Part shown: piece after piece, positions 1 to 64,000 of the stretch
Layout: every line of letters starts with the position of its first letter
Numbering within the stretch: position 1 is the first letter of the stretch
Source of the DNA: Closterium sp. NIES-65
Taxonomy: Eukaryota; Streptophyta; Zygnematophyceae; Desmidiales; Closteriaceae
Assembly: GCA_948144175.1 (NCBI GenBank)
Contig: CANXME010002053.1
Span: 372,001-436,000, forward strand
DNA: 64,000 nt
Reading direction: 5' to 3'
Notes under the pieces: model-generated
The model's input: the letters and a program-made list of their open reading frames with translations, nothing else
Told to the model about the DNA's origin: nothing
The model's database searches: none
Made by a program: the position numbers and the translations under genes

Positions 1-16
1 CCCGGAAATCGAGGTC

Positions 17-1328
17 ATGCGGGAAAAACTACAAGCAGCAGCTCCCACCGTGGGAGCGCAACAGGGTGCACCAGCCGCCTCGACTGCTCCTGCGGAGGAC
101 CATAGCGCGGCTGGCGCCAAATCCCCTCCGGCCACAACCGGTGAGGTCGGCGATGGGAAGCAGAAGCGCAAGGGCAAGGACAAGGCGAAGGGCGGCCCGT
201 CGAAGGTCGGCTCTTCTAAGGGGACGTCCAAAGCGGCCGCGCAGGGTCGGAAGGGTTCAGGCGTCCGCGTTGACCCTTCAAATGGGCTGGCCGTCTCGGA
301 GATGAAGTTTGGGAAGAAGAGCCGTTACATCTGCCGGTCGATGGACAAGTCCGAGGCCGCCTACTGCATCGCTGTCGCCGTTTCGTCGTTCGACGGCTTC
401 GTCAGCGACGTGGTTCTCGACGAGTTCGGTGGGGTCAAGGAGGAAGTGATGGCGCAGTATAAGGCGGACTGGAATGTGGCGCGATTGATTCCGGGGGGCA
501 TGTGGATGGTCATGTGGAGCCGAGGGGCGAACGTCTTCCGCGACAGGTAAGCTTGGCGAATGCTCAATTTGGTGCTCGTTTCGGTCGGTACGCGTGGGCC
601 GGTCGGTGACGGTGGGTATTCCTGCTGTGTTTCGCAGGTTCCAACAGGTGGTCGCGGAATACAACAGGATAACCAGAGCCGACCGCGCAGCTCTCATGTT
701 GGCTCTTCGCCCGGCGGTGTGGTTCGACGACCTTCCGGAGTCGACCGGGCCCGAGAAGGCCGCGAAGAACAAGGTGGCGAGCGACATGATCGCACGCGTT
801 TTGATGTGTGCCGCCTTCGCACCGGTGGCCGCGAAAGTGACGCCCATTCCGGGCGTCGGGTCGGAGCGGTTGTCCGAGATCCTCGCCAGTACTGCGGCCG
901 CGGTGTGGTGTTTTTCGGAGACCAATGCCACGGCGGAAGTAGCGGCCGGCGAAGGGGGGGCGGCAGCGACCATGCGCGGAGCGTCCAACGAGTTCGCGAG
1001 TCGGTGTCGGACCGTCATCGAGGCGGTGCTTCAGCGGGCGGCCTCCCGGGTGGTCGTCGTAGGGGAGGTCGCCGAAACGGTGACGAAGGACCTGCAGACG
1101 GCTGTGGTGAGGTCGCTGCCTGAGGTCGGAGAGGAGCGCGAGCACGACGAGCTGATCGCCCGTGTCATGATAGAGAACCTCGCCTTCTGGGGGGACTGCA
1201 ATGTCGGAACCCCGAAGCTCAAGGCTCGTGGTGTCGATTTACCTATCGACCCCCAGATGAAGATTATCATTCGGGACAGGGGGGCGAGGGGGCAGCAGCA
1301 CAAAGGGAAGCAGGTCGCCGACGCCTAG
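17..1328 (+). CDS. Two-exon protein of unknown function, 5' end may lie outside the window
   Basis: Two exons are supported: 17-546 and 638-1328. The donor is CAG|GTAAGC at 546/547 and the acceptor TTCGCAG at 637. Exon 1 ends in phase 2 and exon 2 continues that frame, giving 406 residues from the first Met. The frame is also open back to base 2, so the true start could lie upstream. Residues 1-90 are low complexity (Ala, Gln, then Lys/Gly/Ser), probably disordered and basic. From about residue 95 the protein looks folded (KFGKKSRYICRSMDKSEAAY onward) and the second exon is mainly helical. I do not recognise the family. It converges tail-to-tail on the recombinase gene at 1651-4898 with about 320 bp between stops, so it could be a second gene of the same transposon or a neighbouring host gene. 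I see no terminal repeat that decides this. Confidence 0.6.
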
Positions 1329-1650
1329 GTCGACGAAGGCTGGCCCGCCTGCTCGTAGCATGGTCGGCGTGGGTGCAAACGCTGCAGGCTTGAAGACCTA
1401 CAAACACTGTTTTGTTGTTTTGTTGTGCCTCTCCGGCTTAGTGATGCTGAACTTGTTCGTCGGTAGTTTTTCAGAAATGTTGTGAAGTAGGTTTTGTGGT
1501 GTGGAGTCGGTTTGATGCATGAACAACAGACAAACTTCTACTAATTTACAAGTCGAAACAATGTTGGCAGTAAAAGAAAACCGCCCTCAACCCACCCTCA
1601 GTCACACCACGCTCAGCCAGCAGCACAAGTCGGACCCAGACGCAGTACCC
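1329..1650. other. Intergenic space between convergent genes
   Basis: Unique-looking, mildly AT-rich sequence between two stop codons. No gene, repeat or structured RNA was recognised; it presumably holds the two 3' UTRs. Confidence 0.5.
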
Positions 1651-4600
1651 TCAGCCCGCCCTCTTGCGCTTCCCTGCGCCAATGGCTCCCGCAGTCGCCT
1701 CGGCCTCCAAGCCGGCCTTATTGGCCTGCTCATCCCACAAGTCGCCGAAGAGCCTCTTTCCCCTATCAGCGTCCATGTAGCCCGCCGTGACCACACCCCA
1801 CGCAACGGCGAGCTTCCTCGCCAGCGGCTTGTCCAGACCCTTGATGCCGACTGACTTTCCGTCGACTGTGGTGGGGACCTTGATGGGCGGGGTTGCACGG
1901 AGGACCAAGAGCGCGTCGCTGAAAGTGGAAAGCCCCGCTCGCCCCAGGTGGTCGAGTAGCTTGATGACGGTGGCGGTGTCAGCGGCGTCGTCGCTCCGCC
2001 GCAAGTCGTGCACCGCTTCCATGATCCGCCTCATCCGGCGAGTGCATTGCTGCAGCGCATCGTTTTTCCCCGTCTCACCCACCTCGGTCGTGGGACGAGA
2101 GCTCTTCGCCGACTTCGCCGACGCGGCGGGTTTGTCGCCCTTTTCGACCTTGCAGATCATGCGCGTGTGTCTGACGAGGAATCTGTGCTCGTCGTAACGT
2201 TCGCGCAACGGACGCGAGTTGAAGTTGGACGGGTTGTTCCACCAGTGTCATGCAGCCTCGACCGTCTTGGATGTGCGCCAGGGATGCACGACGTTGACCT
2301 CGTACGTCAGGTCATCGTCCTGTTCCTTCTTGATCTTGACGGACGCTGCCTTCTCGGCGGCGGTCATCGGCCTTGACGGTGTCGGCGCAGTCGGCGTCGG
2401 CCGTGCCTCGGCCAGCTTGAGAGCCTGCATCAACTTCGCGATCTCCGCGTCCTTCTCCTCCAACTTCTTTTGCATCTCAAGCTTCTCGATCGCGGCATCC
2501 TCCCTCTGGCGGTGCAGCATCATGGTGAGCTGGTCGACCTGATATTCGGCGTCGACTCGCGCGCTGAATTCCTGCGATCCAAGGGGGATGGTCGGCAAAA
2601 GGTGAGCCAATGTGGCAGGACGACTTGTTTTACAGGTCGCCGGAACACGCACGCCCTACCTCTTGGGGGTTCTCGCTCGGAGTACTGCGCGTCGCGATGG
2701 TTTCGAGGTCCACCCTGTTGACGTCCTTGGCCCATTTCTGGAAGTCGGGGTCGCGGCAGAGCTTGGAACTCTGGACGTACGGGTGCCACGGTTCGCGCAT
2801 CAGCATGCACGCAAGTTCCTCGGCGACGATTCGGCGGCCGAACTCGATGAGCGATTGCAGGAAGTGCACCCCGGCCGTGTTGGGCTCTCTCGCGGATGCG
2901 CACCTTACCGCCTGCGAGTCGAACACAAACACAAACACAATCAGCCGTCGGTATAATGTCGTCGTGGAGATGGTCGGCGGGTTGTCGGCGTTTTTGCCGT
3001 CCGAAATGCTCACCTTGGCCAGTTCCGCTTCAGCCCACGGAAAGATGTGCTGGGCGATGAGGGCCACCACCTTGTCGTCGGGCTTCACCATGCTCCGGCC
3101 GAGGTGGTAGTCGCCGCGCTTGCCCGTGTAGCCGGCCTTTCTCAACACCGCCGCCTTCGGGATGGTCGTGATGTAGCTCTTCGCGAGTTTGTCGAGCGCC
3201 CAGTGGCCCAAGTCGGCGATGTCAGATTGCAGAACGCCGTCGTCGGCCAGCTCCTGTGCCCCACCCGCCCGGGCGGCGTGGGTGTTGCGCGTGATGAAGA
3301 TCTTGTTCGTCCGCCACATCTCTTTCGTGATCCGAGAATGAGATAAAGCCGGCAGCTCTTTTTGTGCCTTGTCGTTCCGAGCATGAAAGAGGTGCTTGTG
3401 ATACCAGCTGTACGGAGTTGTGAAGTCGAGGGGCGGCACACATCGAGAGGTGGGCGAGCGGCTCAGCTGGTCGTACACGAAGTGCAGCCACAACAGTGTG
3501 TGACCAACGGCGCACATCTCTTGCTCCAGGTGTCTCGCCGCATAGCTGTGATGCAGACGAGCATCCTTGTTCGTCTTGGAGTTTCGTGACGCGACGACCA
3601 TGACAACCGGCCGTCGCGTGGAGTGCTCGGGCGACGCGCTCCCCATTCTGTACAAAAACAGGTCGGGGAGCTCGATCGCTCGGAGACTGGCTCCGCGAAG
3701 AAGGGTGTGGTGACCCAAGAGGGTCATCGTCTTCATCAGCAGAAACTTCCACAGTGTCTGGGAGGGGGTGGCCGCTTTGGGTTCGTACGCCCGAGCTGCC
3801 CAGGTCGGCAAGACCTTGAACATGAGGTGGCGGATCTGGTCGGTGGCGTACGTGTCGCCGAGCGTTCCGCGGTGCCGGTCGACACAATCCCTGCACATCA
3901 GTTTCCACGAGGACTGGGTTAGCTGGGCGAACCGGGAAACAGGCGCGGGACGACTTGCCGACTTACCTGTCGTCCCTGTGCCACTTCTCTCTGACCATCG
4001 CGCGCACCTCCGAGCGGACCTCGGAGATGTCGTACATGATGTGGAGCTCCTTCACCCCGAAGAGCGTCCCCTCGACCTTGCAGGCTGTCTGGAGCGCTTT
4101 GATGTGGATGAGCAGCATCGAAACGGTTGTCGGCTTCAGGGGCTGGACACGGACGTCGGGATTCAGATCCTCGAGCTCCTCGGCCTTTGCAATACCGTGC
4201 TGCCTCGCGATTGATAGAATGTACGCCCTGATCCGCGTGGCGTTGACGCGGGGACCGTGCATCCATTGTAGGTCGCCCTTGGCGGTGTGCCACTTATCAC
4301 CCATGTCTTCATCGACGTACCTCCCTATCTCGTCCTCGTGTTCCAGCACGCCGTCCCCCTTGACTCTGGCGGTTTGCTGTCTTGGAAGGTTCGCGCAGCA
4401 CCATCTCCTGAAGTCGAGCAGCGCCCGCAGGTACTGAACCCGGGTCGTTCTCGCCTCCAGCGTGTCCAGATGCCGGAAACCCCACATCATCCTCAGCAAT
4501 CTGTTCTTCTTGGCGAGCTCTTTGTTGATGTCGAAGGCGGCTTCCGCAAAATCGTCGCGCGGAATGTTTTGCAGGAAGGCGTCATCTTTCTCGTCGGCTG

Positions 4601-4898
4601 CCAACAAGTCCTCTACGGTCAGATACATGTAGTCGTTTTCTGGAAATGGTCCAATTGGCGGCAGCTGCTCCGTGTCCGAACGCGGCGAGTACTGGTCCGG
4701 CTCGGGTTCGGGAGCCCCTTTCGTCCCTGGCGGTAGGGGGATGGTCGGGTCGACGGGAATTTTTGCCCTAGCGGCGTCTACGTCGACCACCATGTCGGCG
4801 GGAATATTTGCCCTAGCGGCGTCTACATCTTCCTCCATGAAAGGCTCGTTCAGGTCGGGAATCGCGCTGCTCCCCGCCGGCGGCGCGACGCCAGCCAT
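1651..4898 (-). CDS. Crypton-type tyrosine recombinase (Ndc10/GCR1-like), four exons
   Basis: Exons, read on the minus strand: 4898-3967, 3890-3014, 2911-2660 and 2571-1651. Donors are GTAAGT, GTGAGC and GTAGGG, and all phases match. Exon 1 encodes an acidic N-terminus and a helical core-binding region. Exon 2 encodes the catalytic half: NTHAARAGGAQE supplies the H-x-x-R of tyrosine recombinases, GHW follows, and SYITTIPKAAVLRKAGY holds the likely nucleophile Tyr. The tail GDYHLGRSMVKP and IFPWAE fits the Ndc10/CBF3-type fold known from CryptonF transposons and fungal Ndc10. Exon 4 begins with a coiled coil (roughly EDAAIEKLEMQKKLEEKDAE). Its frame carries one in-frame TGA near 2245, after which the same frame runs on to 1651, so the copy may be decaying or the last part may be spliced differently. 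As a transposon protein it would cut and join DNA by site-specific recombination. A domesticated host gene is the alternative. Confidence 0.72.
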
Positions 4899-6396
4899 CT
4901 TGGCGGGTAGAGTTGTTCCCGTCGGCCTCTAGTTGTCGCCGCGGTCTCGCGGCGGTACGTGCTCGGCCCACCAAAGTCGATACTGCACAATCGCTGCCGT
5001 GTATTGCCTTCGCACCGTGGCCCTAAAGGCCGCCCGTCTTTCGGCCCTCTCAACGTTCTCGGCGATCGTCAACTCCGCGGCAATGTCGGTCAGTTCGGGA
5101 ATTTCGGGAAGTAAGGGCGGCAGATTAGTGTTCTGCTGGGTGACTTTCGGTTGTTGTCGACCTAGCTAGTCGTCCTAGTCGGAATGATTCTAAGTCGGAA
5201 GCCCGTACAGTTTGCCGACCTAAACGCACTCTACACCGGCGTGGCTCGTCGTCGACCCTGCACCACGCGTGGTCGGTCGGTCTCCAAGAAGCGTGAAAAT
5301 GACTGAGGGAAATGTGGCTCACCAGAATGAAAATGAATGCAACGCAACAATCAAGTGACAAAATGCCATGGACACTTGGCTGTCAGGGGGTCATAGCATA
5401 GAGAGGCACAGTCTCGGTTCGGGCGGACAGGTGTTGGCGGGCGATCCGTGGGCAGGTCTCCAACCCTGCATGCCAGGCAGAACGGCGGCGCAATGGTCGA
5501 CGTGGCACGGGACACGCATGTCTTCTTCGCAGCCGACTGTGTGGTGTTCCCCATGGTGAACCGTGCTTACACGTCGGCGTGACGCAGTAGTGCTCATCGC
5601 GTCGCCCGACGATGGTATCCCGCGGGCACGTTCCCGACAGCAGGCCGGCGAAGGCTTGATGGCCGAGTGGAGAGACGTTCGTCGATCGATGTTCGCCATG
5701 TGGAATGTTGTGTTTCGGATGGGCGACGTGTGGCTCTGCGCGCCAGAGCAGTGGTCGGCCAGGAATCGCAGTGGGCCTCACGTCGCAGTCCGCGCCGATG
5801 GCAAGTTGGACGTCGTGGCAAGGTGGCCGCGACCGGCGTCGTCGACGTGTCGACCTCGTACGGAGGGTCCGTTGAGAGGTGCCATCGGGGTTTGTCTCAT
5901 CGGGATTGCCGGGCGACGCAGGGTGACGCTTGTCGCCCAGGACGTGCACTCAGTTAGCCGGACAGGATGACGCAGGGTGGCGGATCCCTTTCCCGAGCCG
6001 CGTCGTTTTTGCACCCGGATGTAGTCAGCGCGTTGAGATATACCATGCTGAATCGATACTCACCAATCAGAACAGTGATTCTTGATTAGAAATCGACATG
6101 GCCTGACCCGCCCTTCTGCTAGGCTGGTTCGGAGCGAGGCAGGAGCCACCGTTGCATCAACCAAAACGCACCACACTCCGGATATGTAAGAGACAAAGGC
6201 TCCAGCCTGCATGCTGTGATACAGTGCAACAGACCCGCCCGAAGGCAGACATTCCCAGAGGTCACCCGAGGCTCGTACCGAAACAAGGCGGGAAAAAGGG
6301 GCAACTTCTGAAACGCTTGTGGCATAATTCATGAAGCTCAAGGGAAGGAACGGTTGCGATTGGCTATAGAAGGCTAGGCCAACGTGTTGTCTTGCA
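4899..6396. other. Region without a recognised gene
   Basis: This is GC-rich sequence upstream of the recombinase gene. Short open frames occur on both strands, but none shows a domain, matching splice phases or a repeat relationship. It probably holds the 5' region of the minus-strand gene and intergenic DNA. Confidence 0.4.
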
Positions 6397-6405
6397 TTTG
6401 TGCTT

Positions 6406-6647
6406 GGGAAATTATACGCGCAGTCACAATTATGGCCGTATTATCACGTTTCGTCACGGGGTTATCACGTACAGTCACAGTACAGTACTTCGCTTTCACG
6501 CTTGATACATTATATCATTTGCTGCTGCAAGCGTGATAGCGCTATGATCAGGCGTGATAGCGAAGTACTATACTGTGACTGTCCCTGATAACCCCGTGAC
6601 CAAACGTGATCATACGGCCATAATTGTGACTGCGCGTATAATTTCCC
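6406..6647. mobile_element. Fold-back MITE, Mutator-like, with 9-bp target site duplication
   Basis: This is a 242-bp non-coding element made almost wholly of two inverted arms of about 95 bp. The left arm starts GGGAAATTATACGCGCAGTC; the right arm ends in its reverse complement, with only a few mismatches along the arms. Both sides are flanked by the same 9 bp, TTTGTGCTT, at 6397-6405 and 6648-6656. Long terminal inverted repeats and a 9-bp duplication are the hallmarks of Mutator-like elements. With no coding capacity, it would need a transposase from elsewhere. The near-perfect arms suggest recent activity. Confidence 0.88.
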
Positions 6648-6656
6648 TTTGTGCTT

Positions 6657-7132
6657 CCTTGCGGTTGCATGTCATGTGATGTGAATGACGTCGTGTAGTT
6701 GTCGGCGAGGTGAGACACACGCACTCATATGTACAGAACTGTATCTTCCGAGGCAGATGTGGGCCATATTGGAAATAAGAAGTCGCTAGAGCGCAGCGAA
6801 GTTGGCCAACTCTCGCAACCAAAAGAAACACAAAATGGTACACCCTCATTCTCAGTCTTCTCACCGGCGGAAGCAGTGGCTACAGTGTTTGGACGTAGCG
6901 GGCTGGTGAGATAACTCGGTTGCGGGCCAAGTCGCACGAGGCGACGAAACCAAACTTGGGCCGTAAAATTCCGTTAACGCTGAATAAGTGTCTTAACCGT
7001 TTAGAAAACAGCAGTACCATTCTAGAACGTACAGAACATTGACTAAACGCCCTGGGTCAAACTGTCAGTGTAACGCATGTGATAGGACCTTCTTTGGTCC
7101 GCTGCGGCTACACTAAGCGTCCCAGTCAGTAT
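6657..7132. other. Region without a recognised gene
   Basis: Unique-looking sequence between the MITE and the copia element. It ends with the 5-bp target site AGTAT (7128-7132). No gene was recognised. Confidence 0.4.
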
Positions 7133-7576
7133 TGTTACGAATAGTAATATCTGATATTACTAAGCACTCCTCACCACAGCAAGGAACGCACAATATCGGG
7201 AATGAACGCAAGCGTCAGACGGTTGGAATTGAATCGAAGAGTCGGACGGTTACAGCACATCTGAACCGTCGGAAGCAAACGGCATCAGACAGCTGCAGAC
7301 AGGATGGTTTTGGCGGGAACAGTTACGAAACTGTACGGGCCGAACGGTTGGGATGCACTCTTGAATAAGGGAATGTACCCCTTAGAGTACATGGCTAGCT
7401 AGGTCGTTTCGTCTTCCCTGTACTCATATTTATACTCCCTGTATCTGCATGTTCTATTCATCTCAAGCATTTTACATTCACTCTGCTATTGAGGTCAAGG
7501 GCCCACCAGCACTACCTCACTGCGTGCGAACCTTCCAGAGTAGATCCTGGGCTACGATCAACTTCTGATTGCAGCA
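7133..7576 (+). repeat. 5' LTR of the copia element
   Basis: 444 bp, starting TGTTACGAATAG and ending GATTGCAGCA, so it has the TG...CA ends of an LTR. A TATA-like stretch (CATATTTATACTCC, near 7424) may be the promoter core. It matches 14931-15374 at all but six positions. Confidence 0.95.
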
Positions 7577-7590
7577 TGGTATGAGAGCGG
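7577..7590 (+). other. Primer binding site, initiator tRNA-Met type
   Basis: TGGTATGAGAGCGG directly follows the 5' LTR. It closely resembles the plant retrotransposon primer site TGGTATCAGAGC, complementary to the 3' end of initiator tRNA-Met. Confidence 0.85.
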
Positions 7591-7639
7591 CTCTTGAATC
7601 CTTCGCACCGTCACTCCCGAAAATTACGACATTCGGAAA

Positions 7640-9002
7640 GTGGTGTCCGGCACACGATCACGTACAAGGATGGCCGGAGGATCTGGTGGTCAGACTAATC
7701 TGACGGCTGAAGCACAACCCAACCCGGCTGTAACAAGCGGGAACACGACGACAATCGACTCTGTAGTTCTCGCACAACTTCTTCAACGACTCACCAGCTT
7801 GGAGCAAGGACTCCAAACACTGCGGAATGGCGATGCGGGAACTTCCTCGCAACCCTCTCAACCGGCCCCGACTGGCCAAAACACCGCCCCGCAAACATTC
7901 TCCCTCGACACCAATGGCTCAACCCCCAAGACTCCCCGTCCCAGTGAAGAGGCAATTCTCTCCGCTCAATCAAGGTTTCTCAGCATATAAAAAATGAAGA
8001 CAAGTACCTGTTTTGACGGCAGAGACTTATATACCTGGAGCTTCGAATTGGAGCTCTTGCTGCAGAACGCCCAAATCTTCCATTACTTCGACGGGAGCTA
8101 TGCGGAGCCTGCTGAGGACACCGACGACGCCAAGACGAGGTATTACAATGAATCGCTGATGGCGTACGGAGTGCTCCTGCGGAATATGTCGGCGGCGGAG
8201 CAGCTCAACATTCGTTCGTACAAAACGACAGCTGCTCCAGCCCTCAACGCCTGGCGACATTTGACAGGCGTGCATCAGCCCAAGGACTCCGTGTCCTCGA
8301 GCCGACTAATCCAGGAACTGCTGGAAACCAAGATGACCTCAAGGGAGAAGGTCAACAACTACCTTAATCGCTGTCGGAGTCTTCGCGATCAAATCGTGAA
8401 GTTGGGAAGCACGATATCGGAAGAAATCTTCGTCAACATCGTGCTTCAGGGCTCGGTCCAGAGTGGCGGCCCTGCAAGGCGCTTCTCCGACAGCAGGGGT
8501 CATCTCGGAGGCCGCCCTTTGCGCCGCCCTTCTCGTCGAACAGAGGGATATGGATCAACAGCGACCAGCGCCACGACGAGAACGCGAACGGCTCGCCTTC
8601 TACGCCGACAACAACGAAGAGCGACGGCCAAGGCGCCTCTACTGCAAAATTTGCAGAAATTTTGGGCACTTGGCGGATCGATGTAAATTCCGATCTCGCC
8701 CTCGCCTGTCCAATCCGAGCACTTGGACCGGCCAACAAGACGCACGAGGCGACGTGCGTCCAGCCCAGGGACAACAACTCCCACCTGCGCGCAACCTGAA
8801 CCCAGCGGTTCAGCATCAGCAGCAGCAGTCGTCATCGACTGCCCCAGTTCGCAATGTCATGAGCAACATGACCATGTCAGGCGAGTCGCGTCGTCGCCGC
8901 GTGCGCTCACCTTCACCTGAGCCAGCACCACACCCCATTGGCGCATCTACCAACAACAACCCTTTCAGCCCGCGTCGCGACTACACCGACGACGACGACT
9001 AG
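7640..9002 (+). CDS. Copia gag region (fossil)
   Basis: Structural-protein part of the copia element. A central stretch (about 7994-8460) resembles the copia gag core (WSFELELLLQNAQ... and HLTGVHQPKDS). A zinc knuckle CKICRNFGHLADRC (CX2CX4HX4C) lies near 8640-8685. The first part (7640-7990) is a Gln/Thr/Pro-rich leader. In a working element this product forms the virus-like particle and binds the RNA. The frame is not continuous in this copy. Confidence 0.85.
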
Positions 9003-9053
9003 GACTGGAATCTCCCAGTCCCGCTGCTCGAAAGTACCCCGCACGTCCCTGAT

Positions 9054-11904
9054 ATGCGGGTGGCGCCACTTGATTGGCTCACGCGCGAACAATTTCTCAA
9101 GTTCGACACCCCGCACATCGTCACGCCGCGACTGGCGCTGCTCGCACGTGACGACAACAAGCGCTACAACACCTGGTACTTGGACAGCTGCTGCGGCCAG
9201 CACATGGTGGGCTCCGAGTGTTACATATCCAACGCCGTCCTCACCCCTACCGTCACCTACGTCACTGTGGCAAACAATACACGCCTGCGCGCAAGTGCGC
9301 AAGGCATCGTCGTGCTCAAGGCACGCAGAAGCCGCACCCACATCACGCTCAACGATGTGTTGATCGTCCAGAACTTGCGCTTCAACCTCCTGTTCGCCGC
9401 ACAGCTCATGGATTGCGGCGTCGACCTCAGCACGGACCACGCGACGCGAGACATCCTCCTGCACTACGAAGCACGCAACTTCCCTCGCAGGCAGATCGGA
9501 CGAGCGCGCTCCGAAAATGGAGTGTACGTCTTGGGTTTCGACATCCCCGACTGCAGCGGCGACTCGCACGAACTGATTGACCTCGTGCCACTGCACTTCG
9601 AGCACATCCACCGCAGGGACTGGAAGCACCCTGACGGCAGACCGCGGGTGCCGCACCATCCCCACCCACGCGAAACGGCATTACACAATCCCGATCCGGA
9701 TGGAATATGCAGGGATTGTCACACACCGACGACTTCAACGAACGCGATTGCCGGCCGGGGACTCGCCGTCATCGCTGAAGCAGAGCGCCTCGCGCCCCCA
9801 AGGGAAGGGATGTCGCAGCTCGAGCTTGAAGCCACTACCCATGGCATCTTCGGCACGCCAGAGCATCCCCTCATCGGTCCCCCCTCGCAACACCTCCAGA
9901 TGCTGCGCGGAACTGGCGTCGGCACCTTTGATGCCCGTGGCCAGCCGGGACCCTACACCCACGAGAAATTCCTGGAGATCTACCCTCATCAACGCGATTC
10001 GACGAAGAAACTCATCGTGGAGCAAGAGGAAGAATTGGCGCGCCGCAAAGCTGAGGAGCTTTGCCAGCAAAGTCTCGCTGAAGCACGCGGGACCTTCGCT
10101 TGCGCCGCCTGGGGAGGAGAAGCGGTAGAAAAAGGCTCCAATGAAGGAGGATGGGGGAGCGATAGCGGCTGGGGAGACAGCGGCGGCACCTGAGCCAACG
10201 CGGGCGGCAGATGGGGCGCCGCAACTGCCGCCGACAATAGCGCCTGGGGTACTCTCCGCGAAGAACGAAGGGGGGGAGAAGCTGAAGCTGAGGAAACTCA
10301 GGCAACACCCGCAATCGTCCCTCTCGGTCGTCCCCCGCGCCACGTTCCACTCGCACTACCTCCTCCTGACAACCCCCCGCGCCGCGATCCATGGGACACT
10401 ATCATCTGGGGCAACGAACCGTCAACACCACGTCGCACCGCCTACGGACCTGCCCCTGAGCACCGCGAACCCACCTTCGTCCCTGGAACCATCCCTGGGA
10501 CCAACATCCCGCTCTCCGAAATTCGGGACAGAGAATTTTTGGCGCTGATGCTGACTACCGCGGCAGAAGAAGAAGAAGCAGAGGAAGCAGCGACAGAACC
10601 TACCCCTGCACCTGACGAAGACCGTGAGGAAGCACGCACGCGCTACATGCGCACCTCCGGCTTTCGAGCTGACGACGCACTCTGGCACCAGCGCCTCGGA
10701 CACCCTTCCCGCGCGATGCTGAAAAACTGCATCGACGCAGGCGTCTTCGCTCCCGGCGCACTCCTGCGCCCCGACGGCTCCGAAGTAAGCGGCGCGACAC
10801 ATCCGCGCAACTGCACCGTCTGCCCTGAAGCTGCGCTGAGCCACCAACCGTTCCCGCTACTCGAACCTGGAACGAATCGTTACCCCAAGCTGCACAAGGT
10901 GTACAGCGATTTCCTGAACGTGGGGCATTGCGGAGTCGAAGACGAAATGTACACGCTTACCTTCATCGATGCCGGAACGCGCTACGTGTGGGTCGTGAAT
11001 GTGGAGTCGCGCGACAGAGCGTACGAAGTATTTCGGCTTTGGCTGGCGCATGTGGAGAGGCAATCTGGGAAGAAACTCAAGATTTGGCAATCTGACGGCG
11101 CGGCAGAATTTAGGAGCAACCAGATGCAGACTTTCCTGACACAGAAGGGGATCGAGCACCACATTTCTCTCCCCTACGCGCTCCAGCAGCAGGGCGCAGC
11201 CGAGCGGACCAACCGCACACTGATGGCGAAGGTGCGCGCGCTGATGAAGCAGTCGAAATTGCCGCCCATCTACTGGACCTACGCGATGCACCACGCCGTG
11301 CGGGTGCACAACCTGCTTTCAACCACCGCAATCTTCGGGAACCTGTCCCCGCACGTCAAATGGAGTAGAACCAAAGGGGATACCTCCATGCTCCGGGTAT
11401 GGGGGTGCATGGTTCAATACTGCCCGCCGACCTCAACCATCGGCAAGTTCGCCAGCCGCGCACGCTGGGGAATCCACCTCGGCATCAGTCACGAGCACAA
11501 GGCGTGGATCGTGCTGGACCTCCTCAGTCAAAAAACCACTCACACTCGCGACGTCATCATCTACGAGCGTCTCTTCCTCGACCAGTTCCGCCGCGACGAG
11601 CAGACGAATGCGAATCGGGTCTACGCCAACGACGGCCACAGCTACGCAACGCCGGAAGACGAAGCCGCTGTAGCAATCTTGGAGCAGGACACAAGGGGGG
11701 AATTCGCATGGGAAAACCGGCGCAGCGACGACGACGACGACGATGATTCCTCAGGAGGAGGAATAGGCGGAACAGGCGGAAGCAGAACAGGTGGAAGCGG
11801 CAGAGGCGCAACACCGCCAGCACCTGAACCGGAGAGCGACGACGATGATGTGCAGGAGGTCATCCCGCAACGTCGCCACGACAGCACCATCTCAGGGCTG
11901 CAGC
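9054..11904 (+). CDS. Copia protease and integrase region (fossil)
   Basis: The protease signature WYLDSCCGQHM lies near 9173-9205. A GAG-pre-integrase segment (LWHQRLGHPSRAMLKNC) starts near 10680. The integrase core follows from about 10900 to 11300, with FIDAGTRYVWV, WQSDGAAEF and QQQGAAERTNRTL containing the catalytic acidic residues. Between protease and integrase is a long Pro/Glu-rich spacer. The region ends where the nested element begins. This copy is a fossil and its frame is interrupted. Confidence 0.9.
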
Positions 11905-13299
11905 TGTCAAACATAATAGTTGAGGGGCCTAGGGTTTGACCTAGGCAAGAGTGACGAGAGGAAAAGTGCAAGCCAAAAGAGGAGTTCAATAATAGAGGGC
12001 ATACAAGATATAGGCAAGGAAATAGGCAAATGGTACACCACCTAGCAGGAAACTAAGATAACTACACTAGGCTACTGTAGGCATTTATATGAATGTATAC
12101 AAATACATATTTCAACACACCCCCTAAATGCCTACAGTGAAAACCCATGTGTAGCACAAAGCCTGCAAGGGTACACCAGGTGCAGTGGAAGAAGCAGCAG
12201 CAGGAAATAACAATGGCAGCCGGTGCATTAGTGGCAAATACAGCTGCAGCACACCTTCAGCCAAGGCAAAAGCAGTAGCAGGTGTAGGGGCGGCAGGTCG
12301 CCTGAGGAGCAGGCTCTGTGGCTGCAACGTGCAGCAGGACAGCAGCGGCTCGACGGCAGCACCTGCAGGCCCCAGCAGCAGGCAGCAGAAACAAAGGCAG
12401 GTGGCGGCAGGGGCGGCAGCAGGATGTGCCACGGTAGCAGCGGGTTGCAGCTGCAATTTCCGGACAGTCTTCCGCCACCCTCTCTTACCCTCCCCCCCAC
12501 AGCAGCACGAGCGGCAGTGAGAGAGAGAGGAGGGGCGGCTGTTGGCAATGCATAATCTCTCTCGCCACCCCCTCACACTCCCCCTCCCCCCACGGGTGCG
12601 CGAGCAGCAGTGAGAGGGAGGAAAAGGCGAACAGCGGCGGTAGGAGCTGTGTCACACACGCGCCAACCCCACACCCCCCCCCCCCCCCCTTTTCGCTGGC
12701 GCACGAGCAGCAGGTGCGGGGCAGGGGAGCTGCGCAGTAGCGCGCGGCCATACGTGGCTGCGCAGTAGCGCGCGGCCATACGTGGCTGCGCGCGGCTGTG
12801 CGCGGCTTCACGTGGCCGTACGCAGCTGCGCGCGGCTGCGTGTGGCTGTGGCAGCTCGTAACGGGACGAGGGGCGGGGCAGATCGGGATGGGGCGGGTGA
12901 CAGGGCGAAGGAGCAACGGGGCAGCACGAGCCGCCCAGCTCGTCGCCATTTCAGCAGACAGCTCGTCGTCGCGCCCGTCACGTCAGTCACAACTAAGGGC
13001 GCGACGGGCGCCACGAAACGAGAAATACGCGGTGGGCCCATGGGTTAGTTAAAAACAGCAGGCCAGGATGTTACGTGCTCTGATACCATGTCAAACATTA
13101 TAGTCGAGGGGCCTAGGGTTTGACCTAGGCAAGAGTGACGAGAGGAAAAGTGCAAGCCAAAAGAGGAGATCAATAGTAGAGGGCATACAAGATATAGGCA
13201 AGGAATTAGGCAAATGGTACGCCACCTAGCAGGAAACTAAGATAACTACACTAGGCTACTGTAGGCATTTAAATGAATGTATACAAATACATTTCAACA
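11905..13299 (-). mobile_element. Short non-autonomous LTR element (TRIM/LARD-like) nested in the copia pol
   Basis: About 1.4 kb, bounded by direct repeats at 11905-12117 and 13089-13299 and flanked by the 5-bp duplication GCAGC (11900-11904 and 13300-13304). On the minus strand the repeats begin TGTTGAAA and end TTTGACA. The sequence right after the minus-strand 5' LTR is TGGTATCAGAGCAC (13075-13088), an excellent initiator-Met primer site. A G-rich tract CATTTAGGGGGTG precedes the other LTR. The roughly 970-bp interior carries no pol domain and contains GC-rich low-complexity DNA. The two LTRs differ by seven substitutions plus a 2-bp indel (about 96.5 percent identical). It inserted antisense into the copia element. 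Confidence 0.9.
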
Positions 13300-13304
13300 G
13301 CAGC

Positions 13305-14890
13305 TGCTCGAGCTTCACACCGCAACCTCGAAGGCACCACGCATCATCGAGCCCCGAAACCCGCGCGAAGCACTCTCTGGACCACACAGCAAGGAGTGGC
13401 GTGAGGCGATGGACGCGGAAATCAAGGCACTGGAGTCACGCGACACCTGGGTGCTCGTCGACCGCGCAGCGATCAAGGGCGCAAGAATTCTCTCGGGGAA
13501 GTGGGTTTTCCGCGTAAAAACTGCAGCGGATGGGACGATCGAGCGCTTCAAGGCGCGATGGGTGGTTCGCGGCTATGACCAGAGGCATGGGATCGACTTC
13601 GACCAGACGTTCGCCCCAGTCAGCCGCCACACCTCCGTCCGCATCCTGCTCGCCATCGCAGCTGCAAGGCACCTGCCACTTCGTCAGATCAACGTGAAGA
13701 ACGCGTTCCTGTACGCGTTAGTAGACGCCGTGATCTACGTGGAGCAGCCACACACCTACGGCGAAGGAGACTCGCGCGTATGTCAGCTACGCAAGTCACT
13801 CTACTGCATCAAGCAGGCTCCGAGGCTGTGGCACCAGTACCTGCACAACATCCTGCTTGAAATCGGGTTCAAGCAAATGCCACACGATCCAGGGATGTAC
13901 CGCCGCGATTTCCGCGGCGAATACATCCTCCTCACTGTGTACGTCGACGATCTGCTTTACACAGGCTCAAACAACGAGCTCCTCCTGCAGTTCGAGAAGG
14001 CTCTGGCGGGGCGCGTCGACATCACATGCAACTACGAGGTGAAGCAGTTCCTAGGCCTCAACATCACCTACGCGCCTGAAGCCATTCACCTTTCAGCGGC
14101 TGAGTATGCAGAGGAGTTAGGGAAGCGGTTCAACATTTCACCTGCACCTCTCTCAACTCCCTACCGAACCCCCGGACCGAACCACAAACCCGACAACAAA
14201 GCCCTATCCCTTGCTGGGATTCAAACTTACCAGCAGCAGTTGGGATGCCTCCTCTTCGCCTCTGTCACCTGCAGGCCAGACCTCTCGTACATCGCAAGTC
14301 AGCTGGCGCAGTACTCACGCAAACCAACGGCTGAAAATCTCCTGGACCTGCAGCGCGCCCTCCAATACTTCGTTTCAACGCCCAAGATTGGGCTGCGTTA
14401 CTCAACTGCACCAACCCCATCCTTCAATCTCATCGGCTATGTGGACGCCGATCACGCAGCAGATCCCGATAATCGACGGTCCATGACTGGGTTCCTGTTC
14501 CGACTCGAGCCTACGGGACCAATCTCCTGGAATTCACAGAAGCAGGAGTTGTTTGCCCTGTCATCAGCCGAAGCGGAATTCATCGCAGCAACCGCAGCAT
14601 TTCGCGAAGGCCTCTATCTGCAGGAACTCCTACAAGAGGCAAAAATTCCAGCTTCGCCCACATTCCGCCTTCACTGCGACAACCAGAGCGCGATTCGCAT
14701 CGCGAACAAGCCTGGTTTCGTTAACCGCGCCAAGCACATTGCGCTGCGGTACTTCTTCGTGAAGGACGAAGTGGACAAAGGAAAGGTCAACTTGACCTAA
14801 TGCCCGACAGGTGACATGGCAGCAGATTTCCTTACGAAGCGGCTGCCACGTCATCAGTATCAGCACTGCTCCGAACTCAGTGGCGTGGTC
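13305..14890 (+). CDS. Copia reverse transcriptase and RNase H region (fossil)
   Basis: This part resumes right after the nested element. Reverse transcriptase motifs are visible: WVFRVKTAADGTIERFKARW, FDQTFAPV, the K-N-A-F-L segment, and the catalytic YVDDLLYTG near 13940. RNase H follows with GYVDADHAADPDNRRSMTG, SSAEAEFIA and CDNQSAIRIANKP. A purine tract GAAGGGGGG (14922-14930) just upstream of the 3' LTR is the likely plus-strand primer. The long frame runs to about 14800. It belongs to the copia fossil. Confidence 0.92.
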
Positions 14891-14930
14891 AAGCTGGTCA
14901 AGTCGAGCTACGGCGAGGAGTGAAGGGGGG

Positions 14931-15374
14931 TGTTACGAATAGTAATATCTGATATTACTAAGCACTCCTCACCGCAGCAAGGAACGCACAATATCGGGAA
15001 TGAACGCAAGCGTCAGACGGTTGGAATTGAATCGAAGAGTCGGACGGTTACAGCACATCTGAACCGTCGGAAGCAAACGGCATCGGACAGCTGCAGGCAG
15101 GATGGTTTTGGCGGGAACAGTTACGAAACTGTACGCGCCGAACGGTTGGGATGCACTCTTGAATAAGGGAATGTACCCCTTAGAGTACATGGCTAGCTAG
15201 GTCGTTTCGTCTTCCCTGTACTCATATTTATACTCCCTGTATCTGCATGTTCTATTCATCTCAAGCATTTTACATTCACTCTGCTATTGAGGTTAAGGGC
15301 CCACCAACACTACCTCACTGCGTGCGAACCTTCCAGAGTAGATCCTGGGCTACGATCAACTTCTGATTGCAGCA
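14931..15374 (+). repeat. 3' LTR of the copia element
   Basis: 444 bp, TGTTACGAATAG to GATTGCAGCA, followed by the target duplication AGTAT. It differs from the 5' LTR at six positions. Confidence 0.95.
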
Positions 15375-15379
15375 AGTAT

Positions 15380-16025
15380 AACATATGCCAGTCTAACGAG
15401 AATGAGGGTGCAGTACAAATCAACAGTAGTTTGACACGTGAACAGCGTGAAGCAGTGGGGAAAGGACAGGACGCTTTAGCAATAACAACTTTATGCACAC
15501 AATCAGAGTGACTAGTGTTTCACCTACACAACTTTCCACATTTTCCCTACGTAGTCTCTGCCCGTGCGAGAAACGACTCGGTAAAAGGAGAGCATCGTTT
15601 TATAGCAGTACATATCACAAATACATGAATGCCTAACGACGTCTGCTGTTTCAAATGCTTCAAGCCTAGCCTCTAAAGAGAATAAGGGCTTCTTAGCCCA
15701 ACAAAAGATTCTCCTGATATGTTCTCACAAACTTGCGCAGGGATTCGATAATCAGGACTTTGACAAGATCGTGGAAAATCATTGTTACGGAAATTATCAC
15801 ATACAGGAAATACATTAAGTATATCAACCAACAATACTGTATCAATCGTTTTAGGCAGCAGACGGCGGAAAAGCCTCCACTCTTTACTAGGGCCGAGCGA
15901 ACACGACAAGGTTGCAGTCGAAAGGTGAAGCTGCCTTATAGCGAGGCTACAGGCGTAAAAAGACAACCACACATAAGAATTCACTACACACTGCATTCTC
16001 GTTCTACGAATGCAGACCTAGGGAC
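15380..16025. other. Region without a recognised gene
   Basis: AT-richer sequence between the copia element and the 3' end of the prefoldin gene. Only short frames occur, without recognisable domains. Confidence 0.4.
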
Positions 16026-19000
16026 TTATTGCCTCCGTTGTGCATGGAACGCTTGAAGCTTTCGTTGTGCTTGCATGATCTGCAAAAAATGTTGTGGACG
16101 GGGGACGGGGGACGGAGGAGGGAGGTGGACGGGAGAGGGGGTGGGGAAGGTTTGTGGAGTAAATGTGCTTCCGGGTTTATGGAATGATGGTGCAGGAGGG
16201 CAGAAGAACGAGTGGGAGCCTTAAGATTACAGGGAGAGGGGAATGCCGTGCTGCTGAAATGAAGAGAAGGGGAGAGGATAGGATGGGCTAGAGGGATACA
16301 CAGAAATGGAGTACAAAAGATTAGAATGAAAGGTTGCTGCAGAAACTGATGTGGTTTGCAAATGACAACAACAGAATCTCTTGAGTCCGAGCAGTGAAAG
16401 GATAAAGAGTGCTGTGTATAACGAGGATATGTGGAAGGGGGAAGTGGGGCACTGTGGGGAACTCACGTCCTGCTGTTTTGATGCTTGCTTCTGCTCTAGC
16501 TGCTTCAGTGCCCCCTCCAGCCGCTTACTGCAATGGAATGTATTTGGATGTAGGCATGCGAATGTATGTAGTTACATGTAGATGCATTTAAATGTATGTA
16601 GTTACTTGTAGATGCATGTAAATGTATTTAGTTACGCGTTGTTGATGCATGTGAATGTATCTAGTCACGTGTAGAAGCATGTGAATGTATTTTAGTTACG
16701 CGTTGATCCATGTGAATGTATTTTGTTACGTGTTGATGCATGTGAATGCATATAGTTACGTGTAAATGCATGTGAATGTATACAGTTACGTGTAAATGCA
16801 TGTGAATGTATTTAGTTACGCGTTGATGCACGTGAATATTGTAGAGCACAGGTGGCGAGACACATGGGAGGTCAGTAACACATGGCATGGTCACATGGCA
16901 TAAACACATGGCATGGTCACATGGCATAAACACATGGCATGGTCACATGGCATAAACACATGGCATGGTCACATGGCATAAACACATGGCATAAACACAT
17001 GGCATGGTCACATGGCATGGTCACATGGCATAAACACATGGCATGGTCACATGGCATGGTCAAATGGCATAAACACATGGCATGGTCACATGGCATGGTC
17101 AAATGGCATAAACACATGGCATGTCAACAACAGACGCATGGTCAACACCCCATGGTGCCCTCTTGCGTTAAAACTCCGTCCACAGCAACCCTCCACCCCT
17201 CACCCACCCAATTCCCCACACCTCCCCCCTTTCTCGCCCTCTGTTCCCCTCCCGCCCGCACCCCCCTCTCCACTCACACACTCATACTCCACCGGAGTAG
17301 ATACATTCAACCCGCTTCCCCACGTTCGCCAGGTCTTACCAGGTCTTGCGGCACGAGCTCCCTCTCACGCAACTGCCATGCACAGCACCTCCCCCCCTTC
17401 TCCCTCCCCCCCTGTTCCCCCCTACCCCCTCCATCCACCCACACTCACACTTCACTAGAGATGTATTCCAGCCGCTTCCCCACGTTTGCCCGGGCCTCTG
17501 CCAGGTCTTGTGGCACGAGCACCGGGCCTATCAGCTTGAACACCTTCGCATCCTCCTCTAGTAGCTCCAGCTCCTGGAGAGGAGAGGGAGAAGAGGAGAG
17601 TGGGAGGAATGGCGAGGGACAACTGAAAGGTCTTGTGGCACGAGCACCGGGCCTATCAGCTTGAACACCTTCGCATCCTCCTCTAGTAGCTCCAGCTCCT
17701 GGCGAGGAAGGAGAGGGAAGAAGAATAAGACTTGAACCATGGGGGGGTTCGAAGGGTCTTGTGGCACGAGCACCGGGCCAATCAGCTTGAACACCCTGGC
17801 GTCTTCCTCTAGCAGCTCCTGATGAGGAGAGGGAGAGAGAAGGGACGGTGGAGAGGCGAAGGGCGGTTGAAGGGTGTCAAGGCTTGAGGCACGAGCACAG
17901 GGCCAATCAGCTTGAACACCCTGGCGTCTTCCTCTAGTGAATTCAACTCCAGAAGGGGAGAAGCAGAGAGAAGGGATGGTTAAAGGTGGAGAGGAAGGGG
18001 AGGTGAGATGCGGGGCACGGTTGATACCATATCGTGTCGTGAACACCACCCCAATCATAGCCCTTCAACACAATCACACCCCACCGTTATCACATTCCAC
18101 TAGAGTCCCAATACCACATTCCGTTACAGTCACAGACTTGCACCACCACCCAATGATAGCCCTTAACCGTAAGCACATCCCACTGGTATCACATCCTGCT
18201 GCAGTTCCAACCAACACCACCACATTCCGTCACAGTCACCCCCTTTGCCCCCCATCTAGTCACATCCCAGTCAAGTATCGCTGAGCCGTAAGGATCCAAT
18301 CTTATAACGAAGTAGCAGCAAACGGGAAGAAACACATACGCAGCAAAGAAACGAGACCGTAAAAAAAATCCCAGACCTTTCTCGCTTCTAACAGTCACCG
18401 CTTTTGTACCATCTCGTCACATCCCGGTACAAAACCGCTCAGCCGCAACACGTACCACACTCTCCAATGACCGCCCATTATAATCGCCTCCCACTGTTAC
18501 CACACCACATTCCGCTACAGTCACACACACCTTCTGCACCATCTCGTTCTCGTTCAGCTGCAGGCTGTACTGCCGCCGCACCTTGTGATTGCGTGTGATG
18601 TCTGCCGAAGGGGAGGGGGAGGGGGAGGGGGAGGGGGAAGGGGAGGGGGAGGGGGAGGGGGAGAGGGAAGGGGAGGGAAGGGAAGGGAGAGGGATATGCT
18701 AGACTAGAGGTGCCTCTTTGATCCTCAGCTGCAGGCTGTACTGCCGCCGCACCTCGTGGTTGCGCGCTATGTCTGGCATGGGGGGAAAGGAAGGGGAAGG
18801 GGGGAGAATAGGGAGGGGGAGGGGGAAGAAGGAAGGGGGCGGAAGGCGGGTACTAGAAGTGTTTGCTTGACTCTCAGCTGCAGGCTGTACTGCCGCCGCA
18901 CCTTGTGATTGCGCGCTATGTCTGCACGTGGGAAGGGGAAGACGAGCGGGAGGACGAGGGGGAGGGAGCAGGGGAGGGCAGGGAGGAAGTGGGTGGGGTG

Positions 19001-19507
19001 GGGGAGAGGGGAGGTGCTAGAAATGTCTTGTCAATTCTCAGCTGCAGGCTGTACTGCCGCCGCACCTTGTGGTTCCGCGCGCTGTCTGCACGCGACAGGG
19101 GAGGGCGGAAAAGCGCAAGGGTTGGCGGGGAAGGAAGGCGAACGGGGGAGAGAGGGACGGGGGAGAGGGGAAGGGCGAGAGGGGGAAGATGGGGGGAAGA
19201 AGATGGCGGAAGGGAGCTGTATGCTGTGATGCATCTTGCCGCATTTCTTTCGCGTGTCGTCTGTGAAGAAGACAAGAGCAAGCCACGGGAATCTTCCTGC
19301 CCAGAAAATAAGAATGCTGATCTACGGTCGAGATTCAAACAGTACCCGGAAAACGGCGATCCGATTCTTTTTTTTCCGAATTGCTACGCGAAGATTAGAA
19401 GGACCAGCAGAGAATTCGAAATCGTCGCGCTTACCCTTCTCGAGGGACCGAAGCGCGTTCACTTCTGCTTCCAGCTGCTGCTGCAACTCTCGCAGCGCCG
19501 CCGCCAT
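16026..19507 (-). CDS. PFD6: Prefoldin subunit 6 (beta-type), five exons
   Basis: Minus-strand exons 19507-19435, 18601-18531, 17573-17449, 16527-16467 and 16079-16026 join in perfect phase to a 127-residue protein. That matches the usual length of about 125-130. The start is MAAALRELQQQLEAEVNALR, followed by NHKVRRQYSLQLNENEMVQK, then ELELLEEDAKVFKLIGPVLV and PQDLAEARANVGKRLEYISS, then KRLEGALKQLEQKQ, ending in FHAQRRQ and TAA. These are the two coiled-coil helices and the beta-hairpin of beta-type prefoldins. In the heterohexameric prefoldin complex the protein captures unfolded actin and tubulin for the CCT chaperonin in the cytosol. The introns hold several partial copies of exons 2 and 3, which lack one of the two exon ends and so cannot replace the exons. 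The first GT43 exon lies about 970 bp away in divergent orientation. Confidence 0.93.
16555..16850. repeat. Minisatellite of about 30-35 bp in a prefoldin intron
   Basis: Imperfect repeats around GTTACGTGTAGATGCATG TGAATGTATTTA, about eight or nine copies, lie between prefoldin exons 4 and 5. Confidence 0.8.
16880..17125. repeat. Minisatellite built on ACATGGCATGGTC / ACATGGCATAAAC
   Basis: Two 13-bp variants alternate for roughly 240 bp in the same prefoldin intron. They produce spurious frames of repeated Trp-His-Lys or Cys-His-Met residues. Confidence 0.85.
17290..17945 (-). repeat. Five-fold array of prefoldin exon 3 copies (one functional)
   Basis: The block encoding EEDAKVFKLIGPVLVPQD recurs at about 17632-17702, 17757-17820 and 17883-17945 as partial copies upstream of the full exon 17449-17573. 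A degenerate 3' part lies at 17290-17375. The upstream copies keep the acceptor side but stop near PQD without the rest of the exon. Copies differ by substitutions (for example ARVFKLIGPV), so they are not very recent. Confidence 0.88.
18727..19090 (-). repeat. Three partial copies of prefoldin exon 2
   Basis: Partial copies at 18727-18775, 18878-18925 and 19039-19089 encode DIARNHEVRRQYSLQL, DIARNHKVRRQYSLQL and DSARNHKVRRQYSLQL. Each has the intron acceptor but ends at CAGCTGAG, before the rest of the exon. They are separated by G-rich tracts. Only the copy at 18531-18601 continues through NENEMVQK to a donor. Confidence 0.9.
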
Positions 19508-20479
19508 GATCCTCCCGCAACGTCGACGAGCAGGTTCAGCAACGACCGCTCCTTCGTTTCCGTCGCAAAGTCTGCTGCGAAAAGATCAGCAAGCGCTATT
19601 CGCGAATCTGCCGCTGAACAGGGAGTGGATGGAGAGGGACGTTGGGTGTGATCGTGAAATGAAGGAGCTTCCATCTCGATACAGAGTACTTTGTTAATGG
19701 ATGGCTTGAGAGTAGTTTAATTACGGCTCGATGGATGATAGAGGTTTCAGAGCGGTGCAAATACGTTCTGTGTAACGTCTGTGTAGTACAGGATTCTAGT
19801 GGGGGACTTCGTTTCAGATGTGGCGAAATTCGCAGAAGAATCTGCTGCTAGTTCGCCAAGAGTAATTCTGGAGCTTTTTAGGTTTTCGCAAGCCAAAAAA
19901 CTCGCTGACAAGGTAACCACGAAGTTCTTCGTCAAGCAGCAAGGCCCGCCCAACACCTCAGAAGCCATGGCTGAGAATTCTCATGCGGCATGGTAGCCGT
20001 AGCTTGCTGATCTGATTCAGCTCAGCTCACACGCACTTCAGCTGATCTCACGACCGCGGTCGTATCACCGATGTGCTTGCTGGGTCGCTCGCCCCGCGAT
20101 CCCGTCTCTCTGATCCCAATTTGTCTCTCGCATCGAGAAAGTAATCCGTCGATCTAATCCATTCCTGATTCCTCGTCCTGATTGCTGCGGGCAAAGGCGC
20201 AAGGGTATTCGAGCAAAAGGGGCTTTATTCCTCTGCGTGTTCGGCCAGCCACAGCAGAGAGGCGCATGGTGTTTTTGAGAATTCTAAAAAGCACCCCAAG
20301 ATGACTGATAAATCAACCCGAAGGTCGTTCCGGCCATGGATCGTCGCGCCGCTAGTGCCTTTTTGACTACGCTAGTTTACCTATTTAGTCTTTCCTCGGT
20401 TCTCATGCAAGTATTGATTCAATTTTAGGTGTAGATTACAGTCCGAGCCAGTTCCACCCCATTCGAGCGTGTTTCAGCC
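19508..20479. other. Divergent promoter region between prefoldin 6 and GT43
   Basis: 972 bp between two outward-facing start codons, so it must contain both promoters and 5' UTRs. A 65-codon plus-strand frame at 19799-19996 could be a small gene but has no recognised domain and no supporting splice phase. No TATA box stands out. Confidence 0.5.
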
Positions 20480-23400
20480 ATGAATCCCGCACCGTTGGGT
20501 CGAGTCGCGAGCCGGCCGGCAGCGATAGGTCGCGTGGGGCGAATCCGGCTGCTGCTGGTGGCTCTGGGCGGCGCGATGATCCTCTCGGGCCTCCGATTCG
20601 TCAATCGCACGACGAACCTCGTCGCGCCTGCCAGCGACGAATTCGCGAACTTCACGAGTTTCGGCGAGCGATCACGCGAAGATTCTCCGCGGCCTGCATC
20701 GTCATCGCCAGTCGCGTCTTCTTTCCCCTCCTCCTCCACTAATATCCCTTCCGATACAAGCACATCTTCCTCATCATCATCTTCCTCGTCGTCGTCCTCC
20801 CCCACCTCGTTGCACAGCACGCCCTCGTTACAGTCACAACCAATCGCAGCCGTTCCACCCACTCCGATTAGCTCTCAACCAGATCAATCCTCAGCCGTCC
20901 GATCACCAGAAAACGGCTCTCAAATCTCTGGAATTGCAGTCCGTCCCCCTCCGGCCAAAGATAATACACAAGAAGCTGATAGTAACCCGAGTGGTAACCA
21001 GAGTGGTAACCAGGTGGACGCGACAGAGGACCCGGTATTGGCGCTGCAGCGAGCGGTGAAGCCCGAGGGGATTAAATGGTCGTTGCTCGCCGTCACGCCC
21101 ACCCACGCGCGCGCCATGCAGGTGGGTGGAATTGTCTGTCTCACTATAAGGCGCCTCAGAACAATCCTGCTGTTTGGAAACTCTGTGCCGAGTATTGATT
21201 GCGTTGTCAAGTAAAGACGTGGCTGCTGCTGGCTGTCACGCCCAACCACGCGCGCGCCATGCAGGTGGGTGTGGTGCGAGGCTGAAATCCCTTTTAGAGA
21301 ATTCTCTAGACCCTCCACTGCAATCACCCATGCAGGTGGGTGCCGTGAACCTCCCACACCCTCCCCTCTCTTATTTTGAGTCGACTCAAAACCACACCCT
21401 CCCCTCTCTTCCCGCTCCGCGCGCCCCGTTCCACTCGAGCCGAAGATGAGATGAGAGACCACCTTCGCACGCCCACCACGTCCGAAGATGAGATGAGATG
21501 TACTTCTTTTGTCTCGCCGCCTCTCTCCCCCCCTCCGCCTCTCCCTTCCCCTTTCCCTTCATTCCCGTCCCCCCTTCCTCCCCCCCACCACGTCCTCTAC
21601 TTCATCCGCCTCCCGGCCTATCTGTGATCGCTGTGACCCTTGGTGTCCTTCCCACGTGTAGCGAGGTTGTTTTTGAGACGTCTCACTTTTGATCGACTCA
21701 AAAGAGACGTCTCAAAAACAACCTCGCTACACGTGACCCTTGGTGTCCTTCCCCCTTACCACTCCCCTCTCCCCTTCCGCTTCCCAGGTCGTTTACTTCA
21801 TCCGCCTGGCTGCTTTTCTGCGCTCTGCGGGACCGCTGGTGTCCCTCGTCCCTTACCACTCCCCTCTCCCCTTCCACTCCCCCCCCCCCCCCCCCGCTTC
21901 CCCTACCCCTCCTCCCTCTTTCTCCCCCCACCAGGTGGTTTACTTCATCCGCCTGGCCGCCTATCTGCGCTCGCTGGGTCCCTTGGTGCTCTGGATTGTC
22001 ATAGAGGCGCCGCTTAAGGTACACTCCTTGTCGTGCGGTCACCCCTTTGACTGTTGAGTCGACTCAGCAGTCGCTCGCTGGGTCCCTTGGTGCTCTGGAT
22101 TGTCATAGAGGCGCCGCTTAAGGTACACTCCTTGTCGTGCGGTCACCCCTTTGACTGTTGAGTCGACTCAGCAGTCGCTCGCTGGGTCCCTTGGTGCTCT
22201 GGATTGTCATAGAGGCGCCGCTTAAGGTACACTCCTTGTCGTGCGGTCACCCCTTTGACTGTTGAGTCGACTCAGCAGTCGCTCGCTGGGTCCCTTGGTG
22301 CTCTGGATTGTCATAGAGGCGCCGCTTAAGGTACACTCCTTGTCGTGCGGTCACCCCTTTGACTGTTGAGTCGACTCAGCAGTCGCTCGCTGGGTCCCTT
22401 GGTGCTCTGGATTGTCATAGAGGCGCCGCTTAAGGTACACTCCTTGTCGTGCGGTCACCCCTTTGACTGTTGAGTCGACTCAGCAGTCGCTCGCTGGGTC
22501 CCTTGGTGCTCTGGATTGTCATAGAGGCGCCGCTTAAGGTACACTCCTTGTCGTGCGGTCACCCCTTTGACTGTTGAGTCGACTCAGCAGTCGCTCGCTG
22601 GGTCCCTTGGTGCTCTGGATTGTCATAGAGGCGCCGCTTAAGGTACACTCCTTGTCGTGCGGTCACCCCTTTGACTGTTGAGTCGACTCAGCAGTCGCTC
22701 GCTGGGTCCCTTGGTGCTCTGGATTGTCATAGAGGCGCCGCTTAAGGTACACTCCTTGTCGTGCGGTCACCCCTTTGACTGTTGAGTCGACTCAAAAGTC
22801 GCTCGCTGGGACCGCTGGTGCTCTGGATAGTCATAGAGGCGCCGCTTAAGGTACAGTCTTGCATCCGAACCGCGTTTTGAGTCGACTCAAAACGCGCCGC
22901 TTAAAGCCAGGGTCTCAAGTAAGCAAAGGAGCCATCAACCGCAAAGCAGTTGAAGCTAGGTTACCTAGTTAGTGCAGGCGAATTTCTGTTTGGTTGGGTT
23001 GGAAACCTACCCCCGTCAGTGCCTCAAAAGCAATTGCACAAGTTTTGAGTACGTGAGACTTTCGACGATTCTGGGGCACTTTAGGTTCGGATCCGAACCA
23101 TATTTACAAACCTGGAAGGTTCGGCTACACCTAGCGATTTGAATTTGTTTTTTACCCCTCGCTTCACCCCTCTTCAAACTTCACAATTCGCCAACCAATC
23201 ACAAACAAACTTGCACTGTCAACTGCAAAACACTTGCAGTACGTGAGACCCTGGCTTTAAGGCGCAGTCCGCAGTACGACTCTGGGAGAAACGCTTAAAA
23301 ACGCTTTTTTCAGATACAGTCCTCGATATGACCCTGGGGGAAACGCTTTTAGATTGTGTTTTGAGTCAATTCAGAACACTTTGAAGGCACTGTGTTTACT

Positions 23401-25653
23401 CTGAACTGATCCTTGGAAGAAAAACTTTGAAGGTGTTTCCAGACAAGCAAGGTGTGCAGTGCGGTGCCGCTCTTTTCGTGTGATGCTAAAGGTTAAAAGT
23501 AGCGTTCTTGTTGCTCCACCTCTCCATCCCTGTCGACTCCTGTCCACCCTCTCAACTCCCGTTTAGCCCTCTCCACCCCTCTCCACCCCTCTCCACCCTC
23601 CCTCATGCCTCCCCGGGAAGACAGAGGAGACGGCGGAGCTGCTGAAGCAGCACGCGGGGTCGTGCCTGCCAGCTGGTGACGCCAGCTGTCGGCGAATCAA
23701 CTACGTCCACCTGGAGACCCGCCGGGTGAGAGGCGGTTGAGCTGCTATGATTCTGTTTGGTTCTGTTCTGTTCTGTTCTGTTCTGTTCTGTTCTCGGACA
23801 TGTTGTTTCCTTGGAAGTGGGGGGGAGGGGAGGGAAGGAGGAGAAGGGGGGTGCGGGGGCGGGCATGTACACACACGTTCCGTTTTTGTTGATAATATAA
23901 TTTCAACCTCTTATATCAATAACTAAATGCATCATCGTCATTGTTCCATTCCATATTGTTCTTTTCCATTTTGTTCCGTTCCGCATTTCGTTCCATGCAT
24001 CATCAGGTGAACACATCCAATTGGAGCAAGGCAGTGCTGCAGCGGAACGCGTTGCTCTTGACTTGATTGTTGCTGCATGATCCCTAATGTTGCACAGACC
24101 ATCACTGCGAGTTGTCTGTAGCACTTCATTTCACTGCATGCACTCACCATGCACCATCAGGTGGAGTCATCCAAGTGCAACAAGGCAGTGCTGCAGCGCC
24201 ACCAACAGCATCCTCATAGTCGTGATTACACAGTTGTGATCCTCATCCCTGCATGCTTTTGAGATGAGACGTCTCAAAAGCAGCGCCGCAATCAGCATCC
24301 TCATAGTCGTGATTACACAGTTGTGATCCTCATCCCTGCATGCTCGACTATCATCATGCCATGCCATGCCATGCACCGCACGCACTCATCAGATGGAGAC
24401 GTCCAAGTGGAACAAGGCGGTGCTGCAGCTTCGAAGCTTTCCATCATTTGATTCCATTCCATTCCATTCCTATCATCCTTTTACTGCATGCACTCACCAT
24501 CAGATGGAGACGTCCAAGTGGAACAAGGCAGTGCTGCAGCATTGTCAACGATCTCCTGATGCTTCCATTCTCACATGCTCATCATTTAACTGTGTGCATG
24601 CATGCATCATCACCATCCCATGCACCATTAGGTGGAGACGTCCAAGTGGAACAAGGCAGTGCTGCAGCGCAACACCGCGCTCGACTTCATTCAGGAGAGG
24701 CGCATTCAAGGCGTCGTTTACTTCATGGACGATGACAATGCGTACCTCCCTCAGGTGGGGTTGACTCGTAGTACTGCGAAGTGTGATCGTACTGCCACGT
24801 GTCTCAAGAGGAGAGGCGCATTCAGGGCGTCGTTTGCTTCATGGATGGTGACATTGCGTACCTTCCCCAGGTAGGACTGTACTGAGAAATGACTGTAATG
24901 CGCCGTGACTGCCATTTGAAGTGAGTGGCTGTTGCGGAGGTTTTTCACTCGTGTGTATTTTTCCGAGAATGACTACAAGCACATTAGAAATGTGATTACT
25001 CTCACCCTCCCCTGGTACCGTCAATCTCTACTTATTGCTCAATGTTTCCTGTTTCGTTCCGTTTGTTGATAATTCAAGCTGAGAGTTCCATCGTTATTCT
25101 GCTGTTCGGTTAAATGCTATTTGACCGCCCCTTTTTTTTCCGAGGACCCCTGCTCTTAAAGCTGCGGTCTACATACTAAAATGGGTTTTGGGGGGTAATC
25201 TAGGTGCACACCCTTTCGCGTTTGTTGATTGAAGAGCGAATTGTTTTCTTTCCCAAAACACCTGTGCGAGGACTTCGTACCCCGCTGACGAGCGCAGTCA
25301 ATTTCGTGAGTGAGTTCGCTTTGGGGGGCCCACATCCGCGGAAAGGCGAAGATTTCTGCGCAGAACACAAACAACCAAGCGGAAATTTCTGCGCCCATCC
25401 CCCTCCTTCCTTCCGCATCGATTGTTCGTTTCTCCGACGGGACAGTGCTACCCTGTTTTCAAGTGATAAACCAGGGCCTGTACCTCGAAGTATGTAGATC
25501 GCAGCTTCAACATTCCCTTCACGAATGTCTGTTCTACTCTTGTGTGTCTCGAGTCAAGTTCATTACACAGCATCCAAAACGTTTGTCTCATGCCTTTTTC
25601 TATCATTTTCTCATTGCTTTCCCACAGGCCCAGTTCTTTATCGAGTTCCAGAG

Positions 25654-25747
<94 letters not shown>

Positions 25748-28700
25748 TTTTTACCTATTGACTCCTTTTGCTTTCCCACACCCAGCTGTTTCTCGAGTTT
25801 CAGAGCATAAAAAACGTGGGTGTGTTCCCCGTCGGCTTCCTCTACCCGGACGAATACTCGAGGCGGAACCGGCATATACACCACACGCCCATGGTAGAGA
25901 GACCGCTTGTAAAGAGGACGGAGAGCGGGGGCCTGCAGGTGTACGGGTGGGAGACGTTTGAGTGGTTCATCTCAAAGGCCAGGCGGAAATTCAACGTTGA
26001 CATGGGAGGATTTGCGTTCCGGTGAGCCTTTCTAATGGTAGAGGGGGTTACTTGTCATGGGGTTGAATGGAAAGTGGGAGTCTCTAGATGTTTGAGTGGT
26101 TCATCTCAAAGGCCAAGCGGAAATTCAACGTTGACATGGGAGGGTTTGCGTTCCGGTGAGCCTTTCTAATGGTAGAGGGGGCTACTTGTCATGGGGTTGA
26201 ATGGAAAGTGGGAGTCTCTAGATGTTTGAGTGGTTCATCTCAAAGGCCAGGCGGAACTTCAACGTTGACATGGGAGGATTTGCCTTCCGGTGAGTCTTAT
26301 GAATGATAGAGAGGCTGCTTGTAATGGGGATGGATGGGGATGGGGAGAGGGAGGGGGGGGGAGCCTGCAGGTGTACGGGTTGGTGGGAGACGTTTGAGTG
26401 GTTCATCTCCAAGGCCAAGCGGAAATTCAATGTTGGCATGGGAGGGTTTGCCTTCCGGTGAGCTTTATACATGGATGGTCGGGAAGCTGCTTGTAATGGG
26501 GATGGATGACAGGGATTTTGCAGGTGTATGAGTGGGTGGGAGACGTTTGAGTGGTTTATCTCAAAGGCCAAGCGGAAATTCAATGTGGACATAGGGGGGG
26601 TTTGCGAGTCTGCTTGTAATGGGGATGTAATGGGGGGGGGGAGGTGGATGGGAGAGAGGCGTTTGAGTGGTGTCATTTCCAATGCCAAATGGAAATCTAA
26701 TGTGGGTATAGAGCGTGTGTGAACGTGTGTGCATGTGTGTGAGTGTCTGTGCGTGTGTGTGAGCGTGAATGAGCGTGACTGAGCGTGTGTGAGCGTGTGT
26801 GCGCGTGTGTGAGCGTGTGTGAGCGTGTGTGAGCGTGTGTGCGCGTGTGTGCGCACATGTGTTCTGAGGGTGAGGGAGGGGGGAAATTAATGGGGAGGGG
26901 GAGGAGAGGGAGGGGGGGGGAGGGGGGGGGATGGGAGGGGGAAGGGGAGGGGGTGGGGGGGGAGGGAGGGAAGGGGGGGAGGGAGGGAAGGGGGGAGGGA
27001 GGGAAGGGGGGAGGGAGGGAAGGGGGGAGGGAGGGAAGGGGGGAGGGAGGGAAGGGGGGAGGGAGGGAAGGGGGGAGGGAGGGAAGGGGGGAGGGAGGGA
27101 AGGGGGGAGGGAGGGAAGGGGGGAGGGAGGGAAGGGGGGAGGGAGGGAAGGGGGGAGGGAGGGAAGGGGGGGAGGGAGGGAAGGGGGGAGGGAGGGAAGG
27201 GGGGAGGGAGGGAAGGGGGGAGGGAGGGAAGGGGGGAGGGAGGGAAGGGGGGAGGGAGGGAAGGGGGGAGGGAGGGAAGGGGGGAGGGAGGGAAGGGGGG
27301 AGGGAGGGAAGGGGGGAGGGAGGGAAGGGGGGAGGGAGGGAAGGGGGGAGGGAGGGAAGGGGGGAGGGAGGGAAGGGGGGAGGGAGGGAAGGGGGGAGGG
27401 AGGGAAGGGGGGAGGGAGGGAAGGGGGGAGGGAGGGAAGGGGGGAGGGAGGGAAGGGGGGAGGGAGGGAAGGGGGGAGGGAGGGAAGGGGGGAGGGAGGG
27501 AAGGGGGGGAGGGAAGGGGGGAGGGAGGAAGGGGGGAGGGAGGGAAGGGGGGAGGGAGGGAAGGGGGGAGGGAGGGAAGGGGGGAGGGAGGGAAGGGGGG
27601 AGGGAGGGAAGGGGGGAGGGAGGGAAGGGGGGAGGGAGGAAGCCAGGCGCACGCGCGGGTGCATGCATGCATGCATGTATTCACGTATGGAGTAAGACAC
27701 TCCCCCTCCCACCCCCTTTCACCACCACCCCCCCAACCACTTCCACTGTGCTCGTTGCTCCCTACTTCTACCCTGCATGCAGCTCGGAGCTGCTCTGGCA
27801 GAACCGCTCCTTTCCTCATTCCCACCACCTTCCCCCTCCCCCTTTCACCCCCCCTCTCCCAGCTCGGAGCTGCTCTGGCAGAACCGCACAGACATGCAGG
27901 GCTACCCACCCACACCACCCTGTGCACACCTTTTCCTTTATGCTACTCCCCCCCCCGCCCTCATCCCCCCCTTCTTTCCCTCTTCCCCCCATGGTCTTCC
28001 CAGCTCTGAGCTGCTCTGGCAGAACCGCACAGACCTGCCGGGCTACCCACGCCACCCGCTGCGATTCGAAGCCAGCTGGCAAGGGTCAGTCTCCCACTCG
28101 ACTAATGCATGATCATTGCCCTCTCCCAGCCCTCTCCCAGCCGATTTTTAAGGCACCTCAAAAACCCACTCCCAGCCCTCTTCCAGCCCACTTGCTGCCG
28201 TCCCCCTCTCCCTCTCCGTCTCTCTGCCCTCTCCCTCTCCCATTCCTCTCTCCCCTCTCCCCTCTCCCCTCTCCCCTCTCCCCTCTCCCCTCTCCCATCT
28301 CCCATCTGCGACGACTCCGTTTGTTCCCGCTGCCTTTTCTCAATTGAAGCAATTTTGCCCGTTTCTTTCTCCCAGCCACCCTTGCTGCGGCTTCTCAACT
28401 GTTTGGAGCATGGCCCTTCCGTGTCTGCCATTGCTTGCTGCATCCTGCACAGATACTTGTCTAGCCTGTTCCACAAGCCACATATGTGTTTCCCAATCCA
28501 AGTGACTCCTCCACATGCCATTAGTGCCACATTTTGACGACTTGATCCTAACCCCACATTTTGACGACTTGATCCTAACCCTGGTACCTTATCACTTTAT
28601 GTGCGTGGTAATGCCTGTGTTTCTTATACTGAATGTGATTTGCCGACATGGCGTGTACAAGCAGCCAACTGGAAGCCACGTTTTTAAGCCGACTGGTTCC

Positions 28701-28932
28701 AGATGCGAGTTATTTGGAGCCATTAGCTAATGGATGCACACAAGTGCTGGTGTGGCACCTTCACGTGGAGGCAAACCGGCAACACATGTACCCCATTGGC
28801 TGGAGAGTGCCTCAACCCGTTGACCTTGAGCCTGCAGATGAATATGACACATGGCGGTTTATCATTGGTCGGCAAAGGCACCGGATTAGGGGCCTAGGCC
28901 CGAAGGACATGCCGTTTACTTACAGACCATAA
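20480..28932 (+). CDS. Family 43 glycosyltransferase (GT43), type II membrane protein, seven exons
   Basis: Exons 20480-21121, 21935-22018, 23621-23725, 24632-24754, 25786-26021, 28004-28084 and 28665-28932 join in phase to 512 residues. Exon 1 encodes a short cytosolic tail, a signal anchor (about 22-38) and a Ser/Pro-rich stem (poly-Ser near 90-107). The catalytic domain starts at [13 protein letters not shown], then [33 protein letters not shown] holds the metal-binding DDD (310-312). [26 protein letters not shown] and [13 protein letters not shown] follow, as in the C-terminus of GT43 enzymes. Plant members (IRX9/IRX14) act in Golgi xylan synthesis, animal ones are glucuronyltransferases; substrate here is unknown. 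Introns 1 to 5 are full of partial copies of the flanking exons, described separately. The functional copies were chosen because only they have both splice sites in matching phase. Confidence 0.9.
21653..21735. repeat. 83-bp near-perfect palindrome in GT43 intron 1
   Basis: CACGTGTAGCGAGGTTG... meets its reverse complement ...CAACCTCGCTACACGTG around a centre that itself contains GAGACGTCTC twice. GTGACCCTTGGTGTCCTTCC stands on both sides, so the palindrome lies at the junction of a short direct duplication. Confidence 0.9.
22071..22850 (+). repeat. 104-bp tandem array made from the 3' half of GT43 exon 2
   Basis: Seven identical 104-bp units start at 22071, 22175, 22279, 22383, 22487, 22591 and 22695, and a diverged eighth starts at 22799. 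Each contains the exon 2 tail encoding [16 protein letters not shown], its donor GTACACTCC, the start of the intron, and the palindrome TGAGTCGACTCA at the unit boundary. The parent copy is the real exon end at 21970-22018. Confidence 0.97.
22901..23260. mobile_element. 360-bp MITE with TTAA ends (piggyBac-like) in GT43 intron 2
   Basis: The ends TTAAAGCCAGGGTCTCA and TGAGACCCTGGCTTTAA are exact inverted repeats. TTAA on each side is the likely target duplication, and flanking GCGCCGC and GGCGC match the CCGCTTAAGG of an exon 2 end copy, so the element entered a duplicated exon remnant. The interior is non-coding and contains a separate palindrome GGTTCGGATCCGAACC near 23085-23101. A TTA-targeting Harbinger-like origin is an alternative. 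Confidence 0.75.
24006..24545 (+). repeat. Four partial copies of the 5' edge of GT43 exon 4
   Basis: Copies near 24006, 24158, 24391 and 24503 each start at an acceptor (CATCAG) and encode part of [12 protein letters not shown] before losing similarity. The functional exon is 24632-24754. A copy of its 3' edge, encoding [13 protein letters not shown]-like sequence with a donor, follows at about 24808-24871. The palindrome GAGACGTCTC with arms GCTTTTGAGATGA/CTCAAAAGC lies among them near 24255-24275. Confidence 0.88.
25655..25744. repeat. (TC)n microsatellite
   Basis: About 45 uninterrupted TC dinucleotides in GT43 intron 4. On its left (25620-25656) is a degenerate copy of the exon 5 acceptor and first codons; the real exon 5 begins on its right at 25786. 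Confidence 0.97.
26085..26700 (+). repeat. Partial copies of the 3' edge of GT43 exon 5
   Basis: The segment encoding [22 protein letters not shown] with its GTGAGC donor is repeated downstream of the real exon end (26021) at about 26090-26158, 26225-26292, 26390-26460, 26540-26600 and, degenerate, 26660-26700. Intron sequence after the donor is repeated with it. Two copies of the exon 6 start (27772 and 27861) precede the real exon 6 in the same intron. Confidence 0.9.
26961..27640 (+). repeat. 16-bp G-rich minisatellite, potential G-quadruplex tract
   Basis: About 42 copies of GGGAGGGAAGGGGGGA, almost identical, within GT43 intron 5. The plus strand is pure purine and has dense runs of three to six G. 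The long Gly/Arg- and Pro/Ser-rich frames across it are repeat artefacts. Confidence 0.97.
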
Positions 28933-29877
28933 AAGGAGAGAGGCAGCATGATTGATGCCTTGCTCTTAGAGCTTTGGATGGAAATGAATGATCTTGTGAA
29001 AATCTCGTCCCCACACATCAGCCTTCTATACTGATGAGGCTCCTATTCTAATAGTGGGGTCATTTGCACGTGACGGGCATGGTGCAGCCAGCCCTTGGCT
29101 CGTCTCATCACACTGGTAACAGCACGTCACAATAGTCATGATTGACGTGGCTCCTGCTGTATGTGGTGAAGTATGAATGATCCAGTTGGCGCTTCTCAAA
29201 TGCTTGACGACTCCATCCAAAAGTGTGTTGGCAGGTGATGCTGACAGTTTAGCTTGAGTTACTGAAAATGCGCCGGTAATTCAGGAAGAACCGAGCCGTG
29301 ACATCTGCGCGGTCACACAACCGTGTCGCGTCACGTGTCACACACATTTGACTGCAGCCCACTAACACCACCCCCAGACCCGCGCCGCGTTTCCAGCATT
29401 TTCGTAGGCTGGGCCGTGGGATCATTAGGCTTTCGTACGCCACCACACAAAAATACACCGTACCGTGTCCCACCGTACCGAGCCTTTCAGTGACAGGCAG
29501 CTCTCCTTGTTACGTAAGGGATAACACACTCGCTTACACACACATCAGCTTCATCCAACACCTCACTTCTCTCAGTCACACAGATTAGAGCAATTCGCCT
29601 CACGAGCAATCCGCCGCACGACCTTCATCTCCAGGCGAACCATTGATCGGTTTCCGCAAGCCGACAGCTGAGTTTCCCAACCTGTCAAGTCGGAGACTCG
29701 TTCTTTACTTACGAACTGTCTCACAATTGGATAGGTCCGAAGTTAAACAGATCTGACGACTTCCAATGGCAGCGGCCCGATTAGGTTTTGAAGAGTGCTG
29801 ACACGTACAATACTCCCATTCCGTTACGGTTGCTTACCTTTTGTTTTCTTCTACAGAGTTATATCACGCCTGCCAGA
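28933..29877. other. Region without a recognised gene
   Basis: 3' flank of the GT43 gene followed by sequence without long frames. No repeats beyond short ones. It may contain the promoter of a gene starting near 29878. Confidence 0.4.
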
Positions 29878-30091
29878 ATGGAGCCAGTTTTGACACTCCA
29901 GCCTTTTAGCACGAGCAAGAAGAGCTCGGTCTTCGAATCCGGTCAGATGTGGGATGTCGGAGCAATGGTGTTAGGAGGCGTTGTTCCAGGGGTTGTGCTC
30001 GTTAAGTGCGTGGCTGCTGTGGGAGCCATCGCGTTCTCGTCATGGTGCGCCGTGGTGGTGGTGGTTGCTGCTGGCCTCCAACAAATACACA
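29878..30091 (+). CDS. Possible first exon of a membrane protein
   Basis: An ATG at 29878 follows a plausible acceptor (TTTTCTTCTACAG) and the frame runs to a strong donor A|GTAAGT at 30091/30092. The 71 codons encode a polar start (MEPVLTLQPFSTSKKS) and two hydrophobic stretches, VGAMVLGGVVPGVVLVKCVA and FSSWCAVVVVVAAGL, both likely membrane segments. No family was recognised. It could be an upstream exon of the membrane-protein gene whose exons start at 32649, but the phases require at least one unseen exon between them. Confidence 0.35.
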
Positions 30092-32648
30092 GTAAGTTGA
30101 TTTTGAAGGCTTACTACCGTTGACACCAGTATGTTCGCCGAAGCGACCCTCGTGCTCCTCATTGATCGTGAATAGCGGTACTCAGGCTCCCCTTTTACCC
30201 CTATTTCCTCAGGTTTTGACGCTGACGGCTACGCTCAGCAAGATTGCTAGTTAATGCTCACACGATCTAGGTTCACGCTGAATGGACGTCCGCGATTTTT
30301 TCCAGGCATCGCGAGACTAACTTCTTGAGGTGACGGCAGACAATTGCTGTTAAAGCTCGAAGCTGCTTCACCATTTTTCCTCAGCCATTCATCTGTATAG
30401 TGGGTTCAGTATTTGCTTAGGATATATCTGGCATGCGCCTGCCAGTCTGTATATGCCTTGGTGCTTTTTGTCTGTGCATAGTTATTTTACCCATGTTTGG
30501 CACTGCATCAACCAAGATTGCAGCTGAATGAAGTCTCTTAATGCCTCCATAGCTCGTACTATTGGTAAATGATACTGGCAAATCCTGATGCCCATCATAC
30601 CGTATCAGGTTTTTGGCATATCTAATACCGGTAGAAAGTATTTTGCCACCTTCTAGTAGGATAATCTGGCAACAAATTCCACACAGGTTGATCCAAATCC
30701 CCACATTTCAAACCAACCATCAGCCGCACCACAATTCTACCGTAATGTAAATAAGAAAAGGTCGCAGAATTTCCGTACTGAACCGTAGCGCACCGTATCA
30801 CGTATTCTCCATTCCCCATCCCTCGGCTTTGCCAGATTCCCTCACCACCACCCCTCCCGCTTGTAAAGCGTATGTTATTCCTGAGCCTCCTATAATTCAG
30901 ATTCTGCTTGAACCTTCTCATACACTGGCCGTATTGCACCAATCATCCCTCTGCACTTTTCGCGCTCAGGCCAGGTATAATGCATTCGCGTACTTCGTCC
31001 TAGCTCTTGAGTCTCGCTGCTCGCGCACAAGCCCTGTGGGGCAAGCAACTTGAAATGGCCGCCATGGTAGCCGCACACTCTCCTTCCACAGTAATAGCTC
31101 CGTGGTGGTTTCGTTTGCACCGAGCTTCCCGTTCAACTGTGTTTCCAGGGTCATTCCCCCCCGTACCCACGAGTACTCCGCGATTTAAACCGATTTCTAC
31201 CAATTTTTACCGGGAATTTCGTATTTACCGGAATCCACTGTATCTCCCAGCGGCTCAAACAGCTCGACAAGATGACATATTCTTAGCTCCCTTATGGGCC
31301 ATTTGGGTCTTGTTTCATGCGACGTCGTGCGACTTCGAGTAACTTCGTACGGCTTCATCCATGCAGCATGACATCACGGTCGCCACCCGAGGGCTCTGAT
31401 TGGAGACTGACATTGGTCGCAAACATTTGTTAAGCACCAGATTACGGCGCTGGAACCACTTCTGAGGCGCCTCAAAAAAGTCGCCACTTGAGAGCTCCGA
31501 TTTAAGACTGACATTGGTCGAAGGCAACTTATAAACACAGAACTACGGCGCTGGAACCAACTGTTACTAGACGCTTGCTTTGGCCAATGAATGCATTCTG
31601 AATCGCAGCGTGAGTTTCAAAGGGAGGGGGATTATTTTCTGGAGCAGGCTACGGAACGTCAGGAAAAGTGGACCGCGTCAGGAAGAAGACGGCGCAGCGT
31701 GAAGGCATTGTTCCCAAACGCAAGACGCATCGTCATCGGCGTCATTTCCGTTAACAAACGCGAGACGCGTCGTCATGGATCCGCCATCGAAGATCATTCC
31801 CGTCAGCTTACGAATCGCGGAAATCGCGTTCGCGGTCGGCTCCATAGGGTGAAGACTTCGGACCCTGACTCAAAAGTCTTTTAACCTGGTTTCTCATGGC
31901 TTACTGTTTCCTCTCCTCCTCACTGTACCATCATCACCCTTTCAAGTTAAATTCGCCTGTTACCTCCGTCAAAATCACATAGTTGGGTAATCCACGTTCT
32001 TATTGCGGTAATTTCTCTGAGTTCCCGTTTTTATTGACTTAGGACCAAGGTTCTGTGCTTCAGCCTGTGCTTCAGTCTGTACTTCAGATTGAGCTTCAGT
32101 CTGTGCTTCAGTTTTCTTTCCCAGTCTACATGACTGACCCCCGCTCATCTCTGCCTGCATCTGCTGCTCACCCACCCGTCTGTTCCCATCAAATTTCCCA
32201 TGAAGCTCAATTACCGTTCTGAGAATCTGAGACGTCTCAGATTCTTGAACCAGACGCCCGCTGCTGCTCGCCCTGTCCACATGGGTGAATACTCCATCAT
32301 TCCCGCACCTCACCCACCTATCTCTTCACACCTCCTCACACCTCCTCACACCTCTTCACACCTCATTCCTCCCCACACCTCCACACCCCTCCTCCACCCC
32401 TCCTCACCCCTCCTCACCCCTCTTCACCCCGCTGCACCCCTCCTCATCCGTCCCCATCAGGCTGTCAGTAAAGCTGGACCACCGAATGAGCCAGGCGCCA
32501 ACGCTTCTGCTCAACCTCACCCTGGGCATGGCGGGACTCTTCGCGAGCATGTTACTGTGTTACATCCACACCTCCTGCTTCGTCTACCTCCACACGCCTC
32601 CTCATCGCCCCTCACCCCTCTTTACCCCTCCTCACCTGTCCGCATCAG
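30092..32648. other. Region without a firmly recognised gene; contains a palindrome-split duplication
   Basis: A 97-codon frame at 31591-31884 is Arg-rich with no domain. Two related segments of about 85 bp (about 31378-31460 and 31478-31560) each run from GTCGCCAC to ACGGCGCTGGAACCA and are separated by the palindrome TGAGGCGCCTCA (31463-31474). A partial copy of the next gene's exon, encoding KLDHRMSQAPTLLLNLTLGM, lies at 32460-32600. Pyrimidine-rich CCTCCTCACAC repeats fill 32310-32450. The missing first exons of the gene at 32649 should be here. Confidence 0.5.
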
Positions 32649-35600
32649 GCTGTCACTGAAGCTGGACGACCGAATGAGCCAGGCGCCCACGCTTCTTCTC
32701 AACCTCACCCTAGGAATGGCAGGGTTGTTTTCGAGCGCCATGTTACTGTGTTACATCCACACCTCCTGCTTCGCCTACCTCCACACGACCAGGGTGAACC
32801 TGCTGCTGCAGGTCATTGAAAGCAACGTGAGTCCATGCATGCAATAGTTCAAGATGAGTCGACTCGAGTCTAGATTTACACGAGTTGGTTCTCAAGATAT
32901 GCTCCAAAGAAAGGTCTACGAGATAAAACTTTCTGCTACGTTTTACCTCCAAACGACCAGGTGGCTTGAACCTGCTGCTGCAGGTCGTCGAAAGCAACGT
33001 GAGTCCTTTTGAAAGTCTCACGGGTCACATGCGTGAGTCCATGCGTGCATCTAGATTTCACATGAGTCCCACGGGTCACATGCATGAGTCCATGCGTGCA
33101 TCTAGATTTCACATGAGTCCCACGGGTCACATGCATGAGTCCATGCGTGCATCTAGATTTCACATGAGTCCCACGGGTCACATGCATGAGTCCATGCGTG
33201 CATCTAGATTTCACATGAGTCCCACGGGTCACATGCATGAGTCCTCTAATGCTATACTATACTGCTATGCCTGCTCCCAATGCCTCCTCCCTGCTCGTCC
33301 CTCCACAGTTCTTTACACTCATGGTGCTCGTCTCTCATGATTACAGCAGTCCGTTCACGGGCCACCATGACTCATTACAACGCGGCTCAACTTCCTCTCC
33401 TGCTCCCACTGGCCCCCCTGTTCGTCCCTCTGCAGTTCTTCACACTCGTGGTGCTTGCAGCAGCCAGTGCGCGGGCCACCGCCATCACTGACTCATACGG
33501 GCTCAACTGCAGCGGGTATGTGCTGCTGTGGGTGCTGCTGGGTGCAGCTCGGTGCTGCTGGGTGCTGGCGGGTGCTGCCGGGTGCTGCTGGGTGCTGCTG
33601 TGTCTACCAAGGCTGATAGGCATGGCACAACAGGCTGCCTAGCTGCCGATAGGTCTCAATTTGTTCTCTCCTGCAAACATGTCGCCCATGTCACCTGCAA
33701 GGACTATCACATGCGGTGACAGCTTCCCATGCCCTTCTCATGCCGCCCTTTCCTTGCCCGCCCCTTTCTCCACCGCCCCTCCTCATGCCGCCCCACCCCG
33801 TCCCATGCCGCCATGCCCATGCCGCCCGTTCCCATGCCGCCCCTTCCCATGCCGCCCCATCTCATGCCACCCCATCCCATGCCACCCCATCCCATGCCAC
33901 CCCATCCCATGCCACCCCATCCCATGCCACCCCATCCCATGCTACCCCGTCCCATGCCACCCCATCCCATGCTACCCCGTCCCATGCCACCCCATCCCAT
34001 GCTGCCCCGTCCCAGGCTGCTCCCCATTCCGCCCCTTCCCATGCCACACCTTGCGATGGCATCCCTTGGCAAGGCGCCATGGTCACCGGGTCAGCTCAAG
34101 TCATCCTCATGTTTGATGGGTCGTGCCAGTGACCTGCTGGCTCTGCTCACAGCGCTCTCCTTTGGGGCTGCCTGCTGGTGAGTCGGTGTAACGCACATCA
34201 CCGCACAGCACAGCTCTGCACCGCGCCACACCTGTGGTGCCTGATGGGTCGTGCCAGTGACCTGCTGGCTCTGCTCACAGCGCTCTGGTGAGTGAGACAC
34301 GTGTCGTGAATCCCCTCTGCTGTCCCTTCCTTCTCACTCTCCCTTGCATCCCTGCCTGACTTCCTCACTCCCTCTCCCTCCACCTCTCATCCAGGTGACC
34401 GGCTCATCCCTTCTTCCTCCTGGCGTATGTAATCACTCTGTTCTGATCCCCTCCTCGTATCTCAGGCTTCCCGAAACAAGACTTAACTCCCTCGCAAGGG
34501 CTCCGCCGATTTGCTTCAGCTCCTCTCTACTGCTAGTTCCCCGTGGTTTAGGAAATCACAATTGCAGTAAACGAGAAACATACAAGCAAAAAGCAACGAG
34601 TCTGAGCGCTACCCCAGTCTACATCCCCTCCTGCCTAGGTGCCTTGTCCCGCAAGCTACCTCTACTCCTAAGCGCGAGTCAGCCGAGCTGATCGCGTAGG
34701 CTTCAAGGTGCTAGCTGGGTCCCACTCGGCCCACTAGGCATGCACCGCCTTCCAGCCTGGTGAATGGCGAATTGAATTCCCAGGCTGGCTGGAATCGAAT
34801 TCGCCACCAACCTCCCCCCTAACCACCTCGAAATCCTCAGCAGCTCGACTCTGTATAGTACAGTAACATTCCAAAAGAGCAAACAAAGTAAAATGCAAAA
34901 AGCAGTAAACTATAGTACACCTCACCTTGGCTGCTGTGTAATTCACACTTAGTTGCCAGCTAAGTGTTAATCACGCGACAGCTGTCGTGAATCCCCTCTG
35001 CTGTCCCTTCCTTCTCACTCTCCCTTGCATCCCTGCCTGACTTCCTCACTCCCTCTCCCTCCACCTCTCATCCAGGTGACCGGCTCATCCCTTCTTCCTC
35101 CTGGCGTATGTAATCACTCTGTTCTGATCCCCTCCTCGTATCTCAGGCTTCCCTGCCCCCTCCCGTGACTGAGCACGCACCCGAGCTGCTCCAGACACGG
35201 GATCCAATGCCTGAGGCTTCTCCCTTCCCGCCCTGGCCACGTTGGTGATATGCTCCTTCAGGTACTCCCCTCGATCATCCTCCAGCACTAGCACCCCCGA
35301 CTCCCTTACCTCTTTCACCCTCCATCGCTCCGGTCCCACAGCTAAGTCCAGCGTATCTCGCTTAGCCCTGCGCAGGTACACCTCCTGCCCCGCTTCCACT
35401 TGGTGACTCTTTCCTCCCATCCCTCCTGCTTTGCGCTGCTGGTACCGCCTTGCATCCCTCAGCTGCGCCACGTGTAGATTATCCAAGGCAGCTGGAGTCA
35501 GCTCTTTCAGATACCTCGCCCTCTTCTCCGCTAATCCCGCCCACAGGCTCGGCTCGTCCGCTTCAATCGTCGCCCGAGAGCAGCTTCGGTGCATCCACAG

Positions 35601-38600
35601 GTAGCACCGGGTCCCGTCCGTACAGTAGATGATACGGGGACAGATGCTTCAGCGCTGCCTGCTTCGCAAACCGGTATCCCGCAAGCACCCACCAGAGATC
35701 CCTGTCCCAACTCCTCTTGTGTGTCTCTCCATAGGCCCGAAGTCCTTTCTTCACGGTTTGTATGAGCCTCTCTGTCAGCCCGTCCGATTGAGGGTGATAC
35801 CTTGAGGTGACACGATGCGTAATGCCCATCTCCTCTAGCAGCTCATCAAAGCTCCCTTGAAATTCTGTCCCTTGATCGGTAAGCACCTCCCCACATGCAC
35901 CGTACCTGGTCAGTACTAACTCCTCGAATGCGTCCGCTATCAGTGCGCTACTCTTGCTTGGTAATGCTCGCGCCTCCACCCATTTGCTCGTGTGCTCAAC
36001 CATGATCAGGATGTACTGCTTCCCTCCTTTTGATAATGGTAACTCTCCTGCCAGGTCCAGCGACCACCTGTAACCTAACCCCCGAATCGGTAGTGAGTGC
36101 AGCTCCTCCCTCTCCTTTTCCAGCCTTGCTTTATTCCTTTGACAAGCCTCGCAGCTGGCTACCAGTCCTGCCACATCCTTCCCCATGCTTGCCCACCAGT
36201 ACATGGTGCTCAGCAGCTGCCGTGTCCTGGTGATGCCGTAATGTCCCAGCTTCGCATGCACCTTCCCCATGATCCTGTTCCTCTCTTGCGGCTGCGGCAC
36301 TACCCTCCATCCTTCGCTGGTCCTCAGCTGCAGCTGCTCCTGAAACCATCTGTAATGCTGCCCTCTGGCTCTTGCTCTCTCACTTACGCCTTCCTCCTCC
36401 AGTGGCTCCCCTTTGATCCAGCTCATGGTCTCCTCGTCCTCCCATATATCTGCTAACCGCTTCTCTCCCTTCTCCTGCCCCCAGCTTACGGCCACGGTGT
36501 GGGCAAAGGCCGCCAGCTGCGCTACCGGCTGCATCGGTGGTGGGTTCCTTGACAGCCCATCTGCATGCTGCAGTGTTTTACCCGGTCGGTGCCGGATCTC
36601 AAAGTCAAATCCCAACAACTTGATAGCCCATCGAGCGTTTCTTCCCGTCAGCTCTTGATTAGTCATCAACCATAGCAGTGGCTGATGATCAGTCACTAAT
36701 GTGAAGTGCCGGCCCTGCAGGTATACCTTGAAATGCGTGATTCCCCACACTGCCGTCAGGCCCTCTCCCTCGTATGAGCAGTAGTTAGCCTCGGATGGGC
36801 TGCAGCTTCGGCTGGCAAAGGCTATCACTCTTTCCTCTCCCTCGATTTCTTGGCAGAGCACCGCTCCCATTCCCGTACTGCTCCAGTCCGTGTACAGGAT
36901 GAAAGGCGCTTCTGCCCTCGGTATCTGCAGTAAGGTCCCTGTCCTAACTGCTTCGAGCAAGTCCTGCCTTGCTGCCTCCTCCACCTCTCCCCATTGCCAG
37001 CTCTTCCCTTCCCTCAGCAGCTGGTTCAGCACGTAGGCACGGCGACTGAAGTTTGACACAAACTTCCTGTAATAATTCAGGAAGCCGAGTAACGCCCGCA
37101 GCCCTGTCTTATCCTTTGGCGCTGCCAGGTTCTCCAGCACCTTAACCTTTGCCTCTTGTATGGCCAGCCGACCGCCCTTCACTTCAAACCCCAGGTAAGC
37201 CACCGTGTGCCTCGCTATCTTACACTTATCTGGGTGACACGTCAGCCCCGCAGCTGCTATTGCCTCCAGAGTCTGCTTCAGATCTTGCACATGCTGTTCT
37301 TTGCTGCTGCTGTAAATCAACACGTCATCAATGTAGCATGCTGCGGCTGGAACCCCCTTCAGCACTTGATCCATGGCTCTCTGGAACACTGCTGGTGCGT
37401 TACGAAGCCCGAAAGGCATAACGTTGTACTCATACAAACCGTCCACCCCGTGAAATGCTGTTTTCCGTTTATCTGCTTCTCTAATGCCTATTTGATTGAA
37501 GCCCTGCCGCAGGTCCAAGGTGGTAAAGACGGTGGCCCCTTCCAGCCGGTCGAAAATGTCTTCAGCAGTCGTCATAGGGTATCTGTCTGGGCTTGTAATC
37601 TTGTTCAGCTCCCGAAAATCCCCGCACATCCGCTTCGCTAGAATCTTTCCCGTGATGTCCTTCCTAGCAGCCACCACCGTGGCCGTCGCGTAACTTGATT
37701 CTGACGGGCGAATAATCCCTGCAGCTAGCAACTCCTCACATTTCTCCTTGCAGATGGCTGCATCCTCCGCATTCATTCGCCTCCTGCGTTGGTATGTAGG
37801 TAGCTCAGTCGTGAGGTTCAGCTCCAGCTCTCTCCCCTTGTATCTCCCCAATTCCTGCAGGTTATAGGCGAAGGTGCCCCTATGCTGCTGCAACACCTCC
37901 CTGATTGCTTCGGCTGCTTGCTCCCCTATACCTGCCCCCAGCTCCCAGGTTTTGCCCGGCTCTGCTTCCGTCCCTACTGGTGGTGCAGTTTTGATCTCCT
38001 TCTCGTCTGTGAGCTTGCTGACAGCGGCGTAAGCAGCCTGCTTGCTGCCCCTGCACTTCTCCTCTTCCGTCTTTCCCTTTTTCTCGGCTGGCCCCTTTCT
38101 CATCTCACTAATTAGCCATCGCAGTGAGTGCTGGTCTATGGCTCGGCCCAAGGCAGCTTTGCGCACCTCCTCCCCTACTCCATCTGCTGCAGTTGCCCCC
38201 GGCAGGTACCCCATGGCTAATTCCCTCTCCAAAGCAGTCGGCTCCTCCCATCTTTTCTTACGGTGATCATACACCATCCCTGGACCTGGAGTCCCTTCCA
38301 CTTCGACAAATCCCCGTGCCTTTGCATAGGCCACCAGTGTCGGCCAGGCCCTCCTCGCTTCCCCCACTCGGTTACACTGATACTGTCGCGGATGATCTGG
38401 CTTTACCACTGGGGCGGCCACTCTCCCTGGTTCCAGAATGTCTTCCACGATTCGGCTCTCATCTCTCTCCACCCTTGCTAATCTCGCCCTCAGTTCTCCT
38501 TCTGGCAGGACGTTCTGCCAGTACTGCCGCACTCTATGACACCTTGCCCCCAGCTGTGCCCCGTCACAACTCACTCCCCTTCCCAATTCTGCTTCCACCA

Positions 38601-41600
38601 GTTCGCGTACGGCTCGGACCGGCTCCCTGCTATCACTCCTCATATCCACATGTTCTAGGATGTACGCATATTCCCCGCCAGATTCTCTCGCCCACCTCAT
38701 AATCGTCAGCAGTGTTGTCACCATCGCCGTGCGGTCATCCTGCATTCCTCTTCCCTTCCCCGCTCGGGAAGTACCCTGGCACTCCCACCCTGCTACCAAC
38801 AGGTCCACCTTTCCCCAGCGGTTCACGTCTTCCTTGGTAAGCTGTCCCACCTCCCACTTCTCATTCTGCATGGCCTCCCGTATCACTTCCTTCGCCAATT
38901 GAGCTGGGTACCGCTGCTGCAGTATCTGTGCATGCTTCCAAGCCATCCTCCTCACCTCCGGGTCTATTTCCACATACACCCATCTTTTCACCTTCAGCCC
39001 TGCTTCCAGTGCCGCCGCTAAGCCTGCCCCCAGCCCTCCAAACAGCTCCACTAAGGTAACGCTATACTGGTTCAGGTTAGCTCCGACCTTGCCCTCTTTG
39101 GTACTCCCCCTCCTTACGCTCTCTCTTCTCATGCCCTCCGCCCTCCAAGCCTTCTTCGGTTCTGTCTTGACAAACCGCACTGGCAGCTCACTCAACTCCT
39201 TTCCCTCAATCCAGAAATCCGAGCGGTAGAGCACCTGTTCCTGCCAGGTACAAATTGTTGTACCTATCTTGAATAGCAGCTCCATCCCCAGCAGAACATC
39301 ATAATCCTCCGATTCCGTCAGCCCACATTGCACTCTTATCGTCGTTTCTCCCTTCTCTCCCGGCTGCAGAGTAATCTCGATGGGGTCCTTAGTACAGGGC
39401 ATCCACTTTGGTGCCCCTCCCTCGGCTGTCATGATCAGTATGCCTCTGTTTACTATTTCCAAGTCCCCTTTCTCCCGTAACTGTTCTGTCAGCTTCCTTC
39501 CCAGCAGGACACTCTGTGCGCCTGTATCCACCACGGCGTTCTCCACTAATATGCCCCTGACAGCCACTGCCTTAGGTTCTACCACCAGGGCCGTGGGTTG
39601 GCAGACGAGTCTCTCCTCAGGATGCCGTCGAGCCGCCCTCGGCTTATGGCTTTCTTCTTGTTGCCGAGGGGTTCTCCTTTCAGGCTGCTTCTGCTCTGTC
39701 CTGCCATCCTTCCCGCCGCTGCGCAGCCCCAACTCCTCTCGGTCTCTAGGTGGTATGGCCATGGCCCCGTACTCTGCCTCCTCTCTCTCATACTCCTCCT
39801 CTTCATCGTCCTCCCAAGCCAGCAATGCCTTCTCAGGGTCCTCACTAATCTCAGTCTTCTCCAACTGTCCCTTCAGCTTCGCCACCTCTCTCTCTAACTG
39901 TAACTCCCTTGCCGATTTTCCTCGCATTCTCTCTCCCTTGCTGTAGCACCTGTCTTCAGTATGCCCCCTTTTCCCACACCCGGTGCAGATAGGTGCCTTG
40001 GGGCAGTCACGTCTGAAATGTCCTTTCATCTTGCATGTGTCGCACACTATGTCTATGGCGCAGTCCTTCCGCACGTGCCCCTTTTCGCCGCACTTGTAAC
40101 ACCTGCGTCTATCTTCAGACGGCCTCTCTCTTCGTTCCTCTTCCCCCTGTCTCCCTTCCACCGCTGCCCAAGCAGGCCTCCGACGTCTCGCTCGGCCGAC
40201 TGGAGCTTGACCCCCTCATTCCTTCGAAAAACCTCTTTCCATCCTCCACTTCTTTCGCCACCTGGTACACCTGTCGCAGCTTCGCCCGTACCCCCAAGGA
40301 GTATAGTCGGCTTCTCATGTCTCGTATCAAGTCCCCATCCAGTCCGTTGACGAACTTGGTCACTAGGATGCGCTCCTCCACGCAGCCCATATCCTCTGCC
40401 AGCTCCAGTAAACGGTTATAGTAGGCCAACATCGACTCTGCCGGCGCTCTTCTGAAGTCTTGAAACTCCGCCATCCGGTCAGCCGAATGCCCCGGGAACT
40501 GCTCCTGCAGGCTTTCCAAGAAACGGTCCGTAATATCTGCCGGTAAGATATCTCCTCTGTTGCTCCGCATCAGCAGCCCCTGCCTCTCCACGCGGTAATG
40601 AGTCAACGCCTCTCCTTTGAGAGTCCTCCCCAAGCCTCTGAAAAATTCAATAGGATCCAGTCGCTCCCTATCCCAGCAAGTAGCGAATGTCTTCAATCAT
40701 CATCAGGTAGTTTTTCAGCGTGGGCTCCTCTCCGGGTGCCCCCGAGAAGCGGTCTGGTACCTCAATTTTGGGGGGTGTAGTACTCATCGACCTGCCTGTC
40801 CCCCAGCTTGTGTTCCCTCCTTCTCCACTCCCTGCAGGTCGCCCTGCTCTCCCGGCCTCCATGGCTTCGTATCCTCCAGCAGAGAATCCGTGATATGCTT
40901 CCTTGCCTCGCTGACTTCGTCGTTCCACCGATTGATCGTCTCCTCCCCTCAGACTACGCCTTTCTTCACGTTGATCTTCTTCTCCTCTCTGACTCCGCCG
41001 TTCTTCTCGATGATCTTCCCCTCCCTTCTGACTTCGTCGATCTTCATGTTGATCGTCTCCTCCCAGATCTGGATTTCCTCGGCGAGATCCACTCCCCACA
41101 GGTCGCCCTCCACTCCTCTCCGCGGGCGAGTCGCATGCAGAGCTCGACTGTTGTTCTCCGTGTACACCTCGTTCTTCCTCCCGATCCCCGCCTTGGTTAC
41201 CGCGCGAGATCGTCCCTCCTTCGCCCGCCCGAAATCCAGGCATCCTGACCGGCGGATCACGTCCCTCCATCATCCTCGCCGGGAATCGGTGTCCAGAGCG
41301 CAGTTGCTGAGTGTGAAGCTCACGGTCGAAATTACTCATTCCTCACGGTGCATCACCGTGGGCAACTCCAGGCAGTAGATCCTGCCACCTCTTCTCTCAA
41401 CAATCGTAATCCTGACTACCCTTTTTGCTTGTATGAAACAAGACTTAACTCCCTCGCAAGGGCTCCGCCGATTTGCTTCAGCTCCTCTCTACTGCTAGTT
41501 CCCCGTGGTTTAGGAAATCACAATTGCAGTAAACGAGAAACATACAAGCAAAAAGCAACGAGTCTGAGCGCTACCCCAGTCTACATCCCCTCCTGCCTAG

Positions 41601-43048
41601 GTGCCTTGTCCCGCAAGCTACCTCTACTCCTAAGCGCGAGTCAGCCGAGCTGATCGCGTAGGCTTCAAGGTGCTAGCTGGGTCCCACTCGGCCCACTAGG
41701 CATGCACCGCCTTCCAGCCTGGTGAATGGCGAATTGAATTCCCAGGCTGGCTGGAATCGAATTCGCCACCAACCTCCCCCCTAACCACCTCGAAATCCTC
41801 AGCAGCTCGACTCTGTATAGTACAGTAACATTCCAAAAGAGCAAACAAAGTAAAATGCAAAAAGCAGTAAACTATAGTACACCTCACCTTGGCTGCTGTG
41901 TAATTCACACTTAGTTGCCAGCTAAGTGTTAATCACGCGACACACGTCAACTCTCAAGTGAATGCACTGCGTGCGTTTTTTGTTGTGTGTGTATTCTAGT
42001 GAGTTGTACCCTCTATAACTTCGCCATCTGCCTCTAGAAGCTGCCTGCTGGTGAGACAATAATTCTCTGAGACACCTTATAGAAGAAAACCCCTATCCCT
42101 CTCCACCCCAGTGACTCCTTCGTCCCTCCCCATGCCATCACCAAATGTTTTTCTTAAAAAAAAAATCCCTGAACCAGTTGTACCCGCTTCTGTTTCCATG
42201 ATTTGCCCCCCTCTTTTCCTTATTCCGGTGCCTACTTCCTTCTCCCCTCCGAATGCCACACTACATTTACCCTCAGGTATTTCGCAGTGTGCTTGTACAG
42301 GCTGCGCCCTCCGCCAGTTGTATCTGCCTTGGGGAAGAAAAGTGTTAGAAGGGTTGTCACCAGAGATAATGGAAAGAGCTCGTCTGGGAGTTCTGAAAGG
42401 GCGACTTCTGAGAGTGAAGGAAGGAAAAGCGTTCAAACGGTGTTCACTGGAGATAGTGGGAAGAGGTCAGTTGTAAGCGTTGAGAGGGCGTCCGTTGAAA
42501 CTGATAAAAGAGGAGGGATTCAAACGGTGTTCAGTGGCGATGTGAGGAACTTGATTGTACGCGTTGATAGGGTGGCACCAGGAAACACTGAGACGCCATC
42601 ACATGAAGATTTCGAAAGGGTAGAAGTTAGGGGTATCAATGTAGCAGCAGGTGTGAATGTTGAAGGGGGAGCAATCGGGGATACTGAAGCGGCAACAGCT
42701 GGGGATATAAGCGCAGGAGTTGGGGATATCGATATACCGACAAGCGTGGATGTTGAAGTGTTAGGGATTGCGGATGGTGAAAGAGCAGCAGTTAGTGATA
42801 TTGAAGCGGCAGCAGCTGGAGATATCGAAAGGGGAGCAGGTCCTGTTGTTAAAAGGGCAGCAGCAGGGGAGATTGAAAGTGCAGCAGAAGTTGGGGATAG
42901 GGTTATTGAAAGGGTATTAGCTGGGGATATTGAGAGGATAACCGTCCGGGACACTGCAAGGGCAGCAGATGGGGAAAAGGAGAGTGCACCAGAAGTTGAC
43001 ACTGTTTTGGCACCAGCTGGAGACATTGAAAACGGGTCGCCTGTGTAA
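32649..43048 (+). CDS. Multi-pass membrane protein of unknown family, five or more exons, intron hosts a gypsy element
   Basis: Supported exons: 32649-32826, 33436-33515, 33653-33715, 34130-34177 and 42277-43048, all joining in phase; the first exon(s) are not found. The fourth exon may instead begin near 34015 in the same frame. Hydrophobic segments are LLLNLTLGMAGLFSSAMLLC, FFTLVVLAAASARATA and DLLALLTALSFGAAC joined to WYFAVCLYRL. A loop, about SYGLNCSG to CKDYHMR, contains several Cys. The C-terminal tail of about 240 residues is polar and repetitive (AAAAGDIERGA, VLAGDIERIT and similar), acidic and probably disordered. Overall this resembles a four-helix membrane protein, but I cannot assign it. 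Exons 1 and 2 here have partial copies nearby (32460, 32940, 33287). The last intron, about 8 kb, contains the antisense gypsy element. Confidence 0.6.
33015..33245. repeat. 52-bp minisatellite derived from an intron start
   Basis: Four to five near-identical units of TCCCACGGGTCACATGCATG AGTCCATGCGTGCATCTAGA TTTCACATGAG follow a duplicated exon edge and its GTGAGTCC donor. Confidence 0.93.
33780..34020. repeat. CCATCCCATGCCAC minisatellite
   Basis: A 14-bp unit (CCCATCCCATGCCA) is repeated about fifteen times with C/T variants in the intron before the exon at 34130. Confidence 0.9.
34303..34472 (-). repeat. Duplicated internal segment outside the left LTR
   Basis: These 170 bp match 34984-35153 from GTCGTGAATCC to GGCTTCCC. 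The inner copy sits between pol and the 3' LTR; this outer copy sits beyond the LTR and ends at the host target site. It contains polypyrimidine tracts and a CATCCAG acceptor-like sequence. Confidence 0.9.
34473..34980 (-). repeat. 3' LTR of the gypsy element (left copy)
   Basis: 508 bp, apparently identical to 41435-41942. On the minus strand it starts TGTCGCGTGATTAAC. Confidence 0.95.
35085..40161 (-). CDS. Gypsy pol with zinc knuckles, protease, methyltransferase, RT, RNase H and integrase (fossil)
   Basis: Read from 40161 downwards. Three CCHC knuckles come first (CYKCGEKGHVRKDC, CDTCKMKGHFRRDC, CTGCGKRGHTEDRC, about residues 20-75). The protease motif VVDTGAQS is near residue 210. The methyltransferase domain spans about 365-690. 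Reverse transcriptase (CGDFRELNKIT to CYIDDVLIYS) spans about 840-945. RNase H (LYTDWSSTGMGAVL) is near 1085 and the integrase zinc finger and core (CEACQRNK, SLDLAGELP, LTDQGTEF, YHPQSDGLTERLIQ) follow. A C-terminal integrase segment lies at 35085-35594. It serves retrotransposition; the methyltransferase is an extra passenger or functional domain. This is treated as a fossil element. Confidence 0.92.
38090..39065 (-). other. C5-cytosine DNA methyltransferase domain inside the gypsy pol
   Basis: About 325 residues between protease and reverse transcriptase carry the ordered motifs of C5 DNA methyltransferases. LVELFGGLGAGLAAALEAGL is motif I (S-adenosylmethionine binding) near 39050. LLVAGWECQGTSRAGKGRG is the motif IV region with its Cys near 38790. 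AYILEHVDM fits motif VI near 38655, GARCHRVRQYW the Q/R-x-R motif VIII near 38535, and ERELAMGYLPG with a later GRAI the C-terminal motifs IX-X near 38110-38235. If active, the enzyme would methylate DNA in the nucleus or particle. Reports exist of retrotransposons with such domains in dinoflagellates and charophyte algae (from memory, not checked). Confidence 0.85.
40115..41339 (-). CDS. Gypsy gag region (fossil)
   Basis: The retrotransposon gag domain is visible at about 40115-40696: FFRGLGRTLKGEALTHYRVE, FLESLQEQFPG, RRAPAESMLAYYNRLLELAE and VTKFVNGL. The N-terminal part up to about 41339 is Arg/Glu-rich and repetitive (RSQRGEEDQREERRS-like), probably disordered. This product would form the particle in a working element. 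Confidence 0.85.
41435..41942 (-). repeat. 5' LTR of the gypsy element (right copy)
   Basis: 508 bp, followed on the plus-strand side by CACGT, which also occurs at 34298-34302. It has the same sequence as the left LTR as far as I can read. Confidence 0.95.
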
Positions 43049-43563
43049 GTATTTTTCAATAACTAGACACAGGGGAGGGAGGAGAGGGGGGGTGGGCAGG
43101 TTTTTTTTAGGGGGTGGGGGACAGGGGCGGAGGGGGCGGGGAGGGGGGGAGGGGAGAGAGAGGGGGGGGGGATAGTTTAAGCTTTTTGATGCCATGTAAC
43201 TGACGACACATGTGCGAAGACTTGTAACGCTTATCACAGGCGTGTCATTTAATCAGCTTCACACCTCGTGTACCAAGGCAAATTGGAATGTGGAGTATGA
43301 TATTGTGATAGATTTTATGTAGCTTCGCCTACAAAGAGACACAGTAGAATCTTCGACGTGTAGCTTATATCGGAACTTCCCGCGTTCACCTCCGTCTGAC
43401 ACAAAAACCAATCTCGAGGATGAGCTGCTGTTGCATCACTCCGACAAGTTGTCTCGAACCGCGTTCACCTTCGTCTGACCGAGTTTTTCGGTGACGTTCG
43501 GCATTCGTCCAAGCTATCACGTGTCGGAACGGGTCATCACGTGTCAGCAGCTGAGCTGCTGAC
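43049..43563. other. Intergenic region between the membrane-protein and SET genes
   Basis: It begins with G-rich low-complexity DNA (43070-43175) and continues as unique sequence that must contain the promoter of the SET gene. No gene or clear promoter motif was recognised. Confidence 0.5.
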
Positions 43564-46500
43564 ATGGCGGCTGTGCACCATTTCCTCTCTGCGATCCCTG
43601 GTTCCTCTAGGCGAATCGTCAGTCGCCACGTGTTTGACTTCGCAGCTCTCCGCCATTGTCAGCCAATCGGCGCGCGAACCGCTACACGAGTCGCGAAGGC
43701 TCGACCTTTGAAATGCCTCGGGCAGGCGATTCGTTTCAAAGTGACCTCGTCGTTAGCGCAGGTCCGGGCAGCCGAAAATACATCCTGTTCAGACGAGCTG
43801 ACCGTACAGGTGTGTAGCACTGGCGGTTGCCGTATTCTGCTTGACACGTGGCAGTCGCGCGTTGCTAACGGCTCCTTTTCCGTTTTGTGTGGATCGTGTC
43901 GCCGTCCAATCCCGTTCACTCCGCCCAGGATGACACGTGGCAGGCGCTGAAGCGGCTCACATTGGGGGACTCCGCGGAGAGCTGCCCCGTAGAAGTGCGC
44001 GATGGGGGGAAGACTGGCGGAGGGCGGTAAGCATGGGGACGGGGAAGATGAGCGGAGGGCGGTAACTGTTTTTTTGGTTGCCCTGTGCGACTCAGGAATC
44101 GCCTATCGTGCGACTCCGCGGAGAGCTGCCCGGTAGAAGTGCGCGACGGGGGGGAAACGGGCGGAGGGCGGTAGGCTCGGGCGGGAAGGGGGGGAGACGG
44201 GCATGGGGCGGTAAGCTCGGGGGGGGAAGAGGGTTGTGGGGGGAAAGACGGGCGTGGGGCGGTAAGTATATTCTGAGTCCCACGGCCATTTACTCAAAGG
44301 TTCTCAGAAGTCGTTGCCTCACTGGGGTGGGGGACGCCGCGGAGAGTTGCCCTGTTGACGTGCGCGATGGGGGGAAGACTGGCGGAGGGCCGTAAGCATG
44401 GGGAGGGAGGGGAGGGGAAGGGGAGAGGGATGGGGAGAATGGAGGATGGGGGAAGACGGGCGGAGGACGGTAAACGTGGGCAGTGAGCAGTTGAATGAGC
44501 GGGCGAGGAGTGGGGGAGGGATGGGGAGAATGGAGGATGGGGGAAGACGGGCGGAGGATGGTAAACGTGGGCAGTGAGCAGTTGAATGAGCGGGCGAGGA
44601 GCGGGGGAGGGATGGGGAGAATGGATGATGGGGGAAGACGGGCGGAGGACGGTAAACGTGGGCAGTGAGCAGTTGAATGAGCGGGCGAGGAGTGGGGGAG
44701 GGATGGGGAGAATGGAAAATCACCATTTTCTTCATTTTCTTCAGACCACCTCTTTGACCACCTCTTTGACCACCTCTTTGACCACCTCATTTTGACCACC
44801 TCTTTGACCACCACTTTGACCACCATTTTGACCACCTCTTTGACCACCATTTTGACCACCTCTTTGACCACCATTTTGACCACCTCTTTGACCACCACTT
44901 TGACCACCATTTTGACCACCTCTTTGACCACCACTTTGACCACCATTTTGACCACCTCTTTGACCACCATTTTGACCACCTATTTGACCACCACTTTGAC
45001 CACCATCTTGACCACCTCTTTGACCACCACTTTGACCACCATTTTGACCACCACTTTGACCACCATTTTGACCACCTCTTTGACAGCACCAAAGTGTTTT
45101 TGTTCCCGCCATTGTCTCGCTCTGCCTTACCCACAATCACCCCCCCACCTCTTGCCCCCACCCACTGCACTCCCCCTTCCACCTCATCGTATTCTTCTCT
45201 CTCTCCAACTCTCTTCTAGAGAGGGTGTTTTTGAGACGTCTACACCCTCCAAAAACACTCTCTAAAAACACTCTCCAAAAACACCCTCCAAAAACACCCT
45301 TCAAAAACACCCTCCAGAAACACCCTCCAAAAACACCTTCCAAAAACACCCTCCAAAAACACCCTCCAAAAACACCCTCCAAAAGCACCCTCTCTACACG
45401 TGCCTTCCACCTCATCATATTCTTCTCTCCAACTCTCCTTTTCCCCCTTCCCTCCGCTCCGCCCCCCTCCTTTCGTCTCCCCGCCATCCAATCGCTGTCT
45501 CTGTTCAACTACAGCGGCCTGTACGCCACCCAGCCAATAGAGAAAGGACACGTGTTCCTCACTGTACACAGGGATCAGGTCAGCGTGTGTCTCTCTCTTG
45601 AGATTTCTCATAAGCCTCGTCTACTTCCTCCACTCCCTCCGCTTCCTCCACCCCCTCCGCTTCCTCCACTCCCTCCACTTCCCAACGCCTCTGCTTTGTT
45701 TCTTCCAACTCAATCCATCGTTTCATGACTACCACGAACATTGACGCCACTGTAACTGCTATTATTGCCCTTCTCGGTTCTATACCTCATGTCTTCTCTC
45801 TTCCTCCCCTACTTCTCTTCTCCTCCCATCCAAAATGGTCCTTTGTACAAGCCGTTGCCAAAAGCATGCACCCATCCCTGACCTCGCTTCTGTTCTCAAT
45901 CCCCTTTATCCTCCCCCCATCTTCTTTCTTTTGCCGATAAATTGTTTGTAATACGCATTCACCGCCCCCGCCCTCCCAGTCACCCCTCTTTCCAATTACC
46001 CCCGCCCTCCCAATCACCTCATCACCCGTCTTTCCAACAGATGATAACGGGTGACTCCCTTCCCCCACCCCTTGGGTCCCTCCTCCCTCCCTCACTCTCT
46101 GTGTGGGCCCGCATCGCCCTCTTCCTCCTCCTCCGCCCTTCCCCCTCCCATTCCGCCTCCCATTCTGCCCAACACCAACACCAACACCAACACCAAGACC
46201 AGCAACAAGAAGAACACGACAACATCCACCACCAAGACCAGCACCACCAAGACCAGCACCACCAAGACCAGCACCACCAAGACCAACAACAAGAAGAACA
46301 CGACAACATCCACCACCAAGACCAGCACCACCAACAACAGCACGAGCGCTGGCAGCCGTACATCTCATCGCTCCCGCCATTCAGGGCCGTTGATTCCACG
46401 GTCAGTGCTCTCAAGCATCATAACTTGGTTTTGAGTCGACTCAAAACTCGACTCAAATCTTTTTAGTTGACTCAAAACTGGGCCGTTGATTTCACGGTCG

Positions 46501-49500
46501 GTCAGTGCTCTCAAACATCATAACCAGCACGGCCGTTGATTCCAGCTTTGTGTGTGTGACCGTTGTTGAGTCGACCCAAACGTCTGAACATCGACAAGCA
46601 ACAACAGCACGAGCGCTGGCAGCCGTACATCTCATCGCCCTCCCTGCATCACAGCCGTTGATTCCACGGTCAGTGATCTTAAGCTGAACAGCTAGCCTTG
46701 TGTGACTGTTGAGTCAACAGCTCAACACATCTCTCCCCTTTTTTGAGACGTCTCGAAACAGCTAGCCCTGTGTGACTGTTGAGTCGCAAGGAGTTTTTGA
46801 GAATTCTCTCCCCTTTTCTCTCCTTCCACGAATGTCTATTCGGCGCCTTAGATACTCGTTTCTCCCCCTCCCAACATCCCCCTCTCCCCCCCCCTCCTTT
46901 TATCCCTCCGCCAGGTCTGGTTAGGGGAGCACAAAGGGGGCCATGCGTCTGGTCTATGCTTCTGGACTAAAAGCGTAGTGTTGAGTCGACTCATAAAAGG
47001 GCCATGCTTCTGGACTAAAAAGCGCCCTGAACATTTGTTTCTCCCCCTCTCAAAATATCACACCACCCCCTCCCCCCCCCCCCCGGTCCTTCCTCCCCCC
47101 TCCCCCCCCCCCCCGGTCCTTCCTCCCCCCTCCCCCCCCCCCCCGGTCCTTCCTCCCCCCTCCCCCCCCCCCCCGTCCCCCCCCCCGGTCCTTCCTCCCC
47201 CCTCCCCCTTGATCAGGTGTGGTGGGGGCAGCACGAGAGGGCCATGCTGCTGCCCTCACTGTACAACGACACACGAGATTGCCTCAACTATTCCTCCTTT
47301 CTCCACCTCCCAACATACCTCCCCTACCCTCTCCCCATCTACCAGGTGTGGTGGGGGCAGCACGAGAGGGCCATGCTGCTGCCATCGCTGTACAACGACA
47401 CACAAGATCGGACGGCTCTTATTCAATCTGAGTTCGCCACCATCCAATCGGTAACACACTGCCAATTGCCCTTGCTGGCTTGCCCTTTCTTGCTGGCTTG
47501 CCCTTTCTTGCTGGCTTGCCCTTTCTTGCTGGCTTGCCCTTTCTTGCTGGCTTGCCCTTTCTTGCTGGCTTGCCCTTTCTTGCTTGCTTACCCTTTCTTG
47601 CTGGCTTGCCCTTTCTTGCTTGCTCATAATAGCATATCACTCACAGTTCTCTCCCTCCCCCCCCTTGCTGCCGCACTCTTTGCTGCCCTCCCTTTGCCCC
47701 CCCCCACGTATTGCCACCCCTTGCTAACCGTCCAACCTTTTGTTTTAGCTCGTGCACGCCTCCCCCCTCCCCTTCCCTCCTCCTCTTCTCCCTTTCTTGT
47801 CAGTTGAAGACAGGTGAGCTGCGAAGACCTTGAACTATCCTTCTCCCCTTTCCTCCTCTTCTCCCCTTTTCTCTCCCTATTCCCCCCTCCAGGCGACACC
47901 CATCACCCACACCTGCACTGTTCCCCGTTTCTCCCCCTCATCATTCCACCATCCCTCCTCCTCTTCTCCCCTTCTCTCCTCCTATTCCCCCTCCAGGCTC
48001 TCACCCATCACCCACACCTGCATTCGTTCCTCCCGAACCTGACCTACGACCAGTTCTGCCATGCCTACTCGCTAGGTACGGCATGTGATGCATTTACAGA
48101 ACTAGTGCAGACTGGTGCAGGTGCAGAGTCAAACCTGCCTTGAATGGTGCAGGTGCAGAGTCAAACCTGCCTTGACTGGTTAAGGTGCAGCGTCAAGCCT
48201 GCCTTGACTGGTGCAGGTGCAGCGTCAAGCCTGCCTTGACTGGTGCAGGTGCAGCGTCGAGCCTGCCTTGACTGGTGCAGGTGCAGCGTCAAGCCTGCCT
48301 TGACTGGTGCAGGTGCAGCGTCAAGCCTGCCTTGACTTGTGCAGGTGCAGCGTCAAGCCTGCCTTGACTTGTGCAAGCTGGGTCAAACTTGGGCTGGCTG
48401 GGGTGCAGGGTGGGTCAGGGTGGGGCAGAGTGGGGCAGGTTAGGCAGGGTGGGGCAGCTTTCATACAACAGTGCGACATAGGGCCAAGATGCTAGCTCAC
48501 TAGGTGTGGATCAAGTTCTCCTTTTCCCACCCCCCTCCTCCAACTCCCACCCCACCCCCTCCTCCACTCTCTCTGACTCACTTTCCCTCCTCTCCCCTTC
48601 CCTCCCCTGCCTGCCGCAGCACAGTGTGTTCCCGGGCGTGGGGGATCGAAGCTTTGGGCAATCTTGCTCTGGTGAGTGAGTGAGTGATTAATTGTTGCCC
48701 TGCTGTTACAGGGTGTTTTCCAAACAGATCATAAGTACCCTCCAAATTTCACGGGTGTGGGGAACCTCATGCACGGACATGGTTAATTACCCGCTCACAC
48801 ACTCTCCTCCCACACACAATCTCCTCCCACACACACTCTCCTCCCTCTCACACTCTCCTCCCTCACCACCCCTCACCATTTCTCACCACCCCTCACCATT
48901 TCTCACCTCCCATCACCACTCCTCACCACCCCTCACCATTTCTCACCTCCCCTCACCACTCCTTACCACTCCTCGCCACCCATCACCACCCTTCACTCAT
49001 TCCCAGCAACCCCCAGGTAGCTTTTGCCGACATGGTAAACCACAACCCTCACACGCCCACACACGCTTCTCCTCCCACACCCCCCCCACCACCCCGCTGC
49101 ACCCATCACTGCCCCTCATCAAACCCCCCAGGTACCATATGCCGACATGATGAACCACAACCCCCACTCGCACACTCTCCACCCTCACCACCGCTCACCA
49201 CCCCTCACCACCCCCCAGGTACCATATGCGGACATGATAAACCACAACCCCCACTCGCACACTCTGCTGTGCTACGACGAGGAGCAGCAAGCAGTCGAGG
49301 TGCCTTTTGAACCCTCTATATCCCTCTCGCTTTCTACACCCTTCTCGCCTTGTATGCCCTGCTTGCATTTCCAACCACAATACCCACTCGCACACTCTGC
49401 TGTGCTACGATGAGGAGCAGCACGCCGTTGAGGTGCCCTTCGGGCCCCACCACACCCTTCTCCACACCCTTCTCCACACCCTTCTCCACACCCTTCTCCA

Positions 49501-52500
49501 CACCCTTCTCCACACCCTTCTCCACACCCTTCTCTACACCCTTCTCTACACCCTTCTCTACACCCTTCTCTACACCCTTCTCTACACCCTTCTCTACACC
49601 CTTCTCCACACCCTTCTCCACACCCTTCTCTACACCCTTCTCTACACCCTTCTCTACACCCTTCTCTACACCCTTCTCTACACCCTTCTCTACACCCTTC
49701 TCTACACCCTTCTCTACACCCTTCTCTACACCCTTCTCTACACCCTTCTCTACACCCTTCTCCACACCCTTCTCCACACCCTTCTCCACACCCTTCTCCA
49801 CACCCTTCTCCACACCCTTCTCCACACCCTTCTCCACACCCTTCTCCACACCCTTCTCCACACCCTTCTCTACACCCTTCTCTACACCCTTCTCTACACC
49901 CTTCTCTACACCCTTCTCTACACCCTTCTCCACACCCTTCTCCACACCCTTCTCCACACCCTTCTCCACACCCTTCTCCACACCCTTCTCCACACCCTTC
50001 TCTACACCCTTCTCTACACCCTTCTCCACATCCTTCTCCACACCCTTCTCCACACCCTTCTCCACGCCCTTCTCCACACCCTTCTCCACACCCTTCTCCA
50101 CACCCTTCTCCACACCCTTCTCCACACCCTTCTCTACACCCTTCTCTACACCCTTCTCTACACCCTTCTCTACACCCTTCTCCACACCCTTCTCCACACC
50201 CTTCTCCACACCCTTCTCCACACCCTTCTCCACACCCTTCTCCACACCCTTCTCCACACCCTTCTCCACACCCTTCTCCACACCCTTCTCCACACCCTTC
50301 TCCACACCCTTCTCTACACCCTTCTCCACACCCTTCTCCACACCCTTCTCCACACCCTTCTCCACACCCTTCTCCACACCCTTCTCTACACCCTTCTCTA
50401 CACCCTTCTCCACACCCTTCTCCACACCCTTCTCTACACCCTTCTCCACACCCTTCTCCACACCCTTCTCTACACCCTTCTCTACACCCTTCTCTACACC
50501 CTTCTCTACACCCTTCTCTACACCCTTCTCTACACCCTTCTCCACACCCTTCTCCACACCCTTCTCCACACCCTTCTCCACACCCTTCTCCACACCCTTC
50601 TCTACACCCTTCTCCACACCCTTCTCCACACCCTTCTCCACACCCTTCTCCACACCCTTCTCCACACCCTTCTCCACACCCTTCTCCACACCCTTCTCCA
50701 CACCCTTCTCCACACCCTTCTCTACACCCTTCTCTACACCCTTCTCTACATCCTTCTCTACACCCTTCTCCACACCCTTCTCCACACCCTTCTCCACACC
50801 CTTCTCCACACCCTTCTCCACACCCTTCTCCACACCCTTCTCCACACCCTTCTCCACACCCTTCTCCACACCCTTCTCCACACCCTTCTCTACACCCTTC
50901 TCTACACCCTTCTCCACACCCTTCTCCACACCCTTCTCTACACCCTTCTCTACACCCTTCTCTACACCCTTCTCTACACCCTTCTCTACACCCTTCTCTA
51001 CACCCTTCTCTACACCCTTCTCTACACCCTTCTCTACACCCTTCTCTACACCCTTCTCCACACCCTTCTCCACACCCTTCTCCACACCCTTCTCCACACC
51101 CTTCTCCACACCCTTCTCTACACCCTTCTCTACACCCTTCTCTACACCCTTCTCTACACCCTTCTCTACACCCTTCTCTACACCCTTCTCTACACCCTTC
51201 TCTACACCCTTCTCTACACCCTTCTCTACACCCTTCTCCACACCCTTCTCCACACCCTTCTCCACACCCTTCTCCACACCCTTCTCCACACCCTTCTCCA
51301 CACCCTTCTCTACACCCTTCTCTACACCCTTCTCCACACCCTTCTCCACACCCTTCTCCACACCCTTCTCCACACCCTTCTCCACACCCTTCTCTACACC
51401 CTTCTCCACACCCTTCTCCACACCCTTCTCCACACCCTTCTCCACACCCTTCTCCACACCCTTCTCCACACCCTTCTCCACACCCTTCTCCACACCCTTC
51501 TCCACACCCTTCTCTACACCCTTCTCTACACCCTTCTCTACATCCTTCTCTACACCCTTCTCTACACCCTTCTCCACACCCTTCTCCACACCCTTCTCCA
51601 CACCCTTCTCCACACCCTTCTCCACACCCTTCTCCACACCCTTCTCCACACCCTTCTCCACACCCTTCTCCACACCCTTCTCCACACCCTTCTCTACACC
51701 CTTCTCTACACCCTTCTCCACACCCTTCTCCACACCCTTCTCCACACCCTTCTCTACACCCTTCTCCACACCCTTCTCTACACCCTTCTCTACACCCTTC
51801 TCTACACCCTTCTCTACACCCTTCTCTACACCCTTCTCTATGCCCTGCTTGTAATTCCAACCCCAATCCTCACTCGGACTCTTTGCCGTGCTACAACGAG
51901 GAGCAACAAGCAAATGAGGTACCTTCGTCGCCAGTTGAGGTACCTGTCTCCTGCTGCGTTGAAGTTCAGTTCTCCTGTTTCCTTGCAGCGCCTTGAAAAT
52001 GCATTTAACGAGCCTCTCAACTCAAAGCTAAGCCCCCAGCACCCTTGCAGAGTAGAGCTGGATTCGAACCGCAGCAAGCCTTTAATGCATTTAACGGGCC
52101 TCTCAACTCAAAGCTAAGCCCCCACCCCAGCACCCATTCTCGTGCACTCCTCCCTGTAGTTTCCATCCATCCTCTCCCAAACTATTCTTTTGCTCTGTGG
52201 CCTCTTTCCCTCTTTTCAAATCATAGCTGACCCGCTCCTGAAAGTTTTTTTTTCCCCGATTTGTTTTTTCCATCCTGCCCACTGCCCTTTTTCCAGATCA
52301 TTGCTGACCGGGACTACGAACCAGGGGAGCAGGTGATAATTGGTGCAGGTGATAAGGGGAGCAGGTGATAAGCGGTGCAGGTGATAAGGGGAGCAGGTGA
52401 TAAGCGGTGCAGGTGATAAGGGGAGCAGGTGATAAGCGGTGCAGGTGATAAGGGGAGCAGGTGATAAGCGGTGCAGGTGATAAGGGGAGCAGGTGATAAG

Positions 52501-54209
52501 CGGTGCAGGTGATAAGGGGAGCAGGTGATAAGCGGCGCAGGTGATAAGGGGAGCAGGTGATAGGCAGGCGGTGCAGGTTATTATTAGATCATGTGCAGTT
52601 CAAATGTATGATGTGGTGATAGTTACGTTGCCTCTTTACTGTTGTTATGAAGTTTCTGAATTGTCCACTGCTATCGGTCTTGTGAAATGAGGGTGTTTGT
52701 GAGACGTCTCATTGCTATCATATTACGTGTCCATTGCTATCTGTCTGGACCTGTCTGGACCTGTCTGGACCGTGAATCACATGCTTCTCACCCTTGATGT
52801 CTTTCCTTCACTTTGTGCCTTCTCCTGCCCTCCGCCCTCCCACATCTCCCCCCCGCCATCCGCATCCCCCTCTCCCTCCCCCTCTCCTTCCCCCTCTCCT
52901 CCCCCCTCCCCATGACCCCTCATACCACGCAGGTGCGAGTTAGCTATGGCGATCTCTCCAGCGGTGTGCTGGCTTTTGACTCAGAGCAGCCCCCCTTTTG
53001 AGGCGCCTCAAAAGCTTTTGACTCAGAGCAGCCCCCCACCCCTTCTTTTCCGTCCCGCCTCCGCACTCCCCCTCCCGTGCCCCATCACCCCCCCTCATCC
53101 CACCCAGGTGTTAGTGAGCTACGGAGATCTCTCCAGTGGTGTGTTGGCGCTTGACTTTGGCTTCACTGTGCCTGACAACCCGCACGACTCTGTGAGTGCC
53201 GCACGACTCTGTGAGTGCCGCACGACTCTGTGAGCGAGCGGGGCGCGACCCTTCCCTGCTGTCACCTGTCCAGTCGACTCAAAAATCTCCAGTGGTGAGC
53301 TGGCGGTGGACTTTTGGCTTCACTGTGCCTGACAACCCGCATGACTCGGTGAGTGGGGCATGACTGTGTGAGTGGGGCATGACTGTGTGAGTGGGGCATT
53401 GCTCTGCTGGTGGAGGGGTCCTTTTTGGGGAGGGGCCTTCTTGGGGAGGCGCAGCTGCTGCCTTTTGACCCGCCTTGCCTCAGGATACTCTTAGCACCTT
53501 GTATGGCCTTGGCACACCCTCCTTGGCACACCCTCCTTGGCACACCCTCCTTGGCACACCCTCCTTGGCACACCCTCCTTGGCACACCCTCCTTGGCACA
53601 CCCTCCTTGGCACACCCTCCTTGGCACACCCTCCTTGGCACACCCTCCTTGGCACACCCTCCTTGGCACACCCTCCTTGGCACACCCTCCTTGGCACACC
53701 CTCCTTGGCACGTGGAGCTGTGTGTGCTTATAACGAGCAGCAGCAACCCCCGTGACGCACCTCTCAATGTGCCCAAGAGGTGGCTTCTGGGGGAGGCACA
53801 GCTGCTGCCTCATGCCATCCTCTTCCTCCTCCTCCCCCCCATTCCCTCGCCCTCGTTCCCAAGCAGGTGGAGCTGTGTGTGCTTGTAGCCAGCAGCACCA
53901 CCCCCCACGACACACAGCTCAACGAGGCCAAGAGGCGCCTTCTGGGGGAGGCGCAGCTGCTGCCGTGTGACTCTGCCAGAGGCGCCTGCTTTGTGCTCAA
54001 GTGAGTGCGAGTGTGAGTGCGAGTTTGAGTGTGAGTGTGAGTGTGATTATGAGTGTGAGTGTGATTATGAGTGCGAGTTTGAGTGTGAGTGTGATTATGA
54101 GTGAGTGACTGAGTGCAAGCGTGTGTGTCGCCGCGGTTGTGATTGTGAGTGCGAGTCCAAGGGAGTGTGTCAGGATGGCCGAGTTGGTCTAAGGCGCCAG
54201 TTTCAGGTA

Positions 54210-54241
<32 letters not shown>

Positions 54242-54269
54242 TCCTGACATTGTAGCCCAGACCTTTTGT

Positions 54270-54300
<31 letters not shown>

Positions 54301-57300
54301 TCCTGACATTGTAGCCCAGAGATTTTGTTAGCTCGTGTTTGCCCTTACTATTCGTCATCCCTTCTACCCTTGCGAGTGCGAGTGCTGCAAGCGAGGCCGT
54401 TGTTTCCTGTACAGCAGTTGTTTCCTGTACAGCAGTTGTTTCCTGTACAGCAGTTGTTTCCTGTACAGCAGTTGTTTCCTGTACAGCAGTTGTTTCCTGT
54501 ACAGCAGTTGTTTCCTGTACAGCAGTTGTTCCTGTACAGCAGTTGTTTCCTGTACAGCAGTTGTTTTCTGTACAGCAGTTGTTTTCTGCATCAAAACGGC
54601 CATTCTGAATAGAGTCGACTCAGGGGTCTCTTCTGGGGGAGGCGCAGCTGCTGCTGTGTGACTCTGCCAGTGGCGCCTGCTTTGTGCTCAAGTGAGTGCG
54701 CGTGCGAGTGTGAGTGAGTATGAGTGTGGGTGCGTGCGAGTGTGAGTGAGTATGAGCGTGGGTGCGTGCGAGTGTGAGTGAGTATGAGCGTGGGTGCGTG
54801 CGAGTGTGAGTGAGTATGAGCGTGGGTGCGTGCGAGTGTGAGTGAGTATGAGCGTGGGTGCGTGCGAGTGTGAGTGAGTATGAGCGTGGGTGCGTGCGAG
54901 TGTGAGTGAGTATGAGCGTGGGTGTGTGCGAGTGTGAGTGAGTATGAGCGTGGGTGTGTGCGTGCTGCAGCAGAAGCCATTGTTTTCTGTGGTAGGAGCC
55001 ATTGCTGTGTGGAGTCAACTCAAAGGTCTCTTCTGGGGGAGGCGCTTCTGCTGCCGTGTGACTCTGCACCTGCTTTGTGCTCAAGTGAGTGCGAGTGGAG
55101 TGATTGTGAGTGGGAGTGAGAGTGGGGGTGTGAGTGCAAGTGGGAATGGGAGTGTGTGAGATTGTGAGTGCGAGTGTGTGAGTGTGCGGGAGTGTGAGTG
55201 CGAGTGGAGTGCGTGTGAGTGTGAGTGCAAGTGGATTGAGTGTGAGTGTGAGTGCGAGTGGATTGAGTGTGAGTGTGAGTGCGAGTGGATTGAGTGTGAG
55301 TGTGAGTGTGCAGGATTGACTGCCAGTCATAGGATGCCTGCATGGAGATTTTCCCCTCTTCTGCCTGCATTCAGCTCAAGTGAGTGATTTTTGCGTATTT
55401 TAAAAAATTATAAAATAACTCCAAAGCATTTTCAAGAGTGGTTGCGTGCATTTGGCCCAGGTGAGGAGTGACTGAAGCAGAAACCGTCAGTCGTGTCGAA
55501 CAAAATGTCTCATCCGGTGGAGGTGCGGCTGTTGCCTTGCCAAGTGAGGTTGAGTGAGTGAGTGAGTGAGTGGGCGAGTAAGCAAGTGAGGGAGAGAATA
55601 AGTGAGCGGTGAGTGAGTGTTAGTTTTTTTACTTGTGCCCTGTGACTATTCCGCTGGTGCCTCCTTCATGCTCAAGTGAGAGAGTGAGTGTGAGTGCGAG
55701 TGTAAGTGTCTAAGATGTCGTTTCGCAGTTCGGACACCAGCGAGGGTTCCCCTTTTCACTACGCTTTCAGGAGTATACTTCGGGTTTCTTCCGACTTGGT
55801 GAAACACTACTGATTGGCCACGTTCACCAACATAACTGGGGACAAAACCAATTGACCAATTGATTTGAAACAATGTTCCACTTGCATCTTCAGAATACCC
55901 TGGTTCAACCATCTGTATGTGCAATGCAAGTGTTTCTTTGGGTAAGTGTTGGAAAAGCCGTCCGGGTCAGATGCTGTAGGGTAAGAAGGTGCAAGCCATT
56001 GATGTCCGAACTTCGCTTGGTGTCCGAACTTCGGAACGAGCTCTAAGAACGGAGTTGCCCGCCTGCGCTTGTGTATGAAGAAGTGTTTTGAGACGTCTCA
56101 AAACGAGCTCTAAGAACGGAGTTGCCCGCCTGCGCTCGTGTATGAAGAAGTGTTTTGAGACATTTCAAAACCAGCTCTAACAACGGAGTTGCCCGCCTGC
56201 GCTCGTGTATGAAGAAGTGTTTTGAGACGTGTCAAAACGAGCTTTAAGAACGGAGTTGCCCGCCTGCGCTCGTGTATGAAGAAGTGTTTTGAGACGTCTC
56301 AAAACACTTGCCCGCCTGCGCTCGTGTATGAAGAACTGTTTTGAGACGTCTCAAAACGAGCTCTAAGAACGGAGTTGCCCGCCTACGCTGGTGTATGAAG
56401 AAGTGTTTTGAGACGCCTCAAAACGAGCTCTAAGAACGGAGTTGCCCGCCTGCGCTCGTGTATGAAGAAGTATTTTGAGACGTCTCAAAACGAGCTCTAA
56501 CAACGGAGTTGCCCGCCTGCGCTCGTGTATGAAGAAGTGTTTTGAGACGTATCAAAACGAGCTCTAAGAACGGAGTTGCCCGCCTGCGCTCCTTTAATAA
56601 AGTAGTGTTTTGATTGAGACGTCTCAAAACGCGCTCTAAGAACAGAGTTGCCCGCCTGCGCTCATGCATGAAAAAGTGTTTTGAGACGTGTCAAAACGAG
56701 CTCTAAGAACGGAGTTGCCCGCCTGCGCTCGTGTATGAAGAAGTGTTTTGAGACGTCTCAAAACGCGCTCTAAGAACGGAGTTGCCCGCCTGCGCTCGTG
56801 TATGAAGAAGAGTTTTGAGACGCCTCAAAACGAGCTCTAAGAACTGAGTTGCCCGCCTGCGCTCCCACCCTCAGGCTCCATCGCGACTCCGCTAGTGTCG
56901 GTGCCTCCTTTGAGCACAAGTGAATGTGTGCTTGGAAGGAATTTACCTTGCGACTTTTGAGACGTCTCAAAATTCCTTTGAGCACAGGTGAATGTGTACT
57001 CGGAAGGAGTTTATTTTGTGATTCTGACAGTGGCCCGCCTGCCCTCCCACCCACTTCTCCTTCCTCCCACCCACCCACTAGGCGCATCGACTCGCCCGCA
57101 TCGGATGGCAGGGGCTTGCCCTTCGCGCTGCGAGCCATGGCACGAATCCTCACAGCCAGCAGCGAGGAGCAGGTGAGCAGTGATAATAGCCATGTAACCA
57201 GTGGGTTAGCATGTAACCGTTGCACCACAGCGCAGCAGCCGATGGGGGCTTGCCCTTCACGCTGCGAGCCATGGCACGGTGTCTCACAGCTGCCAGCGAG

Positions 57301-59044
57301 GAGCAGGTGAGCAGCAACGGGTTACCACATGATTACCAGCGGGTTACCGGATTGTTGCCATGTAACGGTTACACCACGGTGCAGCATAAGATGGCAGCGG
57401 GTGAGCAGCTGCCAGCGACGAGCGGGTGAGCAGCAAGGGGTTACCAGCGGGTTACCAGAGTGTTACCATGTACCCGTAGTACCAGGGGCTTGCCCTTCGC
57501 CCTGTGAAAAATGGCTCGTCTCCTCGCAGCTGTTTTTGAGTCGACTCAAAAGCAGTCTCCTCACAGCTGCCACGACGAGCGGGTGAGTACCCATGGGTTA
57601 CCAGCAGGTACACGACATGGCACCACGGTGCAACCAGTTACCTTTTGAGATGTCTCAAAACCTGGTGAGCATTCTTAGTGCTTATTAGTGATCAACGAGA
57701 AGGCGTGTTTGCCCTTTGTGTTCAAGGCGTGTAGCAAGAGTCCACACGGCCTGCAGTGATGGTGGTGCCTGCCACGTCAGATCGAGCACAAAAGGACGGC
57801 TGGATTTTCTTCAGAGAAATCTCAAAAGTGGATTACATTAAAGCGTCTTCACGGGTAACTGCCACTCCATTTCAAGTTGGCTTCTGAAAGTCTCTCAAAA
57901 ACCTGCTTGCCTCTTGAGAATGCTCAAAAGCATTTCAGGCAACGTTTACTTTGGATTCGACTCAATTTCAGGCAACCTCACAGCGAAGGCAATTGCCATT
58001 CCACGTCAAGACCTGTCCCTCCCTTTCAACCCCACGCTCCCCTTCCACCCCCTCCTCTCCCCATCGCGGATCTCTGCTGTCTCCTGCAGTGTGGCGATTT
58101 CTGAGGCGCCTAAAGTATCCCCCCACGCTCCCTCCTTCCGCCCCGTCCTCTCCCCATCCCCGCCGTCCGCTTTCTCCCTCAGCTGCAATTCCTGCGAGAA
58201 GAGGGGCGGCAGCACAGCGGCACGGTCGGGAGACGGCCAATCAGATCGCAGGGAGGGGACGGAGGGGGGAGAGAGGGATGGGGGAGAGGAGGAGGGGGAG
58301 GGGGAGGAGGGGAGGAGGTAGCTGGGGTGGAGGGCTGGGAGGGCAGGGCGATGGAGCTGCTGTTGTTGCTGGTGGAAGAGAGGGTTGAGCACTTGATGGG
58401 AGCACGACAGGTGAGATCTGATGAGCACTTGATGGGTGCACGACAGGTGAGATCTGATGAGCACTTGATGGGTGCACGACAGGTGAGATCTGATGAGTTT
58501 GTAGGGGTGCAGGTGCACGACAGGTGAGATCTGATGAGTTTGTAGGGGTGCAGGTGCACGACAGGTGAGAGGTAGAAAGAGCACAGGGTGTGTGTGGCAT
58601 GTGAGTGCTGATGCTTGGAAGGCAGGGCAGGGCGACGGAGCTGCTGTTATCACTGGTGGAAGAGAGGATAGAGCACTTGATGGGTGCACGACAGGTGAGA
58701 GGTGGCGAGAGCACAGGGTGTGTGTGGCATGTGTGTGGGATGGCAGAATATTGCGTGCTGATGCTTGTAAGGCAGGGCGATGGGGCTGTTGCTGTTGCTG
58801 GTGGAAAGAGAGGATAGAGCACCTGATGGGTGCACGACAGGTGAGACATGATGGGTGCATAGGGTGCTGAGGGGTGCTGAGGGGTGCACAAGGGTGCATG
58901 GAAAAACGGCGTAAATTGGTGGAGCCAAGCATGATGATGATGGATGGCAGGGCTGTTTCGTGGCTGCTGCTGTTGCTGGTGCGAGAGCGAGCAGAGCAGC
59001 TCATGGGTGCATTCGGCAGGAATGGAAGGCAATTTGATGCCTAA
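43564..59044 (+). CDS. SET-domain protein-lysine methyltransferase (Rubisco LSMT/SETD type), at least 12 exons
   Basis: Exons 43564-43809, 43929-44026, 45515-45578, 46041-46400, 47346-47450, 47997-48075, 48625-48671, 49219-49299, 52297-52332, 53108-53191, 53867-54000 and 57082-57172 join in phase to 475 residues. Residues 1-82 could be an organelle transit region. The SET motifs follow: [88 protein letters not shown] and [24 protein letters not shown] and SYG are the cofactor and substrate-site motifs of the LSMT class, which methylates lysines in proteins such as Rubisco, aldolase or actin. The start of the substrate-binding domain is in exons 11-12. The C-terminus is not resolved; likely pieces are 58183 onward ([13 protein letters not shown]) and a last exon 58951-59044 ending [10 protein letters not shown]. 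Exon 4 carries a His/Gln-rich repeat. Confidence 0.87.
44411..44712 (+). repeat. 91-bp tandem repeat derived from the end of SET exon 2
   Basis: Units starting at about 44430, 44521, 44612 and 44703 contain GAAGACGGGCGGAGGACGGT AAACG, a diverged form of the exon 2 end and donor (GAAGACTGGCGGAGGGCGGTAAGC at 44010-44032). Two larger partial exon copies encoding [12 protein letters not shown] lie at 44115-44172 and 44335-44395. Confidence 0.9.
44743..45090. repeat. 12-bp TTTGACCACC-type minisatellite
   Basis: About 29 copies of TTTGACCACCWY with a repeating three-variant pattern (CTC, ACT, ATT) lie in SET intron 2. They create Thr/Leu-, Trp/Ser-Lys- and Gly-Gln-rich spurious frames. Confidence 0.95.
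45236..45390. repeat. 14-bp CTCCAAAAACACCC repeat after a palindrome remnant
   Basis: About eleven copies start directly after TTTTTGAGACGTCTACACCC, which is half of the recurrent palindrome. Confidence 0.9.
46156..46345 (+). repeat. In-frame His/Gln/Asp repeat within SET exon 4
   Basis: CACCAACACCAA and CACCACCAAGACCAG repeats encode [29 protein letters not shown] and a second [16 protein letters not shown]. The frame stays open between WARIALFLL and [10 protein letters not shown], a place where LSMT relatives have a variable loop. It could instead be removed as a small intron, but I see no matching splice pair. Confidence 0.8.
47060..47215. repeat. C-rich 37-bp repeat before a SET exon 5 copy
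   Basis: Four units of long C runs with CGGTCCTTCCTCCCCCCTCC. It precedes the partial exon 5 copy at 47217-47272 ([19 protein letters not shown]); another degenerate copy ([11 protein letters not shown]) lies at 46916-46950. Confidence 0.88.
47465..47625. repeat. 18-bp TTGCTGGCTTGCCCTTTC repeat
   Basis: About nine copies in the intron just after SET exon 5. Confidence 0.93.
48110..48380. repeat. 33-bp repeat in the intron after SET exon 6
   Basis: Eight near-identical units of GTGCAGCGTCAAGCCTGCCT TGACTGGTGCAG. No coding relationship was seen. Confidence 0.93.
49452..51842. repeat. 12-bp minisatellite of about 199 copies (CCTTCTCYACAC)
   Basis: About 2.39 kb of CCTTCTCCACAC and CCTTCTCTACAC in mixed order, with rare ACATCC variants. 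It lies in SET intron 8 and is bracketed by two partial copies of the exon 8 end (about 49369-49432 and 51848-51917, both encoding a form of LLCYDEEQ). The 830-930-codon frames on both strands are products of the period being a multiple of three. Confidence 0.98.
52318..52575 (+). repeat. 29-bp array of the SET exon 9 end and donor
   Basis: GGGGAGCAG|GTGATAA, the last codons and donor of exon 9, alternates with GCGGTGCAGGTGATAA for about eight units. Each unit contains one or two CAG|GTGATA donor-like sites. Confidence 0.92.
53505..53712. repeat. 14-bp CACCCTCCTTGGCA repeat
   Basis: About fourteen copies in SET intron 10. A partial copy of the exon 11 end (GGGGAGGCGCAGCTGCTGCC, near 53440) lies on its left and one of its start (53715-53815) on its right. 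Confidence 0.95.
54169..54249 (+). tRNA. tRNA-Leu, anticodon CAG
   Basis: 81 nt that fold as a class II tRNA. The acceptor stem GTCAGGA pairs with TCCTGAC and A is the discriminator base. The D arm TGGCCGAGTTGGTCTAAGGC is the A box. Anticodon arm CCAGT-TTCAGGT-ACTGG has anticodon CAG, a variable arm TCCGAAAGGGC follows, and GGTTCAAATCC is the B box. It lies in SET intron 11 on the same strand. A TTTT at 54263-54266 can terminate RNA polymerase III. Confidence 0.93.
54270..54308 (+). pseudogene. Truncated copy of the tRNA-Leu 3' half
   Basis: TGGTCCGAAAGGGCGTGGGT to the end of the acceptor stem is repeated exactly, followed by the same TGTAGCCCAGA flank. It lacks the D arm and anticodon, so it is a duplicated edge and not a gene. 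Confidence 0.93.
54401..54595. repeat. 15-bp GTTTCCTGTACAGCA repeat
   Basis: About twelve copies; each includes TGTACA. It ends just before a TGAGTCGACTCA-like palindrome (54611-54622) and another partial copy of the exon 11 end. Confidence 0.94.
54600..55380 (+). repeat. Partial copies of SET exon 11 end and a GTGAGT-derived minisatellite
   Basis: Copies of the exon 11 end, with CTGGGGGAGGCGCAGCTGCT and the donor CTCAAGTGAGTG, occur at about 54625-54695 and 55025-55090. Between and after them, GTGAGTATGAGCGTGGGTGC GTGCGA-type repeats (54690-54965, 55090-55310) look like expansions of the donor and first intron bases. A sequence close to GAGTCGACTC or GAGTCAACTC stands left of each exon copy. 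Confidence 0.88.
56030..56870. repeat. Palindrome-bearing tandem array, unit about 67 bp
   Basis: About a dozen units, each GAGCTCTAAGAACGGAGTTG followed by CCCGCCTGCGCTCGTGTATG and AAGAAGTG, then the palindrome TTTTGAGACGTCTCAAAAC. The palindrome core varies between units (GACGTC, GACGCC, GACGTG, GACGTA) mostly in the right arm. Confidence 0.95.
57245..57600 (+). repeat. Partial copies of SET exon 12 with donors
   Basis: GGGGCTTGCCCTTCACGCTG and following bases to GAGGAGCAG|GTGAGC recur at 57244-57308, with shorter pieces at about 57400, 57485-57530 and 57555-57585. Palindrome TTTTGAGTCGACTCAAAA at 57534-57551 separates the last two. Confidence 0.88.
58346..58860 (+). repeat. Copies of a C-terminal SET exon edge
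   Basis: A segment encoding [17 protein letters not shown] with a GTGAGATC donor recurs at about 58346-58415, 58630-58695 and 58783-58845. The donor-side half alone is repeated at 58415-58565. The likely last exon at 58951 ([18 protein letters not shown]) is a further diverged form. Which of these are spliced into mRNA cannot be decided here. Confidence 0.8.
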
Positions 59045-61591
59045 AGAAAAAAGCATTCGAACCATAACGTTGCACTATCACATTCACTCCCGCCATTACT
59101 GGAAGATCAAATCACCAATACCGCACCTTGTGAGAAAAGGGTATTTGTACATATGTGTTGTTGCAGGATGTGAAGAATTTGGCGTCCCAAGTGGACGAAA
59201 GCTGGCTAGCGACTGCTATGCGGATCATAGACAGCCATTTGGCGGTCTTGCGTTCTGTAGCGGCATGGTTGAGGCCTCGGGCGTCTGGGGGTGGTTTAGA
59301 GCGCGTGTTTGCCATTCCAGAAGCTCGTCAAAGTTGGAGCTCTTTTAGATGAGACGGGCTTTCAACATTCCTGGCCTCGTTTAATTAGATCTACCATGTT
59401 GTGGTAAGGAATGCTTTTAGCGTTCATGTAAGGTTATGAAGTGGAGAATGTACCTGAAGGGAGCATACTATATGAGGTATGCATTTCTCCTAGATTTCGA
59501 GCAGCCAAATTTGAGCCGAAACATCCCCCCAGGGGCACCCCTATTGGCTCCCTCCCTCCGCCCACCCCCGCCCCACCCCCCTTCCCTCTTCCCCCACGCC
59601 CCCGCGCCTCCCCGTCCGCCAAAAGTGACTCTTTGGGGTGAGGAGGGAAGGAATTCCTCTTTCGCCCAGGAAGTGGGGAAGGTTCCATTGTTGTCGGTGC
59701 CATCCTTCTTCGGGATGGACGGACAAGATTCACTCGGAGACTGCGAGGCACCAAATCTCATGTGTGACAAGGGAAGGTAAATCTGCGGGATGCCTTCCTT
59801 CTTTAGCTCTTCGCTGTTCCTAGAGCGGATCCTCCTATTCCCCTCGATCAAATTGGTTCACAACGATATTGTGCAATCCAAAGCGATGTTCTTCTTTACC
59901 GCTTTGAACCGTTACCAACCTGAACATTGTTGTATGAGCTGTAAGCCAACTACGGCTGACCCGCCCTTATCTTCTCATACACCATGCTCCCTAGGTCGCG
60001 TCGCGTCGCCGCCTCCCCCCCTCCCTCCTCTTCCCCCTGCCTTGACGTAACTCAGTTTGGAATTTTCTTGCTGCGTTGCACACAACTCAGTAACGTCTAT
60101 AGGAGGAAAATGTAGAATCATTCATTCCGCGAAGCATGAGGCAGCAAGCATTCCACGACGACGCGATGCGACGGTGGCGTGGCGCGTGGTCGGAGGTTCG
60201 TCGGCGCGTGCTGCCAGCGAGGTTCAACTTGAAAAGGAGCGAAAGAAGCGAGGGCAGGAGGATAGGACGGGTTCATTTGTCCGCACGCAGGTCCTCCTCA
60301 TTCGTTGATGCTTTGAAATCCAGCATGCGGCTTCTGCTCCGACCGAAGTGCCTGTCACGGCACCTGCGCATATATCACGCACCATCACACCACACACCTG
60401 AGAAACGTACAGCACCCAGCACGACACAGCACACTCCACATCCCTGCTCGTCCACCCCCTCCGTTCAACGCAAGCGCGAACGCGAACAGGCATGTCAATA
60501 CACATCAGATCAAACATCCTGATGAGATGACCCACGCGATGACTGACTCATCAGTGTGTGCGGACGCCTCTTAGTACAGATTGTCGTAGGGCCACCGAAT
60601 GTCGGCACCACGCCTGTCGAAGTCCCTGGGGCTCGAACTTGCGCTCCCCAACTCCTCCCAATCTGACCCTTGGTTGGGGGTAGGTGATTGATTTGGCGCC
60701 CTTAAGGGTCACGGGCACACCCCAAAGTCAGAACTTGAAATCAGGGCATGTCTGAAGTTTGCCCTTTACACTTCTCTACACTATGACAAGTGCAGTTATC
60801 TACTTAAATTAGAAGTCAAAGACACCTGACACTACACTTGCGGCCAATCAACTTAGCCAAATTCAGGCACGCTAATCCTATGTGTCCTCCCAGCTGTAAC
60901 ATGCGGCCAGCTAGTATTGGCTTGGACGCTAAGGGAAAGTTCGAGTGCTCCATGTGTGTCTCAGCCACTTTACAGATACGGACGGGATTGGTTCGAAAAC
61001 GCTAAGGGAAAAATCCCGTTGGCGCGCTCTCGGGGGGTGGGCAGGGGGGGGGGGGGTGGGGGTGGGAAGGCAGAATTCGGGGGGGGGGGCCTACAACCGG
61101 AAACCAAAACTTTGTGGGTGGGGAAGGCCTGATTGGAGAACCAAACGCGTCCGGGGAAGGGTCTGACGAGGCACTTAGTGGCACGGGTGCAATGCGATCC
61201 TAACACTTTATGCAGTCGAGCTGGAGCGAAAGTAACCCGGAATTTCAGGGCATTAAGGGCATATGCCCGTCAATCGACAGGCCTGGTCGGCACGCGTGTT
61301 CAGTTCAGAGCGATACTGTACAGTGCGTTACAGTTTCATCTCTTCAAGAAAGAAATCAAAGCTTCTTTGAGAAGCCAGCATAATACTGTACTGCTCCTAT
61401 TGCTGCTATCGCACCTATTTTTAAGCCTGTTCCGCTACACGCAAAAAAAAAAACATACTTACTATCCAGTGCGCCGCTAAAGCTCTGAGCTCCCTCACAA
61501 CACCCTCAACCCGTCCGACTTTAGCAACGGCAGCCGTTGCGACTTCGGCGACCATCGTCTGAATCGCTGCGACATTATCGCGACGACCATC
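59045..61591. other. Region without a recognised gene
   Basis: A frame of 60 codons following an acceptor-like site (59167-59349) and an Arg-rich frame at 60136-60522 could be exons but show no domain or matching phases. GC-rich low-complexity tracts lie at 59525-59640 and 61035-61095. The end of this stretch should contain the promoter of the DOMON gene. Confidence 0.4.
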
Positions 61592-63552
61592 ATGGCTGTG
61601 TCCGTCTCGACGGCGCCGCTCCCCGCGCTCCCGGCGCTCATGCTCCTCCTCGCGAGCCTCTTCGCGGCGCACCTCGCGCCTCGCGCGGCAGCTGAACGGC
61701 CCTTCCCCGCTGTAGTAACATCTGCTGAGCTCAGCTCCTCTGCGGAGTCCGCGGCGCCCGTTACAAGCACGTCGTCGTTTGTCACGCACGTGCGCAGGCA
61801 GCTGCTGTTCGAACGGTACAGCTGCGGCCGCTCGCCGCTCAAGGGGTACACGTCGTCGAAGCGCCTCGCCTCTGGGTGAGCAATCTATTCTAGGGGCGCC
61901 TCACAAATGGACTCCTCCGGCGGTTTATCTGTAGGTAGAACTGCGGCCACTGCTAGCGACTTGCCTCAAGGGGTGCTACCCCAAATTTATTCGGCGGAAT
62001 TACTCAGTAATGTCTTATGGAAGCGACTCCCCTCTGGTTGTGAACGGCCGCAGTTACTAGCGGCTAGTCTGAAAAGCAGATTCTTGCCGCGTCGACTCAA
62101 GTCCCCTCCCTGTACACGGGCCTGTTTTTGATTCGACTCAAAAGCATGTACGAGCGGTCCTCCTTGACACGCAGTTCACATAGCCGACGTGGCTTTCCTC
62201 TAGGACACACCTGACTGATTCCTCTTGTATCCGACTCTAACTCACCTTGTACACCTGGCATGGCACGCACACGCATTTTTAACGTCTCCCCAAACCTCTC
62301 TCTTTTCCTTCAGCCTCGCTCTCCTCTGGAAGGCCACAAGCGGGCGCACAATGGAAGTTGCTGTCTGGGATGGGAGGAGGGGGGGAAGGTGTCGGGGGGG
62401 GTGTGGGGGGGGAGAGGGGGGGGGAGGGGCCGGGGGGGGAAGGGGAGGTAGCCGTGGGTGTTTTTGAAGGGCTCAAGAAATAACGTTTTGTTCCCCATCC
62501 CGTTTTTGTCCCCCATCGTATCTCCCTTCTCCCCGTCCAGCCTCGTTCTCCACTGGAAGGCCACGAGCGGGCGCAAGATCAAGGCCGCTGTGGTGGCCTC
62601 AGGAGCGGCTGCAGGGGGGTGGTTCGCAGTGGGGTGGTCTCCCAAGGGGAAGATGGACGGCAGCAACGCGGTTGCCATGGAGGATAGCAACAACCCTCCT
62701 GGCGTGTACGATCTTGAAGGGACCTCCGCTGCGAACGCTGCGTCGTGGACCGTCGGATCGCCGTCGATCTCGAGTGCTGGTGGCAAGGTCACGATGAAGT
62801 GAGTGCTTTCTTTCTCGGGTGGTGGGTGTTGGGTGCTCAGCGCAGGAGTGGGTGCTGTGGGTGGGGTGGCTAGCCACGAGGTGGTTCAGTAGTGGGGTGT
62901 TGGGTGCTCAACGCAGGAGTGGTTGCTGTGGGTGGGGTGGCTAGCAGTGGGATGGTGCGGCAGGGAGGGGGGTGGATTGCAATGGTCACTCAGGGGTCAC
63001 ATGGACGGCCGCAATGATGGTGCTGTGGAGTTAGCGAGTAGGCCCCCCTCCCAACTCTCTCCAACCCCCACCCACCCTCCTCCACCCCCCACCTTAAAAT
63101 GACCTTTGAGTGGACGCCGCAGACGTTGTTACCGAAGGGCAGTCAAGGATGTGTTTATCGCTTCAGTTTATTTCTCATTGCCGAGTCTGGGTTACTCCTT
63201 CTGTGGTGTTGTATGTTGGGAATGCAGGTTCATCAAGAACAAGGGGGATGGTGCGTCTGTGAAGGTGAAAGCTAATGGCAACAACAACATTGTATGGGCG
63301 TATGGCGATGGCACTGCAGTTTCCACACACACCAACCGGTAAGCAGCTCCTCACCTTGCCGTGCGGCCCACTGTGTGCACAGCGAGTATTCTTTTGCATA
63401 CTGTAATTGTTCCTGCATCTTGAACAGCTCGTAAATATTGTTACTGTTTACACATAAGTTTAGCTTCCCGTCCCTTCTTGGTGGCCCTTGTGTGCAGTGG
63501 GAACGCGGTTGTGAATTTTGCATGTGGGTGCCCTCTTTTCAGAAACTGCTGA
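61592..63552 (+). CDS. Secreted DOMON-domain protein, four exons
   Basis: Exons 61592-61875, 62541-62798, 63228-63338 and 63498-63552 join in phase to 235 residues. The protein starts with a signal peptide (MAVSVSTAPLPALPALMLLL to about residue 34). A short Cys-containing stretch (FERYSCGRSPLKGY) leads into the DOMON domain: GLVLHWKATSGRKIKAAVVA, GGWFAVGWSPKGKMDGSNAV, VYDLEG, KVTMKFIKNKGDG, NNNIVWAYGDGT and STHTNRGNAVVNF. DOMON domains bind heme or sugars in extracellular or b561-linked redox proteins; without a b561 membrane part this resembles plant AIR12-type proteins. A GPI signal is not obvious. A partial copy of exon 2's start (LALLWKATSGRTMEVAV) with its own acceptor lies at 62314-62365, before the real exon. 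Confidence 0.85.
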
Positions 63553-64000
63553 CGAACTTTTATGGATGTGTTCAACATAATGCTTCAGCTGAAGTAGTGT
63601 TTGTATATTTGTTACGAGTGCAATTGAGTGAACGGGCGAGAATTGCACTATCGAAGCAAGAGTACAATGAGCGAAGGTATGAGCGAAGAATATATAGCGA
63701 AACTACAGTGGTAACGGTAATGGTCGCGCAACGAGCCTGGGACTGAGGTTGGGAACGTGTCGAAGCGTAGGCCCGGAGCGCGGGTTACCAGCCGAGCCGT
63801 AAGGTCGGGATGCGATGTGCGAAAATGGCGGGATGATGAATGATGCGATGGTCGCGAGTGGTAACGGTGCTGACTGAGGTGCTACAGTGACGTACGCGTT
63901 GAGCAGAGGTGCGAAGTAAGGAAAAGGGAATTTCCTTCCACTACCCTCCCCTCTAAATGGTCCTCCTTACGAAAGCGCGTGGACGTCTTTGAAGTTTCGG
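63553..64000. other. 3' flank without a recognised gene
   Basis: Unique-looking sequence after the DOMON gene, with no gene or repeat recognised before the window ends. Confidence 0.4.

Follow-up and report, generated by a model that had tools for sequence, protein, structure and literature searches.

The window analysed here comprises 64,000 nucleotides of the Closterium sp. NIES-65 genome (G000:C1755:372001-436000). On its reverse strand, a frame of 1,550 aa at 35566-40215 corresponds to a Gypsy-type polyprotein with reverse transcriptase, RNase H and integrase domains; a further match of this frame, to C5 cytosine DNA methylase, has an E value of 1e-4 and lies just past the Pfam cut-off. 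A second reverse-strand frame (473 aa, 2633-4051) matches the Pfam domain NDC10_II, a domain of Crypton-like recombinases. At Rfam gathering thresholds the window gives only tRNA. The 3' part of the tRNA-Leu gene at 54168-54329 is tandemly duplicated together with downstream sequence, with a period of 59 bp.

Dispersed in the window is a palindrome, hereafter P, of the form TTTTGAG-core-CTCAAAA with a minimum length of 18 bp; X stands for a copy of its flank, and arrays are written (X-P)n-X. The recurrent TTTTGAG/CTCAAAA palindrome reported in the initial annotation is real. The window contains 14 exact matches to TTTTGAG-N4-CTCAAAA versus none in 100 dinucleotide shuffles, and 40 sites within three mismatches of TTTTGAGNCGNCTCAAAA (shuffles: mean 0.26, maximum 2). 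Many of these sites belong to arrays at 21968-22855 (period 104) and 56035-56864 (period 67), so that the window contains fewer than two dozen independent events.

A copy with the TCGA core at 21374-21391 lies between identical 19-bp direct repeats (X at 21354-21372 and 21392-21410), forming an X-P-X unit at 21354-21410. It had been placed at 21376-21393; the other six coordinates given for the palindrome are exact. Within 21633-21753, delimited by 21-bp direct repeats (21633-21653 and 21733-21753), lies an interrupted long-armed ACGT palindrome, CACGTG-N12-TTTTGAGACGTCTCAAAA-N12-CACGTG. The satellite at 21968-22855 is built of units of 104 bp, and every unit carries a degenerate P (TGTTGAGTCGACTCAGCA). 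The TCGA copy at 22875-22892 is part of a 26-bp palindrome (22871-22896) and has only a weak flank repeat (11 bp, 25 nt off on the left). A 22-bp P derivative with the ACGT core (24258-24279) is surrounded by 65-bp direct repeats (span 24193-24344), and a GCGC copy with one mismatch is found at 31460-31477. The TCGA copy at 46429-46446 is followed by partial extra half-copies and lies between 26-bp direct repeats (46399-46424 and 46499-46524), which are separated by a 74-bp gap. Two decayed copies are located nearby, namely, an ACGT relic at 46741-46758 (TTTTGAGACGTCTCGAAA; 29-bp direct repeats, span 46687-46785) and a degenerate TCGA copy at 46979-46996 (17-bp identical direct repeats, span 46956-47020). 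The cleanest minimal case is the GCGC copy at 52996-53013, where the 18 bp of P are all that stands between identical 24-bp repeats (52972-53037). In the array at 56035-56864, ACGT-core palindromes occupy the junctions of 67-bp units (exact at 56086, 56287, 56339, 56473 and 56746; core ACGC at 56406 and 56813). The ACGT copy at 56955-56972 has 40-bp direct repeats with 90% identity (span 56906-57013), the TCGA copy at 57534-57551 has 15-bp direct repeats (93%), and for the copy with the decayed core ATGT at 57643-57660, also present in contig C1798, no flank repeat was found. The duplications at 21374, 52996 and 56955 are the three that the initial annotation had quoted, and all of them stand.

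Abundance, cores and anatomy of the palindrome

The assembly scanned contains 874,075,685 bases (~874 Mb) in 2,400 contigs. The genome-size paper on the Closterium peracerosum-strigosum-littorale complex, in the part available, covers assemblies of 438-975 Mb; NIES-65, which was sequenced as a haploid, has 876 Mb, and over half of its shared gene groups are duplicated (PMC10407611). A family search gives twenty full-length rbcL matches of equal score; they are spread over nine contigs and can fall on either strand of one and the same contig, which reflects repeated plastid contigs in the assembly. An rbcL copy from this search scores best against PDB chains several of which are land-plant Rubisco, ahead of the Chlamydomonas chain 1gk8. 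A genome-wide scan, as proposed in the initial annotation, recovers 30,327 sites with TTTTGAG-N4-CTCAAAA versus 4 for the same pattern read backwards, that is, one P per 29 kb. Bases were read in a sample of 257,685, made up of the window, the whole of C6, 30 kb of C9 and 10 kb of C10. The sample was chosen for holding P (first pattern matches plus the window), so that its density of one per 4.4 kb is not representative. It contains 58 P sites; removal of 21 array members left 37 independent loci, which were used for the counts of flank repeats, symmetry and arm lengths.

The contigs that carry the sample sites have a G+C content of 55-58%, and the sites stand near a Mon2-like frame and genes of LTR retroelements; they are thus nuclear. 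On C6 the surroundings of LTR-element ORFs seem poor in P, with one site within 1.5 kb versus 5.8 expected in a small comparison of four hand-drawn blocks that includes array members. The exact pattern was also found in at least 120 scattered stretches of a prokaryote contig collection (one site each in the 80 listed) and in 11 stretches of a viral contig collection, again with one site each, which suggests no outside source of P.

Four self-complementary cores prevail. TCGA accounts for 13,080 sites and ACGT for 5,047 in genome-wide searches. Cores of the form S-CG-S and N-WW-N were found at 5,883 and 2,899 sites, respectively; GCGC was present in 50 of 50 and AATT in 46 of 50 listed sites, giving by extrapolation from these 50 sites each about 5,880 GCGC and about 2,700 AATT copies. 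The tabulation by core covers 26,909 of the 30,327 sites, the other 3,418 lying outside it. Provided that the listed sites are typical, the four cores together make up ~26,700 sites, or about 88% of the total. CCGG was seen neither among the 58 sample sites nor among the 50 S-CG-S sites listed. The cores GTCGAC, GACGTC and GGCGCC named in the initial annotation are thereby recovered, with GAATTC to be added as the fourth, and three of the 14 window sites are imperfect (ACGC twice, ATGT once). In the sample, 51 of 58 sites are perfect through the centre, and the remaining seven are one change off a self-complementary core: ACGC, ATGT, ACAT, TTGA, TCAA and AATC each differ by a single change from one of the main four. 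The earlier argument that a self-complementary core is not the product of decay of one repeat is borne out by these figures.

Symmetry extends beyond the 18-mer but fades outward: at distances 1-9 from it, two-sided symmetry is retained at 32, 21, 20, 18, 14, 14, 12, 10 and 8 of the 37 loci. The two arms differ in length by at least 3 at 12 of the 37 loci and have the same length at 16, as measured against arm consensuses derived from these same loci. P thus combines a constant centre with ragged outer ends. Transposons are usually the opposite, with constant tips rather than a constant centre. In some palindromes the outer arms match over a long distance, so that the element is larger than 18 bp: the outer arms at C9:117378 are symmetric over 11 nt per side, and those at C9:119827 are likewise long and symmetric. 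The outer arms are also class-specific, which argues for several lineages rather than one template. The base adjoining the 18-mer is C in 27 of 38 TCGA arms and G in 17 of 18 ACGT arms. The TCGA class reaches AGGTGAC...GTCACCT, and its full 32-bp form is present in 321 copies. In the ACGT class, several copies carry CACGTG, or a variant that differs from it by one or two bases (CATGTG, CTCGTG, CGCGTG, CTTGTG), at a distance of exactly 12 bases ahead of TTTT, either on one side or on both.

Flanking duplications, arrays and evidence for insertion

The initial annotation proposed that the palindromes mark duplication junctions and suggested a test of flank homology. A locus was scored when a direct repeat with a score of at least 14 both ended and started within 30 nt of P. 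Abutting direct repeats, 16-98 bp long, were found at 29 of the 37 loci, a clear excess over random places (112 of 1,000), other palindromes (9 of 190) and places 400-600 bp away (34 of 148); the proposal therefore holds. The last control also indicates that the surroundings of P are repeat-rich, and eight loci have no repeat above the threshold. A scan that makes no use of the motif gave a matching picture. After removal of low-complexity repeats 315 pairs were left, 145 of them short direct-repeat pairs with 8-90 bp of filler. Thirty fillers contain a palindrome of at least 10 bp, which in 25 cases has the form GAG-core-CTC, the core being one of the main four, and a few pairs share one palindrome; the others are a TA run and GAGCCGGCTC, both of which passed a loose motif filter, and three unrelated sequences. 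Examples on other contigs include GAGTGACTTTTGAGAATTCTCAAAAGTCACTC between 44-bp direct repeats at C9:119776, GTGACTTTTGAGTCGACTCAAAAGTCAC between 36-bp direct repeats at C9:127223 and a 23-bp insert between identical 60-bp repeats at C6:109237.

Inspection of 22 events by eye showed inserts that comprise the palindrome and additional sequence, from a few bases up to a few dozen. In the same 22 events, no target consensus was visible at the ends of X, and the inserts contained neither a Pol III promoter nor an A-rich or simple 3' tail. One SINE-like feature is present, namely target duplications of variable length, as is a feature of staggered-break duplication, namely repeats of tens of bp where a single copy stood before.

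Three comparisons indicate that the palindrome and the flank duplication arise together. First, at 21671-21717 of the window, a TCGA palindrome one base short lies within the ACGT palindrome, and the 10-bp sequence AGACGTCTCA is duplicated on both sides of it; by eye, this nested event parses as TTTTGAGACGTCTCA / CTTTTGATCGACTCAAAAG / AGACGTCTCAAAA. Second, of the tandem paralogous segments at C6:103814-104320, two are without P, and the third has the structure X-P(GCGC)-X-P(ACGT)-X. Judging from the sequence that follows each X, the ACGT event is inferred to be the younger; the start of its duplication (C6:104113-104320) is one base away from the GCGC palindrome's edge. Third, C6:109299 has P and a 60-bp duplication, whereas in the diverged homologue C2181 the flank is present once and the palindrome is absent. 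P is absent from C2181 at all three places compared with C6, with good alignment on both sides at one only. The region C6:103000-109999 has two copies with ~99% identity (C347, C1658) and two diverged ones (C429, C2181; 68-91% by piece), which look haplotype-like in the first case and like diverged duplicates in the second. Altogether, insertion with target duplication is very probable.

Between the near-identical (~99%) copies compared, by coordinates or by sequence, no segregating isolated insertion was found, the difference at 57534 aside. The stretches with palindromes 21374, 21671 and 22875 equal their C1798 counterparts in length within two bases. The stretch with P at 57534 is absent from the near-identical C1798; its gap there is bounded by repeats, which gives no clean empty site and points to probable loss by deletion in C1798.

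Arrays vary as well. The array at C6:107990-108155 contains five P and six X and thus follows the (X-P)n-X pattern, with one more X than P. Near-identical copies differ in the number of P units, with two slightly degenerate ones in C9 and four in C1759. By match coordinates, the satellite at 21968-22855 is 520 bp (5 x 104-bp units) shorter in the 99% copy on C1798. Other repeats were observed on these contigs. At C6:136185-137500 there are minisatellites with unit lengths of 24 and 20 bp, in which the unit is derived from half a palindrome with a GCGC-type core (TTTTGAGGCGCCTAAAA..., TTTTGAGGCACTTT...). Positions 470-551 of C9:120001-130000 contain a second dispersed palindromic repeat of 44 bp (two 21-base arms with GT between), followed by a T run; among the matches listed, it has 12 copies on other contigs with 96-99% identity, in addition to a homologous stretch on C1759.

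A candidate mechanism and its rivals

We interpret P as an ultrashort palindromic insertion sequence that enters at staggered breaks, where fill-in duplicates the target and seeds minisatellites, and assign this reading a probability of roughly 0.6. It builds on direct observations (the abundance, the four cores, the flank duplication, paralogues and one homologue lacking both P and the second flank copy, the nested insertion and the change in array length). P would come in several sizes, from a minimum of 18 bp up to ~32 bp in the TCGA class and 54 bp in the ACGT class (CACGTG-N12...N12-CACGTG). The process would start with a staggered break that has no evident target sequence and, since the target duplications are long and variable, no fixed spacing. 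The same short tail, presumably copied from one template, would then be put on both 3' ends. The end of the template would set the constant inner sequence, and the tail would end in ...TTTTGAG-NCGN-3' or ...AATT-3'; candidate template RNAs would start with NCGNCUCAAAA or AAUUCUCAAAA. Pairing of the two tails through the self-complementary tetramers at their ends, followed by fill-in, may then produce P, and fill-in of the overhangs would duplicate 10 to about 100 bp, giving X-P-X. Slippage or unequal exchange could later turn it into (X-P)n-X minisatellites.

Joining of two tails would account in one step for a loop-free palindrome, a self-complementary core, a constant centre, ragged arms and direct repeats. 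We put this route forward tentatively, on the grounds of the constant centre and the ragged outer arms. Slightly more doubtful is the fuller proposal of a nuclear DNA-addition system that places the same templated tail on both 3' ends and joins them by a self-complementary tetramer; such a system might be a repair 'adapter' or the smallest mobile DNA known and, in this alga, a main source of new minisatellites. The main alternative to two-tail joining is a mobile double-stranded palindrome with defined ends. The long symmetric arms at C9:117378 and C9:119827 fit it better than they fit independently started tails, and the loci with equal arms (16 of 37) also speak for it.

MITEs are dispersed, non-coding elements with inverted repeats and with direct repeats on both sides. 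P could be an ordinary DNA transposon family of this kind, shrunk to two fused terminal repeats and still mobilised by a transposase from another locus. Its inverted repeats, its abundance, the duplications at its flanks and the class-specific symmetric outer arms are all consistent with such an origin, which we nevertheless consider unlikely. Target duplications of DDE transposases are short and fixed, but those of P range from 10 bp, in the nested case, to 98 bp. Furthermore, in P it is the centre that is constant and not the tips, the outer arms differ by core class, and an element of 18-54 bp has no interior; MITEs are not known to be as short as 18 bp. Longer elements ending in TTTTGAG/CTCAAAA or in CACGTGTA/TACACGTG would be expected, and inspection by eye of lone arms in the 257,685 bases revealed no longer element with P arms.

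Among the three readings offered in the initial annotation, a very small mobile palindrome fits best. The other two, a nuclease target and snap-back repair, put the palindrome first: it would be a site of breakage or replication stalling, and hairpin repair (snap-back or template switching) would duplicate one flank. For a green-algal plastid, indel hot spots at short palindromes have been described, according to the part of the study available (PMC7043297), and both the variable length of the arrays and the duplication at C6:104113-104320, whose start is only one base removed from another palindrome, could be understood in the same way. However, a separate means would be required to spread 30,327 palindromes, and a pure form of either reading leaves unexplained why P and the second flank copy are absent together in the nested case, in local paralogues and at the C2181 site, so that we hold a palindrome-first origin to be improbable. 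Parts of these ideas may survive in the insertion reading, namely the staggered break and the joining of ends through a self-complementary core.

Less probable still is that P serves as a binding site under selection, with a dimeric DNA-binding protein as one possible partner, and owes its spread to the expansion of minisatellites. The dyad symmetry and the resemblance of GACGTC and CACGTG to bZIP/bHLH sites are in its favour, but fixed TTTTGAG arms, mainly four cores and abutting duplications at most loci would not be expected of binding sites, and some copies of P decay. Whole-genome amplification can create artificial palindromes, as stated in the accessible part of one report (PMC6218980), but an adapter or hairpin artefact of sequencing or assembly is hardly credible here, given that the flanks are direct rather than inverted repeats, that copies of P are mutated and that separate contigs of near-identical sequence share a given P at one position, as judged from the sequence in some cases and from coordinates in others.

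Relation to known palindromes and significance

Bacterial REP elements, moved by TnpA-REP, are very short dispersed palindromes that form imperfect hairpins and have no long target duplication. P resembles them in its size and dispersal and differs in being loop-free, nuclear and flanked by long duplications. Closest to P among described systems are organellar palindromes of green algae and ordinary small tandem duplications. The former include the palindromes of Volvox carteri mitochondrial and plastid DNA and of the Chlorosarcinopsis eremi plastid, which are short, numerous and mostly non-coding, as is P. As far as the available parts of these papers go, the Volvox palindromes are termed selfish, insertion of palindrome into palindrome in C. 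eremi is tied to break repair, and nuclear copies in Volvox are judged to be inert organelle transfers (PMC2670323, PMC7043297). Both groups are organellar and have loops (3-5 nt in Volvox, 3 nt in C. eremi), whereas the P sites read are nuclear and loop-free with fixed arms; target duplications are not reported in those parts, whereas P is flanked by long and variable ones. LIMP palindromes of Lobosphaera mitochondria are dispersed and lineage-specific and can join in rearrangements; unlike P, they are mitochondrial, number 19 copies and consist of pentamer repeats around a 7-nt loop (PMC4524435, in the sections available). With regard to the duplications, breaks with complementary 3' overhangs give rise to small tandem duplications through Pol alpha-primase/CST fill-in followed by end joining; this is a break-associated duplication such as we propose for P, but the portion of the paper at hand describes no junction palindrome of fixed sequence (PMC8355091). 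Literature searches, whose coverage left out most subscription papers, returned no nuclear precedent for P and no paper with its motif strings, and 'palindrom' is absent from the main text of the Closterium genome-size paper (PMC10407611).

If the insertion reading is true, an 18-bp insertion sequence can reach tens of thousands of nuclear copies, and the birth of minisatellites would be readable step by step, from a single X to X-P-X and then to (X-P)n-X. Fixed arms, few cores and measurable duplications make the mechanism testable, in a group of algae that is close to land plants and for which assemblies of several strains exist.
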